64,000 nt of DNA from contig NZ_JAXCIL010000003.1 in assembly GCF_034387475.1 (NCBI RefSeq), forward strand, positions 1 through 64,000, written 5' to 3'. The translations under genes and the position numbers were made by a program. Of the stretch, positions 1 through 64,000 are shown piece after piece. The first letter of the stretch is position 1, and each line of letters opens with the position of its first letter. This DNA is from Pseudomonas sp. Teo4 (GTDB lineage Bacteria; Pseudomonadota; Gammaproteobacteria; Pseudomonadales; Pseudomonadaceae). The notes beneath the pieces were generated by a model. The model ran no database searches. It was not told the DNA's origin and saw nothing but the letters and a program-made list of their open reading frames with translations.

Positions 1-2
1 GC

Positions 3-209
3 TTATTCGAAGCGGGCGCAGATACATTGGGCAGGCCCGCCTTCGCCGTAGCAAAGGTTAGGTTCGACTGCGTATGTGTCGTAGCTGCTCGACTGTTTTC
101 CGGAACATCCGGTGCGTATTTCGTTTGCGGCGCATCTACAAGGATTGCCAACCCGTATCACTGTGGCAGCGCTAGTTATACCGCTCCCTTTCCACGCTCC
201 GGATTGGCA
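3..209 (-). other. Silent alternative C-terminal cassette of pilV (shufflon segment)
   Basis: An open frame of 68 codons without its own start or ribosome binding site. It begins inside an sfx-like site with the residues CQSGAW, the same reading frame and nearly the same residues (CQSGVW) that pilV has at its own sfx site. The rest differs completely from the expressed pilV end and is rich in cysteine (seven). In IncI1 plasmids the Rci recombinase swaps such cassettes onto the constant part of PilV, changing the pilus-tip adhesin and hence the recipients bound in liquid mating. It is inferred to be a switchable exon; it could also be a dead duplicate. The rest of the shufflon and rci would lie left of the window. 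Confidence 0.7.
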
Positions 210-210
210 A
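192..210 (-). repeat. sfx-like recombination site 2
   Basis: On the minus strand this reads TTGCCAATCCGGAGCGTGG, against the R64 shufflon consensus GTGCCAATCCGGTNNGTGG (recalled); it differs at two defined positions. It lies 202 bp from the other copy in the same orientation and marks the start of the silent cassette. Confidence 0.7.
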
Positions 211-219
211 AACACAATT

Positions 220-1479
220 TTAACGGTAGCAGTAGACAACTTGGGTGCCAGAGCCGGAGTAATACCAGTTCCCTCCGCTAAATGTTAATGACTTCGAGTT
301 TCCACTGCCGTAATTGAGGGTGCATATTACCCACGTCCCTAGATTAGAGCCGGTTACCCGATACGGCCCATCAAGTCCGCCACCGACCTTGGACCACACA
401 CCGGATTGGCAAGATAGTGTGAGGCCAGCAGCGTTGCGGCCTACAAGGCCATTCGGAGAGCATCCGGCACCCTCAGTTGCCACTCCGTTGAGCTGGAGGT
501 ACTCCCCTACTTCGGTCCTCCCTTCCGAGGTCAACTTGCCCCCGCGCATCTCGCCGGCGGTGTAGACGTTCTTGTTTGCATACGAGCGCACCCAGGTCGG
601 ATCGCTCATATACCAACCGCCGACCCATTTCTCGTTGTACCAACCACTATCCCCGCGAGTACGGAACCACCCACCGGTATAGGTCTCCCCGGTAATGTCA
701 GCCGTCTGCCCCTTGATCGTGCCGCCGACGGTTGCGTTGCCGGCGACGGCAGCGTTCCCGGTGATGTTTGCTGTAGTAGCGTTCACCGTGCCGGTGTTGT
801 TGAGGTTGTTGCCTCCCATGTCGATCGAGGTGTTCATCCGGTTCACTTCGGGGTGACCCGCTACCGAGTTTCGATACAGGTAGTCGTTGGTAAGGGCGCC
901 GTCGTCGAAAAACAGAGCGGTCGCCAAGTGCCCTGCCCCCGGGGAAACGCCGTAGGACGCCAGCGGCACGCCCCACCCTCCAAACGAGCCCTCCACCCGG
1001 GCTGTGTCGACGTTCGAGACATAGCCGCCGCGAGCGCCCACCTGCTTGGCAATCCGACGAATGCTGGTCTCGGAAATGGTTTCACCGCCGGTGGTGACAA
1101 CCAGCGTCTGCAGCTTATTCGGCGTCGGCTCGATCGCCAGTACCCTGTAGGCCTGGCCGAAGCTGTTCAGGTCGGCGACGCTCGTCTCCAGGTACCCGGT
1201 GTTCTTCAACATCGTCGTGGTAATCGTCGCCGGCGTAGTCGGCCCTGCAGCCGCAACGACCGCGGCGTAGTTGTCCTTGATATAGGCTGCAGCCGCGTCG
1301 GAAATGATTTTCTGGTGATCGGCAGTGGTCTGCGCGGCCATGTTGTCCGCGTGATCGAACATCGCCTGGGCACCGATCCCGAGGGCGGAGATCACCAGAA
1401 TCAGCACCACGATCATTTCGATCGCGGCAAAGCCCTGCTGCTTCTTCGCACCCCGCAATACCCTGCCTCTCGCCTTCAT
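220..1479 (-). CDS. pilV: PilV, minor pilin / tip adhesin of the thin pilus
   Basis: A 419-residue prepilin-like protein. The N-terminus is basic and carries the class III/IV prepilin cleavage site KKQQG/FAAIE followed by a hydrophobic helix, so a prepilin peptidase should cut after the Gly. The middle is rich in Asn, Thr and Gly (repeated NNTGTVNATTANITGN-like stretches), as in IncI1 PilV. The last about 70 residues follow an sfx-like site (CQSGVW) and form the exchangeable adhesin tip. The start at 1479 was chosen because it precedes the pilin signal and overlaps the stop of the upstream ATPase by 4 bp; the frame continues upstream but without pilin character. It is expected at the tip of the conjugative thin pilus, determining recipient recognition. 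Confidence 0.88.
   Translation of the reverse strand: MKARGRVLRGAKKQQGFAAIEMIVVLILVISALGIGAQAMFDHADNMAAQTTADHQKIISDAAAAYIKDNYAAVVAAAGPTTPATITTTMLKNTGYLETSVADLNSFGQAYRVLAIEPTPNKLQTLVVTTGGETISETSIRRIAKQVGARGGYVSNVDTARVEGSFGGWGVPLASYGVSPGAGHLATALFFDDGALTNDYLYRNSVAGHPEVNRMNTSIDMGGNNLNNTGTVNATTANITGNAAVAGNATVGGTIKGQTADITGETYTGGWFRTRGDSGWYNEKWVGGWYMSDPTWVRSYANKNVYTAGEMRGGKLTSEGRTEVGEYLQLNGVATEGAGCSPNGLVGRNAAGLTLSCQSGVWSKVGGGLDGPYRVTGSNLGTWVICTLNYGSGNSKSLTFSGGNWYYSGSGTQVVYCYR
394..412 (-). repeat. sfx-like recombination site 1 (inside pilV)
   Basis: Minus-strand sequence TTGCCAATCCGGTGTGTGG matches the 19-bp R64 sfx consensus at every defined base except the first. It encodes the CQSGVW junction between the constant and variable parts of PilV. 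Confidence 0.8.
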
Positions 1480-2453
1480 GTTCTCGTCCCTCCAAATAGG
1501 TTTTCGGTGCTCCACGAGGCCTGCCGGAGCTGTTGTTCGATGTCTTGGTGCAACTGGCCAAACTCGCCCTTCCGGATCTTGGCCCGGATCCCGGTATCGC
1601 CTGCGCCAATGGAGAGCGTCTTGACCATCAGTCGACCAGGCTGACCAGGCTGCCGTTTGATGGTCTGCCAGATGACTGCACTCAGACCGTCGGCAAGCAG
1701 GTCGTTGTTGTTCGGCAGCTCCGCGCACCAGGTCGAGATCCTCGACAGAGCATCAGGAATGTCACGACCGTGTATGGTCGCGATGACCAAGCGACCATTG
1801 GTACTCGCGGTGACTGCCTCGACGCCGGCGGCCGTGTCCCTAATCTCACCAATGAGGATCAGGTCCGCACTGGCTCGCATCGTTTTGATGAGGTGCTCGC
1901 GGTATCCACCAGCCTTTCGCGACGCCGGCACTTGGATACAACGGCCAGGACCATGCAGCCCGTTCAGAGGCGTTTCCGGCGGATCCTCAATCGCGATAGC
2001 GACGCCGCCATGAATCATCAGGCGCTCCACCACGAGAGATGCTGCAGAGGTCGTCTTGCCGACCCCCATCTCACCAGCGAAAAGGATCAGCCCCCGCGTC
2101 CCCTTATCGAGCAGGAGCTTTACCGCGTGCGGAGGCAGGCCCAGAGTCGCGAAGCGGCGGATCTCCGCCTCCGGTCGCCGAATGAAAAAGACGTTGCTGT
2201 TGGTCACGTCGGTCATCTGGGTGACCCGCAGCATCGTACCCTCGTGGATCACCGCAAACTCGGACTCACCATGCGTGGCGTAGCCCTCCATGCACTTCTG
2301 GCGAAGTGCATGAATAAGCTCCTGCATGCTGTCTGGCACAGGGATCCGGGGCGCATGCGCCCCGGCCACCTGTTTCATGTCGCTGTAGCCCTCACCAATG
2401 TAGAGATCGATCCAGCCGAACTCTTTAGGCGAATGGTTTTCTGGGCCGCTCAT
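1476..2453 (-). CDS. PilT/GspE-family ATPase in the thin-pilus operon
   Basis: A 325-residue secretion ATPase, shorter than PilQ. Visible motifs are Walker A GEMGVGKT (about residues 127-134), Walker B DLILIGEIRD (about 197-206) and a His-box region ending in ATIHGRD. It has no tetracysteine zinc site, which resembles retraction ATPases (PilT) and DotB more than assembly ATPases (PilB, GspE). It sits between the major pilin pilS and pilV, where IncI1 plasmids carry a lytic transglycosylase (pilT) and prepilin peptidase (pilU). By family the role is ATP-driven pilus disassembly or retraction; that is inference. It overlaps the pilV start by 4 bp. Confidence 0.82.
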   Translation of the reverse strand: MSGPENHSPKEFGWIDLYIGEGYSDMKQVAGAHAPRIPVPDSMQELIHALRQKCMEGYATHGESEFAVIHEGTMLRVTQMTDVTNSNVFFIRRPEAEIRRFATLGLPPHAVKLLLDKGTRGLILFAGEMGVGKTTSAASLVVERLMIHGGVAIAIEDPPETPLNGLHGPGRCIQVPASRKAGGYREHLIKTMRASADLILIGEIRDTAAGVEAVTASTNGRLVIATIHGRDIPDALSRISTWCAELPNNNDLLADGLSAVIWQTIKRQPGQPGRLMVKTLSIGAGDTGIRAKIRKGEFGQLHQDIEQQLRQASWSTENLFGGTRT

Positions 2454-2479
2454 ACCCCTCCCTTACTGCCACCGGCAGA

Positions 2480-3046
2480 TTAGGTGTTGCTCGCCCAGGT
2501 GAGGGAGTTGCTGGTGGCACTGCTGCAACCGGCGGTCGCAGCAGCCTGGGTGACCTCACCAATGATCGCGGTACCGGAGTTGATCCTGGTGGAGTACACC
2601 CCACCCCGGGCCAGCTTGGTGGCCAAGGTCAGGCAAACGCCTTCGGGAACAGCGGCAGACGCGACCGTGAAACCGGTACCGGTGGATACCACGGTCACAG
2701 CACCACCCCAGGTGTTGTAAAGCGCGCCGGAGGTAACGGTCATGTTCTTCGGCACAGCACCGGCCTTGATCAGCGCCGGCACCAGGTTCGTACCGGAAGC
2801 GCCGTAGCCGGAAGAGGTTTTCAGGTTCTTGGTGCCAGCCATGAGCATGTTGACGTTGGAGATCTCTTCGGCGGCCTCGTTGCTACCGAACAGGGTGTCC
2901 CAGCGACTCGCCGCCAGGGCCAGCAGGCCGATCACGATGATGAGCACCACGATCATCTCGATAGCCCCGAAACCCGCCTGCTTCTTCGCATGGGCCTTGC
3001 GATTGATGCCAGGCTGAACTGGCTTTACTTCTGCTGCTTTTTCCAT
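2480..3046 (-). CDS. pilS: PilS, major thin-pilus prepilin
   Basis: A 188-residue type IV prepilin with a long basic leader and the cleavage motif KKQAG/FGAIE, then a hydrophobic helix (MIVVLIIVIGLLALAAS). After cleavage the mature subunit would be about 165 residues and contains two cysteines, near residues 145 and 175, able to form the usual C-terminal disulfide loop. The start at 3046 follows a GAGG ribosome site; in-frame upstream codons lack pilin features. It follows pilR by 32 bp. It should polymerise into the thin pilus that stabilises liquid mating in IncI-type systems. Confidence 0.9.
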   Translation of the reverse strand: MEKAAEVKPVQPGINRKAHAKKQAGFGAIEMIVVLIIVIGLLALAASRWDTLFGSNEAAEEISNVNMLMAGTKNLKTSSGYGASGTNLVPALIKAGAVPKNMTVTSGALYNTWGGAVTVVSTGTGFTVASAAVPEGVCLTLATKLARGGVYSTRINSGTAIIGEVTQAAATAGCSSATSNSLTWASNT

Positions 3047-3078
3047 AGCTACCTCTGTGGTTGGGATTTTGCTGTTGT

Positions 3079-4161
3079 TCACTTCGCTACCGCCTGAATT
3101 GCGTCCTGGATGCCCGACACCCCCGAAATAACCGTCATCAGAATCACACCGACCGTGATGATCCCGCCGGCGATTGCCATTTTTGCGGCCGACTGGATCT
3201 GCTTGATGCTCTTCTTCAGCCATCGATCACCGAAGTTGCTCAACGCATCTTCGAAACCATCCTTGCCCGACAGGATCATGAGGAACTGGACTGCCTTCTT
3301 ATCTGGGAAGTCGTATCCGGCCTTGCTCAACGCGACCCCCAGGTTCCCCCCGATACCCAGACCGTAGAAGGCGGCATTAAGGCGTTCGCGCAACCACGGG
3401 CTCGCTTCCGCGGCCATCATCCGGAGGGAGTCCTGCAGGGAAACGTTTGCTTGGATCATCACGCCGACGTTGAGGAGGAACGTCGAGCCGTGGAGCATTC
3501 GATACACCGACCAAGGCGGAAGCTTGTCGAGGTGGACGCGCAGTCCACCTCGCAGATATGGAAGCGAGGCGAAGACCAGGAACAGGAAGATCAGAATGCC
3601 GGCCAGGGTGATCGCCCCGTAATGGACGACGTATTGGGACATCTCGTAGAGGAAGGCCGCGGCGCCGGACCAGGTCTCTGGATTAGAGGTCCTGGCCAAT
3701 TTGGGAACCAACTTGGTGGACACCATCACCAGCATCACGCAGACCATGGCCATCAGGAACGACGGATACACCGTAGCCAGCAGGATGGCTCCCACGATGT
3801 CCTGCTTGGCCGTGATGATCTTTCCGCAGTTGTCGAATGAGGTCTTCAGATCGCCAGAACGCTCGCCAGCGGCGATCAGCGTGTATTCCTGATAGGGAAC
3901 CCACTTTGCCAAGGCCTTGGATAGCGGCTTGCCGTCGGCCACCTCACGGTAGCAGTCGTAGGTCACCGCAGCGAGCGCTCGCTTCGGTTTCTTCCCGTTC
4001 TCACTATAGATCTTGTACATGTCCTTCAATGCAACATCGAGGAGCACTCGGTTTTCCAGGAGCAACGACAGCGCCTCGTAGAGCTCCATCCTTATAGAGC
4101 CGTAGAACTGCAGTCGGATCACCGCGAGATCCAGCCTGGCCATCAAATCGTGCAACTGCAT
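3079..4161 (-). CDS. pilR: PilR, thin-pilus inner-membrane platform protein (GspF family)
   Basis: A 360-residue protein with the two-fold GspF/PilC architecture: two related helical domains (the first around AAGERSGDL, about residues 95-105) and three hydrophobic segments (about 145-165, 185-205 and near the C-terminus). It should anchor the PilQ ATPase at the inner membrane and drive pilin extraction. It starts 1 bp after the pilQ stop, so translation is probably coupled. Length and neighbours match IncI1 PilR. Confidence 0.9.
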   Translation of the reverse strand: MQLHDLMARLDLAVIRLQFYGSIRMELYEALSLLLENRVLLDVALKDMYKIYSENGKKPKRALAAVTYDCYREVADGKPLSKALAKWVPYQEYTLIAAGERSGDLKTSFDNCGKIITAKQDIVGAILLATVYPSFLMAMVCVMLVMVSTKLVPKLARTSNPETWSGAAAFLYEMSQYVVHYGAITLAGILIFLFLVFASLPYLRGGLRVHLDKLPPWSVYRMLHGSTFLLNVGVMIQANVSLQDSLRMMAAEASPWLRERLNAAFYGLGIGGNLGVALSKAGYDFPDKKAVQFLMILSGKDGFEDALSNFGDRWLKKSIKQIQSAAKMAIAGGIITVGVILMTVISGVSGIQDAIQAVAK

Positions 4162-4162
4162 T

Positions 4163-5725
4163 TCAATCCCTCAGGGTGATTTCGTCTTCGTCGAGCGTGC
4201 AGATGTCGCGCTCTCCGTGCAGCGGATCCACACACCCCATGTTCATCAGGCGAATGAGGTGCGCGTTCTTGGTGATGCCGCCCATGTGGTCGACCCAGTA
4301 AGCCCTGGCGTCGGCCTTGCCCTTCTCTCGGAATGCCTTCATGAACCCCTTGTTCGGCATCATGACCTCCGAGACCACCGTCCGACCGCGCACACCCGTG
4401 CCGTTGCAGTCAGAACAACCTGGGCCACACACGTAAACGGTGCTGGGCGTGCAGAAGCGCTCCACACGCTCAATGAGGTCAGATGGCAGTTGGGCCTTGG
4501 CTTGTACGAACGGCAGCTTGCAGCTGTTGCAGAGCGTTTTAACCAGCTCTTGGTTGATGAGCCCGGTCATCAACATGGGATCCGTCAGGAGACTTATCTC
4601 AATGCCGAGGTCTTTCAGGCGCTCAACGATAGCGACGAGATCGTTCGCGTGGAGCGTCGTCCACAGCTGGTGCCCTGTCATCGCGGCAGTGAAAGCCGCC
4701 TTTGCGGTCGCGAGATCGCGGATCTCACCCACCATCAGGACATCGGGATCGAGACGAAGCGTGTTGGAGATCGAGCGCGCCCACTCCTGGGATACCGCTT
4801 CAGCATCGTCCGAGTCGCATAGAATTGGGGTTTGAATCGCCCTACCCTTGCCGATCTCGTATTCCGGTGGGTTCTCGATCGTCAGCAAGCGGATCTTGTA
4901 CTCAAACAGCTCCAGCAGGTCGCTCAACACGCGCTGTAGGGTGGTCGACTTACCTGAGCCGGTCGGGCCAGAAAAAATGATGATCCCTTTGCGGCGTTGG
5001 ATCATGCGCGTGATCAGCTGGATCTGTTCCAGCAGATAGCCGAGCTCTTCCAGCGACCCGCCGGCCGAGCTCCGCAGTAACCGCATGACCATCAACGTCC
5101 CTTTGTCGGTCGGCCTGGTCGCGATGCGGGCGCCATACAGGCCCCAGGCCTTCACGAAGGACTGCTTCAGACGGGCATCTTGCGGTTGGAGGTCGTTGTA
5201 GGTTGGATCCGCTACGTCACACATCGACTGGTAGATGGTCGAAGCGATAGCTTGACCATCTTCCGCCCGGATCTGGTCCTTGACGACCAGATCCCCATTT
5301 ACCCGGTACTCAACGAGCGCGGTATGCCGTGTCTTGTCGATGGTCAAATGGATATCGCTCGCGCCGCAGGTCATCGCGTCCTTGACGAGACGTTGCACCT
5401 GCACTTGCCGAGGCGTGGTTTCTTCGATCAGACCGACCGGCTTGGCGACAGCGATCGCCGGCCGCACGGCCGCTGCGTTGGCATAGAGTTCGCGAATCTC
5501 CGGCAACGGGTGCTTCTGCAGGGTATAGCGGACCTTGCTACGCCCCAGACGCTCCATGAAGCCGAGCACATACGGATCGCCGAGGTGCGAAGCCGAGACA
5601 TGGAGCACCAGGTCATCGGTCAGGCACAGTAGATCCCGCAGCTTCTCATCGATAGAGTACTTCCCGCCGGGAGCGGTAAGCACCTCACGAGGTGTTTCGA
5701 TAGTAGCCAGCGCAGGAACGCCCAT
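4163..5725 (-). CDS. pilQ: PilQ, thin-pilus assembly ATPase (GspE/PilB family)
   Basis: A 520-residue cytoplasmic ATPase. Walker A is GPTGSGKS (about residues 253-260), preceded by the domain with GASDIHL (about 121-127). Further motifs are an Asp box ending in IENPPEY, Walker B DVLMVGEIRDL and a His box (TTLHAND). Near the C-terminus the paired cysteines CNSC and CGPGCSDC give the zinc-binding module of assembly-type ATPases, which separates it from the PilT-like enzyme downstream. It should power pilus extension together with PilR. Confidence 0.92.
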   Translation of the reverse strand: MGVPALATIETPREVLTAPGGKYSIDEKLRDLLCLTDDLVLHVSASHLGDPYVLGFMERLGRSKVRYTLQKHPLPEIRELYANAAAVRPAIAVAKPVGLIEETTPRQVQVQRLVKDAMTCGASDIHLTIDKTRHTALVEYRVNGDLVVKDQIRAEDGQAIASTIYQSMCDVADPTYNDLQPQDARLKQSFVKAWGLYGARIATRPTDKGTLMVMRLLRSSAGGSLEELGYLLEQIQLITRMIQRRKGIIIFSGPTGSGKSTTLQRVLSDLLELFEYKIRLLTIENPPEYEIGKGRAIQTPILCDSDDAEAVSQEWARSISNTLRLDPDVLMVGEIRDLATAKAAFTAAMTGHQLWTTLHANDLVAIVERLKDLGIEISLLTDPMLMTGLINQELVKTLCNSCKLPFVQAKAQLPSDLIERVERFCTPSTVYVCGPGCSDCNGTGVRGRTVVSEVMMPNKGFMKAFREKGKADARAYWVDHMGGITKNAHLIRLMNMGCVDPLHGERDICTLDEDEITLRD

Positions 5726-5744
5726 ATGCTCTCTCCGTGCCCCT

Positions 5745-6266
5745 TTACGGATTCAAGCCAGGAAGCATCGGCTGAGGTACGCCGTATCCAGGCTGCCCCA
5801 TCCCAGGATTCATGCCGTTAGCGACACCTGCCGACGGTGCGTGCGAGGCGAAGCCCACCTGGAACCGTCGACCTCCTTTCTGCAGCTCCACCTTGTCCAC
5901 GGTGACGTGTACGACCTTGAATCCGCCGGGAATAGTTTCCCCGGCTGCAGCATCGGCCGTGATCCCCGAGGAATAAACAAACGTCGCGTAAAGCTTGCCG
6001 TTGACACCCGCTACAGATCGAACCGATGGAGTACCTGCGTCAGCGAGGCCGCCCGACGACAACCCCATCGGGACCCCGCCGGCGCTGCCGCCATTGAGCT
6101 TGCGCAGCTCATCTTCCTGCCTGGCCAGGTCGACTTGCGCTTTCTTGAGCAGCACCTGCCCCTGCAGTTGAGTCAGGTCGCCCACGGTTGCGTCGGCAGC
6201 GAGCGCACTGGACGATACGACCAACATTGCGATTACGATCGCAGCAGGCATCTTATTTTTGGGCAT
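5745..6266 (-). CDS. pilP: PilP, exported thin-pilus biogenesis protein
   Basis: A 173-residue protein with a Sec signal peptide (residues 1 to about 23, cleavage after SSALA), then a helix predicted to be charged (about 35-60) and a small beta-rich C-terminal domain. Size, order and signal match IncI1 PilP, a periplasmic factor thought to link the PilO inner-membrane part to the PilN secretin. The start at 6266 has GGAGAG five bases upstream; the alternative at 6278 adds four residues. It overlaps the end of pilO by 14 bp. The C-terminal tail is rich in Gly, Pro and Met. Confidence 0.8.
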   Translation of the reverse strand: MPKNKMPAAIVIAMLVVSSSALAADATVGDLTQLQGQVLLKKAQVDLARQEDELRKLNGGSAGGVPMGLSSGGLADAGTPSVRSVAGVNGKLYATFVYSSGITADAAAGETIPGGFKVVHVTVDKVELQKGGRRFQVGFASHAPSAGVANGMNPGMGQPGYGVPQPMLPGLNP

Positions 6267-7602
6267 AGATCTCTCCATCGACCTTCCAGGTCAGTTGGGC
6301 CGATTCGAAGTTGAGGTTTACCGAAATCTCGGTCAGTCGAAGCCCAGGACCAGCAAGCCCAGACAGCGTTTCGTTCGGCGCCCGCGGCGACTCATAGCTG
6401 AAGGTGAACGTGCGCCAGAACGGCTCGGGCTTCTTCGGCGCGTTTGGATCGTTCGGATCCTCGCCGGGCATCACCTGCCGCTGCTCTTCTGTGGCCTTCT
6501 CGTTGATGACGGGCTTCAAGCCGAGACGTTGGAAATGAGAGGAGAACCTGTTCAGCAGCGGATTCATCTGCTCCAGGTCCTCATCGCCGCCTACCCCCAT
6601 GTCGAGAGGCACATGTACAGCTGCCGCCTGACCCTCTTCGAAGAAGGCGGGCTCGGCGGCAGGAAAACGTGGGGCAGCGCCGATGATGAAATCGCCTACC
6701 GTGGCGTTCCCCGTGCGCGAGTAGGTGACGTCGACCTTGTCGAAAGAACAACGGGCGGACTGGAACACCCAGCCGTCGAAAGCCAGAGGGAGCTTGGTGA
6801 CCTGGGCAAAGCAGACGCGCCAAAAGCCATCAACCTCGGCCATCTTCGCCCACGGGTGTTCGAGAGCCTGCAGCGACTGTTCCTGCTGGGCTTTTTCGTT
6901 CAGGCGCTCCAGCTCAAGGCGTTGCTCTTCTGCAATGCGGATCCGTTCCTCACGGATCCGCTTTTCTTCCGCGGCCTTCCACTGGAAGAACACAACAGCG
7001 CCGACCAGGGCAAGGACGCCCAGTACGCCGACAACGCCCCACTCCTTCGAGGTCAGGCCGAAGGTCAGCTGCTTGAGCCGGTACTCTTTCTTGAGGCTGG
7101 ATGCTACCAGCACCTTGTCGAGGTAGAGCTCGTTGTTGGAAAACCCAAACTCGGGTGGAGAAAAGAATTTGTCGTTCTCGTCGGTAAAGAACGCCTGGAA
7201 GATCTGCAGTTTTTCCTGAATCTCGACTTGATCACCCACGATGTCGCAACCCGGAAGGATCGCACCATCTTTCACGCCGACCAGCGCGTAGCGCTCGGCA
7301 CCAAGGGCAAACACGCCAAGCCAGGACTCACCCAAGGCTCCTGCTAGCGCAGCGGCCAGGCTGTACATGCCCTTGGTCACACCAGCGTTCTTCGAGACGA
7401 AACCCGCCTGGATGATGCTCCCGTGACGAATCGCCACGATGTCCATCTTCTCGCGCTTTCCGATCTCCCGGGCCTCTTGCATGTAGGCCCGCGGCTTGCT
7501 CAGTGGCTGCCAGAAAAGGCCGCTGACGAAGCTCTGTCCGTTCACCGTTGTCACGGTGACCGGCGTCGAGATGACCTCATCCTCCATCGGGCCCATGCTC
7601 AA
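6253..7602 (-). CDS. pilO: PilO, thin-pilus alignment protein
   Basis: A 449-residue protein. A cytoplasmic N-terminal domain of about 185 residues is followed by one membrane helix (about 190-208), a highly charged coiled-coil segment rich in Glu, Arg and Gln (about 210-245) and a periplasmic domain. This is the layout of IncI1 PilO. It should sit in the inner membrane and connect to PilP and PilN. The start overlaps the pilN stop by 4 bp. Confidence 0.85.
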   Translation of the reverse strand: MSMGPMEDEVISTPVTVTTVNGQSFVSGLFWQPLSKPRAYMQEAREIGKREKMDIVAIRHGSIIQAGFVSKNAGVTKGMYSLAAALAGALGESWLGVFALGAERYALVGVKDGAILPGCDIVGDQVEIQEKLQIFQAFFTDENDKFFSPPEFGFSNNELYLDKVLVASSLKKEYRLKQLTFGLTSKEWGVVGVLGVLALVGAVVFFQWKAAEEKRIREERIRIAEEQRLELERLNEKAQQEQSLQALEHPWAKMAEVDGFWRVCFAQVTKLPLAFDGWVFQSARCSFDKVDVTYSRTGNATVGDFIIGAAPRFPAAEPAFFEEGQAAAVHVPLDMGVGGDEDLEQMNPLLNRFSSHFQRLGLKPVINEKATEEQRQVMPGEDPNDPNAPKKPEPFWRTFTFSYESPRAPNETLSGLAGPGLRLTEISVNLNFESAQLTWKVDGEIYAQK

Positions 7603-9290
7603 CCTTCCACGATCGGAGTGATCAGGACGACGATGACGTCCTTGCTGTTGTCACGCTTGAGGCTACCGCCCATCAGCCAGTTGCTCGCGCTACCAACGCC
7701 TGCCTTGCTGCCGTTGTCCACGGACTGCTCGAAGCCCGAAAGAACCAACGTCTCACCGGACCGCAGCTTGACCATCTGCGAGAAAATTCGGTTGTCGACC
7801 TCGGGAATCTCGATGGTGTTGTCGCCGCTGGAGACCTGGCGGATTTGCTTCAGCGCACTGAGGTTGATCGAGTAGCGCAGCAGTAGCTCTTTACCCGGCA
7901 TCACGTAGGGAAGCAGGTTCATGTTGAAGCCGGACGTGACGGTCCCAGGAGTCAGCGAAGTGGTCGAACCTACGTCAGCCGTATTGGTGGTCTGAATGCT
8001 GGCCAGGTAGCTCGTCTGGCGAGCGACCTGGACAGGCACTGGCTGCAGGTTCAGCGTGGTGACGGATGGGCTGGTAATAGTCGATACACGACCTTGCTGG
8101 GCCAACGCCTTAACCAGCAAATTCGATCCAGCCCATTGGCTGCTTGTGTCGAGGATGCTGACCGAGCCTTGTACTGCTGCAGCATCCGCCTGGGTGACGT
8201 TCTTCCAGCCGATGCCCCACTTGCCGTTTACGGCCGTGTAGACCAGATTCCAGTCGATGCCGAGGTCATCCTTGTCGGTCAAGGTCACGCTCAGGACTTT
8301 GACGTTGAGAAGGACCTGCTTGGTGATGTTGCTGTTTTCGCCGTTCAGGAAGTCGCCGACACGGGCAAGCACTTCAGGCGTGTCCGTTACCGTCATCGTG
8401 CCGGTGGAGCTAGACATCGACATTCGGCCCACGCCCGGAGTGAGCATCGACTGAACACTGTTTCCGATATCCTTGGTGATATCAGTGTTGATAGTGACGC
8501 CGGTGGACTGCGAACTGCCGGAGTTGCCCGATATCCCACCGCCACTGCCTGAGTTGCTGGTACCGGAGTTGCTTACCCCAGCAGCAGAAGTGGTTCCTGA
8601 AGACACGACAGAAGTCATGTCGGTGACCGAAGGGATTGCATACAGGCGGAACGTCTTGGTGTCGACGTAGAAGATAGTGACCAGGTTTTCCGCAGCGCTA
8701 TACTTCCAGGAGAGTCCCAGACGCACGGTAGCCATATCGAGCAGCCCCTTGGCCGGGCCGCCCTTCCACTTTAATCCGCTGATAGACAAATTGCGGCCAC
8801 CGGACGATGCCCCCAATGCCGAGCCCCCCTGGGGCAGTGCCGGCAGCGGCGGAAGCCCCATGGCGCCGCCAGGATTGGCGGCGGAGCCCTGTTGCTCGCC
8901 CAGCGGAGGCAGCGAGAAGCTAGAAGCGCTACTGCCTGTCAGGGTCACATCCGGAGTGACACGAACCGGTATGCCACACCATTTTGTGATCTCCTGACCG
9001 ACCTGAAAAATGTCGACGTCGGCCGTCGGCGAGTAGGTGATGTCGCAGTTAAGCGCGTCCGGGATCCCGTCGATCTTCAGGTTGATTGGGCGAGTCGATA
9101 CCCACGGAGTGTCGGAGTAGCGAACGGTTGGCCTTGCCGGCGTATCCTGGCGCGACCGCATACTGGCGGCGAGGCCTTCGGCCGACTCGCTCGCATCCTC
9201 GGCACGGCGCATGGTGTCGTTGACATTGCTGATCGTGCAGCCGCTTGCGGCGACGAGCAGGAAGCTCGCGATCAAAGGCTTCAAATTCAT
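7599..9290 (-). CDS. pilN: PilN, outer-membrane secretin lipoprotein
   Basis: A 563-residue secretin. The signal peptide ends in the lipobox AASGC (Cys18), so it should be a lipoprotein. A Ser/Gly-rich low-complexity linker (SGTSNSGSGGGISGNSGSSQ region, about residues 245-265) precedes the secretin domain, which contains the VPVQVARQTSYLA stretch and ends with ETLVLSGFEQ and VIVVLITPIV, hallmarks of type II/III/IV secretins. It should form the outer-membrane channel for the pilus. The start lies 2 bp after the pilL stop. Confidence 0.92.
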   Translation of the reverse strand: MNLKPLIASFLLVAASGCTISNVNDTMRRAEDASESAEGLAASMRSRQDTPARPTVRYSDTPWVSTRPINLKIDGIPDALNCDITYSPTADVDIFQVGQEITKWCGIPVRVTPDVTLTGSSASSFSLPPLGEQQGSAANPGGAMGLPPLPALPQGGSALGASSGGRNLSISGLKWKGGPAKGLLDMATVRLGLSWKYSAAENLVTIFYVDTKTFRLYAIPSVTDMTSVVSSGTTSAAGVSNSGTSNSGSGGGISGNSGSSQSTGVTINTDITKDIGNSVQSMLTPGVGRMSMSSSTGTMTVTDTPEVLARVGDFLNGENSNITKQVLLNVKVLSVTLTDKDDLGIDWNLVYTAVNGKWGIGWKNVTQADAAAVQGSVSILDTSSQWAGSNLLVKALAQQGRVSTITSPSVTTLNLQPVPVQVARQTSYLASIQTTNTADVGSTTSLTPGTVTSGFNMNLLPYVMPGKELLLRYSINLSALKQIRQVSSGDNTIEIPEVDNRIFSQMVKLRSGETLVLSGFEQSVDNGSKAGVGSASNWLMGGSLKRDNSKDVIVVLITPIVEG

Positions 9291-9292
9291 GT

Positions 9293-10135
9293 TCAGTTTC
9301 TCGCTGAGATGGCCAGGACGGGCGGAGTTTGCTTCTGGTACACGTCGACCCAGAACGGCTTTTCAGCCTTCTCGTAGCTCCGGAACAGCGTGGTAATGGC
9401 GTCTAGGAAAGACCCTTCGAAAGTGAGCGAGGCCTTGATGGGGTAGTCGTAGTCGGCGTTCCACACCACGTCCCAACCAGCCTTTTTGCCCCACTCCTGG
9501 ACGGAGGTTTTAAGCGTGCTGCCCGGCTTGGCCACCCACTGAGGTTTCGGCGGAGGCGGGGGCGGCACCTTGGCCGCTGCTACAGCAGTTGCCGGCGCGT
9601 ACACCGGGCGTTTCTCGCCGATGAAGATCTCGCGCTTGTTCCAGTCGACCTCTGCAGAGAGACCCTGCTCGGTTGCCAGAATGTCGAGGACCTCCACCCA
9701 GCGCCGGCCACCACGCCAGTCGACCAATTTGCCTTTGTCGACACGGCCAACCATTTCCGCTTTCAGGTACCCATGCCAACCCACCGGCGCAATCTGCTTC
9801 AGCGCTTCGGTGATCCGCACTTGGCGACCGAAGCCGCGGCGAATCTCTACCTCCCCGGAGGGCTGCCCAACGAAGGTGACAGCCAGAAGGGTAAAGCCGC
9901 CGACGTTTGCAGCCGGCACCGATGCAACCGACAGGCCGGTAGTCGCGCCTGGCTGAATTACGGCCGTCGGCGGCGCTGCAGTGGCTACCGCAGCGGATGC
10001 AGGACGGCTCATCGCCGCCGGCACAGCAGGAGACGGCGCCGGTCGCACCGGAGGCTCCTCCGTGACGAAGAAACCCGCATGAGCAGCAACGGGCAATATC
10101 GCCATCGCCGCTGCAATCAAAACTAATTTTTTCAT
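9293..10135 (-). CDS. pilL: PilL, TcpQ-domain pilus protein
   Basis: A 280-residue exported protein with a clear signal peptide (cleavage after AAHA, about residue 20), an Ala/Pro-rich spacer, a middle domain (about 85-170) and a proline run before the C-terminal TcpQ-type domain (about 200-280; WVAKPGSTLKTSVQEWGKKA and DVVWNADYDYPI are typical). TcpQ-domain proteins help localise or stabilise the secretin. Position at the head of the pil genes matches IncI1 PilL. It is shorter than some IncI1 PilL proteins. No pilM was found next to it. Confidence 0.8.
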   Translation of the reverse strand: MKKLVLIAAAMAILPVAAHAGFFVTEEPPVRPAPSPAVPAAMSRPASAAVATAAPPTAVIQPGATTGLSVASVPAANVGGFTLLAVTFVGQPSGEVEIRRGFGRQVRITEALKQIAPVGWHGYLKAEMVGRVDKGKLVDWRGGRRWVEVLDILATEQGLSAEVDWNKREIFIGEKRPVYAPATAVAAAKVPPPPPPKPQWVAKPGSTLKTSVQEWGKKAGWDVVWNADYDYPIKASLTFEGSFLDAITTLFRSYEKAEKPFWVDVYQKQTPPVLAISARN

Positions 10136-10162
10136 CCGCCTTGAAGCCCCTATGTCTTGTGT

Positions 10163-10609
10163 CTAGCCGTGCCTCATGAGCCCACCAAGGAGACCCTTGG
10201 CGGACGGTGCCCTGCCCTGCTCGGCAGCAGGTGGAGGTGTCGCCTCCCGCTCCTGCTGAGCAGCGTTCCGGGGCACGCTCGGTGGCTCCGGCTCCTGGGC
10301 TTGCTGCTGCTCCACAACAGTGGTTTCCACGCGACTTTCATTGCTTGAAAATCGCACTTCGTCTTTTTGCGTATTATTACTTTCGTTGTTTGATAACGCA
10401 ACACTAACAGAGCCTAAAGCCTTTGCCGAAAGGATTTGATTTCCCACGGAGAGGCACAGCTTTAGGTACTCCTTGTCAGGTTTACCGAGCTCGGCTGATC
10501 GGCGATCGAACTCATCCATAACAGCCAGCTCGGCAGGACGCTTGAAGGAGAGGCGGAGAAGAAATCTCCGCCCGTAACGCTCCCAACTCTTGCTGGTCGT
10601 CCTGGCCAT
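10163..10609 (-). CDS. ParR/StbB-like partner of the ParM-like protein
   Basis: A 148-residue hydrophilic protein. The first about 65 residues (a basic stretch then RPAELAVMDEFDRRSAELG) could form a ribbon-helix-helix or similar DNA-binding fold; the C-terminal half is a disordered Gln, Pro and Glu-rich tail ending LLGGLMRHG. Placement 3 bp after the parM-like gene is the main ground for calling it the DNA-binding adaptor of a type II partition pair. In ParR proteins the C-terminus contacts ParM filaments. No sequence identity beyond layout is claimed. Confidence 0.55.
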   Translation of the reverse strand: MARTTSKSWERYGRRFLLRLSFKRPAELAVMDEFDRRSAELGKPDKEYLKLCLSVGNQILSAKALGSVSVALSNNESNNTQKDEVRFSSNESRVETTVVEQQQAQEPEPPSVPRNAAQQEREATPPPAAEQGRAPSAKGLLGGLMRHG

Positions 10610-10612
10610 GAA

Positions 10613-11749
10613 TCAGGCCTCCTGCCCCGAGGAGTCCGCGATTGCCTCCAGGGCCTGGATCACCCGCTGCTGCTCTGCAGGGGACTTCCCGGCTAGCTCC
10701 TGGAGAAGCGCATCGACATCGATTTCCATCTTCAGGTACTTGAGCATTCCGCGAGCGTTGGAAAACTCCGGGCGCGTCGGTACGAGCAGGTGCGGGAAGG
10801 CTTCTTTCAAGCAGTTGGACATGAGAGCAGCACCGCCGCCCACCAGGATCACCGCCTGCATCTCGGCGGCATCGCCAATCCGGCGCTTAGATTCGCGGAT
10901 GATCTGTTGCGAGATCTCGGCTACCGCAGCGTCGACGATGTCGCCGACATCGTGCTGCAGACCTCTGAGGCGGATGTTGCGGTGCCGGGCAACGTGCTCC
11001 AGCGTGGAGAGGCGGATCTTGCTGGCACCGAACTTACGTTTGAGCTCGTTCTCGATGATGTCGTAGACATTGCTGATGCCCACCACACCGGTACCGGACC
11101 CCACGTGATCAAGCTTGCCGCCGCCATAGACGGTGACACAGTCAGTAGTGCGCCCACCGATGTCGATAACGGCAACGGGAGCGTCCATCTCAACATCGGA
11201 CTTGAAATTGCCGTTGTCGTCGACGACGTAGTCGATGTAGGCCACCAGGCCTTGTGCCGTCACCCGCTGCTGGATGATCTGGATGGGCTGCAACCCGCCC
11301 AGCGGTTCGACGGGTTCGGAGAGGTTCGCCATCTTGCGATCGATGAGGGATTGGTTGGGCTCGCTGCTGCCGGCAACAAAGAACGACTGAAACGGCAGGC
11401 CGGTGGCCAATACCACTCGTTTTCCAGAAAGCCCGAGCGAATGGAGCGTGTGGTGCACTAGGACGCGGTTGATTTCGCTGGTCGAGAAATCATCGAAGCG
11501 AGTGTCTTCGCCGTCGATTTGCGGATCCACGGTGTACTCGCGCCCGCTGGTCTGGTAGCCGCCCAAGCCTGCATCCCCGTCGCCACCGCCGATCAGGGAC
11601 AAGGTGAAGCCTGCCCGGGCCAGAGATGGATGCGCGATCAGCGCGTCGCTCGCCAGCCCTTTCATCTGGCGGAAGCCGTCATCTACTACCGCGAGTACTA
11701 CATCATCAGCTCCGACCGCGGCCGGAGAATTGTTTTTCGAAGCCATCAT
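10613..11749 (-). CDS. parM: ParM/StbA-type actin-like ATPase
   Basis: A 378-residue actin-fold protein. Phosphate-1 loop: VVDDGFRQMKG (about residues 21-31). Phosphate-2 loop: VAVIDIGGRTTDCV (about 190-203). Adenosine motif: VILVGGGAALM (about 310-320). This matches plasmid ParM/StbA filament ATPases that push plasmid copies apart. The start at 11749 (second ATG at 11746) is preceded by AAGGGGAG. It begins 7 bp after icmT, inside the transfer-pilus operon, with no room upstream for a separate parC centromere, which is unusual. The alternative, an actin-like pilus component such as PilM, is less likely because the sequence is ParM-like. Confidence 0.8.
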   Translation of the reverse strand: MMASKNNSPAAVGADDVVLAVVDDGFRQMKGLASDALIAHPSLARAGFTLSLIGGGDGDAGLGGYQTSGREYTVDPQIDGEDTRFDDFSTSEINRVLVHHTLHSLGLSGKRVVLATGLPFQSFFVAGSSEPNQSLIDRKMANLSEPVEPLGGLQPIQIIQQRVTAQGLVAYIDYVVDDNGNFKSDVEMDAPVAVIDIGGRTTDCVTVYGGGKLDHVGSGTGVVGISNVYDIIENELKRKFGASKIRLSTLEHVARHRNIRLRGLQHDVGDIVDAAVAEISQQIIRESKRRIGDAAEMQAVILVGGGAALMSNCLKEAFPHLLVPTRPEFSNARGMLKYLKMEIDVDALLQELAGKSPAEQQRVIQALEAIADSSGQEA

Positions 11750-11756
11750 GCTCCCC

Positions 11757-12026
11757 TTATTTGATTTTTCTTTGCGGCTTGTGCCACCACGCAACGCCGT
11801 ACCGAACCGGCCCGGCGATCCAACTGCGCAGGGCGCGTAAAGCCACCACCATTGAAATTCCAAGCCACTCCAGCACCCCGAAAAGCACAAACACTGCGAG
11901 CGCTGCGCCCATCGTCCACGGCCGAATGTGCATAAGAGCCAAAGCAAACGGGAACGCCGCCCGTGCATCGAAAATGAAGAACCGCACCGTGAGGGCGGTA
12001 TTACGCCATTCGTTTTTTCTAGGCAT
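11757..12026 (-). CDS. icmT: IcmT/TraK, small inner-membrane secretion protein
   Basis: An 89-residue protein starting MPRKNEWRNTALTVRFFIFD, with two hydrophobic segments (about 25-40 and 42-60) and a basic tail ending WWHKPQRKIK. Length, N-terminus and position directly after dotB match IcmT (TraK in IncI1). It belongs to the Dot/Icm-type secretion complex in the inner membrane. Its start overlaps the dotB stop by 8 bp. Confidence 0.9.
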   Translation of the reverse strand: MPRKNEWRNTALTVRFFIFDARAAFPFALALMHIRPWTMGAALAVFVLFGVLEWLGISMVVALRALRSWIAGPVRYGVAWWHKPQRKIK

Positions 12027-13224
12027 GAGCCACCTCCAGCACACCGAACGGCGCCTGCGAGGTCGCCTCGGCCGCCTCGCCCTCCGCCCGGAACAGATCC
12101 ACCTGCGTTTGATCGATGCGTCCTTCCGCGTGCAGACGTTCCGCGTCCTGCAACATCGACTGGCCGAACTGGGCCAGCAGCTGGCCGGCGCGATACGGCA
12201 GAAGCGAGATGTTGGTTGCGGCCGTTTTGAGCAGCTCGTTGCGGATGTAGCTGTTGAACACCAGGTGTTCCCGCACAGCGCAACGACGACCATCTGTGGA
12301 GCGCACCAAGCGCTGGCAGACGATGATTTCGATGTTCCCGATCACAGCCCCCATGATCGAGTAGAGCTCCTCGACCGGGCAGGCCTGGATCAACCGCAGG
12401 AAAGTGGTCTGTACGCTGTTGCTATGAAGAGTGCTGAGGACGAGGTGACCCGTTTGCGCTGCGAGCACCGCCGCCTTGATGGTTTCGGCGTCCCGCGACT
12501 CACCTACCAGGATTACGTCTGGATCGCGACGCAGTGCGTTAACGACTCCCAGAGCGAACGAAGCGACGTCGGCCGGCACGTCAGACTGGTCGATCTCACA
12601 GGACGTGGTTGCCAGGGAGTCCAAGCGGTACTCGATCGGCGCCTCAAACGAGACAATGTGCGTGTCGGACTCGGGATCCTCGGCGATCTTGCGAATCCAC
12701 GAGGCGAGCGTCGTCGTCTTGCCGGCGCCGGTTTCCCCCGTGATGAAGACAAGACCCTGCAGTGGGAACAGAGCCCGCCAGAGATCCGCGTGGTACTCCT
12801 CCTCTCGCGCTGCAGGCGGAACTTCTTTCAGCTCCCGCATGATCACGGAGATGCCGAAAGCACCATCAATGCGAACGCCGGTGGCACACCAGCGGAAACG
12901 GTAGTCTTTCTCGCGGTTGACCTTCACTGAGAAGGCCTGGTCCAACGGCGTACCCTTGCGAAGTTCAACCTCGGCGTTAGCCCCGTACATCAGCACCACC
13001 AGACGAACCACCTCAGCATGCTGCAGCGGCCTGGTAGTGAGGCGAACCAGTCGCCCATGCACCCGGGCAACCACCGGGCGGGAAGTCTTGAAGTAGACAT
13101 CAGACGCTTCCATGTCCATTGCATGGATGAGCACCTGGTCGAAATCGGCATCGTTGAAGCGAGCCGCCTCCCCTTTCATGAGATAGCCGGTCAGCCGATC
13201 ACGAGCAACGGTCACGGAGCTCAT
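12019..13224 (-). CDS. dotB: DotB/TraJ, type IVB secretion ATPase
   Basis: A 401-residue hexameric ATPase of the PilT/GspE superfamily. Walker A GETGAGKT is at residues 163-170, the Asp box around FEAPIEY (about 193-199), Walker B DVILVGESRD near 226-235 and a His box TGHLVLSTLH near 238-247. The N-terminal ASDVYFKT (about 40-47) is typical of DotB/PilT. It should energise the Dot/Icm-type translocator with DotO and DotL. Start overlaps dotC by 4 bp. Confidence 0.93.
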   Translation of the reverse strand: MSSVTVARDRLTGYLMKGEAARFNDADFDQVLIHAMDMEASDVYFKTSRPVVARVHGRLVRLTTRPLQHAEVVRLVVLMYGANAEVELRKGTPLDQAFSVKVNREKDYRFRWCATGVRIDGAFGISVIMRELKEVPPAAREEEYHADLWRALFPLQGLVFITGETGAGKTTTLASWIRKIAEDPESDTHIVSFEAPIEYRLDSLATTSCEIDQSDVPADVASFALGVVNALRRDPDVILVGESRDAETIKAAVLAAQTGHLVLSTLHSNSVQTTFLRLIQACPVEELYSIMGAVIGNIEIIVCQRLVRSTDGRRCAVREHLVFNSYIRNELLKTAATNISLLPYRAGQLLAQFGQSMLQDAERLHAEGRIDQTQVDLFRAEGEAAEATSQAPFGVLEVAHA

Positions 13225-14030
13225 CTCGGCACCGCCACCGGCTTCCAGATCGCCGGATTGGTTTGCAGCTGCGGCTTCGCCGTAATACGAAGAACTCGAT
13301 CATTGATATTGATTTCGTTCCCATTTCCGGTAACGCCCATCTTCGACTCGGCAACATAGGGCTTGCTAATCATGCCCTTGGCAAGAAGGCTCTTATAAAG
13401 AACCATACCTTTGTAATCTCGTTCCAAGCGAGCCAACGACTGACCGAATATTTCATCAGCTTGTTTGAAACCGATATCCCAGCCTTGGGAGACATATTTC
13501 TCCCATACTTTCTTTTCGGCGTCATTTTTCGGCAACAGGCTCGTGGCCGGGACTTCTACTTGATATTGGAAGTCGTGCAGCAAGTAATCGCGCCAGTTAG
13601 TCGGCGCAGTAACAAATCTTGCTTGGCTCTCAATGCGGTAAGTAGCGTCAGCGACGCGGATAGTTTCGGTGTCAGGCAAGTTCAAACTTACTTGACCGTA
13701 GGACAGAACCGGGGGCATTACATTTCGCTCAAGAACTAGCGCGGCAAAATTAAAAATGCCGTCGAGAAGCGACTCGTTGGCACTCAGCATTTTGCCAATC
13801 TCATAGGATCGACGAGCCAAACCGCTTCGAACGCCATATCCCAAAGCCGCTTCTTTCAACGAGCTGAGACGGATAGCCGGAATGTCGCTTTCAATACTCG
13901 ATTCATGAGCTGCATTGGTGCTTCCAGTGAGGACGCCCGACAAGTCCGGCGGCGGAGCATCCTGTCCGGCGAATGCGCCAGACGCGGCCAACAGGCAAGC
14001 AGCCAAAAGACCACACTTAAACGGCGCCAT
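13221..14030 (-). CDS. dotC: DotC/TraI, outer-membrane core lipoprotein
   Basis: A 269-residue exported protein of the DotC family, recognised by blocks such as LKEAALGYGVRSGLARRSYEI and GWDIGFKQADEIFGQSLARLERDYKGM. DotC normally is a lipoprotein that, with DotD, targets DotH to the outer membrane. The lipobox is not obvious: a Cys lies in LLAAC at residue 12, while a type I site after GAFA is also possible. Start overlaps the dotD stop by 14 bp. Confidence 0.88.
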   Translation of the reverse strand: MAPFKCGLLAACLLAASGAFAGQDAPPPDLSGVLTGSTNAAHESSIESDIPAIRLSSLKEAALGYGVRSGLARRSYEIGKMLSANESLLDGIFNFAALVLERNVMPPVLSYGQVSLNLPDTETIRVADATYRIESQARFVTAPTNWRDYLLHDFQYQVEVPATSLLPKNDAEKKVWEKYVSQGWDIGFKQADEIFGQSLARLERDYKGMVLYKSLLAKGMISKPYVAESKMGVTGNGNEININDRVLRITAKPQLQTNPAIWKPVAVPR

Positions 14031-14505
14031 CGGTGTACCTCACTTCCACAACACGAAGCGAAGGATTCACTACGATGTCCGCACGCACACCGGCCTGGAT
14101 GCCGACGTTACGCAGATGGTCAGAAATGCTCGCGGGGGACTCGCCGATCTGCACAAGGATCGGAACAGCCGGCGGTTTACCCATGAACTTCACTTCGTAG
14201 CCGGAGAACGATGCGAGCTTGCTCACCGCCTGTTCGAGAGAGCCGTGCCAGGGCATGGTCACGACCTGCTCCATGCCGCGGATCTGAGCATAGATCCGCG
14301 GCTGCGAAGGCCGGTTCTTCATCTTCTCGTACTGCTCAGCTTCAGCAAGCTGCGTGAGCGACTGCTGGATGTTCTTCGCTGTTTCCTGGAGCTTCTGGTA
14401 AGCGGGGTCGTCGCTGTAGCTCTTGTCGCCACCACGGCCAGTCCCAGCGCACCCGGACAACAACGTAGCGACAAGCAGAGAGCCAGCAATCACTCGGTTC
14501 TTCAT
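14017..14505 (-). CDS. dotD: DotD/TraH, outer-membrane core lipoprotein
   Basis: A 162-residue lipoprotein with lipobox LLSGC (Cys19). The C-terminal domain (about 85-160) has the DotD pattern MPWHGSLEQAVSKLASFSGY, then VQIGESPASISDHLRNVG and a final VEVRY strand; it resembles secretin N0 domains. It heads the long minus-strand transfer-pilus unit, with a GACTTTCRTT-type promoter element 65 bp upstream and several TAGGTCAC palindromes behind it. Confidence 0.9.
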   Translation of the reverse strand: MKNRVIAGSLLVATLLSGCAGTGRGGDKSYSDDPAYQKLQETAKNIQQSLTQLAEAEQYEKMKNRPSQPRIYAQIRGMEQVVTMPWHGSLEQAVSKLASFSGYEVKFMGKPPAVPILVQIGESPASISDHLRNVGIQAGVRADIVVNPSLRVVEVRYTDGAV

Positions 14506-15031
14506 CGTATCTGCTCGGTTGGTTGATGGATAAAGCGCTCCTTACAGGAAAACAACGCTTTAGCGCACGACTATACATCAACGAAAGTCGAACGATAAGA
14601 CAATGATAGTCAGAAGTGACCCACCACTCAACACCAACCCACACCCATATAGGTCTTAGGTGACCTAAAATCCCTTCTGCCCGCCAAATAGGTCACCTGT
14701 GACCATCCCTATAGCCAGTGCGAGATGCCGCAGATACAGGGCTTTCGGGAGCCAATACCCCCTTTAGGTCACATGTGACACTCGGCAGCAGCACCGCCCT
14801 ACTCCGCCGACAAATACCCAGACACGCCGACTCTTTTTAGGTCACAGCTGGCAGATCACTCGCAGCGGGTGATGCGCTCGCCGATGGATCGATGACGAAC
14901 TCAGCAACGTCCGTTTCCGAATAGGTCAACACGGGTATCGAACGAAGATTTCTGGCGACAATAGTCTGCATCTGATACGTTACTTGGAGACGTTTACGGT
15001 TCCGAGTAACGGGGGTAGCCAAATAAAACTT
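14506..15031. promoter_or_regulatory. Operator-rich gap between dotD and the recombinase
   Basis: A 526-bp stretch without a convincing gene. It holds the promoter-like element for dotD (14570-14589) and four TAGGTCAC-type palindromes or half sites (14652-14665, 14691-14704, 14767-14780, 14840-14853). The best copy is GGTCACCTGTGACC, a perfect inverted repeat with a 2-bp spacer. The sites probably bind one plasmid regulator controlling the divergent transfer and recombinase genes. Confidence 0.65.
14570..14589 (-). promoter_or_regulatory. GACTTTCRTT-type promoter element in front of dotD
   Basis: Minus strand GACTTTCGTTGATGTATAGT. The TATAGT hexamer begins exactly 14 bases after the start of the GAC box, as in the other copies in this window, and lies 65 bp upstream of the dotD start. 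Confidence 0.6.
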
Positions 15032-16003
15032 ATGATTCCGAGTAGACTTCCGGAAACGAATGAGCAGTACGTCATCAAGGCTCTCTCTGTCTGCTCCCAA
15101 GCTGCCCAGGCATACGGCATCGACTCCCCCCATTCGGTACCGCCACTCACGGTGATCGAGCACCTCATCACCCGTAAGCCCTCGATCGCCCGTAACACCT
15201 GGAAGCAGTACAAGAACGCCCTTCGGCATCTGTTCACTGAGCGTATGGCGGCGACTGAGGAGAAAGTCGTCCAGGAAGAGCTCCAGGCCGCTCTCCAGAT
15301 GCTGGATACGACCTCATCAGAGGGCACCCTTCGAAAAGGGACTCAGACATCCTCCAAGAAGCAGAAGGGCTTTAAGCGAGCCGACTACCAACGTTTGCTT
15401 TCGTACCTGGAGATGCACCAGGGCAAACACCGCTATGCGCGCCCATTGAAGACCTGGTTGAAAGCGACCTACTTGGTCGGTCTGCGGCCGGGAGAATGGA
15501 AGTCAGCCGGCGTGACTGAGATCCACGGCCGCCCCGTACTTAATGTCGAGAACGCGAAGGCCACGAACGGCCGCGGCAATGGAACGTTCCGCTCCCTGGA
15601 TCTGGGGGATCTGACAGCTGACGAGCTGGAGGACATCCACGAGATGATTGCGATGCTGGAAGGCTACGCCGGCGAGCTCCCGTTCGACACCCTGCAGGAG
15701 AGGATGGGCGACTACATGAAGTACGCCACCAGGCATTGCTTTGGGAAGCGAATGAAGTATCCGACGCTGTACTCAATGCGGCATCAGTTCTCGGCGAACG
15801 CAAAGCTGGCCGGCAACAGCAAGGCCGAGGTGGCCGCGCTGATGGGGCATGGAAGTGACGAGACCGCAGGAGAGCATTACGCGAGAAAGGTTTCAGGTGA
15901 TGCCGCCGGAAAGGTGAAGCCGTTAGCCTCTGATGTCCAAAAAGTGCGATTGAAGTCGAAGACGTTCAAACCGAGGTCCAAAGTTGCTTTAGGCGGCGAA
16001 TAA
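15032..16003 (+). CDS. Tyrosine recombinase-like protein (phage integrase family)
   Basis: A 323-residue protein (from the ATG at 15032; a TTG at 14984 would add 16 residues, and neither has a strong ribosome site). A core-binding-like N-terminal domain (SIARNTWKQYKNALRHLF) is followed by a catalytic domain with Arg in YLVGLRPGEW, then LYSMRHQFSANAKLA, GHGSDETAGEHYARK giving the second His and candidate nucleophile Tyr. The first His of the canonical HxxR box is Tyr here (YSMR), so activity is uncertain. It might resolve plasmid dimers or be the relic of an integrated element. A bidirectional terminator separates it from the convergent mvaT-like gene. Confidence 0.75.
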   Translation: MIPSRLPETNEQYVIKALSVCSQAAQAYGIDSPHSVPPLTVIEHLITRKPSIARNTWKQYKNALRHLFTERMAATEEKVVQEELQAALQMLDTTSSEGTLRKGTQTSSKKQKGFKRADYQRLLSYLEMHQGKHRYARPLKTWLKATYLVGLRPGEWKSAGVTEIHGRPVLNVENAKATNGRGNGTFRSLDLGDLTADELEDIHEMIAMLEGYAGELPFDTLQERMGDYMKYATRHCFGKRMKYPTLYSMRHQFSANAKLAGNSKAEVAALMGHGSDETAGEHYARKVSGDAAGKVKPLASDVQKVRLKSKTFKPRSKVALGGE

Positions 16004-16013
16004 TGATCGGCAA

Positions 16014-16042
16014 AAAAAAGGGATCTTTATGCTCCCTTTTTT
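16014..16042. terminator. Bidirectional rho-independent terminator
   Basis: Perfect inverted repeat AAAAAAGGGA / TCCCTTTTTT around a 9-base loop, between the stops of two convergent genes. A-run and T-run on both sides let it work in both directions. Confidence 0.85.
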
Positions 16043-16061
16043 GTTTGTATCGCTATGACAA

Positions 16062-16424
16062 CTACGACTGCAGCCAGGATTCCACTACGTCGGCGCCGAA
16101 TTGAGTTTTCCACTCTTTCAGAATCTTGTGATTACCACCCTTCGTTTCAACAACCTCGTTCGTGTTTGGGTTGAGATAGCGTTTTAACTGCCGCTCACGG
16201 CGCCCAGAATTCGGTTGAGTCTTCGAACTGCGGTTTTGTGCTTGCGGATCAAGTAAATTGATGACATCACGGAGAGATTTATTGTATTCAGACATCAAAG
16301 CACGCAGTTTGGTATCGAATTCGAGCTCTGCTTTCATCTGCCCATTCTGCTGCAAGCTAGCTAAACGAGCCTGGAGATCTTTGATGGCCTGCTCGGTAAT
16401 ACGGTACTCGTTAATCAGAGACAT
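16062..16424 (-). CDS. MvaT/Pmr-type H-NS-like xenogeneic silencer
   Basis: A 120-residue nucleoid protein. The N-terminus MSLINEYRITEQAIKDLQAR forms the coiled-coil oligomerisation region typical of Pseudomonas MvaT, MvaU and Pmr, and ELEFDTKLRALMSEYNKSLRD follows the family closely. The C-terminal DNA-binding part has LNPNTNEVVETKGGNHKILK EWK, with the GGN hook that reads AT-rich minor grooves. Plasmid-borne copies (Pmr on pCAR1) lower the host cost of foreign DNA by silencing. A good sigma-70 promoter lies upstream. This is one of the strongest pointers to a Pseudomonas host. Confidence 0.93.
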   Translation of the reverse strand: MSLINEYRITEQAIKDLQARLASLQQNGQMKAELEFDTKLRALMSEYNKSLRDVINLLDPQAQNRSSKTQPNSGRRERQLKRYLNPNTNEVVETKGGNHKILKEWKTQFGADVVESWLQS

Positions 16425-16452
16425 AGCATGGCTCGCTTATTCTGGAGGTCTG

Positions 16453-16481
16453 ATAGTAAAAGAATTTGTGTTCGAATTCAA
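16453..16481 (-). promoter_or_regulatory. Sigma-70 promoter of the mvaT-like gene
   Basis: Minus strand TTGAAT, 17-bp spacer, TACTAT; the -10 box ends about 29 bp before the start codon. Confidence 0.6.
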
Positions 16482-16536
16482 AACAGGTGCACTTTCCGTG
16501 CGATCTCCTTATACGGCCGCGCAGAGAGCATTTTTG

Positions 16537-17298
16537 CTATTTTGGGGGTCTGGACGTGGGCATCACGCTCGCAATAAAGGCTGCGCCTTTAAGCGCGTCG
16601 GCCCAGATGCGGATAGTTTCTACGGCTTGAGGCTGTGTAAGAGTCTCGGCGCGATACGTAGCCAGGCTCGCCTGCAACTCGTCCAGACGCTGGGCGGGCG
16701 TCCGCTCCAGATCCCAGCTTAAATAGTCACGGAAGGCAGATCGCAAATCCGCGACGAGGCTCGAAACCTCATTTCGACGCCATTGCGCAACGGTGTAATG
16801 TGAAGAACGCGGCGGTTCCTCCTGCATCACCTTACGCAGCCGGGAGTGGTCCTGCAGGTAGACCGCGTGCCCCAGAACAACCCGGGCAACCAGGTAAAGC
16901 TCAAGGATCTGCAACTGCTCGTTCACGGTATCCGCTGGCATGGCAAAGTTCGTCTTGACCAGTTGCTCGGCCTGTCGCTCCCACAGCTCGCGCTTTTTGG
17001 CTATAGCCTTCTCGTCGCGAGCCTTGCGCTCCTTTGCGTGCTGCACGTTGTATTTGACCGAATCCAGAAGCGCTGCAGCGTTGGTCAAAAGCTCCCGTTG
17101 CTCGGGGGAAAGTTTCTCGCCCAGGCGCCCAAGTAGCGAGCCGTACTGAGTCAGAGCACGGACTTCGCGGGCAGCGGCAGTAAGGCCGGTCTGAACCTTT
17201 CGCATGTCCTGGGCGCTGTAGTAGGTTCCAAGCTCCAAGACTAGATCAGCCGTGATGCCTGACGCCTGTGTCAGGCCGTTGCGTTTGCTGGTTGCCAT
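16537..17298 (-). CDS. Unknown protein, 253 residues
   Basis: Not recognised. A soluble, strongly helical protein with many charged residues; a basic helical stretch (KYNVQHAKERKARDEKAIAK, about 90-110) suggests a coiled coil. No signal peptide or membrane segment. The start at 17298 follows GGGGAG at good spacing; the frame extends upstream 13 codons. It is the last gene of the minus-strand unit headed by the small HTH gene at 20.3 kb. Confidence 0.7.
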   Translation of the reverse strand: MATSKRNGLTQASGITADLVLELGTYYSAQDMRKVQTGLTAAAREVRALTQYGSLLGRLGEKLSPEQRELLTNAAALLDSVKYNVQHAKERKARDEKAIAKKRELWERQAEQLVKTNFAMPADTVNEQLQILELYLVARVVLGHAVYLQDHSRLRKVMQEEPPRSSHYTVAQWRRNEVSSLVADLRSAFRDYLSWDLERTPAQRLDELQASLATYRAETLTQPQAVETIRIWADALKGAAFIASVMPTSRPPK

Positions 17299-17317
17299 AG
17301 GAACTCCCCTGAACAGC

Positions 17318-17623
17318 TCAGTCGTCGGCCTGTTCATTGGCCAAAATTGCGTTCAACACGGTTTCGTCATCGTCGAAGCAGCCGTCTTCAGCCAGGCCCA
17401 GATTCTCGTCGAGGATAACGCAGACGGCCAGAGCGGCTTGCGCTGGATCAGCGCTGTACTCACGAATGACGCGCTCGATTTGTTTACGGAGAAGGTGCGC
17501 GGGCTCGACCTGGCCTACTCCACGCTCAGAGGCTGGATCAGCTAGGCCCACGGGGGTAGGCGCTTCTGCCTGCGGGTCGGCGCCGATGATGGCGCCAGTG
17601 ATGGTTCGAAACTTCAATTCCAT
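17318..17623 (-). CDS. Unknown acidic protein, 101 residues
   Basis: Not recognised. A small acidic cytoplasmic protein, mostly helical, with a C-terminal acidic cluster (CFDDDETVLNAILANEQADD). It lies 19 bp upstream of the 253-residue gene and shares its strand and codon use. Confidence 0.6.
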   Translation of the reverse strand: MELKFRTITGAIIGADPQAEAPTPVGLADPASERGVGQVEPAHLLRKQIERVIREYSADPAQAALAVCVILDENLGLAEDGCFDDDETVLNAILANEQADD

Positions 17624-17664
17624 GCTTGGTTCACCTACTCGGTTCAGTTGGAACGGCTATTTTC

Positions 17665-17859
17665 TTATGGTCGGAAGACTTTCATATTTCCGGTAATAAT
17701 CACCGGTTCACCTTCTGAGTAAATGCGCTTAAAACGTTCATACAGGGCTGGATCGTAGCTCGATGGCGTGGTCACAACACCATGCCCTGCGTTGAAAACG
17801 CCCAGGCATTGCTCTTGCTCGGTTGTCGAATCGGGGATCGCCTGCGGTTTTTCAGTCAT
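17665..17859 (-). CDS. Unknown protein, 64 residues
   Basis: Not recognised. Small soluble protein with a GGAAAGC ribosome site at correct distance. It contains GVFNAGHGVVTTPSSYDP and ends PVIITGNMKVFRP. Tight spacing (12 bp) to the gene before it supports a real member of the unit. Confidence 0.55.
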   Translation of the reverse strand: MTEKPQAIPDSTTEQEQCLGVFNAGHGVVTTPSSYDPALYERFKRIYSEGEPVIITGNMKVFRP

Positions 17860-17871
17860 GGTCTTGCTTTC

Positions 17872-18213
17872 CTATTTGGACTCGTAAATTGTGCGCACTC
17901 GCTCTACGACCGGGTCGTCCAGTAGAACACGCCCATGGATGAACAAACTCACCGCACCCCAGCGATCGCCATGCTGACTGTTCAGGGAAGTCGCAAGATT
18001 GGCTGCAGCAGCCTCGTAGAACGAGCAAGGCGCTGCAAGAGGCGTCTCCCCCAGCTCGTGGATCATGAGGGCTCTGAACAGCGCAAGTTCCACCCCATGA
18101 GACTTGGCAGATGTCACCGCACAATCGGGTAGTGACTTACTTTCGGCAAAGGCCGGGCCAGTCTCCGTCAGAGCCCCAAGCAGAGCGAGTGAGAAAACTA
18201 TGTTCTTCATCAT
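17872..18213 (-). CDS. Exported unknown protein, 113 residues
   Basis: A signal peptide (residues 1 to about 23, cleavage after GPAFA) followed by a 90-residue periplasmic domain with two cysteines (in LPDCAV and AAPCSF) that could pair. No family recognised. Its place in a partition-regulator unit together with another exported protein (18516-19043) hints at a link to the cell envelope, such as transfer or surface exclusion; that is speculation. Confidence 0.65.
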   Translation of the reverse strand: MMKNIVFSLALLGALTETGPAFAESKSLPDCAVTSAKSHGVELALFRALMIHELGETPLAAPCSFYEAAAANLATSLNSQHGDRWGAVSLFIHGRVLLDDPVVERVRTIYESK

Positions 18214-18222
18214 GTGTGTCTC

Positions 18223-18456
18223 TTACGACGCCAGAGCCATGCAATGATCGAGGCTAACGCAACCACTCTTCCCTTCCAGCCAAATGACTGCCGAGTGGCC
18301 ACCAAGCACTTGCGCCTCGGTGGTGGACTTGCCCCGATGCGTCTCCCCTTCACCGCGGATGTCCTCGTAGGCGATTAGCGTGCCGAGCCCGTGCAGTTTG
18401 TTCCAAGCGTCGCACTGGGACTGCAGTTGCGCTGGGGTTTTTCTTTTGTTTGCCAT
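18223..18456 (-). CDS. Unknown protein, 77 residues
   Basis: Not recognised. Small soluble basic N-terminus (MANKRKTPAQLQSQCDAWNK) with a GAGGAAAA ribosome site. The middle (YEDIRGEGETHRGKSTTEAQ and VIWLEGKSGCV) looks like a compact beta-rich fold. Confidence 0.6.
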   Translation of the reverse strand: MANKRKTPAQLQSQCDAWNKLHGLGTLIAYEDIRGEGETHRGKSTTEAQVLGGHSAVIWLEGKSGCVSLDHCMALAS

Positions 18457-18483
18457 CTGAGTATTTTCCTCGCGATCTCAAAC

Positions 18484-18508
18484 AGTGGCCTGGCAAAGCC
18501 AGGCCACT
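18484..18508. terminator. Perfect 11-bp hairpin between two operon genes
   Basis: AGTGGCCTGGC, AAA, GCCAGGCCACT. It lies 8 bp after the stop of the 175-residue exported protein gene. There is no long T-run, so it may be an RNA-stabilising or attenuating structure rather than a full terminator. Confidence 0.5.
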
Positions 18509-18515
18509 AGCAGAA

Positions 18516-19043
18516 TCAGTTGTTTGCAGAAGCATCAAGAATCAGCTTATGGCTGCAATTGGTCGGATTACCGTCGACCAGAGTGCACCCTCCGAAACCG
18601 AACTCCAGGGGCTGTCCCTTTTTGATTTCGAACGACTGACTGAACTCGTTTCGGCTCATCTTCGGCAAATCAATCGCCAGATTAGTACCAGCCAGGGGCG
18701 CCTTGTCGAACCCCTCCAGCACAGCCAGCGAGCCTTTTACGGCGACGATCACGTTTTCACCAACAACAGCTGTCGGAGTCATCGACATATCGAGGCCCGT
18801 AACAAGCTTGCCCGGAATCAGCGTCGTTTTTTTGCCGTCGCTTACAGCTTTTTCGATATAGCTGTGGAGGACCTGGTCTTTAACGGGAAGGGTATTCCCC
18901 AGAAGAGTCGGTGCGGCAAACGAAGCGACAACCTCGTCCCCTTTGAACACCTTACCGCTCAGAAAGATGTTCGACCCGGATTCCGCCAGAGCCGAAGTGG
19001 CCAGCATGGGAAACATTACAGCAACAATCAGGAAGCGCTTCAT
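18516..19043 (-). CDS. Exported unknown protein, 175 residues
   Basis: A clear signal peptide (residues 1 to about 20, cleavage after SALA), then a periplasmic beta-rich domain with two cysteines near the C-terminus (FGGCTLVDGNPTNCS) likely to form a disulfide. Family not recognised. It follows the second ParB-like gene; a ParB-box candidate (19073-19087) lies in the 54-bp gap just upstream of it, so it may be controlled by ParB. Confidence 0.7.
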   Translation of the reverse strand: MKRFLIVAVMFPMLATSALAESGSNIFLSGKVFKGDEVVASFAAPTLLGNTLPVKDQVLHSYIEKAVSDGKKTTLIPGKLVTGLDMSMTPTAVVGENVIVAVKGSLAVLEGFDKAPLAGTNLAIDLPKMSRNEFSQSFEIKKGQPLEFGFGGCTLVDGNPTNCSHKLILDASANN

Positions 19044-19072
19044 CGCTTGTTATCCTTGGGTTGGTTTTTCAG

Positions 19073-19087
19073 TTTTCACGGTGAAAA
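19073..19087. promoter_or_regulatory. ParB-box candidate 1
   Basis: TTTTCACGGTGAAAA, a 7-bp inverted repeat around one base, extended by G and C to 17 bp. Located between the second ParB-like gene and the exported protein. Confidence 0.65.
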
Positions 19088-19097
19088 CAGCGAGCAC

Positions 19098-20021
19098 CTA
19101 AGCTTGCTGTCGTTCCTCTTCAGGCGCGTCGGAGTCCTCAGTCGCCAGATCTTTTTCAGCCCTGTCGAGGGTACGCAGCAGCTCATCGAGCAGCAGCCGA
19201 GTCTCGACAGCCAGGGAGGTATAGCCAGGATCCTGGCGAACGGTCTTAGCAGCCTGGTAGAGCGAGTCAGAGTGCTTCTTCACCACTCGCTTGATTGCTG
19301 CGCCAGGCGCGTGCTTCGCAGTCGCTTTGTTCCGGCCCTGGGCCTGTGCTGCAGCAAGCATCTGCTCAAGAACCTCGACGGCCTTGTCGCCATGCGTCTT
19401 CAGCAGCTTGACCGCTTCAGTGGCCGAGATCCGGTCGTCGATAACGGCATCACGAATAGATTTCGGTCCCCCTACGAGCATCAGCAGGCCATCGACATAG
19501 GCAGTACCGAGGCCCATCCGATCGGCGACGACTTCGAGCTCTAGGCCGTAGCGAATCAGGCGTTTGCAAACCAGGCCCGTTTCGTAAGGCGTCAGGGGCA
19601 AACCGGTGTTGCTGCGGTACAGCTTTACGGTCAGGTCCTCCAGGGAGACGCCGCGCTCTTCCGGTACCGCAGGAATCGTTTCGATCTCGGCGCCTTCTTG
19701 AATAGCCAGAAGCACGGCCTTGGTCCGGCAGTGGCCATCGGAGACGTACTTGACCTCCTGATCACCTTCGCGAGCGATGTACACCGCGATGGGTTTGTCC
19801 ATGTAGTAGCCTTCGGACTTCATCGAGTCCGCCAGTGCCCGGATATGCGCTTCCAGACCAGGGCGCGGAGTGCGCGCATTAAAGCCCGACATGAACTTCA
19901 GTTCGCGGGGATCCACCTGCCAGAGATCACGGCTTTTCGATCCCGACATAGCCTTCTTCGTGCTGCCCTGAACCAGGTCGCGTTCGAAGCTATCGAGCGG
20001 CATCTCAACTTGTTTTGCCAT
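19098..20021 (-). CDS. Second ParB/Srx-fold DNA-binding protein (KorB-like regulator)
   Basis: A 307-residue ParB-family protein. The N-terminal domain carries VDPRELKFMSGFNART and YVSDGHCRTKAV (the ParB/Srx signature region), followed by a helix-turn-helix (LEVVADRMGLGTAYVDGLLML, about 160-185) and a charged helical C-terminus. It differs from the parA-linked ParB and has no ParA partner beside it, which suggests a transcriptional regulator like KorB rather than a segregation factor. Start at 20021 overlaps the previous stop (TGATG); a GTG one codon upstream is possible. Confidence 0.78.
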   Translation of the reverse strand: MAKQVEMPLDSFERDLVQGSTKKAMSGSKSRDLWQVDPRELKFMSGFNARTPRPGLEAHIRALADSMKSEGYYMDKPIAVYIAREGDQEVKYVSDGHCRTKAVLLAIQEGAEIETIPAVPEERGVSLEDLTVKLYRSNTGLPLTPYETGLVCKRLIRYGLELEVVADRMGLGTAYVDGLLMLVGGPKSIRDAVIDDRISATEAVKLLKTHGDKAVEVLEQMLAAAQAQGRNKATAKHAPGAAIKRVVKKHSDSLYQAAKTVRQDPGYTSLAVETRLLLDELLRTLDRAEKDLATEDSDAPEEERQQA

Positions 20022-20293
20022 CACTGTCCCCTACCCTGCGTATCCGTTGTCTGGTTTGTTGCTATCGAATCGCGACTATCAGAGCTCAATCTGCTCTTCG
20101 CGTGCGCCAGGATCGTTTCGGGGCAATCACGCCACCGTTTGCTTTCCCGACTCGCCAGGTACGCCTTCCAGGTGCTCACCGCGATCGGCTTGGCCTGTCC
20201 AACATTCACCAGCTCCAACGCTTCCAGCTGAGTCATCCCGGCCTTTTCAATCAGCCTTCGGAGCAACGCCCCGTTGGTTTCCTCGGCAGTCAT
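20021..20293 (-). CDS. Small putative HTH regulator, first gene of the operon
   Basis: A 90-residue protein starting MTAEETNGALLRRLIEKAGM. The pattern LIEKAGMTQLEALELVN, then PIAVSTWKAYLA suggests an Xre-like helix-turn-helix. GGAGAGAA precedes the start at 20293; the frame upstream is less plausible. It is translationally coupled to the ParB-like gene. Its promoter region contains an element of the GACTTTCRTT class and an inverted repeat GGTGCAC-AA-GTGCACC, and faces parA. Confidence 0.65.
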   Translation of the reverse strand: MTAEETNGALLRRLIEKAGMTQLEALELVNVGQAKPIAVSTWKAYLASRESKRWRDCPETILAHAKSRLSSDSRDSIATNQTTDTQGRGQ

Positions 20294-20344
20294 GCCATTC
20301 TCTCCACGGTGCACTTGTGCACCTATACTACACAGCAAATCGAA

Positions 20345-20364
20345 AAGATCAACAAACAAAAGTC
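20345..20364 (-). promoter_or_regulatory. GACTTTCRTT-type element for the HTH/ParB operon
   Basis: Minus strand GACTTTTGTTTGTTGATCTT, hexamer at the standard distance, 52 bp before the start codon at 20293. It overlaps a TAGGTCAC-type site. The hexamer GATCTT is poor, so this is one of the weaker copies. Confidence 0.4.
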
Positions 20365-20529
20365 AATTGTGACCTATTCCCTACCCTGCCCTTCTCAGCG
20401 CACATTTTTTAGGTCACATGAGCCCTATAGGTTTAGGCTAAAACTCGATTAGGTCACCTTTGACCGTCTATCGATTCGGGGTTTAACGCCTTTTTTTAGC
20501 CTAAAACCCCGAGGATTTCGCATCAGGTA

Positions 20530-20558
20530 TTGCAAATCCTCGGGGTTAGCCCTACTTT
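20530..20558 (+). promoter_or_regulatory. Sigma-70 promoter of parAB
   Basis: TTGCAA, 17-bp spacer, TACTTT. One arm of the AAACCCCGAGG inverted repeat occupies the spacer, the arrangement expected for autorepression by ParA. Confidence 0.55.
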
Positions 20559-20592
20559 TTAGGCACACAAACCCCGAGAAGGATTCGCTTCA

Positions 20593-21717
20593 ATGGAAAA
20601 CAATGAGTTCGGCATCGACCAGTACCCCTTCACCGACTTTCAGCAATTGTTCTATTCGAGCAAGTACGCGGCAGAGTGCATCCAGGTAAGCCAGGACATG
20701 CTTGCCCTGATCGAGAAGCAGCACAATCTCAACATCCGCCGCATTCCCCGCGGCACTGTCGAAGCACGTGGCTATACCCTCGACGATATCTTTCGCATCG
20801 CGTCGATCAGACGTGAGAGTGGCGTAATCAAGCCATTCCCTCGACCTATCACACTCTCGGTATACGTGCAGAAAGGTGGCACGGCGAAGACGACCACCGC
20901 CTGCAACCTGGCGATACAGTTCAGCTTGATGGGGCTGCGCACTCTGGTGATCGACAACGATCCACAGGCCGATGTCACGAGCATGTTGGGTTACGATCCC
21001 GACCTCACTGCAGCCGAGCTGGAGGACGTCGGTGTACCAGGGGCCCGAGCTGTAGACGGGCACATCGGGAATCTTATGCGTGTCGGCAGCACCTACACCC
21101 CCTTGTCGCTGGAAGAGGTTATCAAGAAGCCGTTTGGCGAATTCGGGCCGCATCTCATTCCGGCCGAAGTCACGCTCGACGAGATGGATATCGTGCTGCG
21201 GAACGCAAACGGCAGCGACTTCCGCTACTCGATCTTCATCGAGCAAGCACGCAACGGGAAGCTGCCGCACTGCGATCTTTCTAGCTACGACGTGATCATC
21301 ATGGACAATGCACCGTCCGGCACAATGCTTTCTCGCAACTCGATGGTCGCTGCAGATTTCCTGGTCTGCCCCATCCGGATGGATAAGTTCTCGTTCAGAG
21401 CCCTGTCGCGCCTTGCATTCCGGCTGAGCGAGTTCGCCAAGGACTTCCAGCGGTCGCCTGAGATCATTGCGATCCCGACTATGTACATTCGCAACCGCCC
21501 GCGGATCCAGGCCAACCTGGAGCGCCTGACTACCCTCTTCCCGGGCAAAGTGACGCAGAGCCCGCTTTATCACAACGAGGACTATTCGAAGAGTCTTGAG
21601 GAAGGCATCCCTGTTTCGCTGTGGCGTCAGGCCAGCGACAATTCCGTCGGCGCTTTCCGCACCGTGTTCTCTGAGGTAGTGTCCCGTATCCGTGACGTCC
21701 TGGAGGCTTCGAAATGA
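20593..21717 (+). CDS. parA: ParA, type Ia partition ATPase
   Basis: A 374-residue deviant Walker ATPase. The first about 85 residues include a MerR/HTH-like segment (RGTVEARGYTLDDIFRIA), which in type Ia ParA proteins binds the operator of its own operon. The deviant P-loop KGGTAKTT is at about 94-101, Walker A' VIDNDPQAD follows, and Walker B VIIMDNAPSG is near 235-245. It moves plasmid copies along the nucleoid with ParB. A ribosome site (GAGAAGG) precedes the start; parB overlaps its stop by 4 bp. Confidence 0.93.
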   Translation: MENNEFGIDQYPFTDFQQLFYSSKYAAECIQVSQDMLALIEKQHNLNIRRIPRGTVEARGYTLDDIFRIASIRRESGVIKPFPRPITLSVYVQKGGTAKTTTACNLAIQFSLMGLRTLVIDNDPQADVTSMLGYDPDLTAAELEDVGVPGARAVDGHIGNLMRVGSTYTPLSLEEVIKKPFGEFGPHLIPAEVTLDEMDIVLRNANGSDFRYSIFIEQARNGKLPHCDLSSYDVIIMDNAPSGTMLSRNSMVAADFLVCPIRMDKFSFRALSRLAFRLSEFAKDFQRSPEIIAIPTMYIRNRPRIQANLERLTTLFPGKVTQSPLYHNEDYSKSLEEGIPVSLWRQASDNSVGAFRTVFSEVVSRIRDVLEASK

Positions 21718-22763
21718 AATCTACGCGCCCACTCGGGACTAGCCAACCAACCCATATTCAAGGAGTCCCCGTCGCCGAGGCGCCTGCAGCTAATCTCGGC
21801 AGGTCGATGAGCGACATACTGGCGGAGCGAGGGCTGCTCGACGACTCTCAGGCCCAGACTTCCGGTGTCCCTGCTGAAACTTTTCACGGTGAAAAGTCGA
21901 CGAATTTTCACGGTGAAAAATCTGTAGGACCTGCAGCGCCTCTCGAAGGTCAGTATCTGCCAGCCAAGGAAGGTGTCACGCTTCTCGATACCGACATGGT
22001 TGATCCAAGCCCGTATCAGCCACGGAAGATCTTCAACGAAGTTGCACTCCAGCTTCTGGCTGACGCGATCCAGGCCAACGGCGGTCTCAACAATCCTATC
22101 GTCGTCCGCCCCAAAGCCAATGGTCGCTTCGAGCTTGTTGGTGGTGAGCGCCGCTGGCGGGCGCATGACATCCTGCAATGGACCAAGATTGAGGCCTATG
22201 TCCGGGATCTGTCTGACGAAGATGCAGCTGTCCTGGCCGTCACAGATAACGAATCCCAGGAGCCACTGACGGACTTCGAACGTGCGTTGAGCTACAAGAA
22301 GCTACTAGACAGCAAGGCCGTAAAGAACCAGATGACGCTTTCCCGCCGTGTTGGTCGAAGCATGGCCACCATCAGTCGCTGCCTGGCCTACTTCAAGCTG
22401 CCGCAAGAGACTCTCACACTGCTTGAAGACGATCCGGCATTCATCGGCACTAAGCATGTGGCCGATCTGGCGGCATTGGCAGACGAAGGGCACAAGGACC
22501 TGGTTGTCCAAGCTACGCAACTCGTCTTCGATGGAAAGCTCTCCCAGGAAGCCGCAGTTGCTTGGATCAAGAGCTCGGTGAGGAAGAGCAGTGATTTGCC
22601 GCCGGCGCCTCCGGTGCCCGTTAAGCTCTTCGCGAAAGGTCGCGAGTTGGCCGACCTGAAGGTTCGAGGGCAGAAGATCACGCTCGACTGCCCCAAAGGC
22701 GTCAATCCGGAGGAGGTTCTGGAGCTCATCAAGAAACACTTCGATCCACCATCTGAGGCTTGA
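21714..22763 (+). CDS. parB: ParB, centromere-binding partition protein
   Basis: A 349-residue ParB. The N-terminal arm should contact ParA. The CTPase domain includes VDPSPYQPRK (about 97-106) and the signature ELVGGERRWRAHDIL (about 138-152). A helix-turn-helix lies around LSRRVGRSMATISRCLAYFKLP, with a C-terminal dimerisation region. Two ParB-box candidates lie inside the gene's own N-terminal coding part, 24 bp apart, where they encode the repeated residues FHGEKS, so the centromere is probably partly within the gene. A strong terminator follows the stop. Confidence 0.93.
   Translation: MKSTRPLGTSQPTHIQGVPVAEAPAANLGRSMSDILAERGLLDDSQAQTSGVPAETFHGEKSTNFHGEKSVGPAAPLEGQYLPAKEGVTLLDTDMVDPSPYQPRKIFNEVALQLLADAIQANGGLNNPIVVRPKANGRFELVGGERRWRAHDILQWTKIEAYVRDLSDEDAAVLAVTDNESQEPLTDFERALSYKKLLDSKAVKNQMTLSRRVGRSMATISRCLAYFKLPQETLTLLEDDPAFIGTKHVADLAALADEGHKDLVVQATQLVFDGKLSQEAAVAWIKSSVRKSSDLPPAPPVPVKLFAKGRELADLKVRGQKITLDCPKGVNPEEVLELIKKHFDPPSEA
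21881..21919. promoter_or_regulatory. ParB-box candidates 2 and 3 inside parB (putative parS)
   Basis: Two TTTTCACGGTGAAAA palindromes at 21881-21895 and 21905-21919. Centres are 24 bp apart, so they lie nearly on the same DNA face. Both encode FHGEKS within parB. Confidence 0.65.
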
Positions 22764-23147
22764 GATTTTCCCAACCAAGGGCGCGATGAGCGCCCTTTTT
22801 TTTGCCCCATATTCTTTCACCTTACCTACATGACACCAGCTGATGCGAGTGATGTGGCAGCCCTTTTCACGGTGAAAAGGGCTGTTCATGCTGCCAGAAG
22901 GGCCAACAAGACCACATTCGCATGCAACCCCCATATCCTTTCACCTATCCGGTGCCAAGCATATGCCTATGTTTTTTTCACCGTGAAAACCGATACGGTT
23001 GTTGCTTGTAGATCATCCATGCAGCATCTCCGCCTGAACGTGGTCGAGGGAGTGCATCGTAGAACAGGAGGTCGGAAAGGAGAGGGTGGGGGAGGGGAGA
23101 TTGGGAAGGGTATGCGTAAAGAGAAGGGGGCCGAAGCCCCCTTTCCT
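22764..23147. promoter_or_regulatory. Gap between parB and repA with ParB boxes, iterons and a G-rich tract
   Basis: 384 bp without a gene. In order: the parB terminator; a reverse iteron (22805-22821); ParB box 4 (22864-22878, extended to a 21-bp palindrome); a reverse iteron (22929-22945); ParB box 5 (22975-22989); a G-rich tract able to form a quadruplex (23084-23105); and the repA terminator hairpin. Iterons and ParB boxes alternate, suggesting RepA and ParB bind side by side. Confidence 0.65.
22778..22803 (+). terminator. Rho-independent terminator of parAB
   Basis: AGGGCGC, five-base loop, GCGCCCT and a run of eight Ts, 15 bp after the parB stop. Confidence 0.9.
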
Positions 23148-23153
23148 TTACGC
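23117..23153 (-). terminator. Terminator hairpin of repA
   Basis: Minus strand GTAAAGGAAAGGGGGC, tetraloop TTCG, GCCCCCTTCTCTTTAC; the stem overlaps the repA stop and the 3' side is T-rich. A long, stable hairpin. Confidence 0.75.
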
Positions 23154-24467
23154 ACCAAGCGATTTTCTGTAGAGCTCAAGCGCTTCTTCGTAAGGAGGCA
23201 GCAGTTTTTCAGCGACGAACATGTAGAAGTTGTTGACGACCATGGCACTACCTTCACCTTTGGCGAGGAATTCGGCCCATTTCTTCAACATGAGGCGCTG
23301 CCCAACCAGGGTTGCTGCAAACTGATCATTGAGGGAATTGCGCACCTCACTGTCCATACCAGCAAGGAGCAGTTCAACCTCCGACCGGCGCTGAGCGTTG
23401 AACTCGCGGCGGACAGCATCGTCATCCTGCAGAAGGCTCTGTTGACCAGCCTGAGCGGCTTTGGGACTAGCCTGAGCCCCGCCTTGCAGAAGCTTGTCGA
23501 GCCCAGTCTTGGCCAGCTTCACATCTCCATCGCGCAGAACACGGAGGAAGTAGGGGGCAATGCCTTTCGCGCCGGCCTTGATCTTTCCTTCTGTGTACTT
23601 CTCCTGGACGTATTCCATAACGATGGAGATACGATCCTCAGAGTGGAGGGCCAGCGCTTCCTTCGCCTGAGTTTCCGTCAGGCAGAAATCGTCCTGCAAC
23701 TTCCGCAGCAGCTCGTGGTTGAAGCTGGATGGAGAGTCGATCGCTAACGCGCCCTGGACGTTCTCCTGGATGCGAAACTTGACACCGACGACCTTGCGCT
23801 TCTCACGCTGCAGCTCGACCTCAAGACAGATGTCCGATATTGAGTTGATCTCTTTGATCGCAGGCTGGATGACAGCCCGGTTGAGGATCTTGAACTCATC
23901 ATAGCTGGCAGTGTTGTTCACACCGAGCAGCTCACGGAAGAGGGGGAGAGGGAGGATTGGTGTTTGATTGATTGCTCTGTAGCGAGCGCAATTCTCGTAC
24001 AAAGCAAGGGCATGCCCTGAGCTGAAGCGCGAGATGATCAGCAGGTCAATTCGAGCATAGAACTCCGGATTGTAGAGCTTTGTCCGCAGCTGCGGACTGT
24101 AGGCATAGCTGCAGATCCCGTCTTTGATCGAGGCGCTAGCAAGCGCCGTGGTCACACCCCAGTCGCTCTTGCCCTGGTGATCGATGATGTCCCATTTGAT
24201 CTTGGTGGTGACCATGTCCTCAAGGGCGTCCTTGAGGTATTTGACGTTTTTACTGTCAAACCCAGCGAGATCCATAAGGTCGCGAACAGGGATGGTGTGC
24301 AGCTGCAGGTTCACGTCTGGGAAGTCATCGTAGGCATTGTGCAGCAGGACGTTCCAAGCCTTCCGCTGAAGGCACGAAATGTCGTTCTTGATGTGAATCG
24401 CCCCAGCGTGCTTCCGAACGCTTGGCGCCAGGACGTTTTGCCCCGGTGTTGCTGCCGGCATGCCCAT
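23148..24467 (-). CDS. repA: Plasmid replication initiator (Rep_3/RepB-type, iteron-binding)
   Basis: A 439-residue initiator. The N-terminal winged-helix region includes IKNDISCLQRKAWNVLLHNAY and TIPVRDLMDLAGFDSKNVKYLKDAL, then SFSSGHALALYENCARYR and a second winged-helix part with LPLPLFRELLGVNN and YDEFKILNRAVIQPAIKEIN, typical of Rep_3 proteins. The C-terminal third is a helical extension of unknown role, rich in Gln and Ala around QASPKAAQAGQQ. The start at 24467 has GGGGGG upstream; a TTG at 24482 would add five residues. It reads away from the iteron array, which begins 335 bp upstream, and should bind those iterons to open oriV. Confidence 0.9.
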   Translation of the reverse strand: MGMPAATPGQNVLAPSVRKHAGAIHIKNDISCLQRKAWNVLLHNAYDDFPDVNLQLHTIPVRDLMDLAGFDSKNVKYLKDALEDMVTTKIKWDIIDHQGKSDWGVTTALASASIKDGICSYAYSPQLRTKLYNPEFYARIDLLIISRFSSGHALALYENCARYRAINQTPILPLPLFRELLGVNNTASYDEFKILNRAVIQPAIKEINSISDICLEVELQREKRKVVGVKFRIQENVQGALAIDSPSSFNHELLRKLQDDFCLTETQAKEALALHSEDRISIVMEYVQEKYTEGKIKAGAKGIAPYFLRVLRDGDVKLAKTGLDKLLQGGAQASPKAAQAGQQSLLQDDDAVRREFNAQRRSEVELLLAGMDSEVRNSLNDQFAATLVGQRLMLKKWAEFLAKGEGSAMVVNNFYMFVAEKLLPPYEEALELYRKSLGA

Positions 24468-24497
24468 GCTTCCCCCCTGCAAGCCTCCAAAACTGCA

Positions 24498-24517
24498 TAG
24501 ATACTATGACGAAAGTC
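24498..24517 (-). promoter_or_regulatory. GACTTTCRTT-type promoter element in front of repA
   Basis: Minus strand GACTTTCGTCATAGTATCTA with the hexamer 31 bp upstream of the repA start. Confidence 0.6.
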
Positions 24518-24801
24518 AAAAATGATCAAGAAACGAACAAAACAGACAGACAGACAACCTCTCGCGAGCTGCGGTGCTTGAGGTCCACTCCACTCCGGTC
24601 CGGTCCGGTTGCAGGTACCCGCTCGGTCGAATTTTGCGGTAGTTAAACCGCTGTTTAAATTCTAGTCAATATATTTTCACACACATACAAAAACTTTCTG
24701 GATTGGATCCCATGTCTGTTTGTCTGTTTCTTTTTTAAACAAACAAACAGATATTTAGAGGCTGCTAAGTGTTTGATTTTAAAGGGTTTTATTGGGGTTA
24801 A

Positions 24802-25475
24802 GGTGAACGTTTATGGGGTGAGGGTGAATATATATGGGGTGAGAAGTGAAAACTTATGGGGCGAAGGTGAAAGTTTATGGGGAGCAATGGTGAAAGGCTA
24901 TGGGGTGAGAGGTGAATGGATGTGGGGCGAAAGGTGAATGGATGTGGGGAGCGTGAAGTGAACGTTTATGGGGCCTCCTGAGCAAAGGTGAAAGCATATG
25001 GGGCCATTTGAAGGCTACTGGTCGAGCACCAGGATCGGGGGAAAGGTGAACGTTTATGGGGAGGTTAGGAGGTGTAGCCCCTTAAAAGGTGAACGTTTAT
25101 GGGGTTGAGCGTGAGTTGTGGATCTGACAACGGGTCGGCATCCGACCAGGCCACTGAAATGAGTCACCGTTCGATGCCCCGATGAGGCGCGGAAGGTGGC
25201 AAAGGTGAAAAAATATGGGGAGGCCATCAAGCGCGGCATAAACCCCAGTAAATACAGGCGTCTGCGGGGTACTTTTTATTTAAAGGGTGAACATTTATGG
25301 GCAGGCAGCCGATCTCCCGTTGGCCATAAACAAGCAGCCACATGTGACCTAAATCCCGCCAAAGGTGAACGTTTATGGGGTTGGCTTGGGGAGGAGAGCA
25401 TGAAAGGTGAACGCATATGGGGCGGCAAATCGTGTCTGGGGGGATCGTGGGTGGCAAAGGTGAATGGATATGGGG
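24802..25475 (+). repeat. Array of 16 RepA iterons
   Basis: 17-bp direct repeats, consensus GGTGAANGNNTATGGGG, starting at 24802, 24823, 24845, 24866, 24889, 24911, 24933, 24957, 24987, 25045, 25088, 25204, 25286, 25364, 25406 and 25459. The first eight are spaced 21-24 bp (two helical turns); the rest are irregular. Copies at 24845 and 24957 begin AGTGAA, and the one at 25286 ends in C. They are not CRISPR repeats because spacers are short and unequal. Confidence 0.92.
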
Positions 25476-25490
25476 CCGATGGCTTATTTT

Positions 25491-25510
25491 GACTTTTGTT
25501 GTGCTATCCG
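25491..25510 (+). promoter_or_regulatory. GACTTTCRTT-type promoter element after oriV
   Basis: GACTTTTGTTGTGCTATCCG, 61 bp before the start of the 51-residue gene at 25571. Confidence 0.5.
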
Positions 25511-25570
25511 CGATGCTTTTAGGCGACATAAACCAATTTTGCGGCTTTCGCCGTATGGGAGAGGTTCGCT

Positions 25571-25726
25571 ATGCAAGGTCCGCTGCCGTTGTTCGATGTG
25601 CCGAAAGACAACACGGGGGTCAGCCGCGGTATGTTCGCTGTGGCTTCCAGTACCAGTAACCGGCCGAAGCTTGATCTGGCTGATCTGCCGTCTCCGCCGC
25701 AGAACGGCACTCTGCGCCCCCGCTAA
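25571..25726 (+). CDS. Small unknown protein, 51 residues
   Basis: An ORF beginning MQGPLPLFDVPKDNTG and ending NGTLRPR. GGAGAGG sits at ideal distance from the ATG, a promoter-like element lies upstream and the next gene starts 20 bp after its stop. It is proline-rich and hydrophilic, without a signal or membrane segment. Function unknown. Confidence 0.6.
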   Translation: MQGPLPLFDVPKDNTGVSRGMFAVASSTSNRPKLDLADLPSPPQNGTLRPR

Positions 25727-25746
25727 CCAGGTAGGGGAGCGAATAC

Positions 25747-26265
25747 ATGTCTTCTACCTATGCAGAGAACGAGGTGTTCAGTTTCTGTGGGCACCTTGAA
25801 GGAGAGCTCGGTGGCGAGCTGAAGAGTGGATACGCCGTTGCACAGTCGGCCGAGGAGGCAATTCGGTCGATGCGGGAATGTGGTTTCTACATCTCGGCGA
25901 TCACTTCATTGGCTGAGGTGAAACAGACCGTTTCCATCCTGGAGCTCATCGCTCATCGCCATCCTGATATCGAGCCGACTGATTACGTAGACGTCTATCC
26001 GGCAGAGATCCAGCCCTATCCTGAAAGCAACGTGTTCTGCTTCACGGGGCATGTGGTCGATGCGTTTGGGGCATTGAAGGCTGGTTTCATTGTGGCCAGC
26101 GATGTCGACTTCGTTGTGACCTACCTGAAAGGACTGGGTTTTGTTGTCGAGTCGGCAACGTCCTTGGAGCAGCTCCGCCAGGCAATGGCGGACATGATGG
26201 CGATAGCCGACGACGATGCCTCGTTCGACCACAGCTGCGTGGTCAATTTCAAATCGGCCGCCTGA
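25747..26265 (+). CDS. Unknown protein with an internal tandem duplication, 172 residues
   Basis: Two copies of a module of about 60 residues. Copy 1 (about 8-68) has NEVFSFCGHLEGELGGELKSGY and GFYISAITSLAEVKQ; copy 2 (about 93-155) has SNVFCFTGHVVDAFGALKAGF and GFVVESATSLEQLRQ. Each would be an alpha/beta fold of about one strand-helix-strand-helix. No known family recognised. A strong ribosome site (AGGTAGGGGAGC) precedes it. It sits between oriV and the transfer operon. Confidence 0.75.
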   Translation: MSSTYAENEVFSFCGHLEGELGGELKSGYAVAQSAEEAIRSMRECGFYISAITSLAEVKQTVSILELIAHRHPDIEPTDYVDVYPAEIQPYPESNVFCFTGHVVDAFGALKAGFIVASDVDFVVTYLKGLGFVVESATSLEQLRQAMADMMAIADDDASFDHSCVVNFKSAA

Positions 26266-26327
26266 GGGCGGCCCCATCCTCAGTAGCATCTCAACCCGAC
26301 AACAGGAAAAAGTGCGGTGTCCATTCG

Positions 26328-26356
26328 TTGACACTAAAGGTATTTTTGCGTATTTT
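26328..26356 (+). promoter_or_regulatory. Sigma-70 promoter of the dotI-dotO operon
   Basis: TTGACA, 17-bp spacer, TATTTT. A reverse-oriented GACTTTCRTT element (26362-26381) lies directly downstream, over the expected transcription start, where it could act as an operator. Confidence 0.7.
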
Positions 26357-26398
26357 CCGCATCTATCAACTAATGAAAGTCGTTGGGGTTCGTTCGGT

Positions 26399-27052
26399 AT
26401 GTCAGGTACTTCACCACGCGATGACGAGCACTGCCTGGATCTGAGCCGTCTGCAGTTCTACAAGAAATACTTCGGCAAACTGCTGAACGCCCTGATCTTC
26501 TCTATTGTGCTGAACTTCGTCACCGGCGGTGCTTTCGTCTGGGTCAAAACCCGTGACGTCGAGCGTGAGTACTTCGGCCAGGACTCGGTGACTGGAAGGC
26601 TCACGCAGATGGTTCCGCTGAGCGAACCCTTTGTATCGCCCCAGAAACTGTTGGACTGGACAGTCGAATGTGTTGCTGGTGCGAACAGCTACGACTTCGT
26701 GCACTCGCAGAAGCAGCTGCAGCGCAACTCGCAGTGCTTCACTCCGGACGGCTGGTCGATGTTCATGGAAGCGCTGGACCGCTCCGGCAATCTGGACCTA
26801 GTCAAGAAACAGCGACTGGTGACCTCGGCGGTGCCCCTTGCTGCACCGGTGGTAACCAACCAAGGGATGCGCCGCGGTGTGTGGACCTGGCAGATCGAAG
26901 TTCCTTTCATCGTCAGTTTCCAGGGGGGGCAAGGTGGGCGAACCGTCGCCACTCAGAAAACGCTGGTGACGCTGCTTGTCACCCGGGTGAACCCGTTTGA
27001 AAGCCGCGATGGGCTGGGGATCGCGCAATACCTCGGGGGCGACCTTCGATGA
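26399..27052 (+). CDS. dotI: DotI/IcmL (TraM), inner-membrane secretion protein
   Basis: A 217-residue protein: a short cytoplasmic N-terminus, one membrane helix (about 33-52, LLNALIFSIVLNFVTGGAFVW) and a periplasmic NTF2-like domain with two cysteines (in TVECVAG and SQCFTPDG). This is the IcmL/TraM layout, and VPFIVSFQGG fits the family. The ATG at 26399 lacks a strong ribosome site but begins the conserved part. First gene of the second transfer operon; overlaps dotH by 4 bp. Confidence 0.88.
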   Translation: MSGTSPRDDEHCLDLSRLQFYKKYFGKLLNALIFSIVLNFVTGGAFVWVKTRDVEREYFGQDSVTGRLTQMVPLSEPFVSPQKLLDWTVECVAGANSYDFVHSQKQLQRNSQCFTPDGWSMFMEALDRSGNLDLVKKQRLVTSAVPLAAPVVTNQGMRRGVWTWQIEVPFIVSFQGGQGGRTVATQKTLVTLLVTRVNPFESRDGLGIAQYLGGDLR

Positions 27053-27969
27053 GCCGCCTGGTCAAAGTTTCAGCCGGCTTGATTTGGTTCGTCCTTTCGG
27101 CGGGCCCAGCGCATGCTGATACGGCTGAAAGTGTGCCTGGTCAGAATCCTGCCACCGCGGGGGAGATGGCTATTCCTGCGCTGCCACCGCTGCCGGACAT
27201 CAATGATGCCGCGTATCAGCAGGCCGTCGAGCAAGCTGCGCCTTTGACTCCTTCTCAGATCAGGAACCTACGGCAGCAGGTTGATGATACTGAGCGAGCA
27301 GCTGCGGCCCTCCCGCGATTCTTCCCGAAAATCGTCACCAATTCGGTGACGGTGTCGCTTTCGCCGGGCGCTACCCCGCAAGTAGTCCGCTTATTCAGTG
27401 GTTTTGTCACAACGCTGATGGTTGTTGACCAGGCAGGTAACCCGTTAATCGTCAAAACAGTCGATATCGGAGGCGGGGACAAAGACTTCACAGTCACCTG
27501 GGAAAAGGATGCTGAAAAGTCAGGCTCTAACTACGTGAAGATTTCGCCCAAGTCACCTTACGCTTTTGGCAACGTATCAATCACTTTGGTTGACGTGAGC
27601 GTTCCTATTTCACTGACTCTGGTAAGTGGTCAGCGGGAAGTTGATGATCGAGTAGATGTCCGTGTTCAGGGGATCGGCAATATTGCGACCGCAGCTCTGC
27701 CTAAAGGAGTCGCGCCTGCAATCCTCACCATGCTGTCGGGATTCGGCCCTGACGGCGCCAAGCTACTGACTAGCTCGAATACGGAAGTGATGGCATGGGA
27801 ATACAAAGATAAGTTTTTTGTGCGGACGAACTATGCACTTTTGTCCCCAGCTTATCTTTCTATGCAGCGATCACCGGATGGAATTGCTGTTTATGAGATA
27901 CCTCGGACTCCTGTCGTTGTTGCGCTGAGCAATGGGGCTCCACTTAACGTCAGTCTGAGCGGCTATTGA
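27049..27969 (+). CDS. dotH: DotH/IcmK (TraN), outer-membrane core protein
   Basis: A 306-residue exported protein with a signal peptide ending AGPAHA, a proline-rich spacer, the helical DotH region (QIRNLRQQVDDTERAAA) and a C-terminal beta domain. With DotC and DotD it forms the outer ring of the type IVB core. KIVTNSVTVSLSPGATPQVV is typical of the family. It follows dotI with a 4-bp overlap. Confidence 0.88.
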   Translation: MSRLVKVSAGLIWFVLSAGPAHADTAESVPGQNPATAGEMAIPALPPLPDINDAAYQQAVEQAAPLTPSQIRNLRQQVDDTERAAAALPRFFPKIVTNSVTVSLSPGATPQVVRLFSGFVTTLMVVDQAGNPLIVKTVDIGGGDKDFTVTWEKDAEKSGSNYVKISPKSPYAFGNVSITLVDVSVPISLTLVSGQREVDDRVDVRVQGIGNIATAALPKGVAPAILTMLSGFGPDGAKLLTSSNTEVMAWEYKDKFFVRTNYALLSPAYLSMQRSPDGIAVYEIPRTPVVVALSNGAPLNVSLSGY

Positions 27970-27971
27970 TT

Positions 27972-29207
27972 ATGGCGGATAAGATTTCGAAGTTGGATAA
28001 TCTGAAAGTTGCCCTAAGTGATGGGCCTACCAGGTTGATCTATGGTGGTTCTTTTTTGATTATGTTGATAGCTGCGGGGGCTGGTTATTGGCTCTTCACG
28101 AGCAACAAGAAAACCAATGCAGATCCGAGCTACGTCAATAGCTACCAAGGGCTCCAAGGTCCGGCTGTCATGAGTGGTGGTGGGCCAATGCCCCAGTCTA
28201 CCCCTCAGTATGACGCATACATTGCTCAGGAAAATTCCGACAATGTTCGAGCTGCTGTTCAATCCGGCAGCAGCGCGGTCCCTACTGTCCGAACTGGCGT
28301 AACCGAGACCGTCATTGAGGATGCTGCGCCGCCAAAGAAAAAGGCGCCGGAGGAAGATCCGGAAGCAGTCCGACGTCGTAACGAAGAGCGCGAGAAGCAG
28401 CTGGCTGATGCGCAGAAACGTTATGACGAGGCCAGGCGCGCTAATGACGAGGCGATCAAGGCCCGCAAAGAGGCTATGAGCCAACAAGTCGGTTTGCTAG
28501 TAAAAAACTGGGAGCCTTCCTCCCATAAAACACTTGATATTTACTCGACAGCGACGGCTAACACGGCTTCAGGGGTTGGAGGAAAAGGGCAGGTCGGTGC
28601 TGCTTCAAATGTGCAGCAGACACCAGCGCTGAAGCTCGCCCGGGCTGGTGATTTGCAATGTGGGCAAGTTGATACTGCAGTTAATACTGACGAGCCAGGG
28701 CCGGTTCTTGCCACGATATGGCAAGAAGGCGAGCTGAAGCGTACCAAGCTGCTCGGTAAGATTGAAACAGGTCAAAACGCCCAAAAAGCAACTTTGCATT
28801 TTACTACCGCAAATATTCCTGGTGTGAATGGATCTGTCCAAGTCGATGCTTATGCAGTCGATCCGAATACCGCTAGAACTGCTCTGGCCACTGATGTCGA
28901 TAATCACCTGGTTCAGCGCTATGGCCTGTTCCTCGCTGCAACTTTTCTAGAAGGATATGGCACTGCAATTATGCAGGCTGGCCAGAATCAACAACTTGTA
29001 GCGAGTCCCAGCGGGACTGTCGTCCAAACCGATGCTTTGGATAACACGCAAATTCTTTCTGCTGCGGCTGGGAATGTAGGTAAAAGAGTTGCCGATAGCC
29101 TGGCCGATGGGGTTAACAGAAAACCAACGATTACTATCGACTCGGGAACTGCCGTCTGCTTCCTGTTCATGAATGATGTTGAAATTAAGGGCGAGGGGAA
29201 TAAGTAA
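27972..29207 (+). CDS. dotG: DotG/IcmE (TraO), VirB10-like core channel protein
   Basis: A 411-residue protein: short cytoplasmic N-terminus, one membrane helix (about 20-38), a charged coiled-coil stretch rich in Glu, Arg and Lys (about 115-165) and a C-terminal VirB10/TraO beta-barrel domain containing LARAGDLQCGQVDTAVNTDEPGP and FLAATFLEGYGTAI. It spans the periplasm and links both membranes. The ATG at 27972 was preferred over a TTG two codons earlier. The stop overlaps the next start. Confidence 0.9.
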   Translation: MADKISKLDNLKVALSDGPTRLIYGGSFLIMLIAAGAGYWLFTSNKKTNADPSYVNSYQGLQGPAVMSGGGPMPQSTPQYDAYIAQENSDNVRAAVQSGSSAVPTVRTGVTETVIEDAAPPKKKAPEEDPEAVRRRNEEREKQLADAQKRYDEARRANDEAIKARKEAMSQQVGLLVKNWEPSSHKTLDIYSTATANTASGVGGKGQVGAASNVQQTPALKLARAGDLQCGQVDTAVNTDEPGPVLATIWQEGELKRTKLLGKIETGQNAQKATLHFTTANIPGVNGSVQVDAYAVDPNTARTALATDVDNHLVQRYGLFLAATFLEGYGTAIMQAGQNQQLVASPSGTVVQTDALDNTQILSAAAGNVGKRVADSLADGVNRKPTITIDSGTAVCFLFMNDVEIKGEGNK

Positions 29208-30136
29208 TGAGTATTGATCAGGAAGATATTCTCGGGCAACAGAATGAGTTCGATGAGGACGATGCCCCGCCTGCCGACAAGAAAAAGAGCAACAAGAACG
29301 GTCAACTGATGACCTACGGGATGTACGTTGTTGCGGCTCTCGTTGTTGGCCTCGCATTGTTCAAGATATTCGGCCCCCGGTTCTTCCATAGCAATGACCA
29401 AGGTTATGGGACCGCCCCGATCACTATCGATCAGCCTTCTGGCCAAGGGGCAGGGCAGTACGGCTACCAGGGGCAGGGGTATCAGCCGCAACCGAATCCC
29501 CCCTCTCCCGTGCCGGAGCCGGTTGGCCAGTACCAGCAGGCGCAGAACTATGTGGCAGATCCACAAGTGCAGGCCGCGCTGCCGGTATCCGAATCGCCGG
29601 CACCACCGGTTATGCAGCAGCCTGTTGCTCCGGTCGGACAAGCTGCGCAGATACAGCCGCACGTAACGATGGAGCCGCAAGCTGCAACGGCGGCTCCGGT
29701 GCCGACATCGGGCCAGGAAATGGCTTCGATTGCTCAGGTTCAAAAACAGTTGGAGCAGCAAGATATTCAGTTGAAGGCAATTCAGGAAACGCTGGACGAA
29801 ATCAAGAAGTCGCTGCCGAAAACCGCTGCCAAGCCGGCGCCGAAGCCTAGTTCCGCAAGTAAGTCCAGCACTTCTCAAGCAGCCTCGCAGAAGAAGCCAC
29901 AACCGCAACCCCAGCGTCAGGTTCAGAAGTCTCAGGCTGGATCGGGCCAGCAGAAAAATTCGCCTGCCAGCATGTCGCTCAAGGCCGTGCTCGAAGGTCG
30001 AGCGTGGTTCGTGACGAAGGGAGGGGAGAGCATCAGCGTTTCCGTTGGCGACACGATCCCAGGAGTTGGCTCCGTGCAGCGCATTGATCCAGACCAAGGG
30101 CAAGTGATCATGTCCAACGGCGTCGTCTACCGCTGA
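29207..30136 (+). CDS. IcmG/DotF-like (TraP) inner-membrane protein
   Basis: A 309-residue protein with an acidic cytoplasmic N-terminus, a membrane helix (about 37-54), a long Pro/Gln/Ala-rich periplasmic stalk, a short coiled coil (IAQVQKQLEQQDIQLKAIQ, about 178-205) and a small C-terminal beta domain (RAWFVTKGGESISVSVGDTI). Gene order (after dotG) and layout match TraP/IcmG; the low-complexity stalk prevents a firmer call. Confidence 0.72.
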   Translation: MSIDQEDILGQQNEFDEDDAPPADKKKSNKNGQLMTYGMYVVAALVVGLALFKIFGPRFFHSNDQGYGTAPITIDQPSGQGAGQYGYQGQGYQPQPNPPSPVPEPVGQYQQAQNYVADPQVQAALPVSESPAPPVMQQPVAPVGQAAQIQPHVTMEPQAATAAPVPTSGQEMASIAQVQKQLEQQDIQLKAIQETLDEIKKSLPKTAAKPAPKPSSASKSSTSQAASQKKPQPQPQRQVQKSQAGSGQQKNSPASMSLKAVLEGRAWFVTKGGESISVSVGDTIPGVGSVQRIDPDQGQVIMSNGVVYR

Positions 30137-30146
30137 GGCCGCTGAG

Positions 30147-30680
30147 ATGATCGACGCCTCGACGATGCTGGCCAGCTTCGCCCAGCAGTTCCCCGGACTG
30201 GAGGATCTGTTGAACGCGGTTGTGGCTTTGCTGGGCCTAGTACTGACTGGCAACGCAGTTTTTAAAGCAATCCAAGTTGATAAGACGGGTGGCCAGGGTA
30301 TGACCTGGACCACGCCGATTATGTATTTCTTCTGCGGCGTGGCACTTTTCAACTTCGCGGCAAGTATTGACACCGCTTTGGACTCATTTTGGGGTGGCTC
30401 GGTATCGGTGAAGAACCTCATGAGCTATCAAGGCTCGGCAAATATGCCGGCTCAAACTTCAGAGTTGATTGGGGTCATTGTTCTTTGCCTCCGGTTCTAC
30501 GGATACATCACCTATGCCCGAGGCTGGATGAGTATGCGGCGGATTGGAAGTGGTCAGAACGGAAGTGATGAGGTTTTCAAAAAATCGTTTATCCGATTAG
30601 TGGCTGGTGTAGCGCTAATCAACATCGTCGGTACAGTAAATATGTTCTCTGAGACCTTCGGTTTCGGGGAAGTTCTATAG
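30147..30680 (+). CDS. TraQ-like (IcmC/DotE family) membrane protein
   Basis: A 177-residue protein with four hydrophobic segments (about 20-45, 55-78, 100-125 and 145-165). Order after the icmG-like gene, length and the pattern LIGVIVLCLRFYGYITYARGW match TraQ of IncI1 and the IcmC/DotV membrane proteins of Dot/Icm. It should be an inner-membrane component; its exact task is unknown. Confidence 0.7.
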   Translation: MIDASTMLASFAQQFPGLEDLLNAVVALLGLVLTGNAVFKAIQVDKTGGQGMTWTTPIMYFFCGVALFNFAASIDTALDSFWGGSVSVKNLMSYQGSANMPAQTSELIGVIVLCLRFYGYITYARGWMSMRRIGSGQNGSDEVFKKSFIRLVAGVALINIVGTVNMFSETFGFGEVL

Positions 30681-30697
30681 AGAAAGGAGACCATCCT

Positions 30698-31090
30698 ATG
30701 AAAGTAATGAGTACGCTGCGCGGTTTTTGGAACAAGGCGAAAGTTTGTTTTTACTCTACCAGCGCAATGGCGATGCTGGCCTTTACCGAGCTTGCTCACG
30801 GCGAGGGTGTAGGTGCAATCGGTCGTCGCGCAGCCACTGAAGCTGACGGCCTGGGGGTGGGAGCGCAGGCTTTGTTCGCGCTGGGTGGTTTGATCATGGT
30901 CGGCCTGTCGATCTTCGAGATCAAGAAATACAACAAAACCGATGGTGCGCAAGGGAAGATCTCAATGGCTGCCATTCTGCTGTTTGGCGGTGCTTTCCTG
31001 TTGTACATCGCAAGCGGGATCGAAACTGGCTCTGACACCATTTGGGGTGAAGGCGGCGGCGACAAGTCTCGTGTGCAGATCCAGCGTTAA
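30698..31090 (+). CDS. TraR-like (IcmD/DotP family) membrane protein
   Basis: A 130-residue protein with a signal-like first hydrophobic segment (about 22-36) and two further hydrophobic segments (about 58-75 and 88-106) around a loop with EIKKYNKTDG. This is the form of IcmD/TraR. A strong ribosome site (AAAGGAG) precedes it. Confidence 0.72.
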   Translation: MKVMSTLRGFWNKAKVCFYSTSAMAMLAFTELAHGEGVGAIGRRAATEADGLGVGAQALFALGGLIMVGLSIFEIKKYNKTDGAQGKISMAAILLFGGAFLLYIASGIETGSDTIWGEGGGDKSRVQIQR

Positions 31091-31104
31091 GGTGAGTTGG
31101 TAAA

Positions 31105-31818
31105 ATGATCGAGCTATCGGTTGTTCGTGACATCCGGAAAGCGCCTCTTATTCAGCACGGCTCTCGGCTGGACAAGAGCGCGGGTGAGTTGCGCAAGCAG
31201 GTTATTGCGCAAGGGCGCTTTGGACGTCGCTGTCATTTTTGCGATTTTGCATTCGGAACAACCGATAGTTTCGATATCCATAATCTGGATGGTGATCACA
31301 CGAATAATGAACTCGAAAACTTAGTTCCTGTTTGTGAGCTATGCCACGCGCCATTTCATCTCGATACGGTTTCTAAGAAATGGCCATCCGATCCTGGGAA
31401 AATTGTCTTCCTGCCTGAGCTGACTCAAGTTCAGCTCAACAATCTCTTGCAGGTGATTTTCTACTGCATGGCGATGCAGTCTGTTGCGGCTGGGCCGGAA
31501 AAGGTGGCTTCGACGGCGGAACAGGGTATTAACCCGCATACGGTCTACCGCCGTATCACCGACCGAGCCCACCAGGTCGAGATGAACTCGAAGGGGGAAA
31601 CTGTGCGGAAAGGCCTTTCGGACCCCTTGGTATGTAGCAGAGTTTTGCTGGACATGAGCGACGATGAGTACGAGCAGCGTAGTGTCCTTCTGGGTGGCTG
31701 TCGTTACGTTCCTGGAGCGGACTATTTCATCCAGCAAGCTGGCATGTGGTCTGGGAACGGTGCGTCTTTCAGTCGCCTGGATCTCGCGGCCTGGCCTGGC
31801 GTTGCAGGAGTGGCCTGA
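31105..31818 (+). CDS. icmJ: IcmJ/DotN (TraT)-like zinc protein with an HNH-type fold
   Basis: A 237-residue cytoplasmic protein. Cys43 and Cys46 (RRCHFC) and Cys77 and Cys80 (VCELCH) can bind one zinc, with the DIHNLDGDHTNNELENL segment between them, as in DotN, whose known structure resembles HNH nucleases but serves as part of the coupling complex with DotL. Order between traR and dotO supports the call. The next gene starts within its stop (TGATG). Confidence 0.78.
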   Translation: MIELSVVRDIRKAPLIQHGSRLDKSAGELRKQVIAQGRFGRRCHFCDFAFGTTDSFDIHNLDGDHTNNELENLVPVCELCHAPFHLDTVSKKWPSDPGKIVFLPELTQVQLNNLLQVIFYCMAMQSVAAGPEKVASTAEQGINPHTVYRRITDRAHQVEMNSKGETVRKGLSDPLVCSRVLLDMSDDEYEQRSVLLGGCRYVPGADYFIQQAGMWSGNGASFSRLDLAAWPGVAGVA

Positions 31819-33050
31819 TGGGGGTAGTCAGGCACGGTTGTGTCCGTTTCGATGCCGACGATCCGAATATGGGCGGTTGGGCGTCCGTGGAAGGTATGGA
31901 GGCGTTTCGTATTTCTTCTGTCGGGAACTTGGATAACGACACCCTCTGGTGGACGAATCTTTCGTTTTCGGCGATTTATGGTGCGAATTTACATAAGACG
32001 CCATATATAAAGAGGACAACCTATCTTAACTCGTGGCTGCAAGAGGGGCAGGCAGACATTTGCAGTGCTTGGGGTTTAATGCGGCGTAGCTACACCGAGA
32101 AACAAATCACGGAAATCCTTTCCGGTGTTTTTTCTCGGGTCATGTGGTACGCGAAAGGCGCCTACGGCATTGATGGCTCTCGTTCTGTTCCTATGCACGA
32201 CAATTTGGCGGACGAAATTCGGTGCAAGATCCTTCCAGATAAAGATCCACACATTGCGCCGGAAGTAGATGGTGCGCTGTCGGCTGCCCATCAGTATTAC
32301 ACTTATTGCCTGACGCCCCATTACAATCGGGAAGAAATGGTAGTGGTTCGATTTTCTGCGCCGGCAGTGGCGTATGCTCGCGAAATGCTGAGCATGATCG
32401 TACCCGGAGAACAAGTTGAGTATTTCTCTGCAGAACAGATAGCTCCAATCTCGGATAAAGTTCAATGGGTTGTGAATAACCCCCGCCCAGTGCTGGCTAA
32501 AGTATCCGTTTCAAATATAAATCCTGATTATGTGAACGTAATTGCTTTTGCTAACGGGGCAAAGGCTGGTAGTAACCGATCCTGGGTATCGCAGCCAGAA
32601 CTTCTACTACTTTCTCAGTACGCCCAGGTTGAAGTGGCATGTGCTTTTGTATTCAGCGGCTATGAAATGCTTGAGACGTCCTGCGAGCTGCCGATGTTCT
32701 CTGCTTTGCAGGCTATGAGTCCTGGAGCGGAGCTCTTGGCTATGAACCATTGGGTCGGTCTTTCACGTGAGAACTGCTATCGGCTTGAGCCTAAGAGTAC
32801 GGAGTATCGGGCAGTTTCCCCGCGTGCAGCCTGGATAACCGCGGTGGACCGTTTCTTGATGTTCACCTATGCGCTACAGCTTCATAAGGCCGGGTTCGCC
32901 ATCAGAAAGTATGGCGCGGGTAGCGTGACCTGTCTGGTGCCAAAGCATAATTTTAAGGATGCTTATGACATCGCATCTTCTATAGGTCTGCTTGCTCCTC
33001 CAAATATGTCGTCGGACATTGAAGTTCAAGAGGACTTACACAATGTCTGA
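31818..33050 (+). CDS. Unknown 410-residue protein in the transfer operon
   Basis: Not recognised. Soluble, without signal peptide or membrane helix; aromatic-rich with many Trp and Tyr. Blocks such as LPDKDPHIAPEVDGALSAAH and YNREEMVVVRFSAPAV look conserved-protein-like, and the length does not fit any Dot/Icm core component known to me. Translational coupling on both sides (1-bp overlap before, 8-bp overlap after) makes a transfer role very likely, perhaps coupling or substrate selection. The codon use is more AT-rich than in its neighbours. Confidence 0.72.
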   Translation: MGVVRHGCVRFDADDPNMGGWASVEGMEAFRISSVGNLDNDTLWWTNLSFSAIYGANLHKTPYIKRTTYLNSWLQEGQADICSAWGLMRRSYTEKQITEILSGVFSRVMWYAKGAYGIDGSRSVPMHDNLADEIRCKILPDKDPHIAPEVDGALSAAHQYYTYCLTPHYNREEMVVVRFSAPAVAYAREMLSMIVPGEQVEYFSAEQIAPISDKVQWVVNNPRPVLAKVSVSNINPDYVNVIAFANGAKAGSNRSWVSQPELLLLSQYAQVEVACAFVFSGYEMLETSCELPMFSALQAMSPGAELLAMNHWVGLSRENCYRLEPKSTEYRAVSPRAAWITAVDRFLMFTYALQLHKAGFAIRKYGAGSVTCLVPKHNFKDAYDIASSIGLLAPPNMSSDIEVQEDLHNV

Positions 33051-33312
33051 CATTAACACTCTGCTTGAAGTTGCACTGCGAGATTCGCGCAATTTGGAAG
33101 TGATAATTGCGCTGGATCGACTGCTTCTTCTTCCGGAGAACGATGCTGCACTTCATGCGGCAATGAAAGATCTTGAGACGGTAAAATCATTCATTAATAC
33201 AAAGTTGCCAAGTCACCTTAAAGAGTTTGCCAGAGGACTGTTCGTCCAGCATGGCCGACTGGTGGCGGAGCACTACAAGGCGAAATTGGAAACCGGGGAG
33301 ACCGCTAGATGA
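33043..33312 (+). CDS. Small unknown helical protein, 89 residues
   Basis: All-helical acidic-basic protein starting MSDINTLLEVALRD, with LEVIIALDRLLLLPEN in the first half. The start at 33043 follows AGAGG. Small size and position suggest a chaperone-like role comparable to IcmS/IcmW, but no sequence evidence supports that. Overlaps both neighbours (8 bp and 4 bp). Confidence 0.6.
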   Translation: MSDINTLLEVALRDSRNLEVIIALDRLLLLPENDAALHAAMKDLETVKSFINTKLPSHLKEFARGLFVQHGRLVAEHYKAKLETGETAR

Positions 33313-36300
33313 GCGCTGCAGGTATCGTCGACACGATTGAGGATCTCCTCGCGTATGTCTGCTCGAAATTCAAAATGGCGATGGCTGACTACATTAATAT
33401 AGAAAGCATCGACGACGAGCAGACCATGACTATGCGGGATGGCACCTTGCTCACCGTCCTGCAATTGCACGGCTCCACCAGGATGATCGGCGAGGTCGAA
33501 TTTGCTGAATGTGACAGCCTGTTCAGCAAGAGCTTGAAGGCGTACCTGAGCAATGGCGGCCATGCCGTCCACGTGTACTTCAGCGGTGATCCCGATAGTG
33601 CTGTACGCGATATCGAAGCGGCCATCGCTCCTTCCCGAGCGACAGCCAAGCGCCTCGGGTTGGAGCTGGATGACCTCTTCGAAGAGGACGTCAGACACCT
33701 TTCCCAGTTCTGCACCAACGAGAAGGCCTTCATCACCCTGATCACCAGGCCGTCGGCGGCCACCAGTGGCGAGCAGAAGCGCGATGTGAAGGCGAAGGAG
33801 GAGCTGCGCGAGGCCTCGCCGCTTCCCCGGATGCGGGATGTGCCGAACGTCTTCGCGGCGATGCAGTCGTTGCGTACTCGGCACCGCTCGTTCGTCGACG
33901 CCCTGGTCGGGGACCTGCGGTCGGTCCATATCGCTGTAGAGGTTCTGGACGTCCACAAGGCCGGTTACGAAATGCGGATGAGCGTGGATCCGGAGTTCAC
34001 CGCCGATGATTGGCGCCCGCGGCTTCCGGGCGACAAGATTCCCGTGCGGGACATCAGCAGAAATCCCAAGGACATGTCAGGGGCATTTTGGCCGCGCCTC
34101 GATCGCCAGCTGGTACCGCGAGATGCTGAAAAAGCAGGGCGGAAGTACACGATAGTTGGCGACAGGATATATGCCCCGATGTACGTGCACCTGCATGCAC
34201 AAGACATTGAGCCCTTTCAGAAGCTGTTTGTGCGGGTAAGTCAGAACCGCTTGCCTTGGCGGATCAGTTTTTTGATTGAGTCAGGCGGCCTGAAGATGGT
34301 CGGCTTCAAGAACATGGTTGCCAGCATCATCAGCTTCACCAATCCGGACAACAAGGTTTTCCGGGAGGGGGTTTCGGCGGTTCGTGAGATGGTGAAGAAA
34401 CAGAATGAACTGGACGTCCGCCTGCGTGTGGATTTCGCGACGTGGGCTCCGAAGGATGACGAGAAATTACTCGCATCCCGCGCATCTCGCCTCGCCCGTG
34501 CCGTACAGGGATGGGGAGGTATTGATATTCGCGAAGCCAGCGGCGATCAGTTCCAAGGTTTTACATCGTCGGCGCTCTGCCTGAGCTTGAATAGCGTCGC
34601 AACACCTTCTTGTGCGGTTCTCGGTGATGTCACGCAGATGTTGCCTTTGTACCGTCCTGCGTCGCCTTGGGCTGATGGCGGAGCGGTTCTCTATCGCACG
34701 CCGGATGGAAAGATCTGGCCTTATCAACCCAACTCACCAGTCCAGTCCAGTTGGATTACGGTCGGTGTGGCTGAACCTCGGTCCGGTAAAACGGTTGATG
34801 GTAACCAAGGGAACCTTGCGCTTTGCCTCTCGCCGGGTATCACCCGGCTGCCGATGATCGGGATCATCGACGTCGGCAAGGGGAGTGCTGGTTTGATATC
34901 TCTGCTACGCAACGCTCTTCCCGAGGAAAAGCGGCATTTGGCGATGAGCTTGCGTCTGCGTATGACGCCGGAGTTCGCCATCAACCCTTTGGACACTCAG
35001 GTAGGGTCCCGTTACCCACTACCCAGCGAAGTTGCTTTTCAAACTAACTTTGTGTCGCTGCTTGTTACGCCAATGGGTGCTGCCGCACCGGCAGACGGCA
35101 TGGTTGGCTTGGTCAAGTTCACCCTGCAGGAGGCCTACCGCTACTACGCAGGCGATGGCAACAATACCAGGGCCAAGCCCTACATCCCCAACACCCGAGG
35201 GGCTGAGCAGGTCGACCGGGCGGTTGAGCGCTTCGGTATCCAGGTAGACGGGCGAACTTCCTGGTGGGAGATCGTCGACGCGCTCTACGACCATGGTGAC
35301 ATCCATTCTGCAACCCTGGCGCAGCGGCAAGCCGTTCCTACGCTGGCCGACTTGGCGGCGGTGAGTCGCGAGCAACAATTCGTCGATCTCTATGGAGGCA
35401 AGAGCACCGAGGATGGTGAGGCGCTACTGGATGCCTTCTCCCGGATGATTTCGGAATCGTTGCGCAGCTACCCGATTCTCGCTTTGCCTACGGCCTTTGA
35501 TCTGGGCGAAGCCAGGGTCGTTTCGATCGACCTCGCCGAAGTTGCTCGTAGTGGATCCGCCGCGGCCGACCACCAGACAGCGATGTGTTACATGCTGGCT
35601 CGCTATGTCGTGGCGAGGAACTTCTACTTGACCGAGGAAGATGTCGAGTGCTTCGCCCCACGGTACCGCCCGTACCATGAGCACCGTATTCGCGAAATCC
35701 GCCAAGACAAAAAGCACCTTCAGTGGGACGAACTCCATCGAACGAAGCGCGTGCGTCCGGTACGGGACCAGGTTATCGGCGATATGCGCGAGGGGGGTAA
35801 GGAGGGCGTAATGGTTACCGTACTGTCTCAGGACGTGGATGACTTTGACGAAGAAATGTTGTCCTTCGCTACCGTCAAGAAGGTTTTCTCGAAGCAGAAC
35901 GAGAAGAAGGCGGGGCGCATGCGCGAAATGTTCGGCCTGTCATCGACGGCGGAATACGCGGTTCGCCACATGATCCGTCCTCCGAGTGCGAAGGGGTCTA
36001 CGTTCGTTGGCGCGTTCAGTACTCGTGAAGGCGAATCGGTGCATTTGCTGAATAGCACTATGGGCGGTATCAGGCTCTGGGCGTTTTCGACCACGCAAGA
36101 AGACACCTACGTCCGCGACACACTGTATCGGGAAATTGGGCCAGTCGAAACGCGGCGCCTCCTGGCTCGGCTCTACCCTGGTGGTAGCGTTGCGCGGGAA
36201 ATCGAGGCGCGGAAGAAGAAGGTCGAGATCAGCGGCCTGATTGGCCAGGATCGGGACGATGGAGTAATTGATGGGCTGGTCGCCGAGTTGCTCGATATCT

Positions 36301-36335
36301 ACCAACAGCAGCGGTCGGAGGCACTACGCGCATGA
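33309..36335 (+). CDS. dotO: DotO/IcmB (TraU), large secretion ATPase
   Basis: A 1008-residue VirB4-like ATPase, the right length for IcmB/TraU. The P-loop is GVAEPRSGKT at about residues 486-495; IGIIDVGKGSAG follows about 30 residues on, and the C-terminal half holds a Walker B-like VVSIDLAEVA region and DELHRTKRVRPVRDQV with Glu of the DE motif. It should power substrate export or pilus-like assembly at the inner membrane. The next gene overlaps its stop by 4 bp. Confidence 0.92.
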   Translation: MSAAGIVDTIEDLLAYVCSKFKMAMADYINIESIDDEQTMTMRDGTLLTVLQLHGSTRMIGEVEFAECDSLFSKSLKAYLSNGGHAVHVYFSGDPDSAVRDIEAAIAPSRATAKRLGLELDDLFEEDVRHLSQFCTNEKAFITLITRPSAATSGEQKRDVKAKEELREASPLPRMRDVPNVFAAMQSLRTRHRSFVDALVGDLRSVHIAVEVLDVHKAGYEMRMSVDPEFTADDWRPRLPGDKIPVRDISRNPKDMSGAFWPRLDRQLVPRDAEKAGRKYTIVGDRIYAPMYVHLHAQDIEPFQKLFVRVSQNRLPWRISFLIESGGLKMVGFKNMVASIISFTNPDNKVFREGVSAVREMVKKQNELDVRLRVDFATWAPKDDEKLLASRASRLARAVQGWGGIDIREASGDQFQGFTSSALCLSLNSVATPSCAVLGDVTQMLPLYRPASPWADGGAVLYRTPDGKIWPYQPNSPVQSSWITVGVAEPRSGKTVDGNQGNLALCLSPGITRLPMIGIIDVGKGSAGLISLLRNALPEEKRHLAMSLRLRMTPEFAINPLDTQVGSRYPLPSEVAFQTNFVSLLVTPMGAAAPADGMVGLVKFTLQEAYRYYAGDGNNTRAKPYIPNTRGAEQVDRAVERFGIQVDGRTSWWEIVDALYDHGDIHSATLAQRQAVPTLADLAAVSREQQFVDLYGGKSTEDGEALLDAFSRMISESLRSYPILALPTAFDLGEARVVSIDLAEVARSGSAAADHQTAMCYMLARYVVARNFYLTEEDVECFAPRYRPYHEHRIREIRQDKKHLQWDELHRTKRVRPVRDQVIGDMREGGKEGVMVTVLSQDVDDFDEEMLSFATVKKVFSKQNEKKAGRMREMFGLSSTAEYAVRHMIRPPSAKGSTFVGAFSTREGESVHLLNSTMGGIRLWAFSTTQEDTYVRDTLYREIGPVETRRLLARLYPGGSVAREIEARKKKVEISGLIGQDRDDGVIDGLVAELLDIYQQQRSEALRA

Positions 36336-36766
36336 TCAAGCGGATCAACTGCTCGGTCGTTTTCCTTCTGATGGTGGCGACCGCTTTCCCCGCGTGCGCG
36401 GGGATCTTCAACATCGGAACTTCGGGAGGCGCTTCGAACGAGAGCAGTTCGAGCAATGTGGTTGTTCGCCCTGATGCTGGCCCGGGGAGAGCATCGACAC
36501 CGATTGTCCCTGTGGAAAGTGCATCGCCGCAACGGGTACCGGTGGAAAGCCCCCCCGTCTATCAGCCCTATACGCCGCCGGCTGCGTCGGTGTTGCCTGC
36601 CCCGATATCGGACGATGCAGAAGTTCGGCGCTACGACCGCTACCCAAACGAAAGCGATGTCGACTACATCGCTCGTATGAAGCAGGTCTACAAAACGTCT
36701 GCAGCAGAACTAGAGCGTGTCGGTGCTGAACACATGTTGCGCATGCAGCAGTTGGCGCCTCATTGA
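36332..36766 (+). CDS. Exported proline-rich unknown protein, 144 residues
   Basis: Signal peptide ending FPACA (about residue 23), then a Ser- and Pro-rich segment (about 30-95) and a short helical C-terminus (YIARMKQVYKTSAAELERVG). Not recognised; it takes the place after traU where IncI1 carries traV, but no homology could be judged. Last gene of the operon; its end overlaps the convergent HNH gene by 7 bp. Confidence 0.65.
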   Translation: MIKRINCSVVFLLMVATAFPACAGIFNIGTSGGASNESSSSNVVVRPDAGPGRASTPIVPVESASPQRVPVESPPVYQPYTPPAASVLPAPISDDAEVRRYDRYPNESDVDYIARMKQVYKTSAAELERVGAEHMLRMQQLAPH

Positions 36767-37257
36767 GCTCTTGTCGATGAGGGGCGGTTGAGGCCAGCTT
36801 CGCGATTATCTGGAGCGAGCCTCACCTGGTAGTGATCAGATAGTTGAGAGAGGTCGAGCGACCAGCTGTACGCGGAGCGGATCTCGTGGATCGCGAAGGC
36901 TCGCTTGACCAGCTGTAGGGCTTGGCCGGGGCTGATGGAGTTCACATGGCACAGCCACTCGATGGCTTTGTGGGTTTCGCTGCGCTCGATGGCGAGACCG
37001 ATATGCTTTACCTGGTGGCACCTCGGGCAGAGCGCTATCAATCGATCCAGGCGCTGGATGAGCCGGTGGTCATCGTAGTGCCAGATTTCATGGCACTCGA
37101 CAGGATGGTGCGGGCCTCGGTTAGAGCAGATCTCGCAACGGTAGTTGGCAGCCTTGAAGCAGATGCTTTTCAGCCGACTCCAAGTGGCTTCGCTGACGTT
37201 TGAACGGACGTTGCTGTACCAGCAGGATCTAGGAACAAGCTCGATGGTTAGATTCAT
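36760..37257 (-). CDS. HNH-type endonuclease-like protein
   Basis: A 165-residue protein with a complete HNH/zinc pattern: CEIC (about 40-43), VECHEIWHYDDH (about 54-65), then LIALCPRCHQVKHIG (about 73-87). The C-terminal half is helical. It could be a nuclease or a DNA-binding relative; no partner methylase lies beside it. A GACTTTCRTT element (37334-37353) lies 77 bp upstream in the right orientation, so it may be co-regulated with repA, dotD and the helicases. Confidence 0.75.
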   Translation of the reverse strand: MNLTIELVPRSCWYSNVRSNVSEATWSRLKSICFKAANYRCEICSNRGPHHPVECHEIWHYDDHRLIQRLDRLIALCPRCHQVKHIGLAIERSETHKAIEWLCHVNSISPGQALQLVKRAFAIHEIRSAYSWSLDLSQLSDHYQVRLAPDNREAGLNRPSSTRAQ

Positions 37258-37284
37258 GGTGAGGGAAAAACCTGCCGCGTATGA

Positions 37285-37313
37285 TTGCGTCTGATTGGTT
37301 ATTTTTTTACTAT
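37285..37313 (+). promoter_or_regulatory. Sigma-70 promoter of the HTH gene at 37345
   Basis: TTGCGT, 17-bp spacer, TACTAT in an AT-rich gap. It diverges from the HNH gene. Confidence 0.5.
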
Positions 37314-37333
37314 CAACGACATATTGACATGGT

Positions 37334-37353
37334 AATATAGATCAATGAAAGTC
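37334..37353 (-). promoter_or_regulatory. GACTTTCRTT-type element upstream of the HNH gene
   Basis: Minus strand GACTTTCATTGATCTATATT. It overlaps the start codon of the divergent HTH gene, so transcription from it would cross that gene's leader. Confidence 0.55.
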
Positions 37354-37950
37354 ACCGATAAGGAACGAGAAGTCAGCGCCGAAATGGCGGCATGGCTGGG
37401 TTTTCTGAGGAAGGCCAAGCGGGTGACTCTGCAGAGCATCGCAGAAACTCACGCTACCCATCGGGGGAATCTGTCGGCGTTCATTTCGAGCAAGGGGACG
37501 ACGCGGAATGTTTCGATGGAGAAGCTGCGGATGGTCCTGTTTGACCTCGGGCTTCTGGATGGCGGGATGTTAGCTCCAGGCCTCCACCGTTGGGAGGTCG
37601 ATGAAGAAATGGTCGATTCCCTGTGTGAGCTGCTGAATAAAAGCGAGTTCGAGCGAGGGTATGTGTTCCGCTTGGGGAATGGCCTACGGGCATTCGCAGT
37701 GGTTCAGGTGTGCGAGGCCAACGCGGTGTTCGCGAGTTTGCCTGTTGAGATTGCTGAGCGGGTGGCTTCTGGATTGAAACCAACTGAAGGCGGGCAGCGC
37801 ATCAGCTTGGTGGATCTCGACCGGGCTGGCGATGCGCAGATTCAGGCGCTGTGGCAAACCCCTGCAGACGCTTCGGTGTTTGCGAGCATACAAAGTCTCT
37901 GGACGGATGAGCCGTTATTCCGATTGCCCATTGAGAAGAGGGCGGGCTGA
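37345..37950 (+). CDS. HTH regulator A, 201 residues
   Basis: An N-terminal helix-turn-helix (about 22-65: VTLQSIAETHATHRGNLSAF then a conserved SSKGTTRNVS loop) is followed by LGLLDGGMLAPGLHRWEV and a C-terminal alpha/beta domain without a recognised family. The layout recurs in the gene at 38154. No ribosome site is visible before the ATG, which is itself part of a promoter-like element; translation may be leaderless-like or weak. Confidence 0.72.
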   Translation: MKVTDKEREVSAEMAAWLGFLRKAKRVTLQSIAETHATHRGNLSAFISSKGTTRNVSMEKLRMVLFDLGLLDGGMLAPGLHRWEVDEEMVDSLCELLNKSEFERGYVFRLGNGLRAFAVVQVCEANAVFASLPVEIAERVASGLKPTEGGQRISLVDLDRAGDAQIQALWQTPADASVFASIQSLWTDEPLFRLPIEKRAG

Positions 37951-38153
37951 TCCAGATGTAGTGTCCGGAAATGGTTTTTGCTCGCCAATGCTGATTTTGG
38001 TCATCGCCGGTTTTGTTCGTTGCCGAAGAGGCACTTAGCGCTCGGATTCGGGCATTCGGTAACGGGGCGCAGTCTGGATGACAAAACTTAATTTGGCCCA
38101 GCTTTGCTGGCGTGTTGTTGATGATTGTTGCGGCGAAAATCTAAGGAAAAGCT

Positions 38154-38930
38154 ATGGCTACCCAGAAGCGAATGAAAGCTAACGAGCTGGTCACTCTGCT
38201 CGCTGAGCTGGTGGTGATGGACATCGAGATGATGGCCAGGTTTGCCAATATCCCTGTCCAGAACCTGCGTTCCTGGTTGGCCGGCAAGAAGGAAAACCTT
38301 CGGCTGCAGTCGGTGATGAATTTGATGTCGGTCATGGGGTTGAAGGTCGACAACGGACTTCGCCTGGATGACGCGCGGGTTCACTATTGGTACATCGAAG
38401 ACAGCATTTTCAGCCAGAAGAAGAGCGTCTACGCGGCGCTGACGAAGCTTTCCAAGTTGCTGGCAGGCTGCTCGATCACGGCGGTCGAATCTACGTCGCC
38501 ACGGCTCAAAGAGCGCCTTGGGCATCGCTTCTACCTGGTGGCGAGCGCCAAGGTGCGACTTGTTGTGTGCGTGCGTCGCAGTTTCTTCCGGGCGCCGGCG
38601 GTATCTCCCGAGGTGATCAAAGGGGCCTGTTGGCGGGATGACAGTGATGATCATCTGATCACGACAAACCGTCGTTTGTGGACGCACCTGGTTGAGCGCG
38701 ACCTGACCACGTATGAGTTCGATCGCATGTTCAATCAGGTTAGCGAAAACGTGAGCTGGGCTGATGTTTCGCTCATGGCTCGCGAATTCGGCGTTACGGC
38801 TGCTGATGTGTCGCAGTGGATCCTGGAGCGACATGGCGAGCTGGTCCCCGATGGAGCAGGGGCACAGGATGACGAAGGCATCGATTTGGATAGCAGCGGC
38901 GGGCGCGTGCTGTACCTCGCAGCAGGTTGA
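38154..38930 (+). CDS. HTH regulator B, 258 residues
   Basis: An N-terminal helix-turn-helix (about 10-65: MMARFANIPVQNLRSWLAGK) followed by VMGLKVDNGLRLDDARVHYW, the same order as in regulator A, then a C-terminal domain with two segments that again look helical-DNA-binding (REFGVTAADVSQWILERHGE). AAGGA precedes the start. Probably a transcription factor; target unknown. Confidence 0.7.
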   Translation: MATQKRMKANELVTLLAELVVMDIEMMARFANIPVQNLRSWLAGKKENLRLQSVMNLMSVMGLKVDNGLRLDDARVHYWYIEDSIFSQKKSVYAALTKLSKLLAGCSITAVESTSPRLKERLGHRFYLVASAKVRLVVCVRRSFFRAPAVSPEVIKGACWRDDSDDHLITTNRRLWTHLVERDLTTYEFDRMFNQVSENVSWADVSLMAREFGVTAADVSQWILERHGELVPDGAGAQDDEGIDLDSSGGRVLYLAAG

Positions 38931-38941
38931 GGGGGCTGTCC

Positions 38942-39352
38942 ATGCTTGTAGTTCTCCGCGATTCGAAGATGTTTCGAGCCGTCCCGAGGGTGATCCTATG
39001 GGGTGGCGTTGCGCTGTTCTTGTTCCTCATCTTGGTGCTGGCCGAGGGTAGCGTCTACTTGGGGAAGGTGGGGGAGGCCAGGGACGCAGCTATCGCTCAA
39101 TGGCTGAATGAACATCCGGAAGATGGCGAGGCGGTGGCCCGCTACCGGACTGTCTGCATCGGATCTCCAGGCGAACCGGATGTCGAAAAGATTGCCTCCC
39201 CCCCCCAGCCCGTTCTGACCTTCGCCGAATGTGCTGAAAAGGTTGGGTCACCCGATCTCATGGTCATTATTCAGGCAGCGGAATACTCGATCCCGGTGCC
39301 GATACTTCTCTCCTGGTTGTCACGCACTTTGGCATCCGTCGTTCTGCTTTAG
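38942..39352 (+). CDS. Small membrane protein, 136 residues
   Basis: A membrane helix at about 17-38 (ILWGGVALFLFLILVLAEG), a soluble domain with two cysteines (TVCIG and FAECAEK) and a second hydrophobic segment near the C-terminus (IPVPILLSWLSRTLASVVLL). GAGGGGG precedes the ATG at 38942. Function unknown. Confidence 0.6.
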   Translation: MLVVLRDSKMFRAVPRVILWGGVALFLFLILVLAEGSVYLGKVGEARDAAIAQWLNEHPEDGEAVARYRTVCIGSPGEPDVEKIASPPQPVLTFAECAEKVGSPDLMVIIQAAEYSIPVPILLSWLSRTLASVVLL

Positions 39353-39372
39353 CCGTTGCAGGAGTTGGTATC

Positions 39373-39534
39373 GTGCAAGCGCATTTCATGGGGTCGCGGC
39401 CGGATGGATGGCTTGAGAAACTGGCTGCCGAAAAGGCGCGTCTGCGCCGTAAAGTTCGGACTCGGTGGATCTTGGCCGGCCTGGGCGTGCTGGTGGTCGT
39501 TGGCGTTGTATGGGGAGCGTTTTCGTGGGGATGA
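39373..39534 (+). CDS. Single-pass membrane microprotein, 53 residues
   Basis: Starts with GTG after GGAG at good spacing. A basic amphipathic N-terminus (EKLAAEKARLRRKVRTRW) precedes one membrane helix of about 20 residues (ILAGLGVLVVVGVVWGAF). This frame has clear protein character, unlike the overlapping frame on the same strand. The stop overlaps a following ATG (ATGA). Confidence 0.6.
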   Translation: MQAHFMGSRPDGWLEKLAAEKARLRRKVRTRWILAGLGVLVVVGVVWGAFSWG

Positions 39535-39602
39535 TTGACCTGGTTGGGCTGAAGCATGGCTTGCTTAACTCGCCGGAGTCGCCGGCTCCGATTGCTGCAT
39601 AA
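39531..39602 (+). CDS. Possible 23-residue peptide
   Basis: MIDLVGLKHGLLNSPESPAP and three more residues, translationally coupled by ATGA to the microprotein before it. It may be a leader for the next gene or chance. Confidence 0.25.
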   Translation: MIDLVGLKHGLLNSPESPAPIAA

Positions 39603-39612
39603 GGGGGCGGGA

Positions 39613-40533
39613 GTGCGACATTTCTTCCTCCGGATGAAGCGGATGATTCAGGATGATCTCGGTATCCCCGCTTCGGTCCGCGCTATTGTTGAGGCCTTTC
39701 CTGCTCTGAAAGTGCACTTGCGGGAACCCGCTCAAAGTATTGCCGCGTCGAGCGTTGTTCTATGGCATGAATGGGGTGGCGCGGTGCACGGCTCTTGGCC
39801 CCGTCTAGCTGCCGGAGAAATGCTCGGGTGGCGCAATCAGGGCGGCCAATACGGCAGCTTCCATCTCACCCGGGAGGATCTCGCCCGCTTGGGCTGTCGC
39901 GAGGTCAAGGAGCAATGGCGGTGCGAGATTCAGGATGTCGAAGGCCTTTCAGCGTCGAAATCGGAGCTGCGTGACTTCGCGAGCCTTGACGATATGGTCG
40001 CCACCAACTCGCGACCGATGATCGAGCCTATGAGCTTGGAAAAGCTGGATCAAAACCTCGCCTGGTCCGAGATACGAATACTTCATCGCGAGGATCCTTC
40101 GGATCATTTCGCCTGCTATCGGTGGGATGGGCGGCTTTTCCTGATGAACTCCGGTGGCTCGCATCACTTTGCGGCAGCACGCTATATCGCTTCGCGGTTG
40201 CGTCGTTCTGTGCCGCTGCAGGGGCGGCTAAAGATCTACGGCCTCAACAGCGCTTCTGTCAGTTCCCTGGTGCGTGACTTTGAGATATTCGCGCTACGGG
40301 ACGAGCCGATGAGCTACATGGCGTTTCACGATGCCATGCGGGCTTATGGCGCTGCCTACCTGCACCGACGCCTGCCCCGTCCTTATGAGGATTCCCGAGC
40401 TGTGTTTCTGCCGCGAGATGATATTCGTTCGGTGCGAGTTGCGGCCGTGCTCCACGAGTGGGGGTTCTTCGATCTGGGTGATCATCTGCAAGAGCTGGCT
40501 CGCAGAAACATGGCGGCTTTCAGATTGAACTGA
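39613..40533 (+). CDS. Unknown protein, 306 residues
   Basis: Starts at the GTG with AAGGGGG six bases upstream. A soluble protein rich in Trp, His and Arg with distinctive blocks (VVLWHEWGGAVHGSWPRLAAG, FLMNSGGSHHFAAARYIASRL and VLHEWGFFDLGDHLQEL). The motif HEWG occurs twice and GGSHHFAAA looks like an active-site-like loop, but no family could be named. Confidence 0.68.
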   Translation: MRHFFLRMKRMIQDDLGIPASVRAIVEAFPALKVHLREPAQSIAASSVVLWHEWGGAVHGSWPRLAAGEMLGWRNQGGQYGSFHLTREDLARLGCREVKEQWRCEIQDVEGLSASKSELRDFASLDDMVATNSRPMIEPMSLEKLDQNLAWSEIRILHREDPSDHFACYRWDGRLFLMNSGGSHHFAAARYIASRLRRSVPLQGRLKIYGLNSASVSSLVRDFEIFALRDEPMSYMAFHDAMRAYGAAYLHRRLPRPYEDSRAVFLPRDDIRSVRVAAVLHEWGFFDLGDHLQELARRNMAAFRLN

Positions 40534-40583
40534 AGTTCAATTATATACTTGCATTGTAACGAGAAAAACGCGAGAGGCAATCT

Positions 40584-41060
40584 ATGCAGGCACTCACCAC
40601 TACAGGCAAGCTGTTTAAGCAGTTCATCCAGTTTTTAAGGGAACAGGGCTACCAAATTCACTGGCACGACATCAATCCCGAAGAGCCTGAGTATGTTGAG
40701 GTGATTTGCAACGGGCAGCATCTGATGCCGGATGGTGTACCTAGTATTCCGAATGATGGAATCGTTGAGATTGACTACTTCGCCACTATTTTCTTGGAGC
40801 CAGGCAGCGGGGGAAGAAAGATTCAAAGGGTATTCAAGGATTGGCAGGCCGGCAAAATGTTCCTCGGCTCCACCAAGCTAACGCCCCCTCATCTAGTAGC
40901 CCATTACGAACGCATCATCACCGCTGCAGTCGCGATGAATGACGAAGAGAAGGCCCAGGTTGCTGACTGGGTTGATCGGCACGCCTCGGGGAATAGCAAC
41001 TTGGCGGCGAGTGATTGGCCGGGATGGAAGGATGTAATTGCCCGCGTGAGTGAGCGCTAG
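40584..41060 (+). CDS. Unknown acidic protein, 158 residues
   Basis: A soluble acidic protein; N-terminal helix (TTGKLFKQFIQFLREQGYQI), then a beta-rich middle (EYVEVICNGQHLM and VEIDYFATIFLEP) and a helical end. GAGAGG precedes the ATG. Function unknown. Confidence 0.65.
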   Translation: MQALTTTGKLFKQFIQFLREQGYQIHWHDINPEEPEYVEVICNGQHLMPDGVPSIPNDGIVEIDYFATIFLEPGSGGRKIQRVFKDWQAGKMFLGSTKLTPPHLVAHYERIITAAVAMNDEEKAQVADWVDRHASGNSNLAASDWPGWKDVIARVSER

Positions 41061-41141
41061 GCGCGAGCTGGTCCCTGCGCTCGCTTTGGCCGGGTGATGG
41101 GGGAGGGGGCGCAGGTGTTAAAAGGTTAGGCTTTACACGAC

Positions 41142-41161
41142 GACTTTCGTTTGTTTATCCT
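41142..41161 (+). promoter_or_regulatory. GACTTTCRTT-type promoter element for the UvrD-like helicase
   Basis: GACTTTCGTTTGTTTATCCT, hexamer 31 bp before the start codon. A palindrome CCTGAT-GCAAT-ATCAGG (41159-41175) overlaps the expected start site. Confidence 0.55.
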
Positions 41162-41191
41162 GATGCAATATCAGGTAACGAGGGTTTTGTT

Positions 41192-42706
41192 ATGGATGGC
41201 CTGCAGATGACCGAGGAGCAACGTGCTCCCTGCGAAAGCAACTCCGATGTAATCAAGATCGAAGCCGGTGCTGGCACTGGCAAGACCACCACGTTGCGAG
41301 GCATCGCCGAGGCCAAGCGCGACAAGCGTCAGCTATATGTCGCGTTCAACAAATCGATCCAGGTCGAGGCCTCCAGGAAGTTCCCATCCAACGTCACCTG
41401 CAAGACCGCACATTCGCTTGCCTACGGCGCCATTGGCCGTGACTACGGCAACGTACATGGCAAGCTTCAGGGGGACATCAAGCCCTTCCATGTTACTCGA
41501 CAGCTGACCTCCAGCCTGTCGGGCGTCCCGTCGAGTGCCCACAACTTGTATGGCGGTCGCGTGATCGAGACCGTGAAAAACTACCTCGTGTCGGCCGATT
41601 CCACGCTTAGCCCGAAGCACGTCAGCATCGGCGACGCCCCGGTCGAGCGTAGCCATTTCGATCCGCAGCGGATCTTGCAGGACGCGATGCAGGTCTGGAC
41701 CGCAATGCAGGATCTGCGCTCCGAAGTCCCGATGCTGCATGACGGGTACCTCAAGCTCTACCAGGTCGCAGGTCGTCGACTGCCCTACGACCTGATCCTT
41801 TTCGACGAAGCGCAAGATACCAATCCCGTCACCCAAGCAATCGTAAATCAGCAGCAGGCGAAGAAGGTGTATGTGGGCGATCGCCATCAGGCGATCTACG
41901 GCTTCCGTGGTGCGAGCAACGCGATGGAGCTCATCCCCTCGGACGAAACCTTCTACCTGACGGGCTCGTTCCGCTTCGGCAACGAAGTGGCGGAAGTGGC
42001 TAACCGCATCCTGGACCTCAAGGGTGATGTCGTTCATCTGCGTGGACTGGGGGCGGAAAGCAAGATCCGTCCTCTGACTGCCAGCGAGGGCTATGCGTAC
42101 CTCAGCCGAGGCAATGCTGCGCTGTTCGACCGGGCCGTGAAAGCTCTGACCAAGAACGAGCCCTTCTCCTTCGTCGGTGACATCCGCGGTTACCGCTTCG
42201 ATCAGATCCTGGACGTCTATCAGTTGTCGATCAAAGGCCAGGTGAAGGATCCATTCATCCGGTCCTTCAGCAGCTTCGATGAGCTGGTGGAATACGCCGA
42301 AATGATCAACGACCGCGAAGTTAAGTCGCGCTGCAAGATCGTCACTGCCTATGGCCGGGATATCCCAGGTTTGTTGGAGCGAATCGAGCGGGCAGCCCTG
42401 GCACCGGTCGAAGACGGCAACGTTGCGGACAACCGTCTGATCCTCACCACGGGCCACAAGTCGAAAGGGCTCGAATTCCCCAATGTCCAGCTGGCTGGCG
42501 ACTTCATGGAGTTTCTCGACTCCGACACCGGCCAGTTGATCGACATGAGCAAGGCCGACACCAACCTGATCGAGGAGATCAACGTCAACTACGTCGGGGT
42601 AACCCGAGCGCAGCGCGTTCTCCACCTCAATGAGCAGCTGGAGGCCTACCTCGAACACCTCGAAGAACTGGCGGCCAACCGCTCCAGTCGTCCTTCCATG
42701 GCGTAA
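41192..42706 (+). CDS. UvrD/Rep-type superfamily 1 helicase
   Basis: A 504-residue helicase. Motif I GAGTGKTTTL (about 26-35), motif Ia YVAFNKS, motif II LILFDEAQDTNPVT (about 197-210), motif III VGDRHQAIYGFRGA (about 229-242), motif V LTTGHKSKGLEFPNVQL (about 418-434) and motif VI YVGVTRAQRVLHL near the end. The compact form with DRHQAIYGFRGA resembles the F-box helicase (FBH1)/phage-type branch. It could strip proteins such as RecA from DNA or process transferred strands. It starts a plus-strand unit with the next gene. Confidence 0.88.
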   Translation: MDGLQMTEEQRAPCESNSDVIKIEAGAGTGKTTTLRGIAEAKRDKRQLYVAFNKSIQVEASRKFPSNVTCKTAHSLAYGAIGRDYGNVHGKLQGDIKPFHVTRQLTSSLSGVPSSAHNLYGGRVIETVKNYLVSADSTLSPKHVSIGDAPVERSHFDPQRILQDAMQVWTAMQDLRSEVPMLHDGYLKLYQVAGRRLPYDLILFDEAQDTNPVTQAIVNQQQAKKVYVGDRHQAIYGFRGASNAMELIPSDETFYLTGSFRFGNEVAEVANRILDLKGDVVHLRGLGAESKIRPLTASEGYAYLSRGNAALFDRAVKALTKNEPFSFVGDIRGYRFDQILDVYQLSIKGQVKDPFIRSFSSFDELVEYAEMINDREVKSRCKIVTAYGRDIPGLLERIERAALAPVEDGNVADNRLILTTGHKSKGLEFPNVQLAGDFMEFLDSDTGQLIDMSKADTNLIEEINVNYVGVTRAQRVLHLNEQLEAYLEHLEELAANRSSRPSMA

Positions 42707-42741
42707 TCAACGATTTATCCCCCGACAAGGAGCACCACACT

Positions 42742-44043
42742 ATGTCCCTGCTGAAGCGTATCCAAGATGTAAACAAGGGCGGCGCCGACAAGAAGTACGA
42801 CGCCTTCGGCGCCGTGTTCGAGGTCAGCACCGCCGTGGAATCGAACGGCGCGGTCAAGCTGACCGGGAAGCTGCTGAACGAGAGCAACCCCAAGGTGAAA
42901 GCCGGCGAAGAGATCGTCGTCACCTTCCGCGGCGAGTCCGCGAGTAAATCCCTGACCAACTTCGTCAAGGGCAACGGCAAGAAGTCGCTGGCCGCCCCGG
43001 ATGCCGCGAAGGGCACCTTCCTCACCCTGGAAGGTTGCTTCTTCAGCGACGAGATGGAGGATGGCAAGCGCGTACTCAGCTCGCGCTGGCTCAACACCCT
43101 GGCGTCCAGCAATGACACCGACCACGACAACCGCTCGTTCATCGAGAACATCCTGGCGACGGCGCCGCGTATCTCGTTCAAGAACCCCGCGGTGCAGCCG
43201 GGCGAGCCCGAGCGCATCACCCTGCCAGTGAACGCCCGTACCGTGACGGCCCGCGTCAAGACCGACCATGGCACCTTCGAGAAGGAGTTTCCCGTTACCT
43301 GGGCGGTCCAGAAGCTGGAGGCCCTCGGCCCGAACGACAAACCGCAAGTGCACATCGATACCGTGGAGCCGTCGAACGCCCGCAATGTGCGCAGCCGCCA
43401 GGATCTGGAAGAAGTCCTCGCCGAACAACTCGGCCGTGGCACCAAGGCGCTCGCGCTGCTGCGGGTGACTGATGGTGAAGATGTACTGACTCGTGCTGTG
43501 TACGTCGGCTTCAAGCGCGACGGTGACGAGTACGTGCCCGACACCGAGAAAACCCTGGAAGATCTGTTCAAGAACAACATCTTCAAGGGCATCCCGAACG
43601 ACGACCTGTTCGCCGGCCTGGTCAATGGCGACGTGCGTGTGGAAAGCATTCCCGGCTACCGCATGAACTACGCCGGCGATCCGACGCAGGACAACAACGC
43701 AGCGTTCAAGCTGATCAGCGAGGTGAAGGCCGGTCGCACCCAGCGCTACGAAATGATTTTCGGTGAACAGGCAAACCTGTTCAGCAAGGTCATCCTCCCC
43801 GGCATCGCTCGCACCGACACGATCTCCGGCTTCTCGCCGTTCAACATCCTCGCCGACGAACCGGGCACCTACCTGGCGAACCAGTTCAGTACCCCTCTGG
43901 TTCGCCCGGGCGCCGAGCCGCAACCGCCGAAGCTTCCGGCTGAAGAAGCGCAGGAACCGGCCCCCGACTTCGCCTCGCTCGAAAGCGAGTTCGATACCGC
44001 GCTCAAGGGCGAGGAGGAGGCTCCGGCCGGTCCTCGTCCGTAA
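42742..44043 (+). CDS. Unknown 433-residue protein, possibly abundant and DNA-related
   Basis: Not recognised. The codon use is strongly biased to C-ending codons (many GGC, CTG, AAG, AAC), unlike the neighbours, suggesting high expression. The N-terminal MSLLKRIQDVNKGGADKKYD and beta-rich middle with many Lys and Asp give no membrane or signal segment; the C-terminal 45 residues are acidic and proline-rich (ending EFDTALKGEEEAPAGPRP), reminiscent of single-strand binding proteins' tails. A strong AAGGAG ribosome site and a terminator frame it. Confidence 0.72.
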   Translation: MSLLKRIQDVNKGGADKKYDAFGAVFEVSTAVESNGAVKLTGKLLNESNPKVKAGEEIVVTFRGESASKSLTNFVKGNGKKSLAAPDAAKGTFLTLEGCFFSDEMEDGKRVLSSRWLNTLASSNDTDHDNRSFIENILATAPRISFKNPAVQPGEPERITLPVNARTVTARVKTDHGTFEKEFPVTWAVQKLEALGPNDKPQVHIDTVEPSNARNVRSRQDLEEVLAEQLGRGTKALALLRVTDGEDVLTRAVYVGFKRDGDEYVPDTEKTLEDLFKNNIFKGIPNDDLFAGLVNGDVRVESIPGYRMNYAGDPTQDNNAAFKLISEVKAGRTQRYEMIFGEQANLFSKVILPGIARTDTISGFSPFNILADEPGTYLANQFSTPLVRPGAEPQPPKLPAEEAQEPAPDFASLESEFDTALKGEEEAPAGPRP

Positions 44044-44070
44044 CGCCTTCAAGGCAAGCAGTAGCCATTT

Positions 44071-44096
44071 CAGCCGCTTTCGAGCGGCTGTTTTTT
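44071..44096 (+). terminator. Rho-independent terminator
   Basis: CAGCCGC, six-base loop, GCGGCTG and a run of six Ts, 28 bp after the stop of the 433-residue gene. Confidence 0.88.
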
Positions 44097-44108
44097 ACGC
44101 CTCCGGTA

Positions 44109-47100
44109 GTGATCGCCATGCAACCAGCCACCCCCACTCAAACCAAGAACCTCGTCAACTGGATCCAGCTCAACACAGATGATCCGGAAACGCGCTTGGT
44201 GGCAGTCAAGTTCCCTTCGGGTACCAAGCGCCTCGTGTTGGTAGCGAACCAGGATCTCACCAACGGCCAGCTCCAGGTGTTGGGCGAGCTGGGCTTCTAT
44301 CGCAGTCGGTCGGGGTTCCTGGTTCGCGATGACCTGCGCTTCAGCCTGCAGCAGATCCAGAAAGCTTTTCCCAAAGCCCATCCGGTGAAGGTGCCGATGA
44401 ACTGGGTGACTCGCATCATGCCGGAGCGCCCGGTTTCACCAGCTAGTGCGACTGTGTCCACTCCCAAGGTCTCTGCCCCGGCAATCAGCATCCCCCCGCA
44501 GGTTCCGGCGCAAGGCCGCGAACAGTCCGTAGGGAACGAAAGCGAAGACCGGCCCGACGAGGTTCTTCCGGTAACGGTCACCGTCAACAACGCGGTGATG
44601 TCAGCCCGGCCGCTTGGCATGAATTACCGTGGCCAGATGGTCTTCCTGGGTGAGGATGGACGCTTCATTCAGGGGCCAGCCCAACAGATCATTCGGGAGG
44701 CCGACAGCCGCGGTGCCACATTCCTGTATGGGGCAACTGCGGAGGACCTGGCTTTATGCGCCGATGGCTTGGTGAGGGAGATTGCCGGCGGCAAGGTCCT
44801 GCGGTTCGACGATCTGAAGCGCTTCAGCAGTATCGTGACGGAGATCCCTGAGGGGGCTGTTCTCTCTTCTCCTCGGGCAAGAGAGGTACAGGAGGCAATC
44901 GAGGCCGCGCTGGTTCGGCACATTCGCAAACAACCTGGGATGACGCCTAAAGCTGCCTACAGTCTGGCCATCAAGCTGCACGAAGGGCAACCGCCGCTGG
45001 CTGCACGTACCTCCGAATCCGTTGCTCTGCAGCAGTATTCGACGCCGCTTCCATTGAGTGTTGCTGTCCAGCAAATCGTTGGCGGCTTCAAGGGGCGTTC
45101 TGTTCTGGAGCCGACGATTGGCAACGGCTCGCTGGTATGCACCGTCAAGGACGCCGCCTTGGCCGGCGTCGAGCTCGACGCTCGGCGCCTTGATGCGATC
45201 CGGAGAGACCGGTCGGAGGCGAACCTCCAGCATGGCGATGCCACATCCTTCGACTTCCGCTCGCTTAATGGTGGCGGGGACTTCGATGTCGTTTTAAGCA
45301 ACCCGCCATTTGGGGGCCTGCAGCCACCCCGCATGATGTCCGGGCTCAAGGTCAGCAGGGTAGACCACCTGATCATGATCCGGTCGCTGCAGGCGCGGGC
45401 GGACGACGGCGTAGGGGTCTATATCATCGGCGCGGACAGCTACCTTGACAGCCAGGCCGGGCTCGTCACAGGCGGTTCTCGGTATCTCTTCAACTGGTTG
45501 GCGGATCGCTACCAGGTCGACGCCGTCGAGGTGGATGGTGGGATTTACACCAAGCAGGGGGCTTCTTTCCCGATTCGTATCGTCGTGGTCGGGAGGAAGG
45601 AAGCCGGGCATGCCCAAGTGCCCGATCGGCTGCCGGTGCTGCTGGACCACGACGAGGTGTTCGAATGGGCTGCCGGCATGTACGAGAAGTATGGCCTGGC
45701 GGAGATTCGAACTCCTGAAATGGGCCTTCAGGAAGCGCTCAGCGATTCGGCCGTCGTCGAGCTCGATGGCGATGCCCCGGTGGAGGATCGCTCAGCTGAG
45801 CAATCCCATCCCCCAGTTGAGACGGAGTCCGGTGCGGCAAGGGCGGTCGCGCCGGTGGATCGCAGCGAGGAAGAAGAAAACTCGTACCAGTCGCCATATG
45901 CGGCTTTCAGCCGAGCCGGCGAGGCCACAGCGATGGTCCCCCGAAACCTGGCGACGCCTACCCGTATGGCTCTGACAGAGGTTGTGCGAGAAGAGGGCGA
46001 TGTCGACGGTTTCGTGGCGGCTGAACTGGGGTGGTCCGTGGAGGAGTTGGGCGGCTATCTCTCCCCTGAGCAGGTTGACGCCGTGGCCCTGGCCATCAAC
46101 TCCTTGCAGAAGGGGAGGGGCTTCCTGGAGGCGGACCAGACAGGGTTGGGTAAAGGGCGGGTGATGGCTGCCTTGGCCAGGTACTCGGTCCTGCAGCAGA
46201 AGACGGTTGTCTTCCTAACCGAAACGCCGACGTTGTTCACGGACTTCTGGCGGGACATCAGCGACATCGGATCGGCCGAGCTTTTCACGCCGATGATCGT
46301 CAACGATGGAGTGTCGATCTTCGATCCGATCTCTGGCAACAAACTGGTTCCAGCCACACCCAAGGCGGTGATCCAGGCCGCGCTCGATGGCGGGGTGGTG
46401 GATCCCGCCTACAACCTGGTGCTCGGTACTTATTCCCAGTTCAACCGGGACAGAGCCAAATCTTCGAAGGCGCGCTGGATCAGCCAGATCGCGGAGGGCA
46501 AAGCGTTATTGCTGGATGAAGCGCACAACGCGGCCGGCGAGTCGAATACCGGGCAGAACATCGGTCTCGCCATCGACAACGCCGACTTCGTCGTTTACTC
46601 CTCGGCGACGGCCATGAAGGCTGGCAAGAACGTGATGCTGTATTCCGAGCTCTTCCCCGAAACAGTGGATATGGGAGCGTTACCGGAGACGCTCGCCATT
46701 GGCGGCGAGGTTCTGCAGGAGGTGCTCTCGGGAATGCTGGCTCGGGACGGCGTGTTTATTCGGCGCGAGCATGACCTCAGCAATCTGGCATTTAGCACCG
46801 TCAGCGACGACGGGCGAGAGGAACGAAATCGATCGCTTTCGGACAAGCTCGCCGAGATCCTGGAGCTGATGAACTACTTGGCCGGCGACATCAATGAGTT
46901 GGTCAACAAGCGGAACAAGGAGATCAAAAAAGCACTTGAAGCCATTCCGGAGGTGGAGCGCAAAGGCAACCGGATGGGAGCGGTCAGCACCAACTTTGGG
47001 TCGCGCCTCTACGCGATTTACCGCCAGTTCATGATGGCCATCAAGACAGACCTCGCTGCTGACAGGGCTATCAAGGCCCTGGAAGAGGGCAAAAAGCCTG

Positions 47101-49346
47101 TCATCGTGTTGGAGAACACCATGGAGTCCCTCCTGGTGGACATTGTGGCCGACCTACGGCCTGGCTTCGATGACGTTGATGCCGAAGAGTTCGGAACCAG
47201 CCTGCAGGGCGAGACCGAACTGGATGGCTATCTCACCTTCCGGGATGTGCTGCACCGCATGCTGCATCGCCTGACCTACTACGTGGAGACCAACCGCTAT
47301 GGTGAGGCCACCAAGGTCCCCGTGACCTCCGAAGAGTTCATGGATGTGGTTTCGACAGTGGACGGGTTGATCAATGACTTCCCGGATCTGCCGGTGTCGC
47401 CACTGGATGAGATCCGAACCCGAATCGCGACGGCTGGTTTCATCTGCGATGAGCTTTCCGGCCGCAAGCTGCAGATCCATCAGCGAGCAGGGAGCTTCTT
47501 TGCATCGCCTGTGCTTGAACGGCCCAAGGCGCAGATCGTGAAGGACTTCGTGACGGGCACTACCGATGCCCTTCTGCTGACACGTGCCGGCAGCACGGGT
47601 ATCAGCTTGCATGCCGGCGAAAAGTTCCCTGACCAGCGGCGCCGGGTAATGATCGAGCTTCAGTCCGCCGCGGACGTGAACACTCGGGTGCAGTTCTTCG
47701 GTCGCGTCAACCGGAAGGGCCAAACGTCGTCGCCGGAAATCGAGACGTTGTCGTCGGGCTTGATCGGCGAGGCCCGGCCCATCGCGATGCAGAATTCCAA
47801 GCTCCGGAAGCTATCTGCCAATACAACCGCAAACCAGGACAACGCTGCTCTGGACCGATCGGTACCGGACTTCATCAATGCCATTGGTGACGAGGTCGCC
47901 TTCCGGTATTTGGAGGCCAATCCGCGAATTGCGCAGCGTCTCGACATCAATCTGGAGAATGAGGACGAGCGCGAAGAATCGTACTTCATCAACAAGCTGA
48001 CCAGTCGGCTTGTGATGCTGCGTGTGGTCGAGCAAGAGCAGATCTACGAAGCGCTCACCAATGAATACCTCCGGGTCATCAAGGAGCTCGACGCCAAGGG
48101 CGTGAACCCCTTGAAATCGCGAGAGCTTGATGTGCGAGCGCGGGAGGTGGCGCGGGTGGTGTACGAGAGCGGGAATCCCCATTCCGATAGCGCATTCAAT
48201 CAGCCGGTCTTCGCCAAGACGATCGAGTATGACGTCGCGCTGGATCCGATGAGGTCGGATGCCGTCAAGCGCCTGGTTCGTGAGGGTTCTGCTGCGGTTG
48301 AGCACTTCAGGATCAATCATGAGCGACGTCAGAACCAGGACTTCTTCCTTGCCCTCAAGGGGTTCCTTGCGGTCAACCGACGGAAGTTTCTGGAAACCGT
48401 TTTAGCGAAGGATTGCAAGTCGGTTGACGAGGCGTTGGCGGCTAAGAGGCCGAACTCTGTTCAGAAGATGATGCACCGCCTCAAGGTGCTTGATGGCGTC
48501 CTCGACGGACTGCAGGTCGGGGCCGTAGCCAGGTTTACCAACAACGACGGTGAAACTGATTTCGGCGTTATCGCTTCGATCGCCGTGCCTGACAACCCGA
48601 AACACATCCACCTGCTTGGAGGGTATGAGCTCAGCTTTGCAGTACCGGGCCGGCAAACGCTGATCGACCGGACGCTCTACAGCCTGCAGGACGACGTCCA
48701 GTTCCGGATCATGCCAAAGGCCGGATTGCTGGATGACCTCATGCTGCGGTTCGACACTGCGCCCGCAGGGAACGTGACATACCAGCGGCTGATTCTCGAC
48801 GGCAACCTGTTCAAGGCCGCGCAGATCGCGGCTGCGGGCTCCATCGGCAGCAGCATCATTTACACCGATGAGCGGGGTGCGCGTCACCGCGGGGTGCTGA
48901 TGGCCAGGGGCGTCGACCTCAAGCATTTGCAAAGCCTGCCAGTTCGCGTGGAAACGGCGGCTATGTGTGGTGAGGTACTCGACCGGTTCCCAGCGGTGAA
49001 GCTCACAACTTCGCCAGGCTTGAGCGATGACGACGAAAGCGAGATGCGTCTTTTCCTGCAGGACGGCATGGCCGTCATGGAGGTTCCCGGAAGCAAGGTC
49101 TGGGGCGGTCGTTACTTTGCGAACGAGGACCTGATCAAGGTTACCGGGCCTTTCGCCGGTACGCGGAAGGTGATGGTGGCCAAGTTTCCCACCGAAAACA
49201 TCTCGAAAGCGATGGGGATTTTGTACAGGCAGGGCGTTTCGCTATATGCGGAATCCTCTTTGAGACAAGCTATTAACAATTTAAGAGGTGTCATATACTC
49301 TAATGAAAGTGAAAATGAAGAGCGCATGCGCGCTGTGAAAGCTTAG
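44109..49346 (+). CDS. Giant N6-adenine methyltransferase-helicase fusion (strawberry notch/P1 DarB-like)
   Basis: A 1745-residue protein. The first about 270 residues have no clear family. A methyltransferase domain follows, with SAM motif I VLEPTIGNGSL (about 334-344) and catalytic motif IV SNPPFG (about 397-402). A superfamily 2 helicase of the strawberry notch type comes next: QTGLGKGR (about 677-684), LLLDEAHNAAGE (about 800-811) and, in the C-terminal lobe, STGISLHAG and VQFFGRVNRKGQ (about 1160-1205). The remaining about 500 residues are unassigned. Phage P1 DarB has this fusion and protects incoming DNA from type I restriction; a similar role in conjugation is inferred. Start is GTG 44109 or ATG 44118. 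Confidence 0.88.
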   Translation: MIAMQPATPTQTKNLVNWIQLNTDDPETRLVAVKFPSGTKRLVLVANQDLTNGQLQVLGELGFYRSRSGFLVRDDLRFSLQQIQKAFPKAHPVKVPMNWVTRIMPERPVSPASATVSTPKVSAPAISIPPQVPAQGREQSVGNESEDRPDEVLPVTVTVNNAVMSARPLGMNYRGQMVFLGEDGRFIQGPAQQIIREADSRGATFLYGATAEDLALCADGLVREIAGGKVLRFDDLKRFSSIVTEIPEGAVLSSPRAREVQEAIEAALVRHIRKQPGMTPKAAYSLAIKLHEGQPPLAARTSESVALQQYSTPLPLSVAVQQIVGGFKGRSVLEPTIGNGSLVCTVKDAALAGVELDARRLDAIRRDRSEANLQHGDATSFDFRSLNGGGDFDVVLSNPPFGGLQPPRMMSGLKVSRVDHLIMIRSLQARADDGVGVYIIGADSYLDSQAGLVTGGSRYLFNWLADRYQVDAVEVDGGIYTKQGASFPIRIVVVGRKEAGHAQVPDRLPVLLDHDEVFEWAAGMYEKYGLAEIRTPEMGLQEALSDSAVVELDGDAPVEDRSAEQSHPPVETESGAARAVAPVDRSEEEENSYQSPYAAFSRAGEATAMVPRNLATPTRMALTEVVREEGDVDGFVAAELGWSVEELGGYLSPEQVDAVALAINSLQKGRGFLEADQTGLGKGRVMAALARYSVLQQKTVVFLTETPTLFTDFWRDISDIGSAELFTPMIVNDGVSIFDPISGNKLVPATPKAVIQAALDGGVVDPAYNLVLGTYSQFNRDRAKSSKARWISQIAEGKALLLDEAHNAAGESNTGQNIGLAIDNADFVVYSSATAMKAGKNVMLYSELFPETVDMGALPETLAIGGEVLQEVLSGMLARDGVFIRREHDLSNLAFSTVSDDGREERNRSLSDKLAEILELMNYLAGDINELVNKRNKEIKKALEAIPEVERKGNRMGAVSTNFGSRLYAIYRQFMMAIKTDLAADRAIKALEEGKKPVIVLENTMESLLVDIVADLRPGFDDVDAEEFGTSLQGETELDGYLTFRDVLHRMLHRLTYYVETNRYGEATKVPVTSEEFMDVVSTVDGLINDFPDLPVSPLDEIRTRIATAGFICDELSGRKLQIHQRAGSFFASPVLERPKAQIVKDFVTGTTDALLLTRAGSTGISLHAGEKFPDQRRRVMIELQSAADVNTRVQFFGRVNRKGQTSSPEIETLSSGLIGEARPIAMQNSKLRKLSANTTANQDNAALDRSVPDFINAIGDEVAFRYLEANPRIAQRLDINLENEDEREESYFINKLTSRLVMLRVVEQEQIYEALTNEYLRVIKELDAKGVNPLKSRELDVRAREVARVVYESGNPHSDSAFNQPVFAKTIEYDVALDPMRSDAVKRLVREGSAAVEHFRINHERRQNQDFFLALKGFLAVNRRKFLETVLAKDCKSVDEALAAKRPNSVQKMMHRLKVLDGVLDGLQVGAVARFTNNDGETDFGVIASIAVPDNPKHIHLLGGYELSFAVPGRQTLIDRTLYSLQDDVQFRIMPKAGLLDDLMLRFDTAPAGNVTYQRLILDGNLFKAAQIAAAGSIGSSIIYTDERGARHRGVLMARGVDLKHLQSLPVRVETAAMCGEVLDRFPAVKLTTSPGLSDDDESEMRLFLQDGMAVMEVPGSKVWGGRYFANEDLIKVTGPFAGTRKVMVAKFPTENISKAMGILYRQGVSLYAESSLRQAINNLRGVIYSNESENEERMRAVKA

Positions 49347-49355
49347 GGAGGCTGC

Positions 49356-49700
49356 ATGACGCCATTCGAGAAATTCTGCTCCCGCATGGAAATGCCATCG
49401 GGTATCGGCCGCGAGCTGCCTTATGTGCAGCTCGGGTTTGTTAGCGCTGATCAAAGCACTGGGGCAGATGCCGCAGTTGAGTGGATTGAGGGTGATGACG
49501 AGCACCGGATCCGATTTTCGGTATCCGAGTGGAAAAAGGCCGAGGCCGGCGTCATCCGTGAGCCGGTAATGCAGGTCGAGTTTTCGGAAAGCTCCGGTGA
49601 GCTTTTGGTGCCCGCCGGTGAGGGTGGCGAAGTGATGGCCGATCTGCTGTTGGCCATGCAGGGTATGAGGGTGCTAGGGGGTGATGATGCAAGCGCGTAG
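49356..49700 (+). CDS. Unknown protein, 114 residues
   Basis: Small acidic soluble protein with a good ribosome site (GGGAGG) 9 bp after the giant gene. Beta-rich (AAVEWIEGDDEHRIRFSVSE, VMQVEFSESSGELLVP) with a helical end. Function unknown; probably cotranscribed with the fusion protein. Confidence 0.62.
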   Translation: MTPFEKFCSRMEMPSGIGRELPYVQLGFVSADQSTGADAAVEWIEGDDEHRIRFSVSEWKKAEAGVIREPVMQVEFSESSGELLVPAGEGGEVMADLLLAMQGMRVLGGDDASA

Positions 49701-49716
49701 AAGCATTGCCCTGGTA

Positions 49717-49995
49717 TCACTCTCCCGCGGCCGAATCTTTGCCGCCGGATCCATTCGGGGGGTAGTTCAAGCTGTCCTTCAGGTACCGGCGAAGGTTCTG
49801 GATCCCGATCTTCATGCCAGTTTCCTTCTGAATGAACTCGCGGATATCGCTGGGGGTGAGACGCTCCTGAGCAAGCACCGCAATGGCGGGCTTGATCTCG
49901 TCAAGTTTGGTGCGGATTCGGTGAGAAAGGCCCCCGTTTTTTTCCCGAGCGAAGGTGCCGGCTTTTTTCACCAAGTCTTTCAGTTGTTTGTCCAT
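49717..49995 (-). CDS. Small putative DNA-binding protein, 92 residues
   Basis: A basic N-terminus (MDKQLKDLVKKAGTFAREKN), a helical middle and a helix-turn-helix-like stretch LTPSDIREFIQKETGMKIGI then QNLRRYLKD, similar in form to small plasmid transfer or replication accessory regulators. AAGGAGT precedes the start at 49995. It lies on the opposite strand to its neighbours, between the fusion gene unit and topB. Confidence 0.62.
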   Translation of the reverse strand: MDKQLKDLVKKAGTFAREKNGGLSHRIRTKLDEIKPAIAVLAQERLTPSDIREFIQKETGMKIGIQNLRRYLKDSLNYPPNGSGGKDSAAGE

Positions 49996-50092
49996 CTGAT
50001 GGACTCCTTTTTCGAACTCGTTTTGATGATACCAAACCTTCCGAACTCGGCTTGGAAACCGTTTCGCAATTGGCCAGTGGAGGCATCTTGAG

Positions 50093-52240
50093 ATGAAAGT
50101 CTACGTCGCCGAGAAGCCAAAGCTGGGTAAGGCCATGGTTCAGGTCTTGTCAAAGACCTCGCCAATAACCAACAGGGGGGGGACTTTTGCGGAAGGAAAT
50201 GGTTGGGCGGTTTGCTGGGCTGCGGGGCACATTTTTGCGCTCGAAGAACCCGATTACTACATCGGAGCTGCTTTCCCAGGCGCCCCGAAGGGTAAGAACG
50301 GCAAGTTCAAATGGAGTTGGGATCACCTGCCGCTCTTCCCTGGGCAGAGCGATTTACCAGGGTGGTCGATAGCGCTCGACTCCGAGAAAAAAGATCTGTT
50401 CAAGACGATCAAGTCTTTTGTCGCGAAGGCCACTGTGGTGGTCAATGCCGGGGATCCCGACCGCGAAGGGCAGTTGCTTATCGACGAGATCCTGGAGTTT
50501 CTGGGCAACCGGAAACCGGTGCGGCGCGTGCTCATTTCTGGTTTCGATGAGACGACTGTCGCGAACGGTTTGAAGGGGGAGTGCGACAACGCCGGCTTCA
50601 TCGGTCTTCGTGACGCAGCGCGATCGCGCTCAAGGGCTGATTGGCTGGCGGGGATGAACCTCAGTCGTGCCATTTCCCTTCACGCGAAGGAATGTGGATT
50701 TCAAGGGTCGCACATAGCCTACGGCCGCGTGATGACCGCGTTGTTGGGGCTGATCGTCCAGCGTGACCTGGCGATCGAAAATTTTGTTCCCGTTGATTAT
50801 TTCGCGCTTTCGGCGCGATTCAAGGTCACCAAAGGCGATTTCCGTGCGCGCTGGAAACCGTACCCCAGCCAGGCGGGGCTGGATGAAAGAGGGCGGCTGC
50901 TGGATCGGCGAGTAGCCGACCAGTTGAACACTGCGGTCCAAGGCAAGACTGGCAAGGTGGTCGAATACAGCGACACTGAAAAGACCGAGTCGGCCCCTTT
51001 GCCGTTCTCTGTCGACCAGCTGCAAATCCTGGCGTCGAAGAAATTCGGCTACAAGTCGGATGCGGTGCTGAAGGCCCTGCAGAGCCTCTATGAAAAGCAT
51101 GAGCTCACCACCTATCCGCGATCCGACTGCCAGTATCTGCCTGAGAGTCAGCATGCTGATGCTCCTGAAGTGTATGCCGCCGTCACGAATAACCTGCAAT
51201 TTGGTGCACCGCTGCAGGACATTGATCTAACTCGCAAGTCGCGAGCCTGGAACACGTCCAAGACTCCGGTCCACCACGCGATCATTCCCACTACGCGACG
51301 GGCCAATATCTCCGTCCTTTCGGGGATCGAGCAGGACCTCTACGAGGAAATCTGCAGACGCTATTTGGCGCAGTTCATGCCGCTTCATCGCTACCGCCAG
51401 GTAGAGGTAGTGGTCGAGGTCTCGGGGCAGCGCTTCGGTACCTCCGGCACCACCCCGCTTCTGCCGGGCTGGAAGGCCCTTTACCCGGGCATGAAAACGA
51501 AGAAGAAAGGGGAAGACGACAGCGGCGAGAACGACGTGCTGCCGCCGATGGCTGTTGGGGATGCTGCCCTATGTGAAGGCCTGGACATCACTGCGAAGAA
51601 AACCACGCCACCCGATCACTTCACTGACGCCACGCTGCTCGACGCGATGATCAACGTGCACAAGTACGTCACCGACGAGCGCATCAAAGCGATCTTCAAG
51701 CAGATGATCGATGACCGGAAAGCGGGCGAAGAAGAAGCCGCAGGCGGCCTGGGGACCCCTGCAACAAGGCATACCTTCGTGCCGAAGTTGGTCGACCTGG
51801 CCCAGGTGGAGTTCGTGAAGCCGAAGGGTAAGCAGAAGGAAGAATTCATCATCTCGACTCAAGCCGGCAGGGCGCTGATCCAGGCGCTGCCTGCCGAGAT
51901 CGCGAAACCGGACATGACCGCGTTGTGGGAAACGGCGATGCGCGAGATCGAGGCGGGCAGAAGCACCATCGATCGATTTGAGGCGATGCAGCGCTCGTGG
52001 ATTACCAAGGTGATCGCGGAGATCCGCTCCAAACCCCTGAATATCCCCTACACGGGGCCGGCGAAAGCGGGGGCAGGCAAAGGTGGAAGCTCGGGCCCTC
52101 GTGTCGCACCGGAGCCGGTCGGCAAGGCCTGTCCGCAATGCGGCAGCCAATTGATGAAACGAATGGGAGGCAATGGGCCGTTTATCGGCTGCGAGGGCTT
52201 CCGGTCGGGTTGCAAGTACACCGAACAAGTAGCCGCATAA
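50093..52240 (+). CDS. topB: DNA topoisomerase III
   Basis: A 715-residue type IA topoisomerase. The Toprim domain has VAEKPKLG near the start and NAGDPDREGQLL (about 118-129). The catalytic tyrosine is Tyr341 in TTYPRSDC. The C-terminus has a four-cysteine zinc ribbon (CPQCG and, after GNGPFIGCEGF, CKYT). TraE of IncP plasmids is a similar transfer-region topoisomerase. It probably resolves strand intermediates during replication or transfer. Confidence 0.92.
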   Translation: MKVYVAEKPKLGKAMVQVLSKTSPITNRGGTFAEGNGWAVCWAAGHIFALEEPDYYIGAAFPGAPKGKNGKFKWSWDHLPLFPGQSDLPGWSIALDSEKKDLFKTIKSFVAKATVVVNAGDPDREGQLLIDEILEFLGNRKPVRRVLISGFDETTVANGLKGECDNAGFIGLRDAARSRSRADWLAGMNLSRAISLHAKECGFQGSHIAYGRVMTALLGLIVQRDLAIENFVPVDYFALSARFKVTKGDFRARWKPYPSQAGLDERGRLLDRRVADQLNTAVQGKTGKVVEYSDTEKTESAPLPFSVDQLQILASKKFGYKSDAVLKALQSLYEKHELTTYPRSDCQYLPESQHADAPEVYAAVTNNLQFGAPLQDIDLTRKSRAWNTSKTPVHHAIIPTTRRANISVLSGIEQDLYEEICRRYLAQFMPLHRYRQVEVVVEVSGQRFGTSGTTPLLPGWKALYPGMKTKKKGEDDSGENDVLPPMAVGDAALCEGLDITAKKTTPPDHFTDATLLDAMINVHKYVTDERIKAIFKQMIDDRKAGEEEAAGGLGTPATRHTFVPKLVDLAQVEFVKPKGKQKEEFIISTQAGRALIQALPAEIAKPDMTALWETAMREIEAGRSTIDRFEAMQRSWITKVIAEIRSKPLNIPYTGPAKAGAGKGGSSGPRVAPEPVGKACPQCGSQLMKRMGGNGPFIGCEGFRSGCKYTEQVAA

Positions 52241-52249
52241 GGGGCAGAG

Positions 52250-52933
52250 ATGATGATCGGCGTGAGAGATCTGGTGATTGACGAGTTGCGTGCTGTCGCA
52301 GCCGTACCGAATGGGCTGGACCGCAACGTGTTGGTGCGGATCCAAGACAGCATCGCTGCCGACGTGATTTACCTGTACCGGGAGCAGCTGGAACAGATGA
52401 TGAGACGCCAGGAAGTCGCGGGCCTGCCCGCAGCCATTGCGAAGCAAGAGCGGCAGGATTTTTTCGCCGAGCGACTGAATCTGGAATACCGCAATCGGGC
52501 GGCCAACGGCCAAGGCTTCAGTTTGCCGCTCTATGTCGAGTCGGCGAAGAACTTCTACCACCTGGAGATCCGGCGCCATTTGCAGCAGGTGCAGGACTAC
52601 CTGGTCCATGGGCGGGCGGTGAACGAGCTGAACGCCGGCGCCGAGAGCATCCGTGAACTGCGTGCTCGGGATCCCAGCCTGAACGCCCTGGCGCACAAGG
52701 TGGCCGGTGGACTGAATGCTATCAACGAAACCCTGGAGCGCCTTTCTCGGGTGCAAACCGGGGCGGCCGCTCAGGTCAGTCGTGAACTGCGTAGAGAAAT
52801 GCGTGACGGCCTGGTTGAGCTGCAGGAAGACCAGTTTGCGAATTCGCTGCTGTCCGAGGCGCAAATGTTGGCGGGAGTTCAGCGTATGAGCAACGAGCTG
52901 GAAGAGGGCGGGAATAGCCTGAAAGTCCGTTGA
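52250..52933 (+). CDS. Unknown helical protein, 227 residues
   Basis: Long helical, highly charged protein; the C-terminal 90 residues (LNAINETLERLSRVQTGAAA, then VSRELRREMRDGLVELQEDQ) are a probable coiled coil. No signal or membrane segment. It follows topB by 9 bp. Family not recognised. Confidence 0.65.
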   Translation: MMIGVRDLVIDELRAVAAVPNGLDRNVLVRIQDSIAADVIYLYREQLEQMMRRQEVAGLPAAIAKQERQDFFAERLNLEYRNRAANGQGFSLPLYVESAKNFYHLEIRRHLQQVQDYLVHGRAVNELNAGAESIRELRARDPSLNALAHKVAGGLNAINETLERLSRVQTGAAAQVSRELRREMRDGLVELQEDQFANSLLSEAQMLAGVQRMSNELEEGGNSLKVR

Positions 52934-52988
52934 CAATACGCAATAATAACAGAAAATAACATTTGCCAATTCAGATAGAGGTATCGCC

Positions 52989-53504
52989 ATGACTGTTGCT
53001 CTGAATACCCAATTCACCTATCCGCAGGTCGTCATCCAGTCGGCCGTTCAGTTCCCCGCCGGCCACTATGTTGAGCTGGACGATATCGCGTTCGAGGCGA
53101 ACGGCCTCGGCCGCAAAGTGGTCCAGGCTCAGTCGGTGACCGCGCATGGCAAAGAGTTTTCCGTCGCCTACCTCAACGTCGACGGAACCGGTTATGTGCC
53201 GATCCAGGACAGCTCCCGCCCTGTTGATCTGGGAGACCTGGATTCGATCACTCGTGATAACGCGGATCTATTTCGCGCCGTGCATCAAGCCTTCGGCGGA
53301 GCTGCGGATAGTTACAGCCACCTGGAACTAGTGGTCGCTCTCCGTAACGCCATTCACCAGGGTATCGCTCCTCTGAACTCGGCCGAGCTGAAGCGGATCG
53401 CCGGCGAGGCGCGTGTCTATGCGAAGCGTGCTTTGTGGGTTCACCTGAACTCGATCGAGGCGATCACTGATGCACCGATCAATTGGGCATCCAAAGAGCT
53501 GTAA
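52989..53504 (+). CDS. Unknown protein, 171 residues
   Basis: A beta-rich first half (FPAGHYVELDDIAFEANGLG, FSVAYLNVDGTGYVPI) and a helical second half. GAGGTAT precedes the ATG; the upstream AT-rich gap has TTGACA at about 52932 but no good -10. Function unknown. Confidence 0.62.
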   Translation: MTVALNTQFTYPQVVIQSAVQFPAGHYVELDDIAFEANGLGRKVVQAQSVTAHGKEFSVAYLNVDGTGYVPIQDSSRPVDLGDLDSITRDNADLFRAVHQAFGGAADSYSHLELVVALRNAIHQGIAPLNSAELKRIAGEARVYAKRALWVHLNSIEAITDAPINWASKEL

Positions 53505-53531
53505 GAACTGCCAATAGGCGAGGGGGGACGA

Positions 53532-54245
53532 ATGCGGAAAGTAGTAAGCCCGGTGTTCCAGCCGATCGTGGACGCTCGGACAGGTGCTGTCTCGCATTAC
53601 GAAGCCCTTGCCAGAACGAGGGGGGTCCGTTCCGGGCATGTAAAACTACTGCAGCTGGGCGAGGAATTCGGTTTCATCGACCTCATCGACTTCGAAGTGC
53701 TGCGGCATGTTTTCCGTTTACTGCGCGATCGGCCATATGTGCGCGTCGCTGTTAACGTGTCCGTGTTGACGATAGAAGAATCCTGTAACGAGCTGCTTTC
53801 GCTGGTGTTCAAGAATATGGATCTGGCACACCAGGTCGTTTTCGAGATCACCGAAACTGCGCAGATCAACGACATGCCGAGGATCCAGCAGTTCGTCGCG
53901 GCGGTTCGCCTATTGAACGCGAAGGTGGCCATCGACGACTTCGGCGATGGTTACTTTACCGCGCCGCTCGTGCGCGAAATCCAACCGGAATACCTGAAGC
54001 TGAGTGGCGACTTGGTTGCAAGGCTCTGCAGCAGCGGAGAGATCCTGCCTATCCGGGATCTTGCGCGCTCGTTCGGCGGTGAGTTGATCGCCGAGCATGT
54101 CGACTCCGAAGAAAAGCTCGCCCGGCTGAGGGAGCTGCGCGTGGGGCTCGTCCAGGGGTTTCATGTAGGCCCCATCCTGGAAGAGCTGCCCGATCTGCAG
54201 GAAAGCCGGCAGCTCGCTCTCGGTGTTGCGAGGATCGGGCTATGA
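53532..54245 (+). CDS. EAL-domain protein, degenerate c-di-GMP phosphodiesterase
   Basis: A 237-residue stand-alone EAL domain. Present: EAL (Glu24, YEALAR), Asn-containing VAVNVSVLTIEES, FEITETAQ, DDFGDGY, QGFHVG. Altered: the KxD motif reads KLSGDLV, losing the Asp, and AEGVET reads AEHVDSEE. No signal peptide, sensor or membrane part. It may be a c-di-GMP binder rather than an active enzyme. Plasmid EAL proteins could lower c-di-GMP and change pilus or surface behaviour of the host. Strong ribosome site GAGGGGGG. Confidence 0.85.
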   Translation: MRKVVSPVFQPIVDARTGAVSHYEALARTRGVRSGHVKLLQLGEEFGFIDLIDFEVLRHVFRLLRDRPYVRVAVNVSVLTIEESCNELLSLVFKNMDLAHQVVFEITETAQINDMPRIQQFVAAVRLLNAKVAIDDFGDGYFTAPLVREIQPEYLKLSGDLVARLCSSGEILPIRDLARSFGGELIAEHVDSEEKLARLRELRVGLVQGFHVGPILEELPDLQESRQLALGVARIGL

Positions 54246-54559
54246 CATCCGCTCTGCCGGTTGTGCTCGACGAATACCTCTTGCACCGAGGTGAGCTCGA
54301 TGGCGTGCAGTCTTGCGCCTTACTCTGGCTTGCGTCCGATTGGCCGTTCCACGATGCCGTTGTGCAGGTGGTGTCGAGGCCTCTCGACGTTCGACGTGAT
54401 GTCCGGATCAAGAGCGAGGCCGGTGATATCGTCCTGCCGGCCGTGGAGAGTCAATGCCTTGAGATTATCGAGGCGGCGGGTCTTCACGTGCTTTTCCAGC
54501 CGCGGCCCGGAGTGACCGAGGTCCGGCATGTTCCGTTGTCCGGAGGACTGCATGGGTAG
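54242..54559 (+). CDS. Unknown protein, 105 residues
   Basis: Starts within the EAL gene stop (ATGA) and overlaps the next gene by 8 bp. Soluble, beta-rich, with VVQVVSRPLDVRRDVRIKSE. Coupling suggests it works with one of its neighbours. Not recognised. Confidence 0.58.
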   Translation: MTSALPVVLDEYLLHRGELDGVQSCALLWLASDWPFHDAVVQVVSRPLDVRRDVRIKSEAGDIVLPAVESQCLEIIEAAGLHVLFQPRPGVTEVRHVPLSGGLHG

Positions 54560-55958
54560 CGGAGTTACCGATTTTCTGATGTCCGGGACGACTGTTGTGC
54601 ACTCGAAAGAGGGTTCTACGCCTGGGGCGAAGACACTGCTCAGAACGATTGCTGCCGGCGTCCTGGCGTCATTGTGTTTGGCAGCGCCGGTGAGCGCTGC
54701 AGATGGCCGCCAGGCGGGTCTCTCGGGCCTGGCTCATCTGGGGCAGGACTCCATTTCCCAGGAGCTTCAGAATCTGGCGGCTCCGGGCTCTACTTCTATC
54801 CGAATCGTGTCGACATCATCGGCTGATTTCATGCAGTTCGTCAGCCAGGCCCCCGCTTTTCTGATGCGAGGTTCCCCAGACCTTCTGGATCCGCAGAGCC
54901 GTTTCTGGTTGGCAGCAGAGCGAGGTGGGGACCGCCAGTTCGCCATCAAATTGTCGGAGAAGAAGTACCTCTGGAGTGAGCGAGAGACTCTTTGCTTTGT
55001 TGGCGGTCTTGAAGGCGTCGGCGCCGATATGGCTATCAGCGATTCCGGTCTCAAATATGTGGATGACGCGATCAATGGTGGGCCTCGGGTCCTTCAGTCG
55101 GCAGAGGAAAAATTGTTTTTTGCGACGGTCCACGAGCTGCAGCATTGCCGCGATGTGAGTGGTGATGACCTGCGGCGTCGTGCCATTGCTGAGTTTGGGG
55201 TAGCCGGAAAGTTATATGGCACTGCGCTTCGCGAGCTCAAGGCCGACCTCGCTGTAGCGCTCGCGCATGCGAGCAAGGATGGCTCCTTCGTCAACGCAGC
55301 GGCGTCGCTGGGGGCCTTCCGCGGGGCTTCGTTGGCGGATCCCGAGCATGCGACGGAGCACATGCTCGGGATTGTCCTTCAGCGGCTGGACGCAAGTAGC
55401 TATCGCGGCATGCACGTCGCCGAACTGTATGACGCCGTTGAGCAAATTTTCGAGACGTTGGATCCCCTTTCTAACAGGCAGCTGCGGCATGCCTTTGTGA
55501 GCGAAGTTGCCGAGAAGGCTGAGCTCTACGAGCGGATTCAGCGCCGGCCGGCGACATGGGCTGACGAGGCTATGAAGTTGTTGCCGGCACTGGTCCTTTC
55601 TGGTGAGAGCCGACCTGCCCTGGATGTCGATGGTCGGGCTTCACGCCTGGTCGATGTACTCCTGCAGAACGATCTGCGTCATCCGCACATTCTCGCTGAA
55701 GAGAAGCTGCGGTCTTCCGAGATGTACAAGGCGCTGCTCGATCTCGTTGGGGAGCACGCCACTGCTCAGCAAGTTGCCAGAATGGCTTTGGTCGACGAAA
55801 TCACGGCTCACGGACGTCAGCCCGTCTTTCAGTTGCCAGGCGATCAAGGTCTGGGGGCGGAAGGGTATCTGGACATGCTGAATGCTCAATCCAGCGGGCT
55901 TACTCAGGAAATAGTTCGACAGCACGAGGCGGACTCGTTGAGGCCCTCGCCGATCTAG
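54552..55958 (+). CDS. Exported putative zinc metallopeptidase (HELQH)
   Basis: A 468-residue protein. An N-terminal region of about 27 polar residues precedes a hydrophobic signal (TLLRTIAAGVLASLCLAAPVSA), so it should be exported or anchored. The zinc motif HELQH is at residues 194-198, with FFATV before and CRD after it; a downstream ELKADLAVALAH about 30 residues on offers a Glu as third ligand, the gluzincin pattern. No named family was identified. It could remodel cell wall or process envelope proteins during transfer. Confidence 0.72.
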   Translation: MGSGVTDFLMSGTTVVHSKEGSTPGAKTLLRTIAAGVLASLCLAAPVSAADGRQAGLSGLAHLGQDSISQELQNLAAPGSTSIRIVSTSSADFMQFVSQAPAFLMRGSPDLLDPQSRFWLAAERGGDRQFAIKLSEKKYLWSERETLCFVGGLEGVGADMAISDSGLKYVDDAINGGPRVLQSAEEKLFFATVHELQHCRDVSGDDLRRRAIAEFGVAGKLYGTALRELKADLAVALAHASKDGSFVNAAASLGAFRGASLADPEHATEHMLGIVLQRLDASSYRGMHVAELYDAVEQIFETLDPLSNRQLRHAFVSEVAEKAELYERIQRRPATWADEAMKLLPALVLSGESRPALDVDGRASRLVDVLLQNDLRHPHILAEEKLRSSEMYKALLDLVGEHATAQQVARMALVDEITAHGRQPVFQLPGDQGLGAEGYLDMLNAQSSGLTQEIVRQHEADSLRPSPI

Positions 55959-56192
55959 GTCGCAAAGGGTAGGGTGGCCATCAGATTATTTTGGGCGCGC
56001 TGAATGTTGATGTTGAGTGTTGTGATCGAAAACCCAAAGGCCAATTTGGACGCCAGACAGGGCATGTAGAGGTCGAACGTCCTTTGACGCTCGTAGGGCC
56101 CTCTCTGGGCCACAAAGTCATTTTCGAGCACTGAAGGGGCGGTCGATGGCGTAGAGGGTGGTTGTGGCCGAACAAGTTGGTAAGGAGGTCGG

Positions 56193-56393
56193 ATGAATCG
56201 TTTACGGGTACTTAAACAGCGTGCAGCGCGGGGCAAGGCCGGCGTATGCAGAAACCCGGATGGCTGGTATGCCGCCCATGGTCGCGGCTGGGGTGACTGC
56301 CATGGGCCGGTATCGCGTCGAGAGGCGATCCAGCTGGCCGCCAGGTGGGGGATGCCGACGAAGGCAGTCAAGATCGTGGTTACGACCGATTGA
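56193..56393 (+). CDS. Small basic unknown protein, 66 residues
   Basis: Strong AAGGAGG site, start ATG at 56193. Many Arg and Lys, two cysteines (GVCRNP, GDCHGP). REAIQLAARWGMPTKAVKIV could be a helix-turn-helix. Function unknown. The 234 bp before it hold no visible gene. Confidence 0.55.
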   Translation: MNRLRVLKQRAARGKAGVCRNPDGWYAAHGRGWGDCHGPVSRREAIQLAARWGMPTKAVKIVVTTD

Positions 56394-56405
56394 GTGGGAG
56401 GGGCG

Positions 56406-56732
56406 ATGAACCAGAACTACATCAGCGCAATGGTCCTTTGTCGCGATGGGAATGCCGGCACGTTCAAGGTTTCGATTAACGAGCAAGGCGAGTTGGTGTC
56501 CACAGCGCCAGAGTGGCAGCCGGAAAGTCCCTCCGACTCGCCGACGGAGAAGGTTGGAGTTGTGCCGACGATCGAAGGGCGTACCGGTATCGGTCATGTG
56601 ATCGATGGCGACGTATGGCGAGATCTGGAAGCGAATGGGCGGCTCGATGATGTCTGGCGATTTGTGCTGGATGGCGAAAGCGTCGAGGAGGCTGTCGAAT
56701 CCGCCTTGCATGGGAGCAGATGCGCTATGTAG
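56406..56732 (+). CDS. Unknown acidic protein, 108 residues
   Basis: Start at 56406 after GGGAGGGG. An N-terminal strand pair (MNQNYISAMVLCRDGNAGTF), a disordered middle (EWQPESPSDSPTEKVG) and an acidic C-terminus. Function unknown. Confidence 0.58.
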   Translation: MNQNYISAMVLCRDGNAGTFKVSINEQGELVSTAPEWQPESPSDSPTEKVGVVPTIEGRTGIGHVIDGDVWRDLEANGRLDDVWRFVLDGESVEEAVESALHGSRCAM

Positions 56733-56762
56733 CGGCTAAATGATGATGTTGAAGTGGGGGGA

Positions 56763-56904
56763 TTTTCACCGTGAAAAGGCGCTCCCCATAAACTTTCACC
56801 TTTGAAGTGCCTGGGCGCTTCTGTGAGCCGCGTAGAACGCACGTCTGGCGCGGTCTCCCCATATCCGTTCACCTTTCGGGTAGGGCGCCCCATATCCATT
56901 CACC
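56763..56904. repeat. Remote iteron and ParB-box cluster
   Basis: One ParB-box candidate (56763-56777, TTTTCACCGTGAAAA) followed by three reverse-oriented 17-bp iterons at 56784-56800, 56857-56873 and 56888-56904 (as GGTGAANGNNTATGGGG on the minus strand). All lie in the 188-bp gap before the gene at 56921, more than 31 kb from oriV. RepA and ParB could bind here to control the downstream gene or to loop to the origin. Confidence 0.78.
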
Positions 56905-56920
56905 TTACTAGGGACGCTAG

Positions 56921-57385
56921 ATGTCGAATACAAGCATTTTGAGCGATGCCGATTGGCCGCATAAGCGGGACGTCGTCTTGCTGGTCAAACCCAGTGCGCG
57001 CAAGCGGGTAGGTCTCACCCTCTTGGCCATCGCCATTTTATTTTGCGGGGGCATGGCGGTCCTCGGCGAACGTGGCCCTGTCTCGTCGTGGCTGCAGTCC
57101 ATGGATCGAGAGGCTGATCGCGCTAAGTTGGAGCCGGTGATGCGAAAATTCGCTGAGCAGGGCAAGCCGGAAGCGATCATCTGGCTTGCGCAGAACTTCC
57201 CGAAAGAGAACAGGACCTCTCTCGAAGCTTTGGCGAGCCAAGGGAACGGAACGGCGCTCTTCACCCTCGCGGCGCTGCGCCTCCGTGACGGCGACGAAGG
57301 CGAATTCGAGTCATTGATGCAGCAGGCAGCAGAGGCAGGTAATGCTGACGCTCTTCGTTTCATCAAGCGCCAGGCTGAGCGCTGA
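56921..57385 (+). CDS. Membrane-anchored Sel1-like repeat protein, 154 residues
   Basis: A basic cytoplasmic N-terminus, one membrane helix (about 29-48, VGLTLLAIAILFCGGMAVLG) and a periplasmic helical part with Sel1/TPR-like repeats (ALASQGNGTALFTLAALRLR and QQAAEAGNADALRFIKRQ). Its promoter region is the remote iteron/ParB-box cluster, and the last iteron ends 17 bp before its start, so RepA may repress it. A long hairpin follows. Confidence 0.68.
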   Translation: MSNTSILSDADWPHKRDVVLLVKPSARKRVGLTLLAIAILFCGGMAVLGERGPVSSWLQSMDREADRAKLEPVMRKFAEQGKPEAIIWLAQNFPKENRTSLEALASQGNGTALFTLAALRLRDGDEGEFESLMQQAAEAGNADALRFIKRQAER

Positions 57386-57390
57386 GGCAT

Positions 57391-57434
57391 CTATCCGTGG
57401 CGTGATTTTGAAACCTAGATCACGCCACGGATAG
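57391..57434. terminator. Long hairpin (16-bp perfect stem)
   Basis: CTATCCGTGGCGTGAT and its exact complement around a 12-base loop, right after the Sel1-like gene. There is no T-run, so it may be a terminator needing Rho or a stabilising end. Confidence 0.5.
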
Positions 57435-57459
57435 TCCACCGTAAGTTGCGAGCGAAGGG

Positions 57460-57822
57460 GTGTTGGTGGTGGCAGAGACATATACCTGTGGTGGCTGTGG
57501 AGCGGAATTTTCCCCCGGCGATCATGTGTGCCGGGGGTGTCACGGTCGAATCGTTTATGGCGCCCTTCCGGAAGAGGTTTCGAAAGGAGCGGGTGCTGCA
57601 GGGGCGGTCTGGGCGTCTATTGCCTTTGCAGTCCTGTTTCTGTTGCCGGTGGTAGTGTCTAGCTGTTTCGGTGTGGCTGTCCCGATTGGCCTCGGGCTTG
57701 GGTTGTGGGGATTGCTGGTTGTCTTTGCTGTCTGGGTATGGGGGTATCGGTGGGGCCGGAAGAGGGCTGTCGCTGCGCGAATTGGCATGTGCAGGACTGT
57801 TGTTGATAGGAGCCGGTCGTGA
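57460..57822 (+). CDS. Zinc-ribbon membrane protein, 120 residues
   Basis: Starts with GTG. A zinc ribbon CGGC...CRGC (about 10-27) precedes two membrane helices (about 50-68 and 74-94) and a basic tail. Function unknown; a small sensor or scaffold is possible. Its stop overlaps the next start. Confidence 0.6.
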   Translation: MLVVAETYTCGGCGAEFSPGDHVCRGCHGRIVYGALPEEVSKGAGAAGAVWASIAFAVLFLLPVVVSSCFGVAVPIGLGLGLWGLLVVFAVWVWGYRWGRKRAVAARIGMCRTVVDRSRS

Positions 57823-58169
57823 TCAAGTTGGCTGCGGATAGTTCACCGGTGGCGAAATTCATTCGCCATAGGCGCTTGGTCGCCGATATGCGCCTACCTG
57901 GTGTGGTCGCGGCTGAGTTCCAGGGTTGGGTTGGCTCCTGCTCAGTTCGTTATCGTCTCAGGGGTGCTGAGCACGCGGATGTGATTTCCTCAGTAGATGA
58001 AGCCTTGCTGGTGGCTGGCATGCTGAGTGCCCCACTGGCCGGCGCTGACTCGGTGCGCGTCGAGCCTGCTACATCCGGGCAGGCTGACTTCCGCACGGCA
58101 TTGGAGTGGGGAAGGGCTCGGCTTGGCGAGGTCGACCTGGCGAAATTGCTGGCTTGGTGGTCTCTCTGA
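57819..58169 (+). CDS. Unknown protein, 116 residues
   Basis: Starts with GTG overlapping the previous stop. Soluble and basic at the N-terminus, with a beta-rich middle (GWVGSCSVRYRLRGAEHADV) and a helical end. Function unknown. Confidence 0.58.
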   Translation: MIKLAADSSPVAKFIRHRRLVADMRLPGVVAAEFQGWVGSCSVRYRLRGAEHADVISSVDEALLVAGMLSAPLAGADSVRVEPATSGQADFRTALEWGRARLGEVDLAKLLAWWSL

Positions 58170-58196
58170 GAGCAGATGGGTTGCTCTCGATCTTTT

Positions 58197-58216
58197 GACT
58201 TTCATTAGGCTATAGT
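58197..58216 (+). promoter_or_regulatory. GACTTTCRTT-type promoter element for the SNF2 helicase
   Basis: GACTTTCATTAGGCTATAGT, one of the best copies; hexamer ends 31 bp before the start codon. Confidence 0.65.
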
Positions 58217-58247
58217 AAGCGCTAATTTGCTGAGAAAGCTTTAGCGC

Positions 58248-60227
58248 ATGAAGCTGTCCGACTACAAGAAGTCACCGAAAGAGTTCATTCAGGGGGTCCG
58301 TTCTGACGGGTTCCGGGTGGGCTTGTCCACGGCTTTCGCTCCTTGGATTAGCGCCTTTTTCCGTGAGAAGCATGGTGGTACCTGGTTTGGCCAGGGCCGT
58401 ATGTGGGCCTTCGACCGCTCGAAAATCAATGGCGCATTCGCGGCGAGTTTGGCCGAAAACCTGCCATCCGGAATCCTCTACGATGTCGGGCAGTTTGCGC
58501 AAAAGCTTCGCATCGCCCTGGCGTCTCCCGATCCGGACCTGTTCGCGCCCTTCCTGGATGTCCAGATCTTCCCTGTTGAGGGCGGAGACTTCGTTTGCCT
58601 ATCGCGGTTTGATCCTCTCCTAGTTAGCACGTTGCAGGGCCTGCAGGGCACCTTCCTGCGTAATCGAAATGCCTGGCGGGTGAAGGTTGCCCTGCCGCGA
58701 TTGCTTGAGGTGCTGGAGACGCAGGCTGGAATCCGTCGAGAACACATCTTCCTCAGCGATACCGAAATCGTTCTGGAGCAGCATGCTTCGATGGGTGAGG
58801 GAGACCGACCAGGTGTTCAGGTGGGCGGTATGGTCCCTGAGCGAGTCGGCGCTGGGGATGCGGAAGGCGAGAACGCGATGTTGAGCGTGATCGCAAAACC
58901 GATGAAGGAGCTTTGGATCAACGAGGCGGATTTGGCGAAGGCTGTCCAGGCATATGGGCTGCATGGTGAGTATGCCTACCAGGAAGTGGGCGTTCGTCAT
59001 CTCCTAAGGTACTCAAGCTGTCTGCTGGCCGATGATATGGGGCTCGGGAAGAGCCGCCAGGCTGTCGTCGCTGCGAGCTTGGTCACGGGGCCGGGTGCAG
59101 TGCTGGTGGTCTGCCCAGCCAGCCTGCGGATCAACTGGGAGCGGGAGATCCATATAATCCAGCCCGACGCGAAGGTTGTGATTTGCGGCGATGGCGAGGC
59201 CTGGTCGCAGGCTGACTGGCTGATCGTGAACTACGAGAGGTTGGGCGCCGTCGTTCAGGCCATGAGCGACGGCGATGTGCGCTTCCGAGTGATGCTGTGC
59301 GATGAGGCTCACTATCTCAAGGAGCCCGACTCCACCCGTACCCGAAATGCCTTCCTGCTCTCGAAGCATATCGAGCGCCGGTTCCTTCTGACTGCGACTC
59401 CGGTGCTGAACCGGGAGAGCGAGCTGCATAACCTGCTGCGGCTCTCCGGTCACCCAATCGGAGCCATTCCGCTTAGCGATTTTCTGTCGGACTTTGCCGG
59501 CTCTCCAGAGCTCAGGAAGGCATTGAGCGAGCGCGTTTCCGAATGGATGTTGCGCCGGCGTAAAGATGTACTGGCTTCGTTGAAGGGCAAACGTCACGAA
59601 TTTAAGTATGTAGATCTAGCGACTGGCGAGCGTGATCAGTACCTAGCAGCGGTCTCCGACAACACGCAGACCGCCATCGTCAAAATCGGAAAGATCCGTC
59701 AGCTACTGGAGCGTCTAAAGGCTTCGTGGCTGATCGATACGATCACATCATTGGGTGACGACGACAAGTCGATCATCTTCTGCGAGTACACCGAGTCTGT
59801 GGCCTACCTGGCCGACGAGTTCGCCAAGGCCGGGATCCAGACGGTGACCTTCACCGGATCTAATTCTGGAACAAGAAAGCAAAAAGCGATCGACACCTTC
59901 ATGTCGGATCCGGCGGTCAAGGTGTTCATCGGCACGACCAAAGCAGCCGGTGTAGGCCTGAACCTGGTCGCTGCCAACTACGTGTTCTTCGCGTCGCTAC
60001 CGTGGACTGCTGCGGCGAAGCGACAGGCCGAAGATCGCGCCTACCGAAACGGCCAAAAAAGAGCCGTCACCGTCTTGATGCCCGTGATCTCCGGGACGAT
60101 CGACGAGCAGGTCGTACTACTGCTGCAGCACAAGGAAAGCATTGAGCAGGATCTGCTCGATGACTCTGTTCAGGATCCCGGCCTCGTCGAAGAGCAGATG
60201 GCCGCCAAGCTTTTTAACGCAGCGTGA
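58248..60227 (+). CDS. SNF2-family helicase (SMARCAL1/HARP-like)
   Basis: A 659-residue superfamily 2 ATPase. The first about 220 residues carry two similar segments (GTWFGQGRMWAFDRSKINGA and GTFLRNRNAWRVKVALPRLL) like HARP-type annealing domains. Motif I DDMGLGKS (about 260-267), motif Ia VVCPASL, motif II DEAH (about 350-353), motif III LTATPVLNR, motif V GTTKAAGVGLNL and motif VI QAEDRAYRNGQK (about 593-604). HARP proteins rewind single strands or remodel forks, which fits recovery of transferred strands. Confidence 0.88.
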   Translation: MKLSDYKKSPKEFIQGVRSDGFRVGLSTAFAPWISAFFREKHGGTWFGQGRMWAFDRSKINGAFAASLAENLPSGILYDVGQFAQKLRIALASPDPDLFAPFLDVQIFPVEGGDFVCLSRFDPLLVSTLQGLQGTFLRNRNAWRVKVALPRLLEVLETQAGIRREHIFLSDTEIVLEQHASMGEGDRPGVQVGGMVPERVGAGDAEGENAMLSVIAKPMKELWINEADLAKAVQAYGLHGEYAYQEVGVRHLLRYSSCLLADDMGLGKSRQAVVAASLVTGPGAVLVVCPASLRINWEREIHIIQPDAKVVICGDGEAWSQADWLIVNYERLGAVVQAMSDGDVRFRVMLCDEAHYLKEPDSTRTRNAFLLSKHIERRFLLTATPVLNRESELHNLLRLSGHPIGAIPLSDFLSDFAGSPELRKALSERVSEWMLRRRKDVLASLKGKRHEFKYVDLATGERDQYLAAVSDNTQTAIVKIGKIRQLLERLKASWLIDTITSLGDDDKSIIFCEYTESVAYLADEFAKAGIQTVTFTGSNSGTRKQKAIDTFMSDPAVKVFIGTTKAAGVGLNLVAANYVFFASLPWTAAAKRQAEDRAYRNGQKRAVTVLMPVISGTIDEQVVLLLQHKESIEQDLLDDSVQDPGLVEEQMAAKLFNAA

Positions 60228-60240
60228 GTGGAGGGGAGTC

Positions 60241-60954
60241 ATGTCGTTATCGTTGATGCGCTTCATGGTGAAAGCAGATGCCAAGCTGGGCTTTGTTCCC
60301 TACGACACGCTGCTCAACAAGAAGCTGGAAGTGAGCTACCGGAGTATCGAGGCGGCCTTTCGGCGCTGCGACTCACTCAACCAGGTGTCAGCTGGGGGCA
60401 CGGCCCGTGCCCAACAGGCGCAACCCTCTGTCGACGGCAAGGCACCGGCGACCAGGTTGCTCAATGTATACAACCGCATTCACGAGCTCTACAGCCGGAT
60501 CTGCACGTCGGTCGACGGGCTCTCGGTTTTCCGGGCTCATAGGAGCGAGTACGACGGGCTCTTGAACGAGTATGTCCAGCTCGCGGCCGCGCAGGTCGTC
60601 AACCGAGCTAATCCGTCGCCCTACTGGGGGCATGATCGCTTCACTGTCTCGGGCGAAGGGTTCTCGATGGTTTGCTCGGCGAATAGTGGTGACGTCCTGG
60701 AAGTGAGCATTCAAGGCATCGTCAAGGACGCCGCGGCGGAAACGTTGCGTTCGATCGAGCGCGTCGATATTCGCGAGCTGGCCGAGTGGTTCCACTCTGT
60801 CAGCGACCGCAATTTCGAGCTGGCTGGCCGGACGCTTGATATTCGCGCCGTCGGGTATTGGCCGCGAGGCGGTGGAGACCGGGTTTCCCCTGACGAGGAC
60901 TTCCGCGAGGACGCGCTGCAGCGCCAGGTCGGGCGCCCCGCTCTTCGGATGTGA
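60241..60954 (+). CDS. Unknown protein, 237 residues
   Basis: Start at 60241 after GGAGGGGAG; the frame upstream belongs to the helicase gene overlap. Helical first half, beta-rich second half with YWGHDRFTVSGEGFSMVCSA. Not recognised. A 31-bp palindrome lies 17 bp after its stop. Confidence 0.62.
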   Translation: MSLSLMRFMVKADAKLGFVPYDTLLNKKLEVSYRSIEAAFRRCDSLNQVSAGGTARAQQAQPSVDGKAPATRLLNVYNRIHELYSRICTSVDGLSVFRAHRSEYDGLLNEYVQLAAAQVVNRANPSPYWGHDRFTVSGEGFSMVCSANSGDVLEVSIQGIVKDAAAETLRSIERVDIRELAEWFHSVSDRNFELAGRTLDIRAVGYWPRGGGDRVSPDEDFREDALQRQVGRPALRM

Positions 60955-60970
60955 GGGTTGACCAGGTGAT

Positions 60971-61001
60971 AACCAAGTAATAACATTGTTATTACTTGGT
61001 T
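60971..61001. promoter_or_regulatory. Perfect 31-bp palindrome
   Basis: 15-bp arms AACCAAGTAATAACA and TGTTATTACTTGGTT around one T, 18 bp before a GTG start. AT-rich and without a T-run, so more like a repressor operator than a terminator. Confidence 0.65.
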
Positions 61002-61019
61002 AAGCCTTCGGAGGCTGTC

Positions 61020-61364
61020 GTGGTCGGAAAGTCAGTTCAAGCGACCATGCTTGTACCCCGCTCGAACGGGCGCGGGCTCATCTTCAGTGAAGTTCGCGTG
61101 GTTCGCGCATTCGACTACCCGATAGCAGGGCGGTCGTTCCGTTTCGCCATTCATCCCCCTGTTGCGCCTCTGGAGCACGTCGCCTACGTCATTTCCGAGT
61201 TCAAGACAGGTCGGCAGTGCGGCCTGCTGCACATGAAAGCGAAGCGCCGCTTGATCTCCGCTGCTGAGCGACATCTCGCGGAGGTTGTTCGCGTTCAGGG
61301 TGAAACCGAGCTCGTGCGGTTGATCGAGCAGACCCAGGCCGAGGGCACGTTGAATGACTACTGA
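61020..61364 (+). CDS. Unknown protein, 114 residues
   Basis: Start GTG at 61020 after GGAGG; earlier in-frame TTG at 60996 is within the palindrome. Basic, beta-rich first half with VRAFDYPIAGRSFRFAIHPP and a helical end. Overlaps the next gene by 11 bp. Function unknown. Confidence 0.58.
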   Translation: MVGKSVQATMLVPRSNGRGLIFSEVRVVRAFDYPIAGRSFRFAIHPPVAPLEHVAYVISEFKTGRQCGLLHMKAKRRLISAAERHLAEVVRVQGETELVRLIEQTQAEGTLNDY

Positions 61365-61524
61365 GCAGCCCGCTGCAGGCGCTGCCTGGCAGCTGGGCAA
61401 CCAGGCGTTTCGTGACGGAAAGAATCTGGACGATAACCCGTATCCGGCTGGAACAAAGTTGGCGGAAGAGTGGCAGGCCGGCTTTAACCGTGCCTGTGAA
61501 GATGAGCTGAGGGGGTGCCCATGA
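61354..61524 (+). CDS. Rmf/CrpP-like small protein, 56 residues
   Basis: The pattern G-x2-A-x3-G then DNPYPAGTKLAEEWQAGF matches the ribosome modulation factor family and the related plasmid protein CrpP: a conserved NPYP turn followed by W-x2-GF. RMF dimerises ribosomes in stationary phase; CrpP was reported to affect ciprofloxacin. Which applies here cannot be told. Overlaps both neighbours (11 bp and 4 bp, ATGA). Confidence 0.7.
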   Translation: MTTEQPAAGAAWQLGNQAFRDGKNLDDNPYPAGTKLAEEWQAGFNRACEDELRGCP

Positions 61525-62018
61525 TTGCTGAGTGTATCGGTTGCGGGTGCACTGATATGTGCGCCTGCGTTTCAGAGGATGGGCCCTGTTACTGGCTGCG
61601 GGTGGATTACAGCCGTGGCGAGGGCGTCTGCAGTTGTTGCTCCGAGCGGGTGGCCGAATGGGACGCCGAGATCGGACGCAAATCGATCGACGACCAGTTC
61701 ATTGAGCTGATGGACGCTCTCGATGGGTACGATAGCCCGGAAGCGATCAGTCAACGGCTTGCTGAGCTCCAAGGCCCGATCAGGGAACTCGCGGCGGCTT
61801 GCCGGCAGACGGTGCTATTCAACCGAGCTCAAGTCGAGTTCCAGTCGACCAAAACCGACATCGAGCTGCGGCCGATGGAGGGAGGTAGCCTCTTCGCCGT
61901 TTGGTATCTGCTGATGGATCGCATTGCACGGTCTCCGACCAAGTTCCACATGCGGAGCTCGGTGAGGATCCTGCTTCCACTTGTCGCGGATTTTCTGCCG
62001 GAGGACCCGAATGCCTGA
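61521..62018 (+). CDS. Cysteine-rich N-terminus unknown protein, 165 residues
   Basis: The first 45 residues contain eight cysteines (ECIGCGCTDMCACV and VCSCCSE), able to bind two zinc ions; the rest is helical. Similar cysteine-rich heads occur in small phage and plasmid zinc proteins. Start ATG overlaps the Rmf-like stop. Confidence 0.62.
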   Translation: MIAECIGCGCTDMCACVSEDGPCYWLRVDYSRGEGVCSCCSERVAEWDAEIGRKSIDDQFIELMDALDGYDSPEAISQRLAELQGPIRELAAACRQTVLFNRAQVEFQSTKTDIELRPMEGGSLFAVWYLLMDRIARSPTKFHMRSSVRILLPLVADFLPEDPNA

Positions 62019-62187
62019 TTGTGAGCGAGTGCTTCGAGATCTGGAGCTTGACCTTGCGGAAACGGTTGAGCGCCGAGCGTTCATTCGCGGGCGGCATGCC
62101 GGCGAAGACCGAGCGAGGTGGCAGGTCCTGATCTGCGTTGTTGTTGGCGTGATCCTGTATGTCGGATGGCGTATTCTTTCGAGCTAA
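62011..62187 (+). CDS. Single-pass membrane microprotein, 58 residues
   Basis: Charged helical N-terminus (MPDCERVLRDLELDLAETVE) and one membrane helix near the C-terminus (VLICVVVGVILYVGWRIL). Overlaps the previous gene by 8 bp. Function unknown. Confidence 0.55.
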   Translation: MPDCERVLRDLELDLAETVERRAFIRGRHAGEDRARWQVLICVVVGVILYVGWRILSS

Positions 62188-62204
62188 TGAGGAGTTCCTG
62201 AACA

Positions 62205-63551
62205 ATGGAAAGACAGCTCAATGTGCCTCCGCACTCGATTGAGGCCGAACAAGGCGTCCTTGGTGGTCTGCTGCTGGATAACAAGGCCTGGGATCTGGTC
62301 GCGGATAAAGTCCACCCGGAGGATTTTTACCGGAACGATCATCGCCAGATCTTCGAAGCGATTTTGGAGTTGGCGGACCGTAGCGAACCGTTCGACATCG
62401 TGACGGTGTGTGAGGTGTTGGAAGGGCGGTCTGGCTGGGGAGGCCTGGCCTACGTGGCCGAGCTCGCCAAAAATACTCCCTCGGTCGCGAACATCGTTCA
62501 CTACGCCAAGATCGTTTCTGAGCGAGCCCATCTGCGCCGCTTGATCTCCATCGGCTTCGAGATGAGCCGGCAGGCCTACGAGCCTGGGGCCGACGTAGCC
62601 TTGGTTCATGAAGAAGCGGAGCGCGCCCTGTTCGGTCTCAGCCAGGATGAACGCGACCAGGACTTTGCCGACATGGGCGAAGTCCTGAGCGCCGTCATCG
62701 ACGAGATCGATAGCAACTTCAACTCCGAAACGGAGGTGACGGGTGTTCCTACTGGCCTGCCCGATCTGGATGCAATGACTGGCGGCCTGCAGCCTGCAGA
62801 TCTGATCATCGTCGCGGCGCGTCCCTCGATGGGCAAGACGTCCCTGGTGATGAACTGGGCCAAGCCGATCCTTGACGCTTCTCCCGGGAAGTCGATCCAG
62901 ATCTACAGCATGGAAATGCCGGCAAGGGCGTTGCAGTTCCGATTCCTCGCCCAGCTGGGGCGTATCGACCTGAAGGCGCTGCTGCGGGGCAAGCTTCAGG
63001 ATGAAGACTGGCCGAAGCTGACGGCAGCCGTTGGTGTCTTTCAGGGTATGCAGGACCGTTTGGCGATCGACGATTCCGCGAACCTTACGCCGACATCGCT
63101 ACGAGCGAAGGCTCGGCGTGGTGCCCGTAAGTACGGTCCGCCGGCGGCAATCATGGTTGATTACCTGCAGCTGATGCGCTGCCCAGGCTACGAGGGGAAC
63201 CGCACTCAGGAGGTCGCGGAGATCTCCCGGGCATTGAAGGGGTTGGCCAAAGAGTTCAATTGCCCCGTCATCGCGCTATCGCAGTTGTCCCGCCAGTGTG
63301 AGCAGCGGCCCAACAAGCGCCCTGTGAACGCAGACTTGCGGGAGTCCGGCGCGATCGAGCAGGACGCGGACATCATCATGTTCGTCTATCGAGACGAGGT
63401 CTACAACCCGGACACTGAGTACAAGGGGGTTGCCGAGTTGATCCTCGGCAAGCACCGGAACGGTGAAACCGGTACCGTGCGGACCGCGTTTATTGGCAAG
63501 GAAACTCGTTTTGTGCCGCTCTCGGCCGAGCAATTTCGGAACTTCGATTGA
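62205..63551 (+). CDS. dnaB: Replicative DNA helicase DnaB
   Basis: A 448-residue hexameric helicase. N-terminal domain (about 1-105; LNVPPHSIEAEQGVLGGLLLD is diagnostic), linker, then a RecA-like domain with Walker A ARPSMGKTS (about 205-213), Walker B IMVDYLQLM (about 318-326) and ALSQLSRQCE with the arginine region LRESGAIEQDADII. Length and motifs match chromosomal DnaB, so the plasmid may load its own helicase at oriV. The next gene overlaps its stop. Confidence 0.95.
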   Translation: MERQLNVPPHSIEAEQGVLGGLLLDNKAWDLVADKVHPEDFYRNDHRQIFEAILELADRSEPFDIVTVCEVLEGRSGWGGLAYVAELAKNTPSVANIVHYAKIVSERAHLRRLISIGFEMSRQAYEPGADVALVHEEAERALFGLSQDERDQDFADMGEVLSAVIDEIDSNFNSETEVTGVPTGLPDLDAMTGGLQPADLIIVAARPSMGKTSLVMNWAKPILDASPGKSIQIYSMEMPARALQFRFLAQLGRIDLKALLRGKLQDEDWPKLTAAVGVFQGMQDRLAIDDSANLTPTSLRAKARRGARKYGPPAAIMVDYLQLMRCPGYEGNRTQEVAEISRALKGLAKEFNCPVIALSQLSRQCEQRPNKRPVNADLRESGAIEQDADIIMFVYRDEVYNPDTEYKGVAELILGKHRNGETGTVRTAFIGKETRFVPLSAEQFRNFD

Positions 63552-64000
63552 TGAGCTGCTGGGAACAGAGTTGCCGCGTGCAGAAAGTGATGCAGCGGGA
63601 TCGCCTGGGGTGCGGGGTGGCCTGTGCAGCGATGGTTTCCGGCAAACCATACGGTGTCGTGCGACAGCTGTTCGTCGACAATGGCATAGGTGCTCGCAAG
63701 AAGCGGCCCCTCGCCACCAATTTCTCAGAGATGCAGTACGCTCTGGCGCTCCTCGGGATCGAGTCTGAGCTGAAGCGCTGGAGCACCTGGGATGCAGTGG
63801 AAGGCCTTGGCATCGTGGCTGTAAACAACGGCCAGGGCACTGCCAGCCGGAACTGGCATTGGGTCGTGGCTGAGCGACACACGAGTTTCGGTGTTGTCCT
63901 CCATGATCCGGATTTCGATCTGCCGAGCTTCAGTTCGGCGCCGCCTGGCGTGCATTGCCATCCCTTCTCTGAATACCAGGCCCGCAAGAGCTGGATTCGG
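63551..64000 (+). CDS. C39-like cysteine peptidase, 5' part
   Basis: The first 150 residues of a protein cut by the window end. The pattern matches C39/papain-like peptidases: Gln15, Cys21 in LGCGVACAAM, His103 in NWHWVV and Asp119 in HDPD. Such domains cleave leader peptides behind double glycine or act on other peptides. No transporter follows within the window. Its 1-bp overlap with dnaB shows translational coupling, an unexpected pairing. Confidence 0.72.
   Translation, partial: MSCWEQSCRVQKVMQRDRLGCGVACAAMVSGKPYGVVRQLFVDNGIGARKKRPLATNFSEMQYALALLGIESELKRWSTWDAVEGLGIVAVNNGQGTASRNWHWVVAERHTSFGVVLHDPDFDLPSFSSAPPGVHCHPFSEYQARKSWIR

What the first reader, a model, noticed from the sequence alone, without database searches (positions are those of the whole stretch)
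14570..58216. A plasmid-wide promoter class: GACTTTCRTT-N4-TATNNT at constant spacing
Nine copies share a GACTTTCRTT box whose first base lies exactly 14 bases before a -10-like hexamer. Seven are correctly oriented 31-77 bp before genes: dotD, the HTH/ParB operon, repA, the 25571 ORF, the HNH gene, the UvrD-like and the SNF2 helicase. The distance is too short for a sigma-70 -35/-10 pair. It recalls phage T4 middle promoters, where MotA binds a box replacing the -35. Two copies (26362-26381, 49292-49311) point at no gene; the first overlaps the dotI promoter start site. A plasmid-coded activator could co-express replication, transfer and helicase genes.
Basis: seen in the sequence. Interest (0 to 1): 0.78.

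Follow-up and report, generated by a model that had tools for sequence, protein, structure and literature searches.

The report
Plasmid-wide switch sites, regulator unproven
A family of conjugative Pseudomonas plasmids carries about twenty copies of one short DNA sign beside many of its transfer, replication and DNA-handling genes; the sign looks like the landing site of a plasmid-made DNA-binding protein that probably holds those genes down, rather than a special kind of promoter.

Summary
The pattern is real and larger than reported. The window is part of a 150,058-bp plasmid (C3) of the pND6-2/pPAD8 family. A weight matrix finds 20 sites in C3. A degenerate form has 14 matches in the 6.5-Mb genome, all on C3. 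All 20 sites recur in a relative at 83% identity, and a related motif marks a Stenotrophomonas plasmid with the same backbone.

The promoter/activator reading is only partly supported. Box and TAT hardly change between relatives, but the rest of the supposed -10 changes at about the background rate. The best sigma-70 promoters lie at varying distances and on either strand. At dotI a TTGACA-N17-TATTTT promoter runs into a box that points the other way, which suits a repressor.

Best explanation: operators of a plasmid-wide, self-controlled regulator, probably a repressor. The leading candidate is the HTH protein 37345-37950, whose start codon lies in a box in Pseudomonas, Stenotrophomonas and Xanthomonas plasmids. 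Binding and repression are inferred. It works like the KorA/ArdK/StbA networks of R388 and seems distinct from MtvTA, already known to repress dot/icm in this family.

The parts
10333..10352 (+). box, antisense inside the gene after parM
   Evidence: conserved in CP032256 at 91587
10378..10397 (+). box, 45 bp from the one before; a similar box lies antisense in the gene after parM of the Stenotrophomonas plasmid
14570..14589 (-). box before dotD
14592..14611 (-). second box before dotD, 22 bp upstream
20345..20364 (-). box before the 90-aa HTH / ParB-like operon
24498..24517 (-). box before repA, between a -35-like TTGATC (24524-24529) and a -10-like TAGTAT (24501-24506)
25491..25510 (+). box after the iteron-like repeats
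26328..26356 (+). predicted dotI promoter TTGACA-N17-TATTTT
   Evidence: prediction
26362..26381 (-). box just after the dotI -10, pointing the other way
36760..37257 (-).
37308..37327 (+). weaker inverted partner of box 37334
37334..37353 (-). box over the start codon of the candidate regulator gene
37345..37950 (+). 201-aa protein with a predicted Cro/C1-type HTH: leading candidate for the box-binding regulator
   Evidence: binding not tested
38154..38930 (+). 258-aa protein with a weak HTH_26 match: second candidate or partner
41142..41161 (+). box before the UvrD-like helicase gene; predicted promoter TTTACA-N18-TATCCT (41132-41161)
49292..49311 (-). box in the last part of ORF 44109-49346, before gene 49356
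58197..58216 (+). box before the SNF2/DEAD-box helicase gene

Best explanation
The boxes are operators rather than promoter elements. A plasmid-coded DNA-binding protein reads an asymmetric two-part site, KACTTTCRTT-N4-KATM (gccACWTTCRTTNGNATATM in the Stenotrophomonas relative). It sits over or beside sigma-70 promoters of many backbone operons and mainly represses them, its own gene included. The leading candidate is the 201-aa HTH protein 37345-37950, perhaps with its 258-aa neighbour. Shown by computation: the sites, their plasmid specificity and conservation, the variable geometry to predicted promoters, and the box at the candidate's own start. Inferred: the binder's identity, repression, and a burst of expression when the plasmid enters a cell that lacks the regulator.
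For: Plasmid-only sites. All 20 kept in CP032256. Box -1..9 differs in 3 of 220 cells and TAT in 0 of 60, against 22.6% upstream. Best predicted promoters at varying offsets and on both strands; dotI promoter followed by a reversed box in C3 and, with a weaker box, in Stenotrophomonas. Candidate's start codon inside a box in C3, Stenotrophomonas and two Xanthomonas plasmids. Candidate present in G186, the only other one of 398 genomes with several boxes, and absent from the nine with a single chance match.
Against: No binding, expression or start-site data. T at the last -10 position is commoner than chance. Upstream mismatch rates are ungapped, so indels inflate them. Foldseek gave no match at E <= 0.001 for the candidate and Pfam no family. 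The 258-aa neighbour keeps the same company, so the candidate is not singled out by co-occurrence.
Confidence: 0.55

Rival explanations
1. One reading: box plus TATNNT is a -35-poor promoter that needs a plasmid activator bound in the spacer, as MotA serves T4 middle promoters.
For: Several strong sites have TATAAT or TATAGT at the right place; a -10 there is among the four best promoters at 9 of 19 sites; many sites lie about 50 bp before a start codon and point at it.
Against: Hexamer positions 4-6 change like background; the ATAT of the Stenotrophomonas motif is not followed by a -10-like end; reversed boxes at dotI and elsewhere; no sigma region 2 domain on C3.
Confidence: 0.2
2. The boxes are operators, but the binder is another plasmid protein (258-aa neighbour alone, MtvA, the 90-aa HTH or an unnamed one).
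For: The 258-aa protein occurs beside the 201-aa protein and is better conserved; MtvA binds dotA, dotD and icmL promoters (PMC11826091, section).
Against: The box covers the 201-aa gene's own start. The published MtvA palindrome is at two places in C3, neither at a box. The 90-aa HTH, the ParB-like protein and any ORF near mtvTA have no hit in the Stenotrophomonas plasmid at E 1e-4.
Confidence: 0.18
3. The sites serve partition or plasmid compaction, with gene control a by-product, as StbA of R388 joins both roles.
For: Sites are spread round the plasmid, two of them inside the gene after parM.
Against: 17 of 21 sites in CP032256 lie between annotated genes, one more overlaps a start codon (that gene table is incomplete); no dense array was found.
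Confidence: 0.04

Closest known systems
KorA, ArdK and StbA repressors of plasmid R388 (PMC3937220 and PMC3098194; passages only)
   Same: Plasmid-coded regulators with sites at many backbone promoters, self-controlled, covering transfer and maintenance genes; StbA repeats recur at several promoters.
   Different: Different site (StbA: 9-bp direct repeats TTGCATCAT); here one asymmetric two-part site, and the candidate matched no Pfam family. Repression is shown in R388, inferred here.
MtvT/MtvA of pPAD8 (PMC11826091; abstract, two sections and passages)
   Same: Same plasmid family; represses dotA, dotD, icmL and icmP, three of which have boxes in C3.
   Different: AbrB/MazE-type protein with palindrome TAACATTGTTA; that palindrome is not at the boxes; the authors saw no shared sequence in its targets.
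Restriction-modification C proteins and other Cro/C1-type regulators (C.BclI, C.AhdI, C.Esp1396I)
T4 MotA-dependent middle promoters (recalled)
   Same: A box in place of a -35 element, near a -10-like sequence.
   Different: Box is nearer the -10, lies in both orientations, and the -10 end is not conserved.

Membership tests
Plasmid-wide regulator regulon (KorA/ArdK/StbA kind) | One site at many backbone promoters of the plasmid | tested here: met
   20 sites in C3, none of the 14 degenerate-pattern matches off the plasmid
Plasmid-wide regulator regulon (KorA/ArdK/StbA kind) | Regulator coded by the plasmid with a site at its own gene | tested here: inconclusive
   Box over the start codon of the HTH gene in four plasmids examined, but binding not tested
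Plasmid-wide regulator regulon (KorA/ArdK/StbA kind) | Measured repression of the promoters | not testable with these tools
   No expression data
KorA or StbA protein family | Sequence match to a known family | tested here: not met
   0 Pfam families at E up to 0.1 for the 201-aa protein and 0 at E up to 1 for its homolog P0004
Cro/C1-type HTH proteins | HTH fold | tested here: inconclusive
T4 MotA-type activated promoters | Conserved -10 at fixed distance from the box | tested here: not met
   TAT kept, hexamer positions 4-6 at background rate; best promoter at that place in 2 of 19 sites
T4 MotA-type activated promoters | MotA protein in the genome | tested here: inconclusive
   PF09114 found nothing here, but nothing rang in the control genomes either
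Promoters of a plasmid-coded sigma factor | Sigma region 2 coded on the plasmid | tested here: not met
   PF04542: 25 matches, on C1, C2 and C5, none on C3
MtvA operators | TAACATTGTTA at the sites | tested here: not met
   Two places in C3 at up to 1 mismatch, neither at a box

The most novel reading that the evidence does not exclude
An undescribed pair of plasmid-coded HTH proteins reads an asymmetric two-part operator placed at many backbone operons of the pND6-2/pPAD8 family and, with a drifted sequence, of Xanthomonadaceae plasmids. It quiets the backbone in settled hosts and lets it flare on entry into a new cell, and accessory modules such as the type IV CRISPR-Cas helicase gene have joined the regulon by gaining a box.
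Probability: 0.28. Interest if true: 0.72.

Novelty: new member of a known kind. Interest (0 to 1): 0.56.

Why it matters
Plasmids of this family are conjugative, and one (pS04 90) carries a carbapenemase gene (PMC6133989, passages). One regulator reading about 20 sites would explain how transfer, replication and DNA-handling operons are kept in step, add a layer beside MtvTA, and give a testable operator code that spans Pseudomonas and Xanthomonadaceae plasmids. It would also show how an accessory CRISPR-Cas module comes under plasmid control.

Tried and rejected
Direct-repeat model: site 72413 reads as two GACTATC 11 bp apart, but the two halves of the matrix agree only in part; no claim. 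Long inverted repeat: in 18 Stenotrophomonas sites a second arm at +42 is the second-best of 190 offsets (mean -13.7, background -24.8, sd 3.3; the best, +7, is self-overlap); in C3 it stands out only at the candidate's own gene, at +43.

Kinship of the 201-aa and 258-aa proteins: similar order of elements in the two models (the second has pLDDT only 71.4), but hhalign gives probability 1.3; not claimed. Solved structures by sequence: 10 matches at E 0.22-0.88, read as chance. Wider search: the 258-aa profile matched only G000 among 369 class genomes and no viral contig; the 201-aa protein matched only G000 among 398 genus genomes. A long consensus gave 42 single-match stretches in genome contigs and 88 in viral contigs, not followed; two of the 42 come from one Stutzerimonas stutzeri strain. 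Plasmid pZDHY95-VIM-2 has another transfer system and was not used. Regions around 90-aa HTH relatives on four other plasmids were scanned: two had no match at score 8, the others weak ones up to 12.3. C3 matches at 8768, 30259, 104746, 117268, 117749 and 129854 scored 10.7-14.5 and were left out of the 20; 117268, 117749 and 129854 have equal-ranking counterparts in CP032256, so the last two may be real.

Papers: one search returned none. Searches were seen as listings. For a published account of this box or regulator I searched and saw none in the listings or passages; subscription journals are mostly not held, and the 2013 paper on pND6-2 was not read.
Full report
WHAT THE WINDOW IS. The window is G000:C3:1-64000, part of a 150,058-bp contig in a 6,512,772-base genome. 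Its 25000-37000 stretch matches 28 plasmid records, 25 of them Pseudomonas: 100% identity to pLWPZF, 97.9% to NC_018746.1 (P. putida ND6, 117,003 bp, which fits the 117-kb pND6-2 of PMC6133989, passages) and 82.9% to NZ_CP032256.1. pPAD8 is NZ_CP061074.2 (PMC11826091, section 25), also in that list. The family has a Dot/Icm transfer system and type IV pili; pND6-2, pS04 90 and pPAD8 are conjugative.

THE OBSERVATION. All nine copies are there, five with the exact box. Iterating a weight matrix over C3 gave some 20 sites; the strongest read TTTKACTTTCRTTG-N3-TATAAT. The best 14 (score 23.9 or more) were not reached in 40 Markov-1 sequences; the other six fall in the range where about 0.3 chance matches per plasmid are expected. 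A matrix rebuilt from the 20 finds, at score 17 or more, 20 in C3, 20 in pLWPZF and 21 in CP032256; these are related plasmids and the C3 sites trained the matrix, so the counts are not independent. ACTWTCRTT-N4-KATM has 14 matches in the genome, all on C3, reversed control 1. Among 398 Pseudomonadaceae genomes only G000 and G186 have more than one match to GACTTTCRTT-N4-TATM (6 each); nine others have one, while the reversed control gave some 16 scattered matches. G186 encodes the 201-aa protein at 100% identity; the nine do not.

CONSERVATION. Each of the 20 C3 sites has a counterpart at the same place in CP032256. That plasmid has one more, 28 bp before a helicase gene that stands beside csf1 and csf2 of a type IV CRISPR-Cas locus (dinG is my name for it, recalled). 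Over the 20 pairs, compared without gaps: columns -60 to -5 differ in 22.6% of cells (indels inflate this; one search shows the gapped alignments), box columns -1 to 9 in 3 of 220, TAT columns 14-16 in 0 of 60, columns 17-19 in 11 of 60 (18%, near the 17% overall difference; p = 0.53 against upstream), columns 20-46 in 33 of 540. With 16 pairs outside coding sequence the picture is similar: 2, 0, 10 of 48, and 1.1 per column. So box and TAT are one conserved unit, while the second half of the supposed -10 is not. The conserved stretch at 20-46 is unexplained; leaders and start regions account for part of it. Against my reading, T at the last -10 position is commoner than chance (11 of 20, p = 0.0009).

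A DISTANT RELATIVE. Stenotrophomonas plasmid pACYCa.6E (NZ_CP104291.1) keeps the backbone with proteins about 23-58% identical. The C3 matrix gives 11 places at score 9 or more there, reversed control 2; at 15 or more, 5 against 0. Iteration leads to gccACWTTCRTTNGNATATM. Fifteen sites exceed the top score of 20 random sequences (21.0), but the 14 best trained the matrix; the 22 sites tallied include weaker ones. Sites recur near the UvrD, dotI, dotD and 207-aa genes, the HNH/HTH gene pair, and, antisense in both plasmids, in the gene after parM (the last two genes share position only, no BLAST hit).

PROMOTER GEOMETRY. Sigma-70 promoters were scored jointly in C3 and CP032256 (matrices from recall) at 19 of the 20 pairs, 14592 being left to its neighbour 14570. 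The yardstick, best score in random 180-bp stretches of one strand of one plasmid (mean 4.7, 90th percentile 7.8), is not an exact null. Best per site, for the highest: dotI TTGACA-N17-TATTTT on the opposite strand (15.1); 116474 TTGATT-N17-TATGAT (13.6); 14570 TTGAGT-N17-TATCAT (12.8); 49292 TTAACA-N15-TATACT, opposite (12.2); 72413 TTGACA-N17-TCAAAT, opposite (12.1); 41142 TTTACA-N18-TATCCT (12.0); 120864 TTGTTT-N17-TAGAAT (11.9); repA TTGATC-N17-TAGTAT (11.2); 142976 TTGACG-N17-GATACT, opposite (10.8); 20345 TTGATC-N16-TAGTAT (10.4). The -10 offsets from the box thus range widely and fall on both strands. At dotI both plasmids show a promoter followed within a few bases by a reversed box; the Stenotrophomonas arm is a weak site (14.6). 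A box there would hinder RNA polymerase. From this I infer operators, mostly of a repressor.

KNOWN REGULATION. In pPAD8, MtvA with MtvT binds and represses dotA, dotD, icmL and icmP; loss of mtvTA raised transfer; the authors saw no shared sequence among its targets, and its own operator holds TAACATTGTTA (PMC11826091; abstract, sections 25 and 28 and passages). That motif is at two places in C3, neither at a box. In R388, six plasmid regulators were found, all repressors in feedback loops, with overshoot on entry into new cells (PMC3937220, passages); StbA binds 9-bp repeats that recur at other promoters (PMC3098194, passages). The present set resembles these in layout, with a different site.

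VERDICT. Real, strong and wider than reported; most likely the operator set of a self-controlled plasmid regulator, probably a repressor (0.55). It works like the R388 networks; membership of a named protein family is not claimed.

Noticed in passing
NZ_CP032256.1 67459-67478 (L017): A box lies 28 bp before a helicase gene (67431, minus strand) next to csf1/csf2 of a type IV CRISPR-Cas locus, as if this accessory module had joined the regulon.
   Followed up: partly
window 60981-60991; C3 66525-66535: The published MtvA motif TAACATTGTTA is exact both upstream of mtvTA and, inside a longer palindrome, at window 60981; both recur in CP032256. The second place may be a further MtvA target.
   Followed up: partly
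window 25201-25475: Four iteron-like repeats AAAGGTGAAnnnnnATGGGG lead up to box 25491, probably part of the replication origin.
   Followed up: no
window 26340-26356; C3 near 72290; near window 10366: A stretch TTTTTGCGTATT recurs on one or other strand beside three boxes (26362, 72262, 10378).
   Followed up: no
C3 about 72487-72525: A long inverted repeat, mostly kept in CP032256, follows the third box of a triplet.
   Followed up: no
window 20021-20293: The 90-aa HTH protein has relatives on Burkholderiales and Rhodocyclales plasmids, four of whose surroundings showed no strong box.
   Followed up: partly
CP065422.1 (plasmid record): A record labelled Priestia aryabhattai matches this Pseudomonas plasmid at 100% over 12 kb; contamination or mislabelling seems likely.
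   Followed up: no
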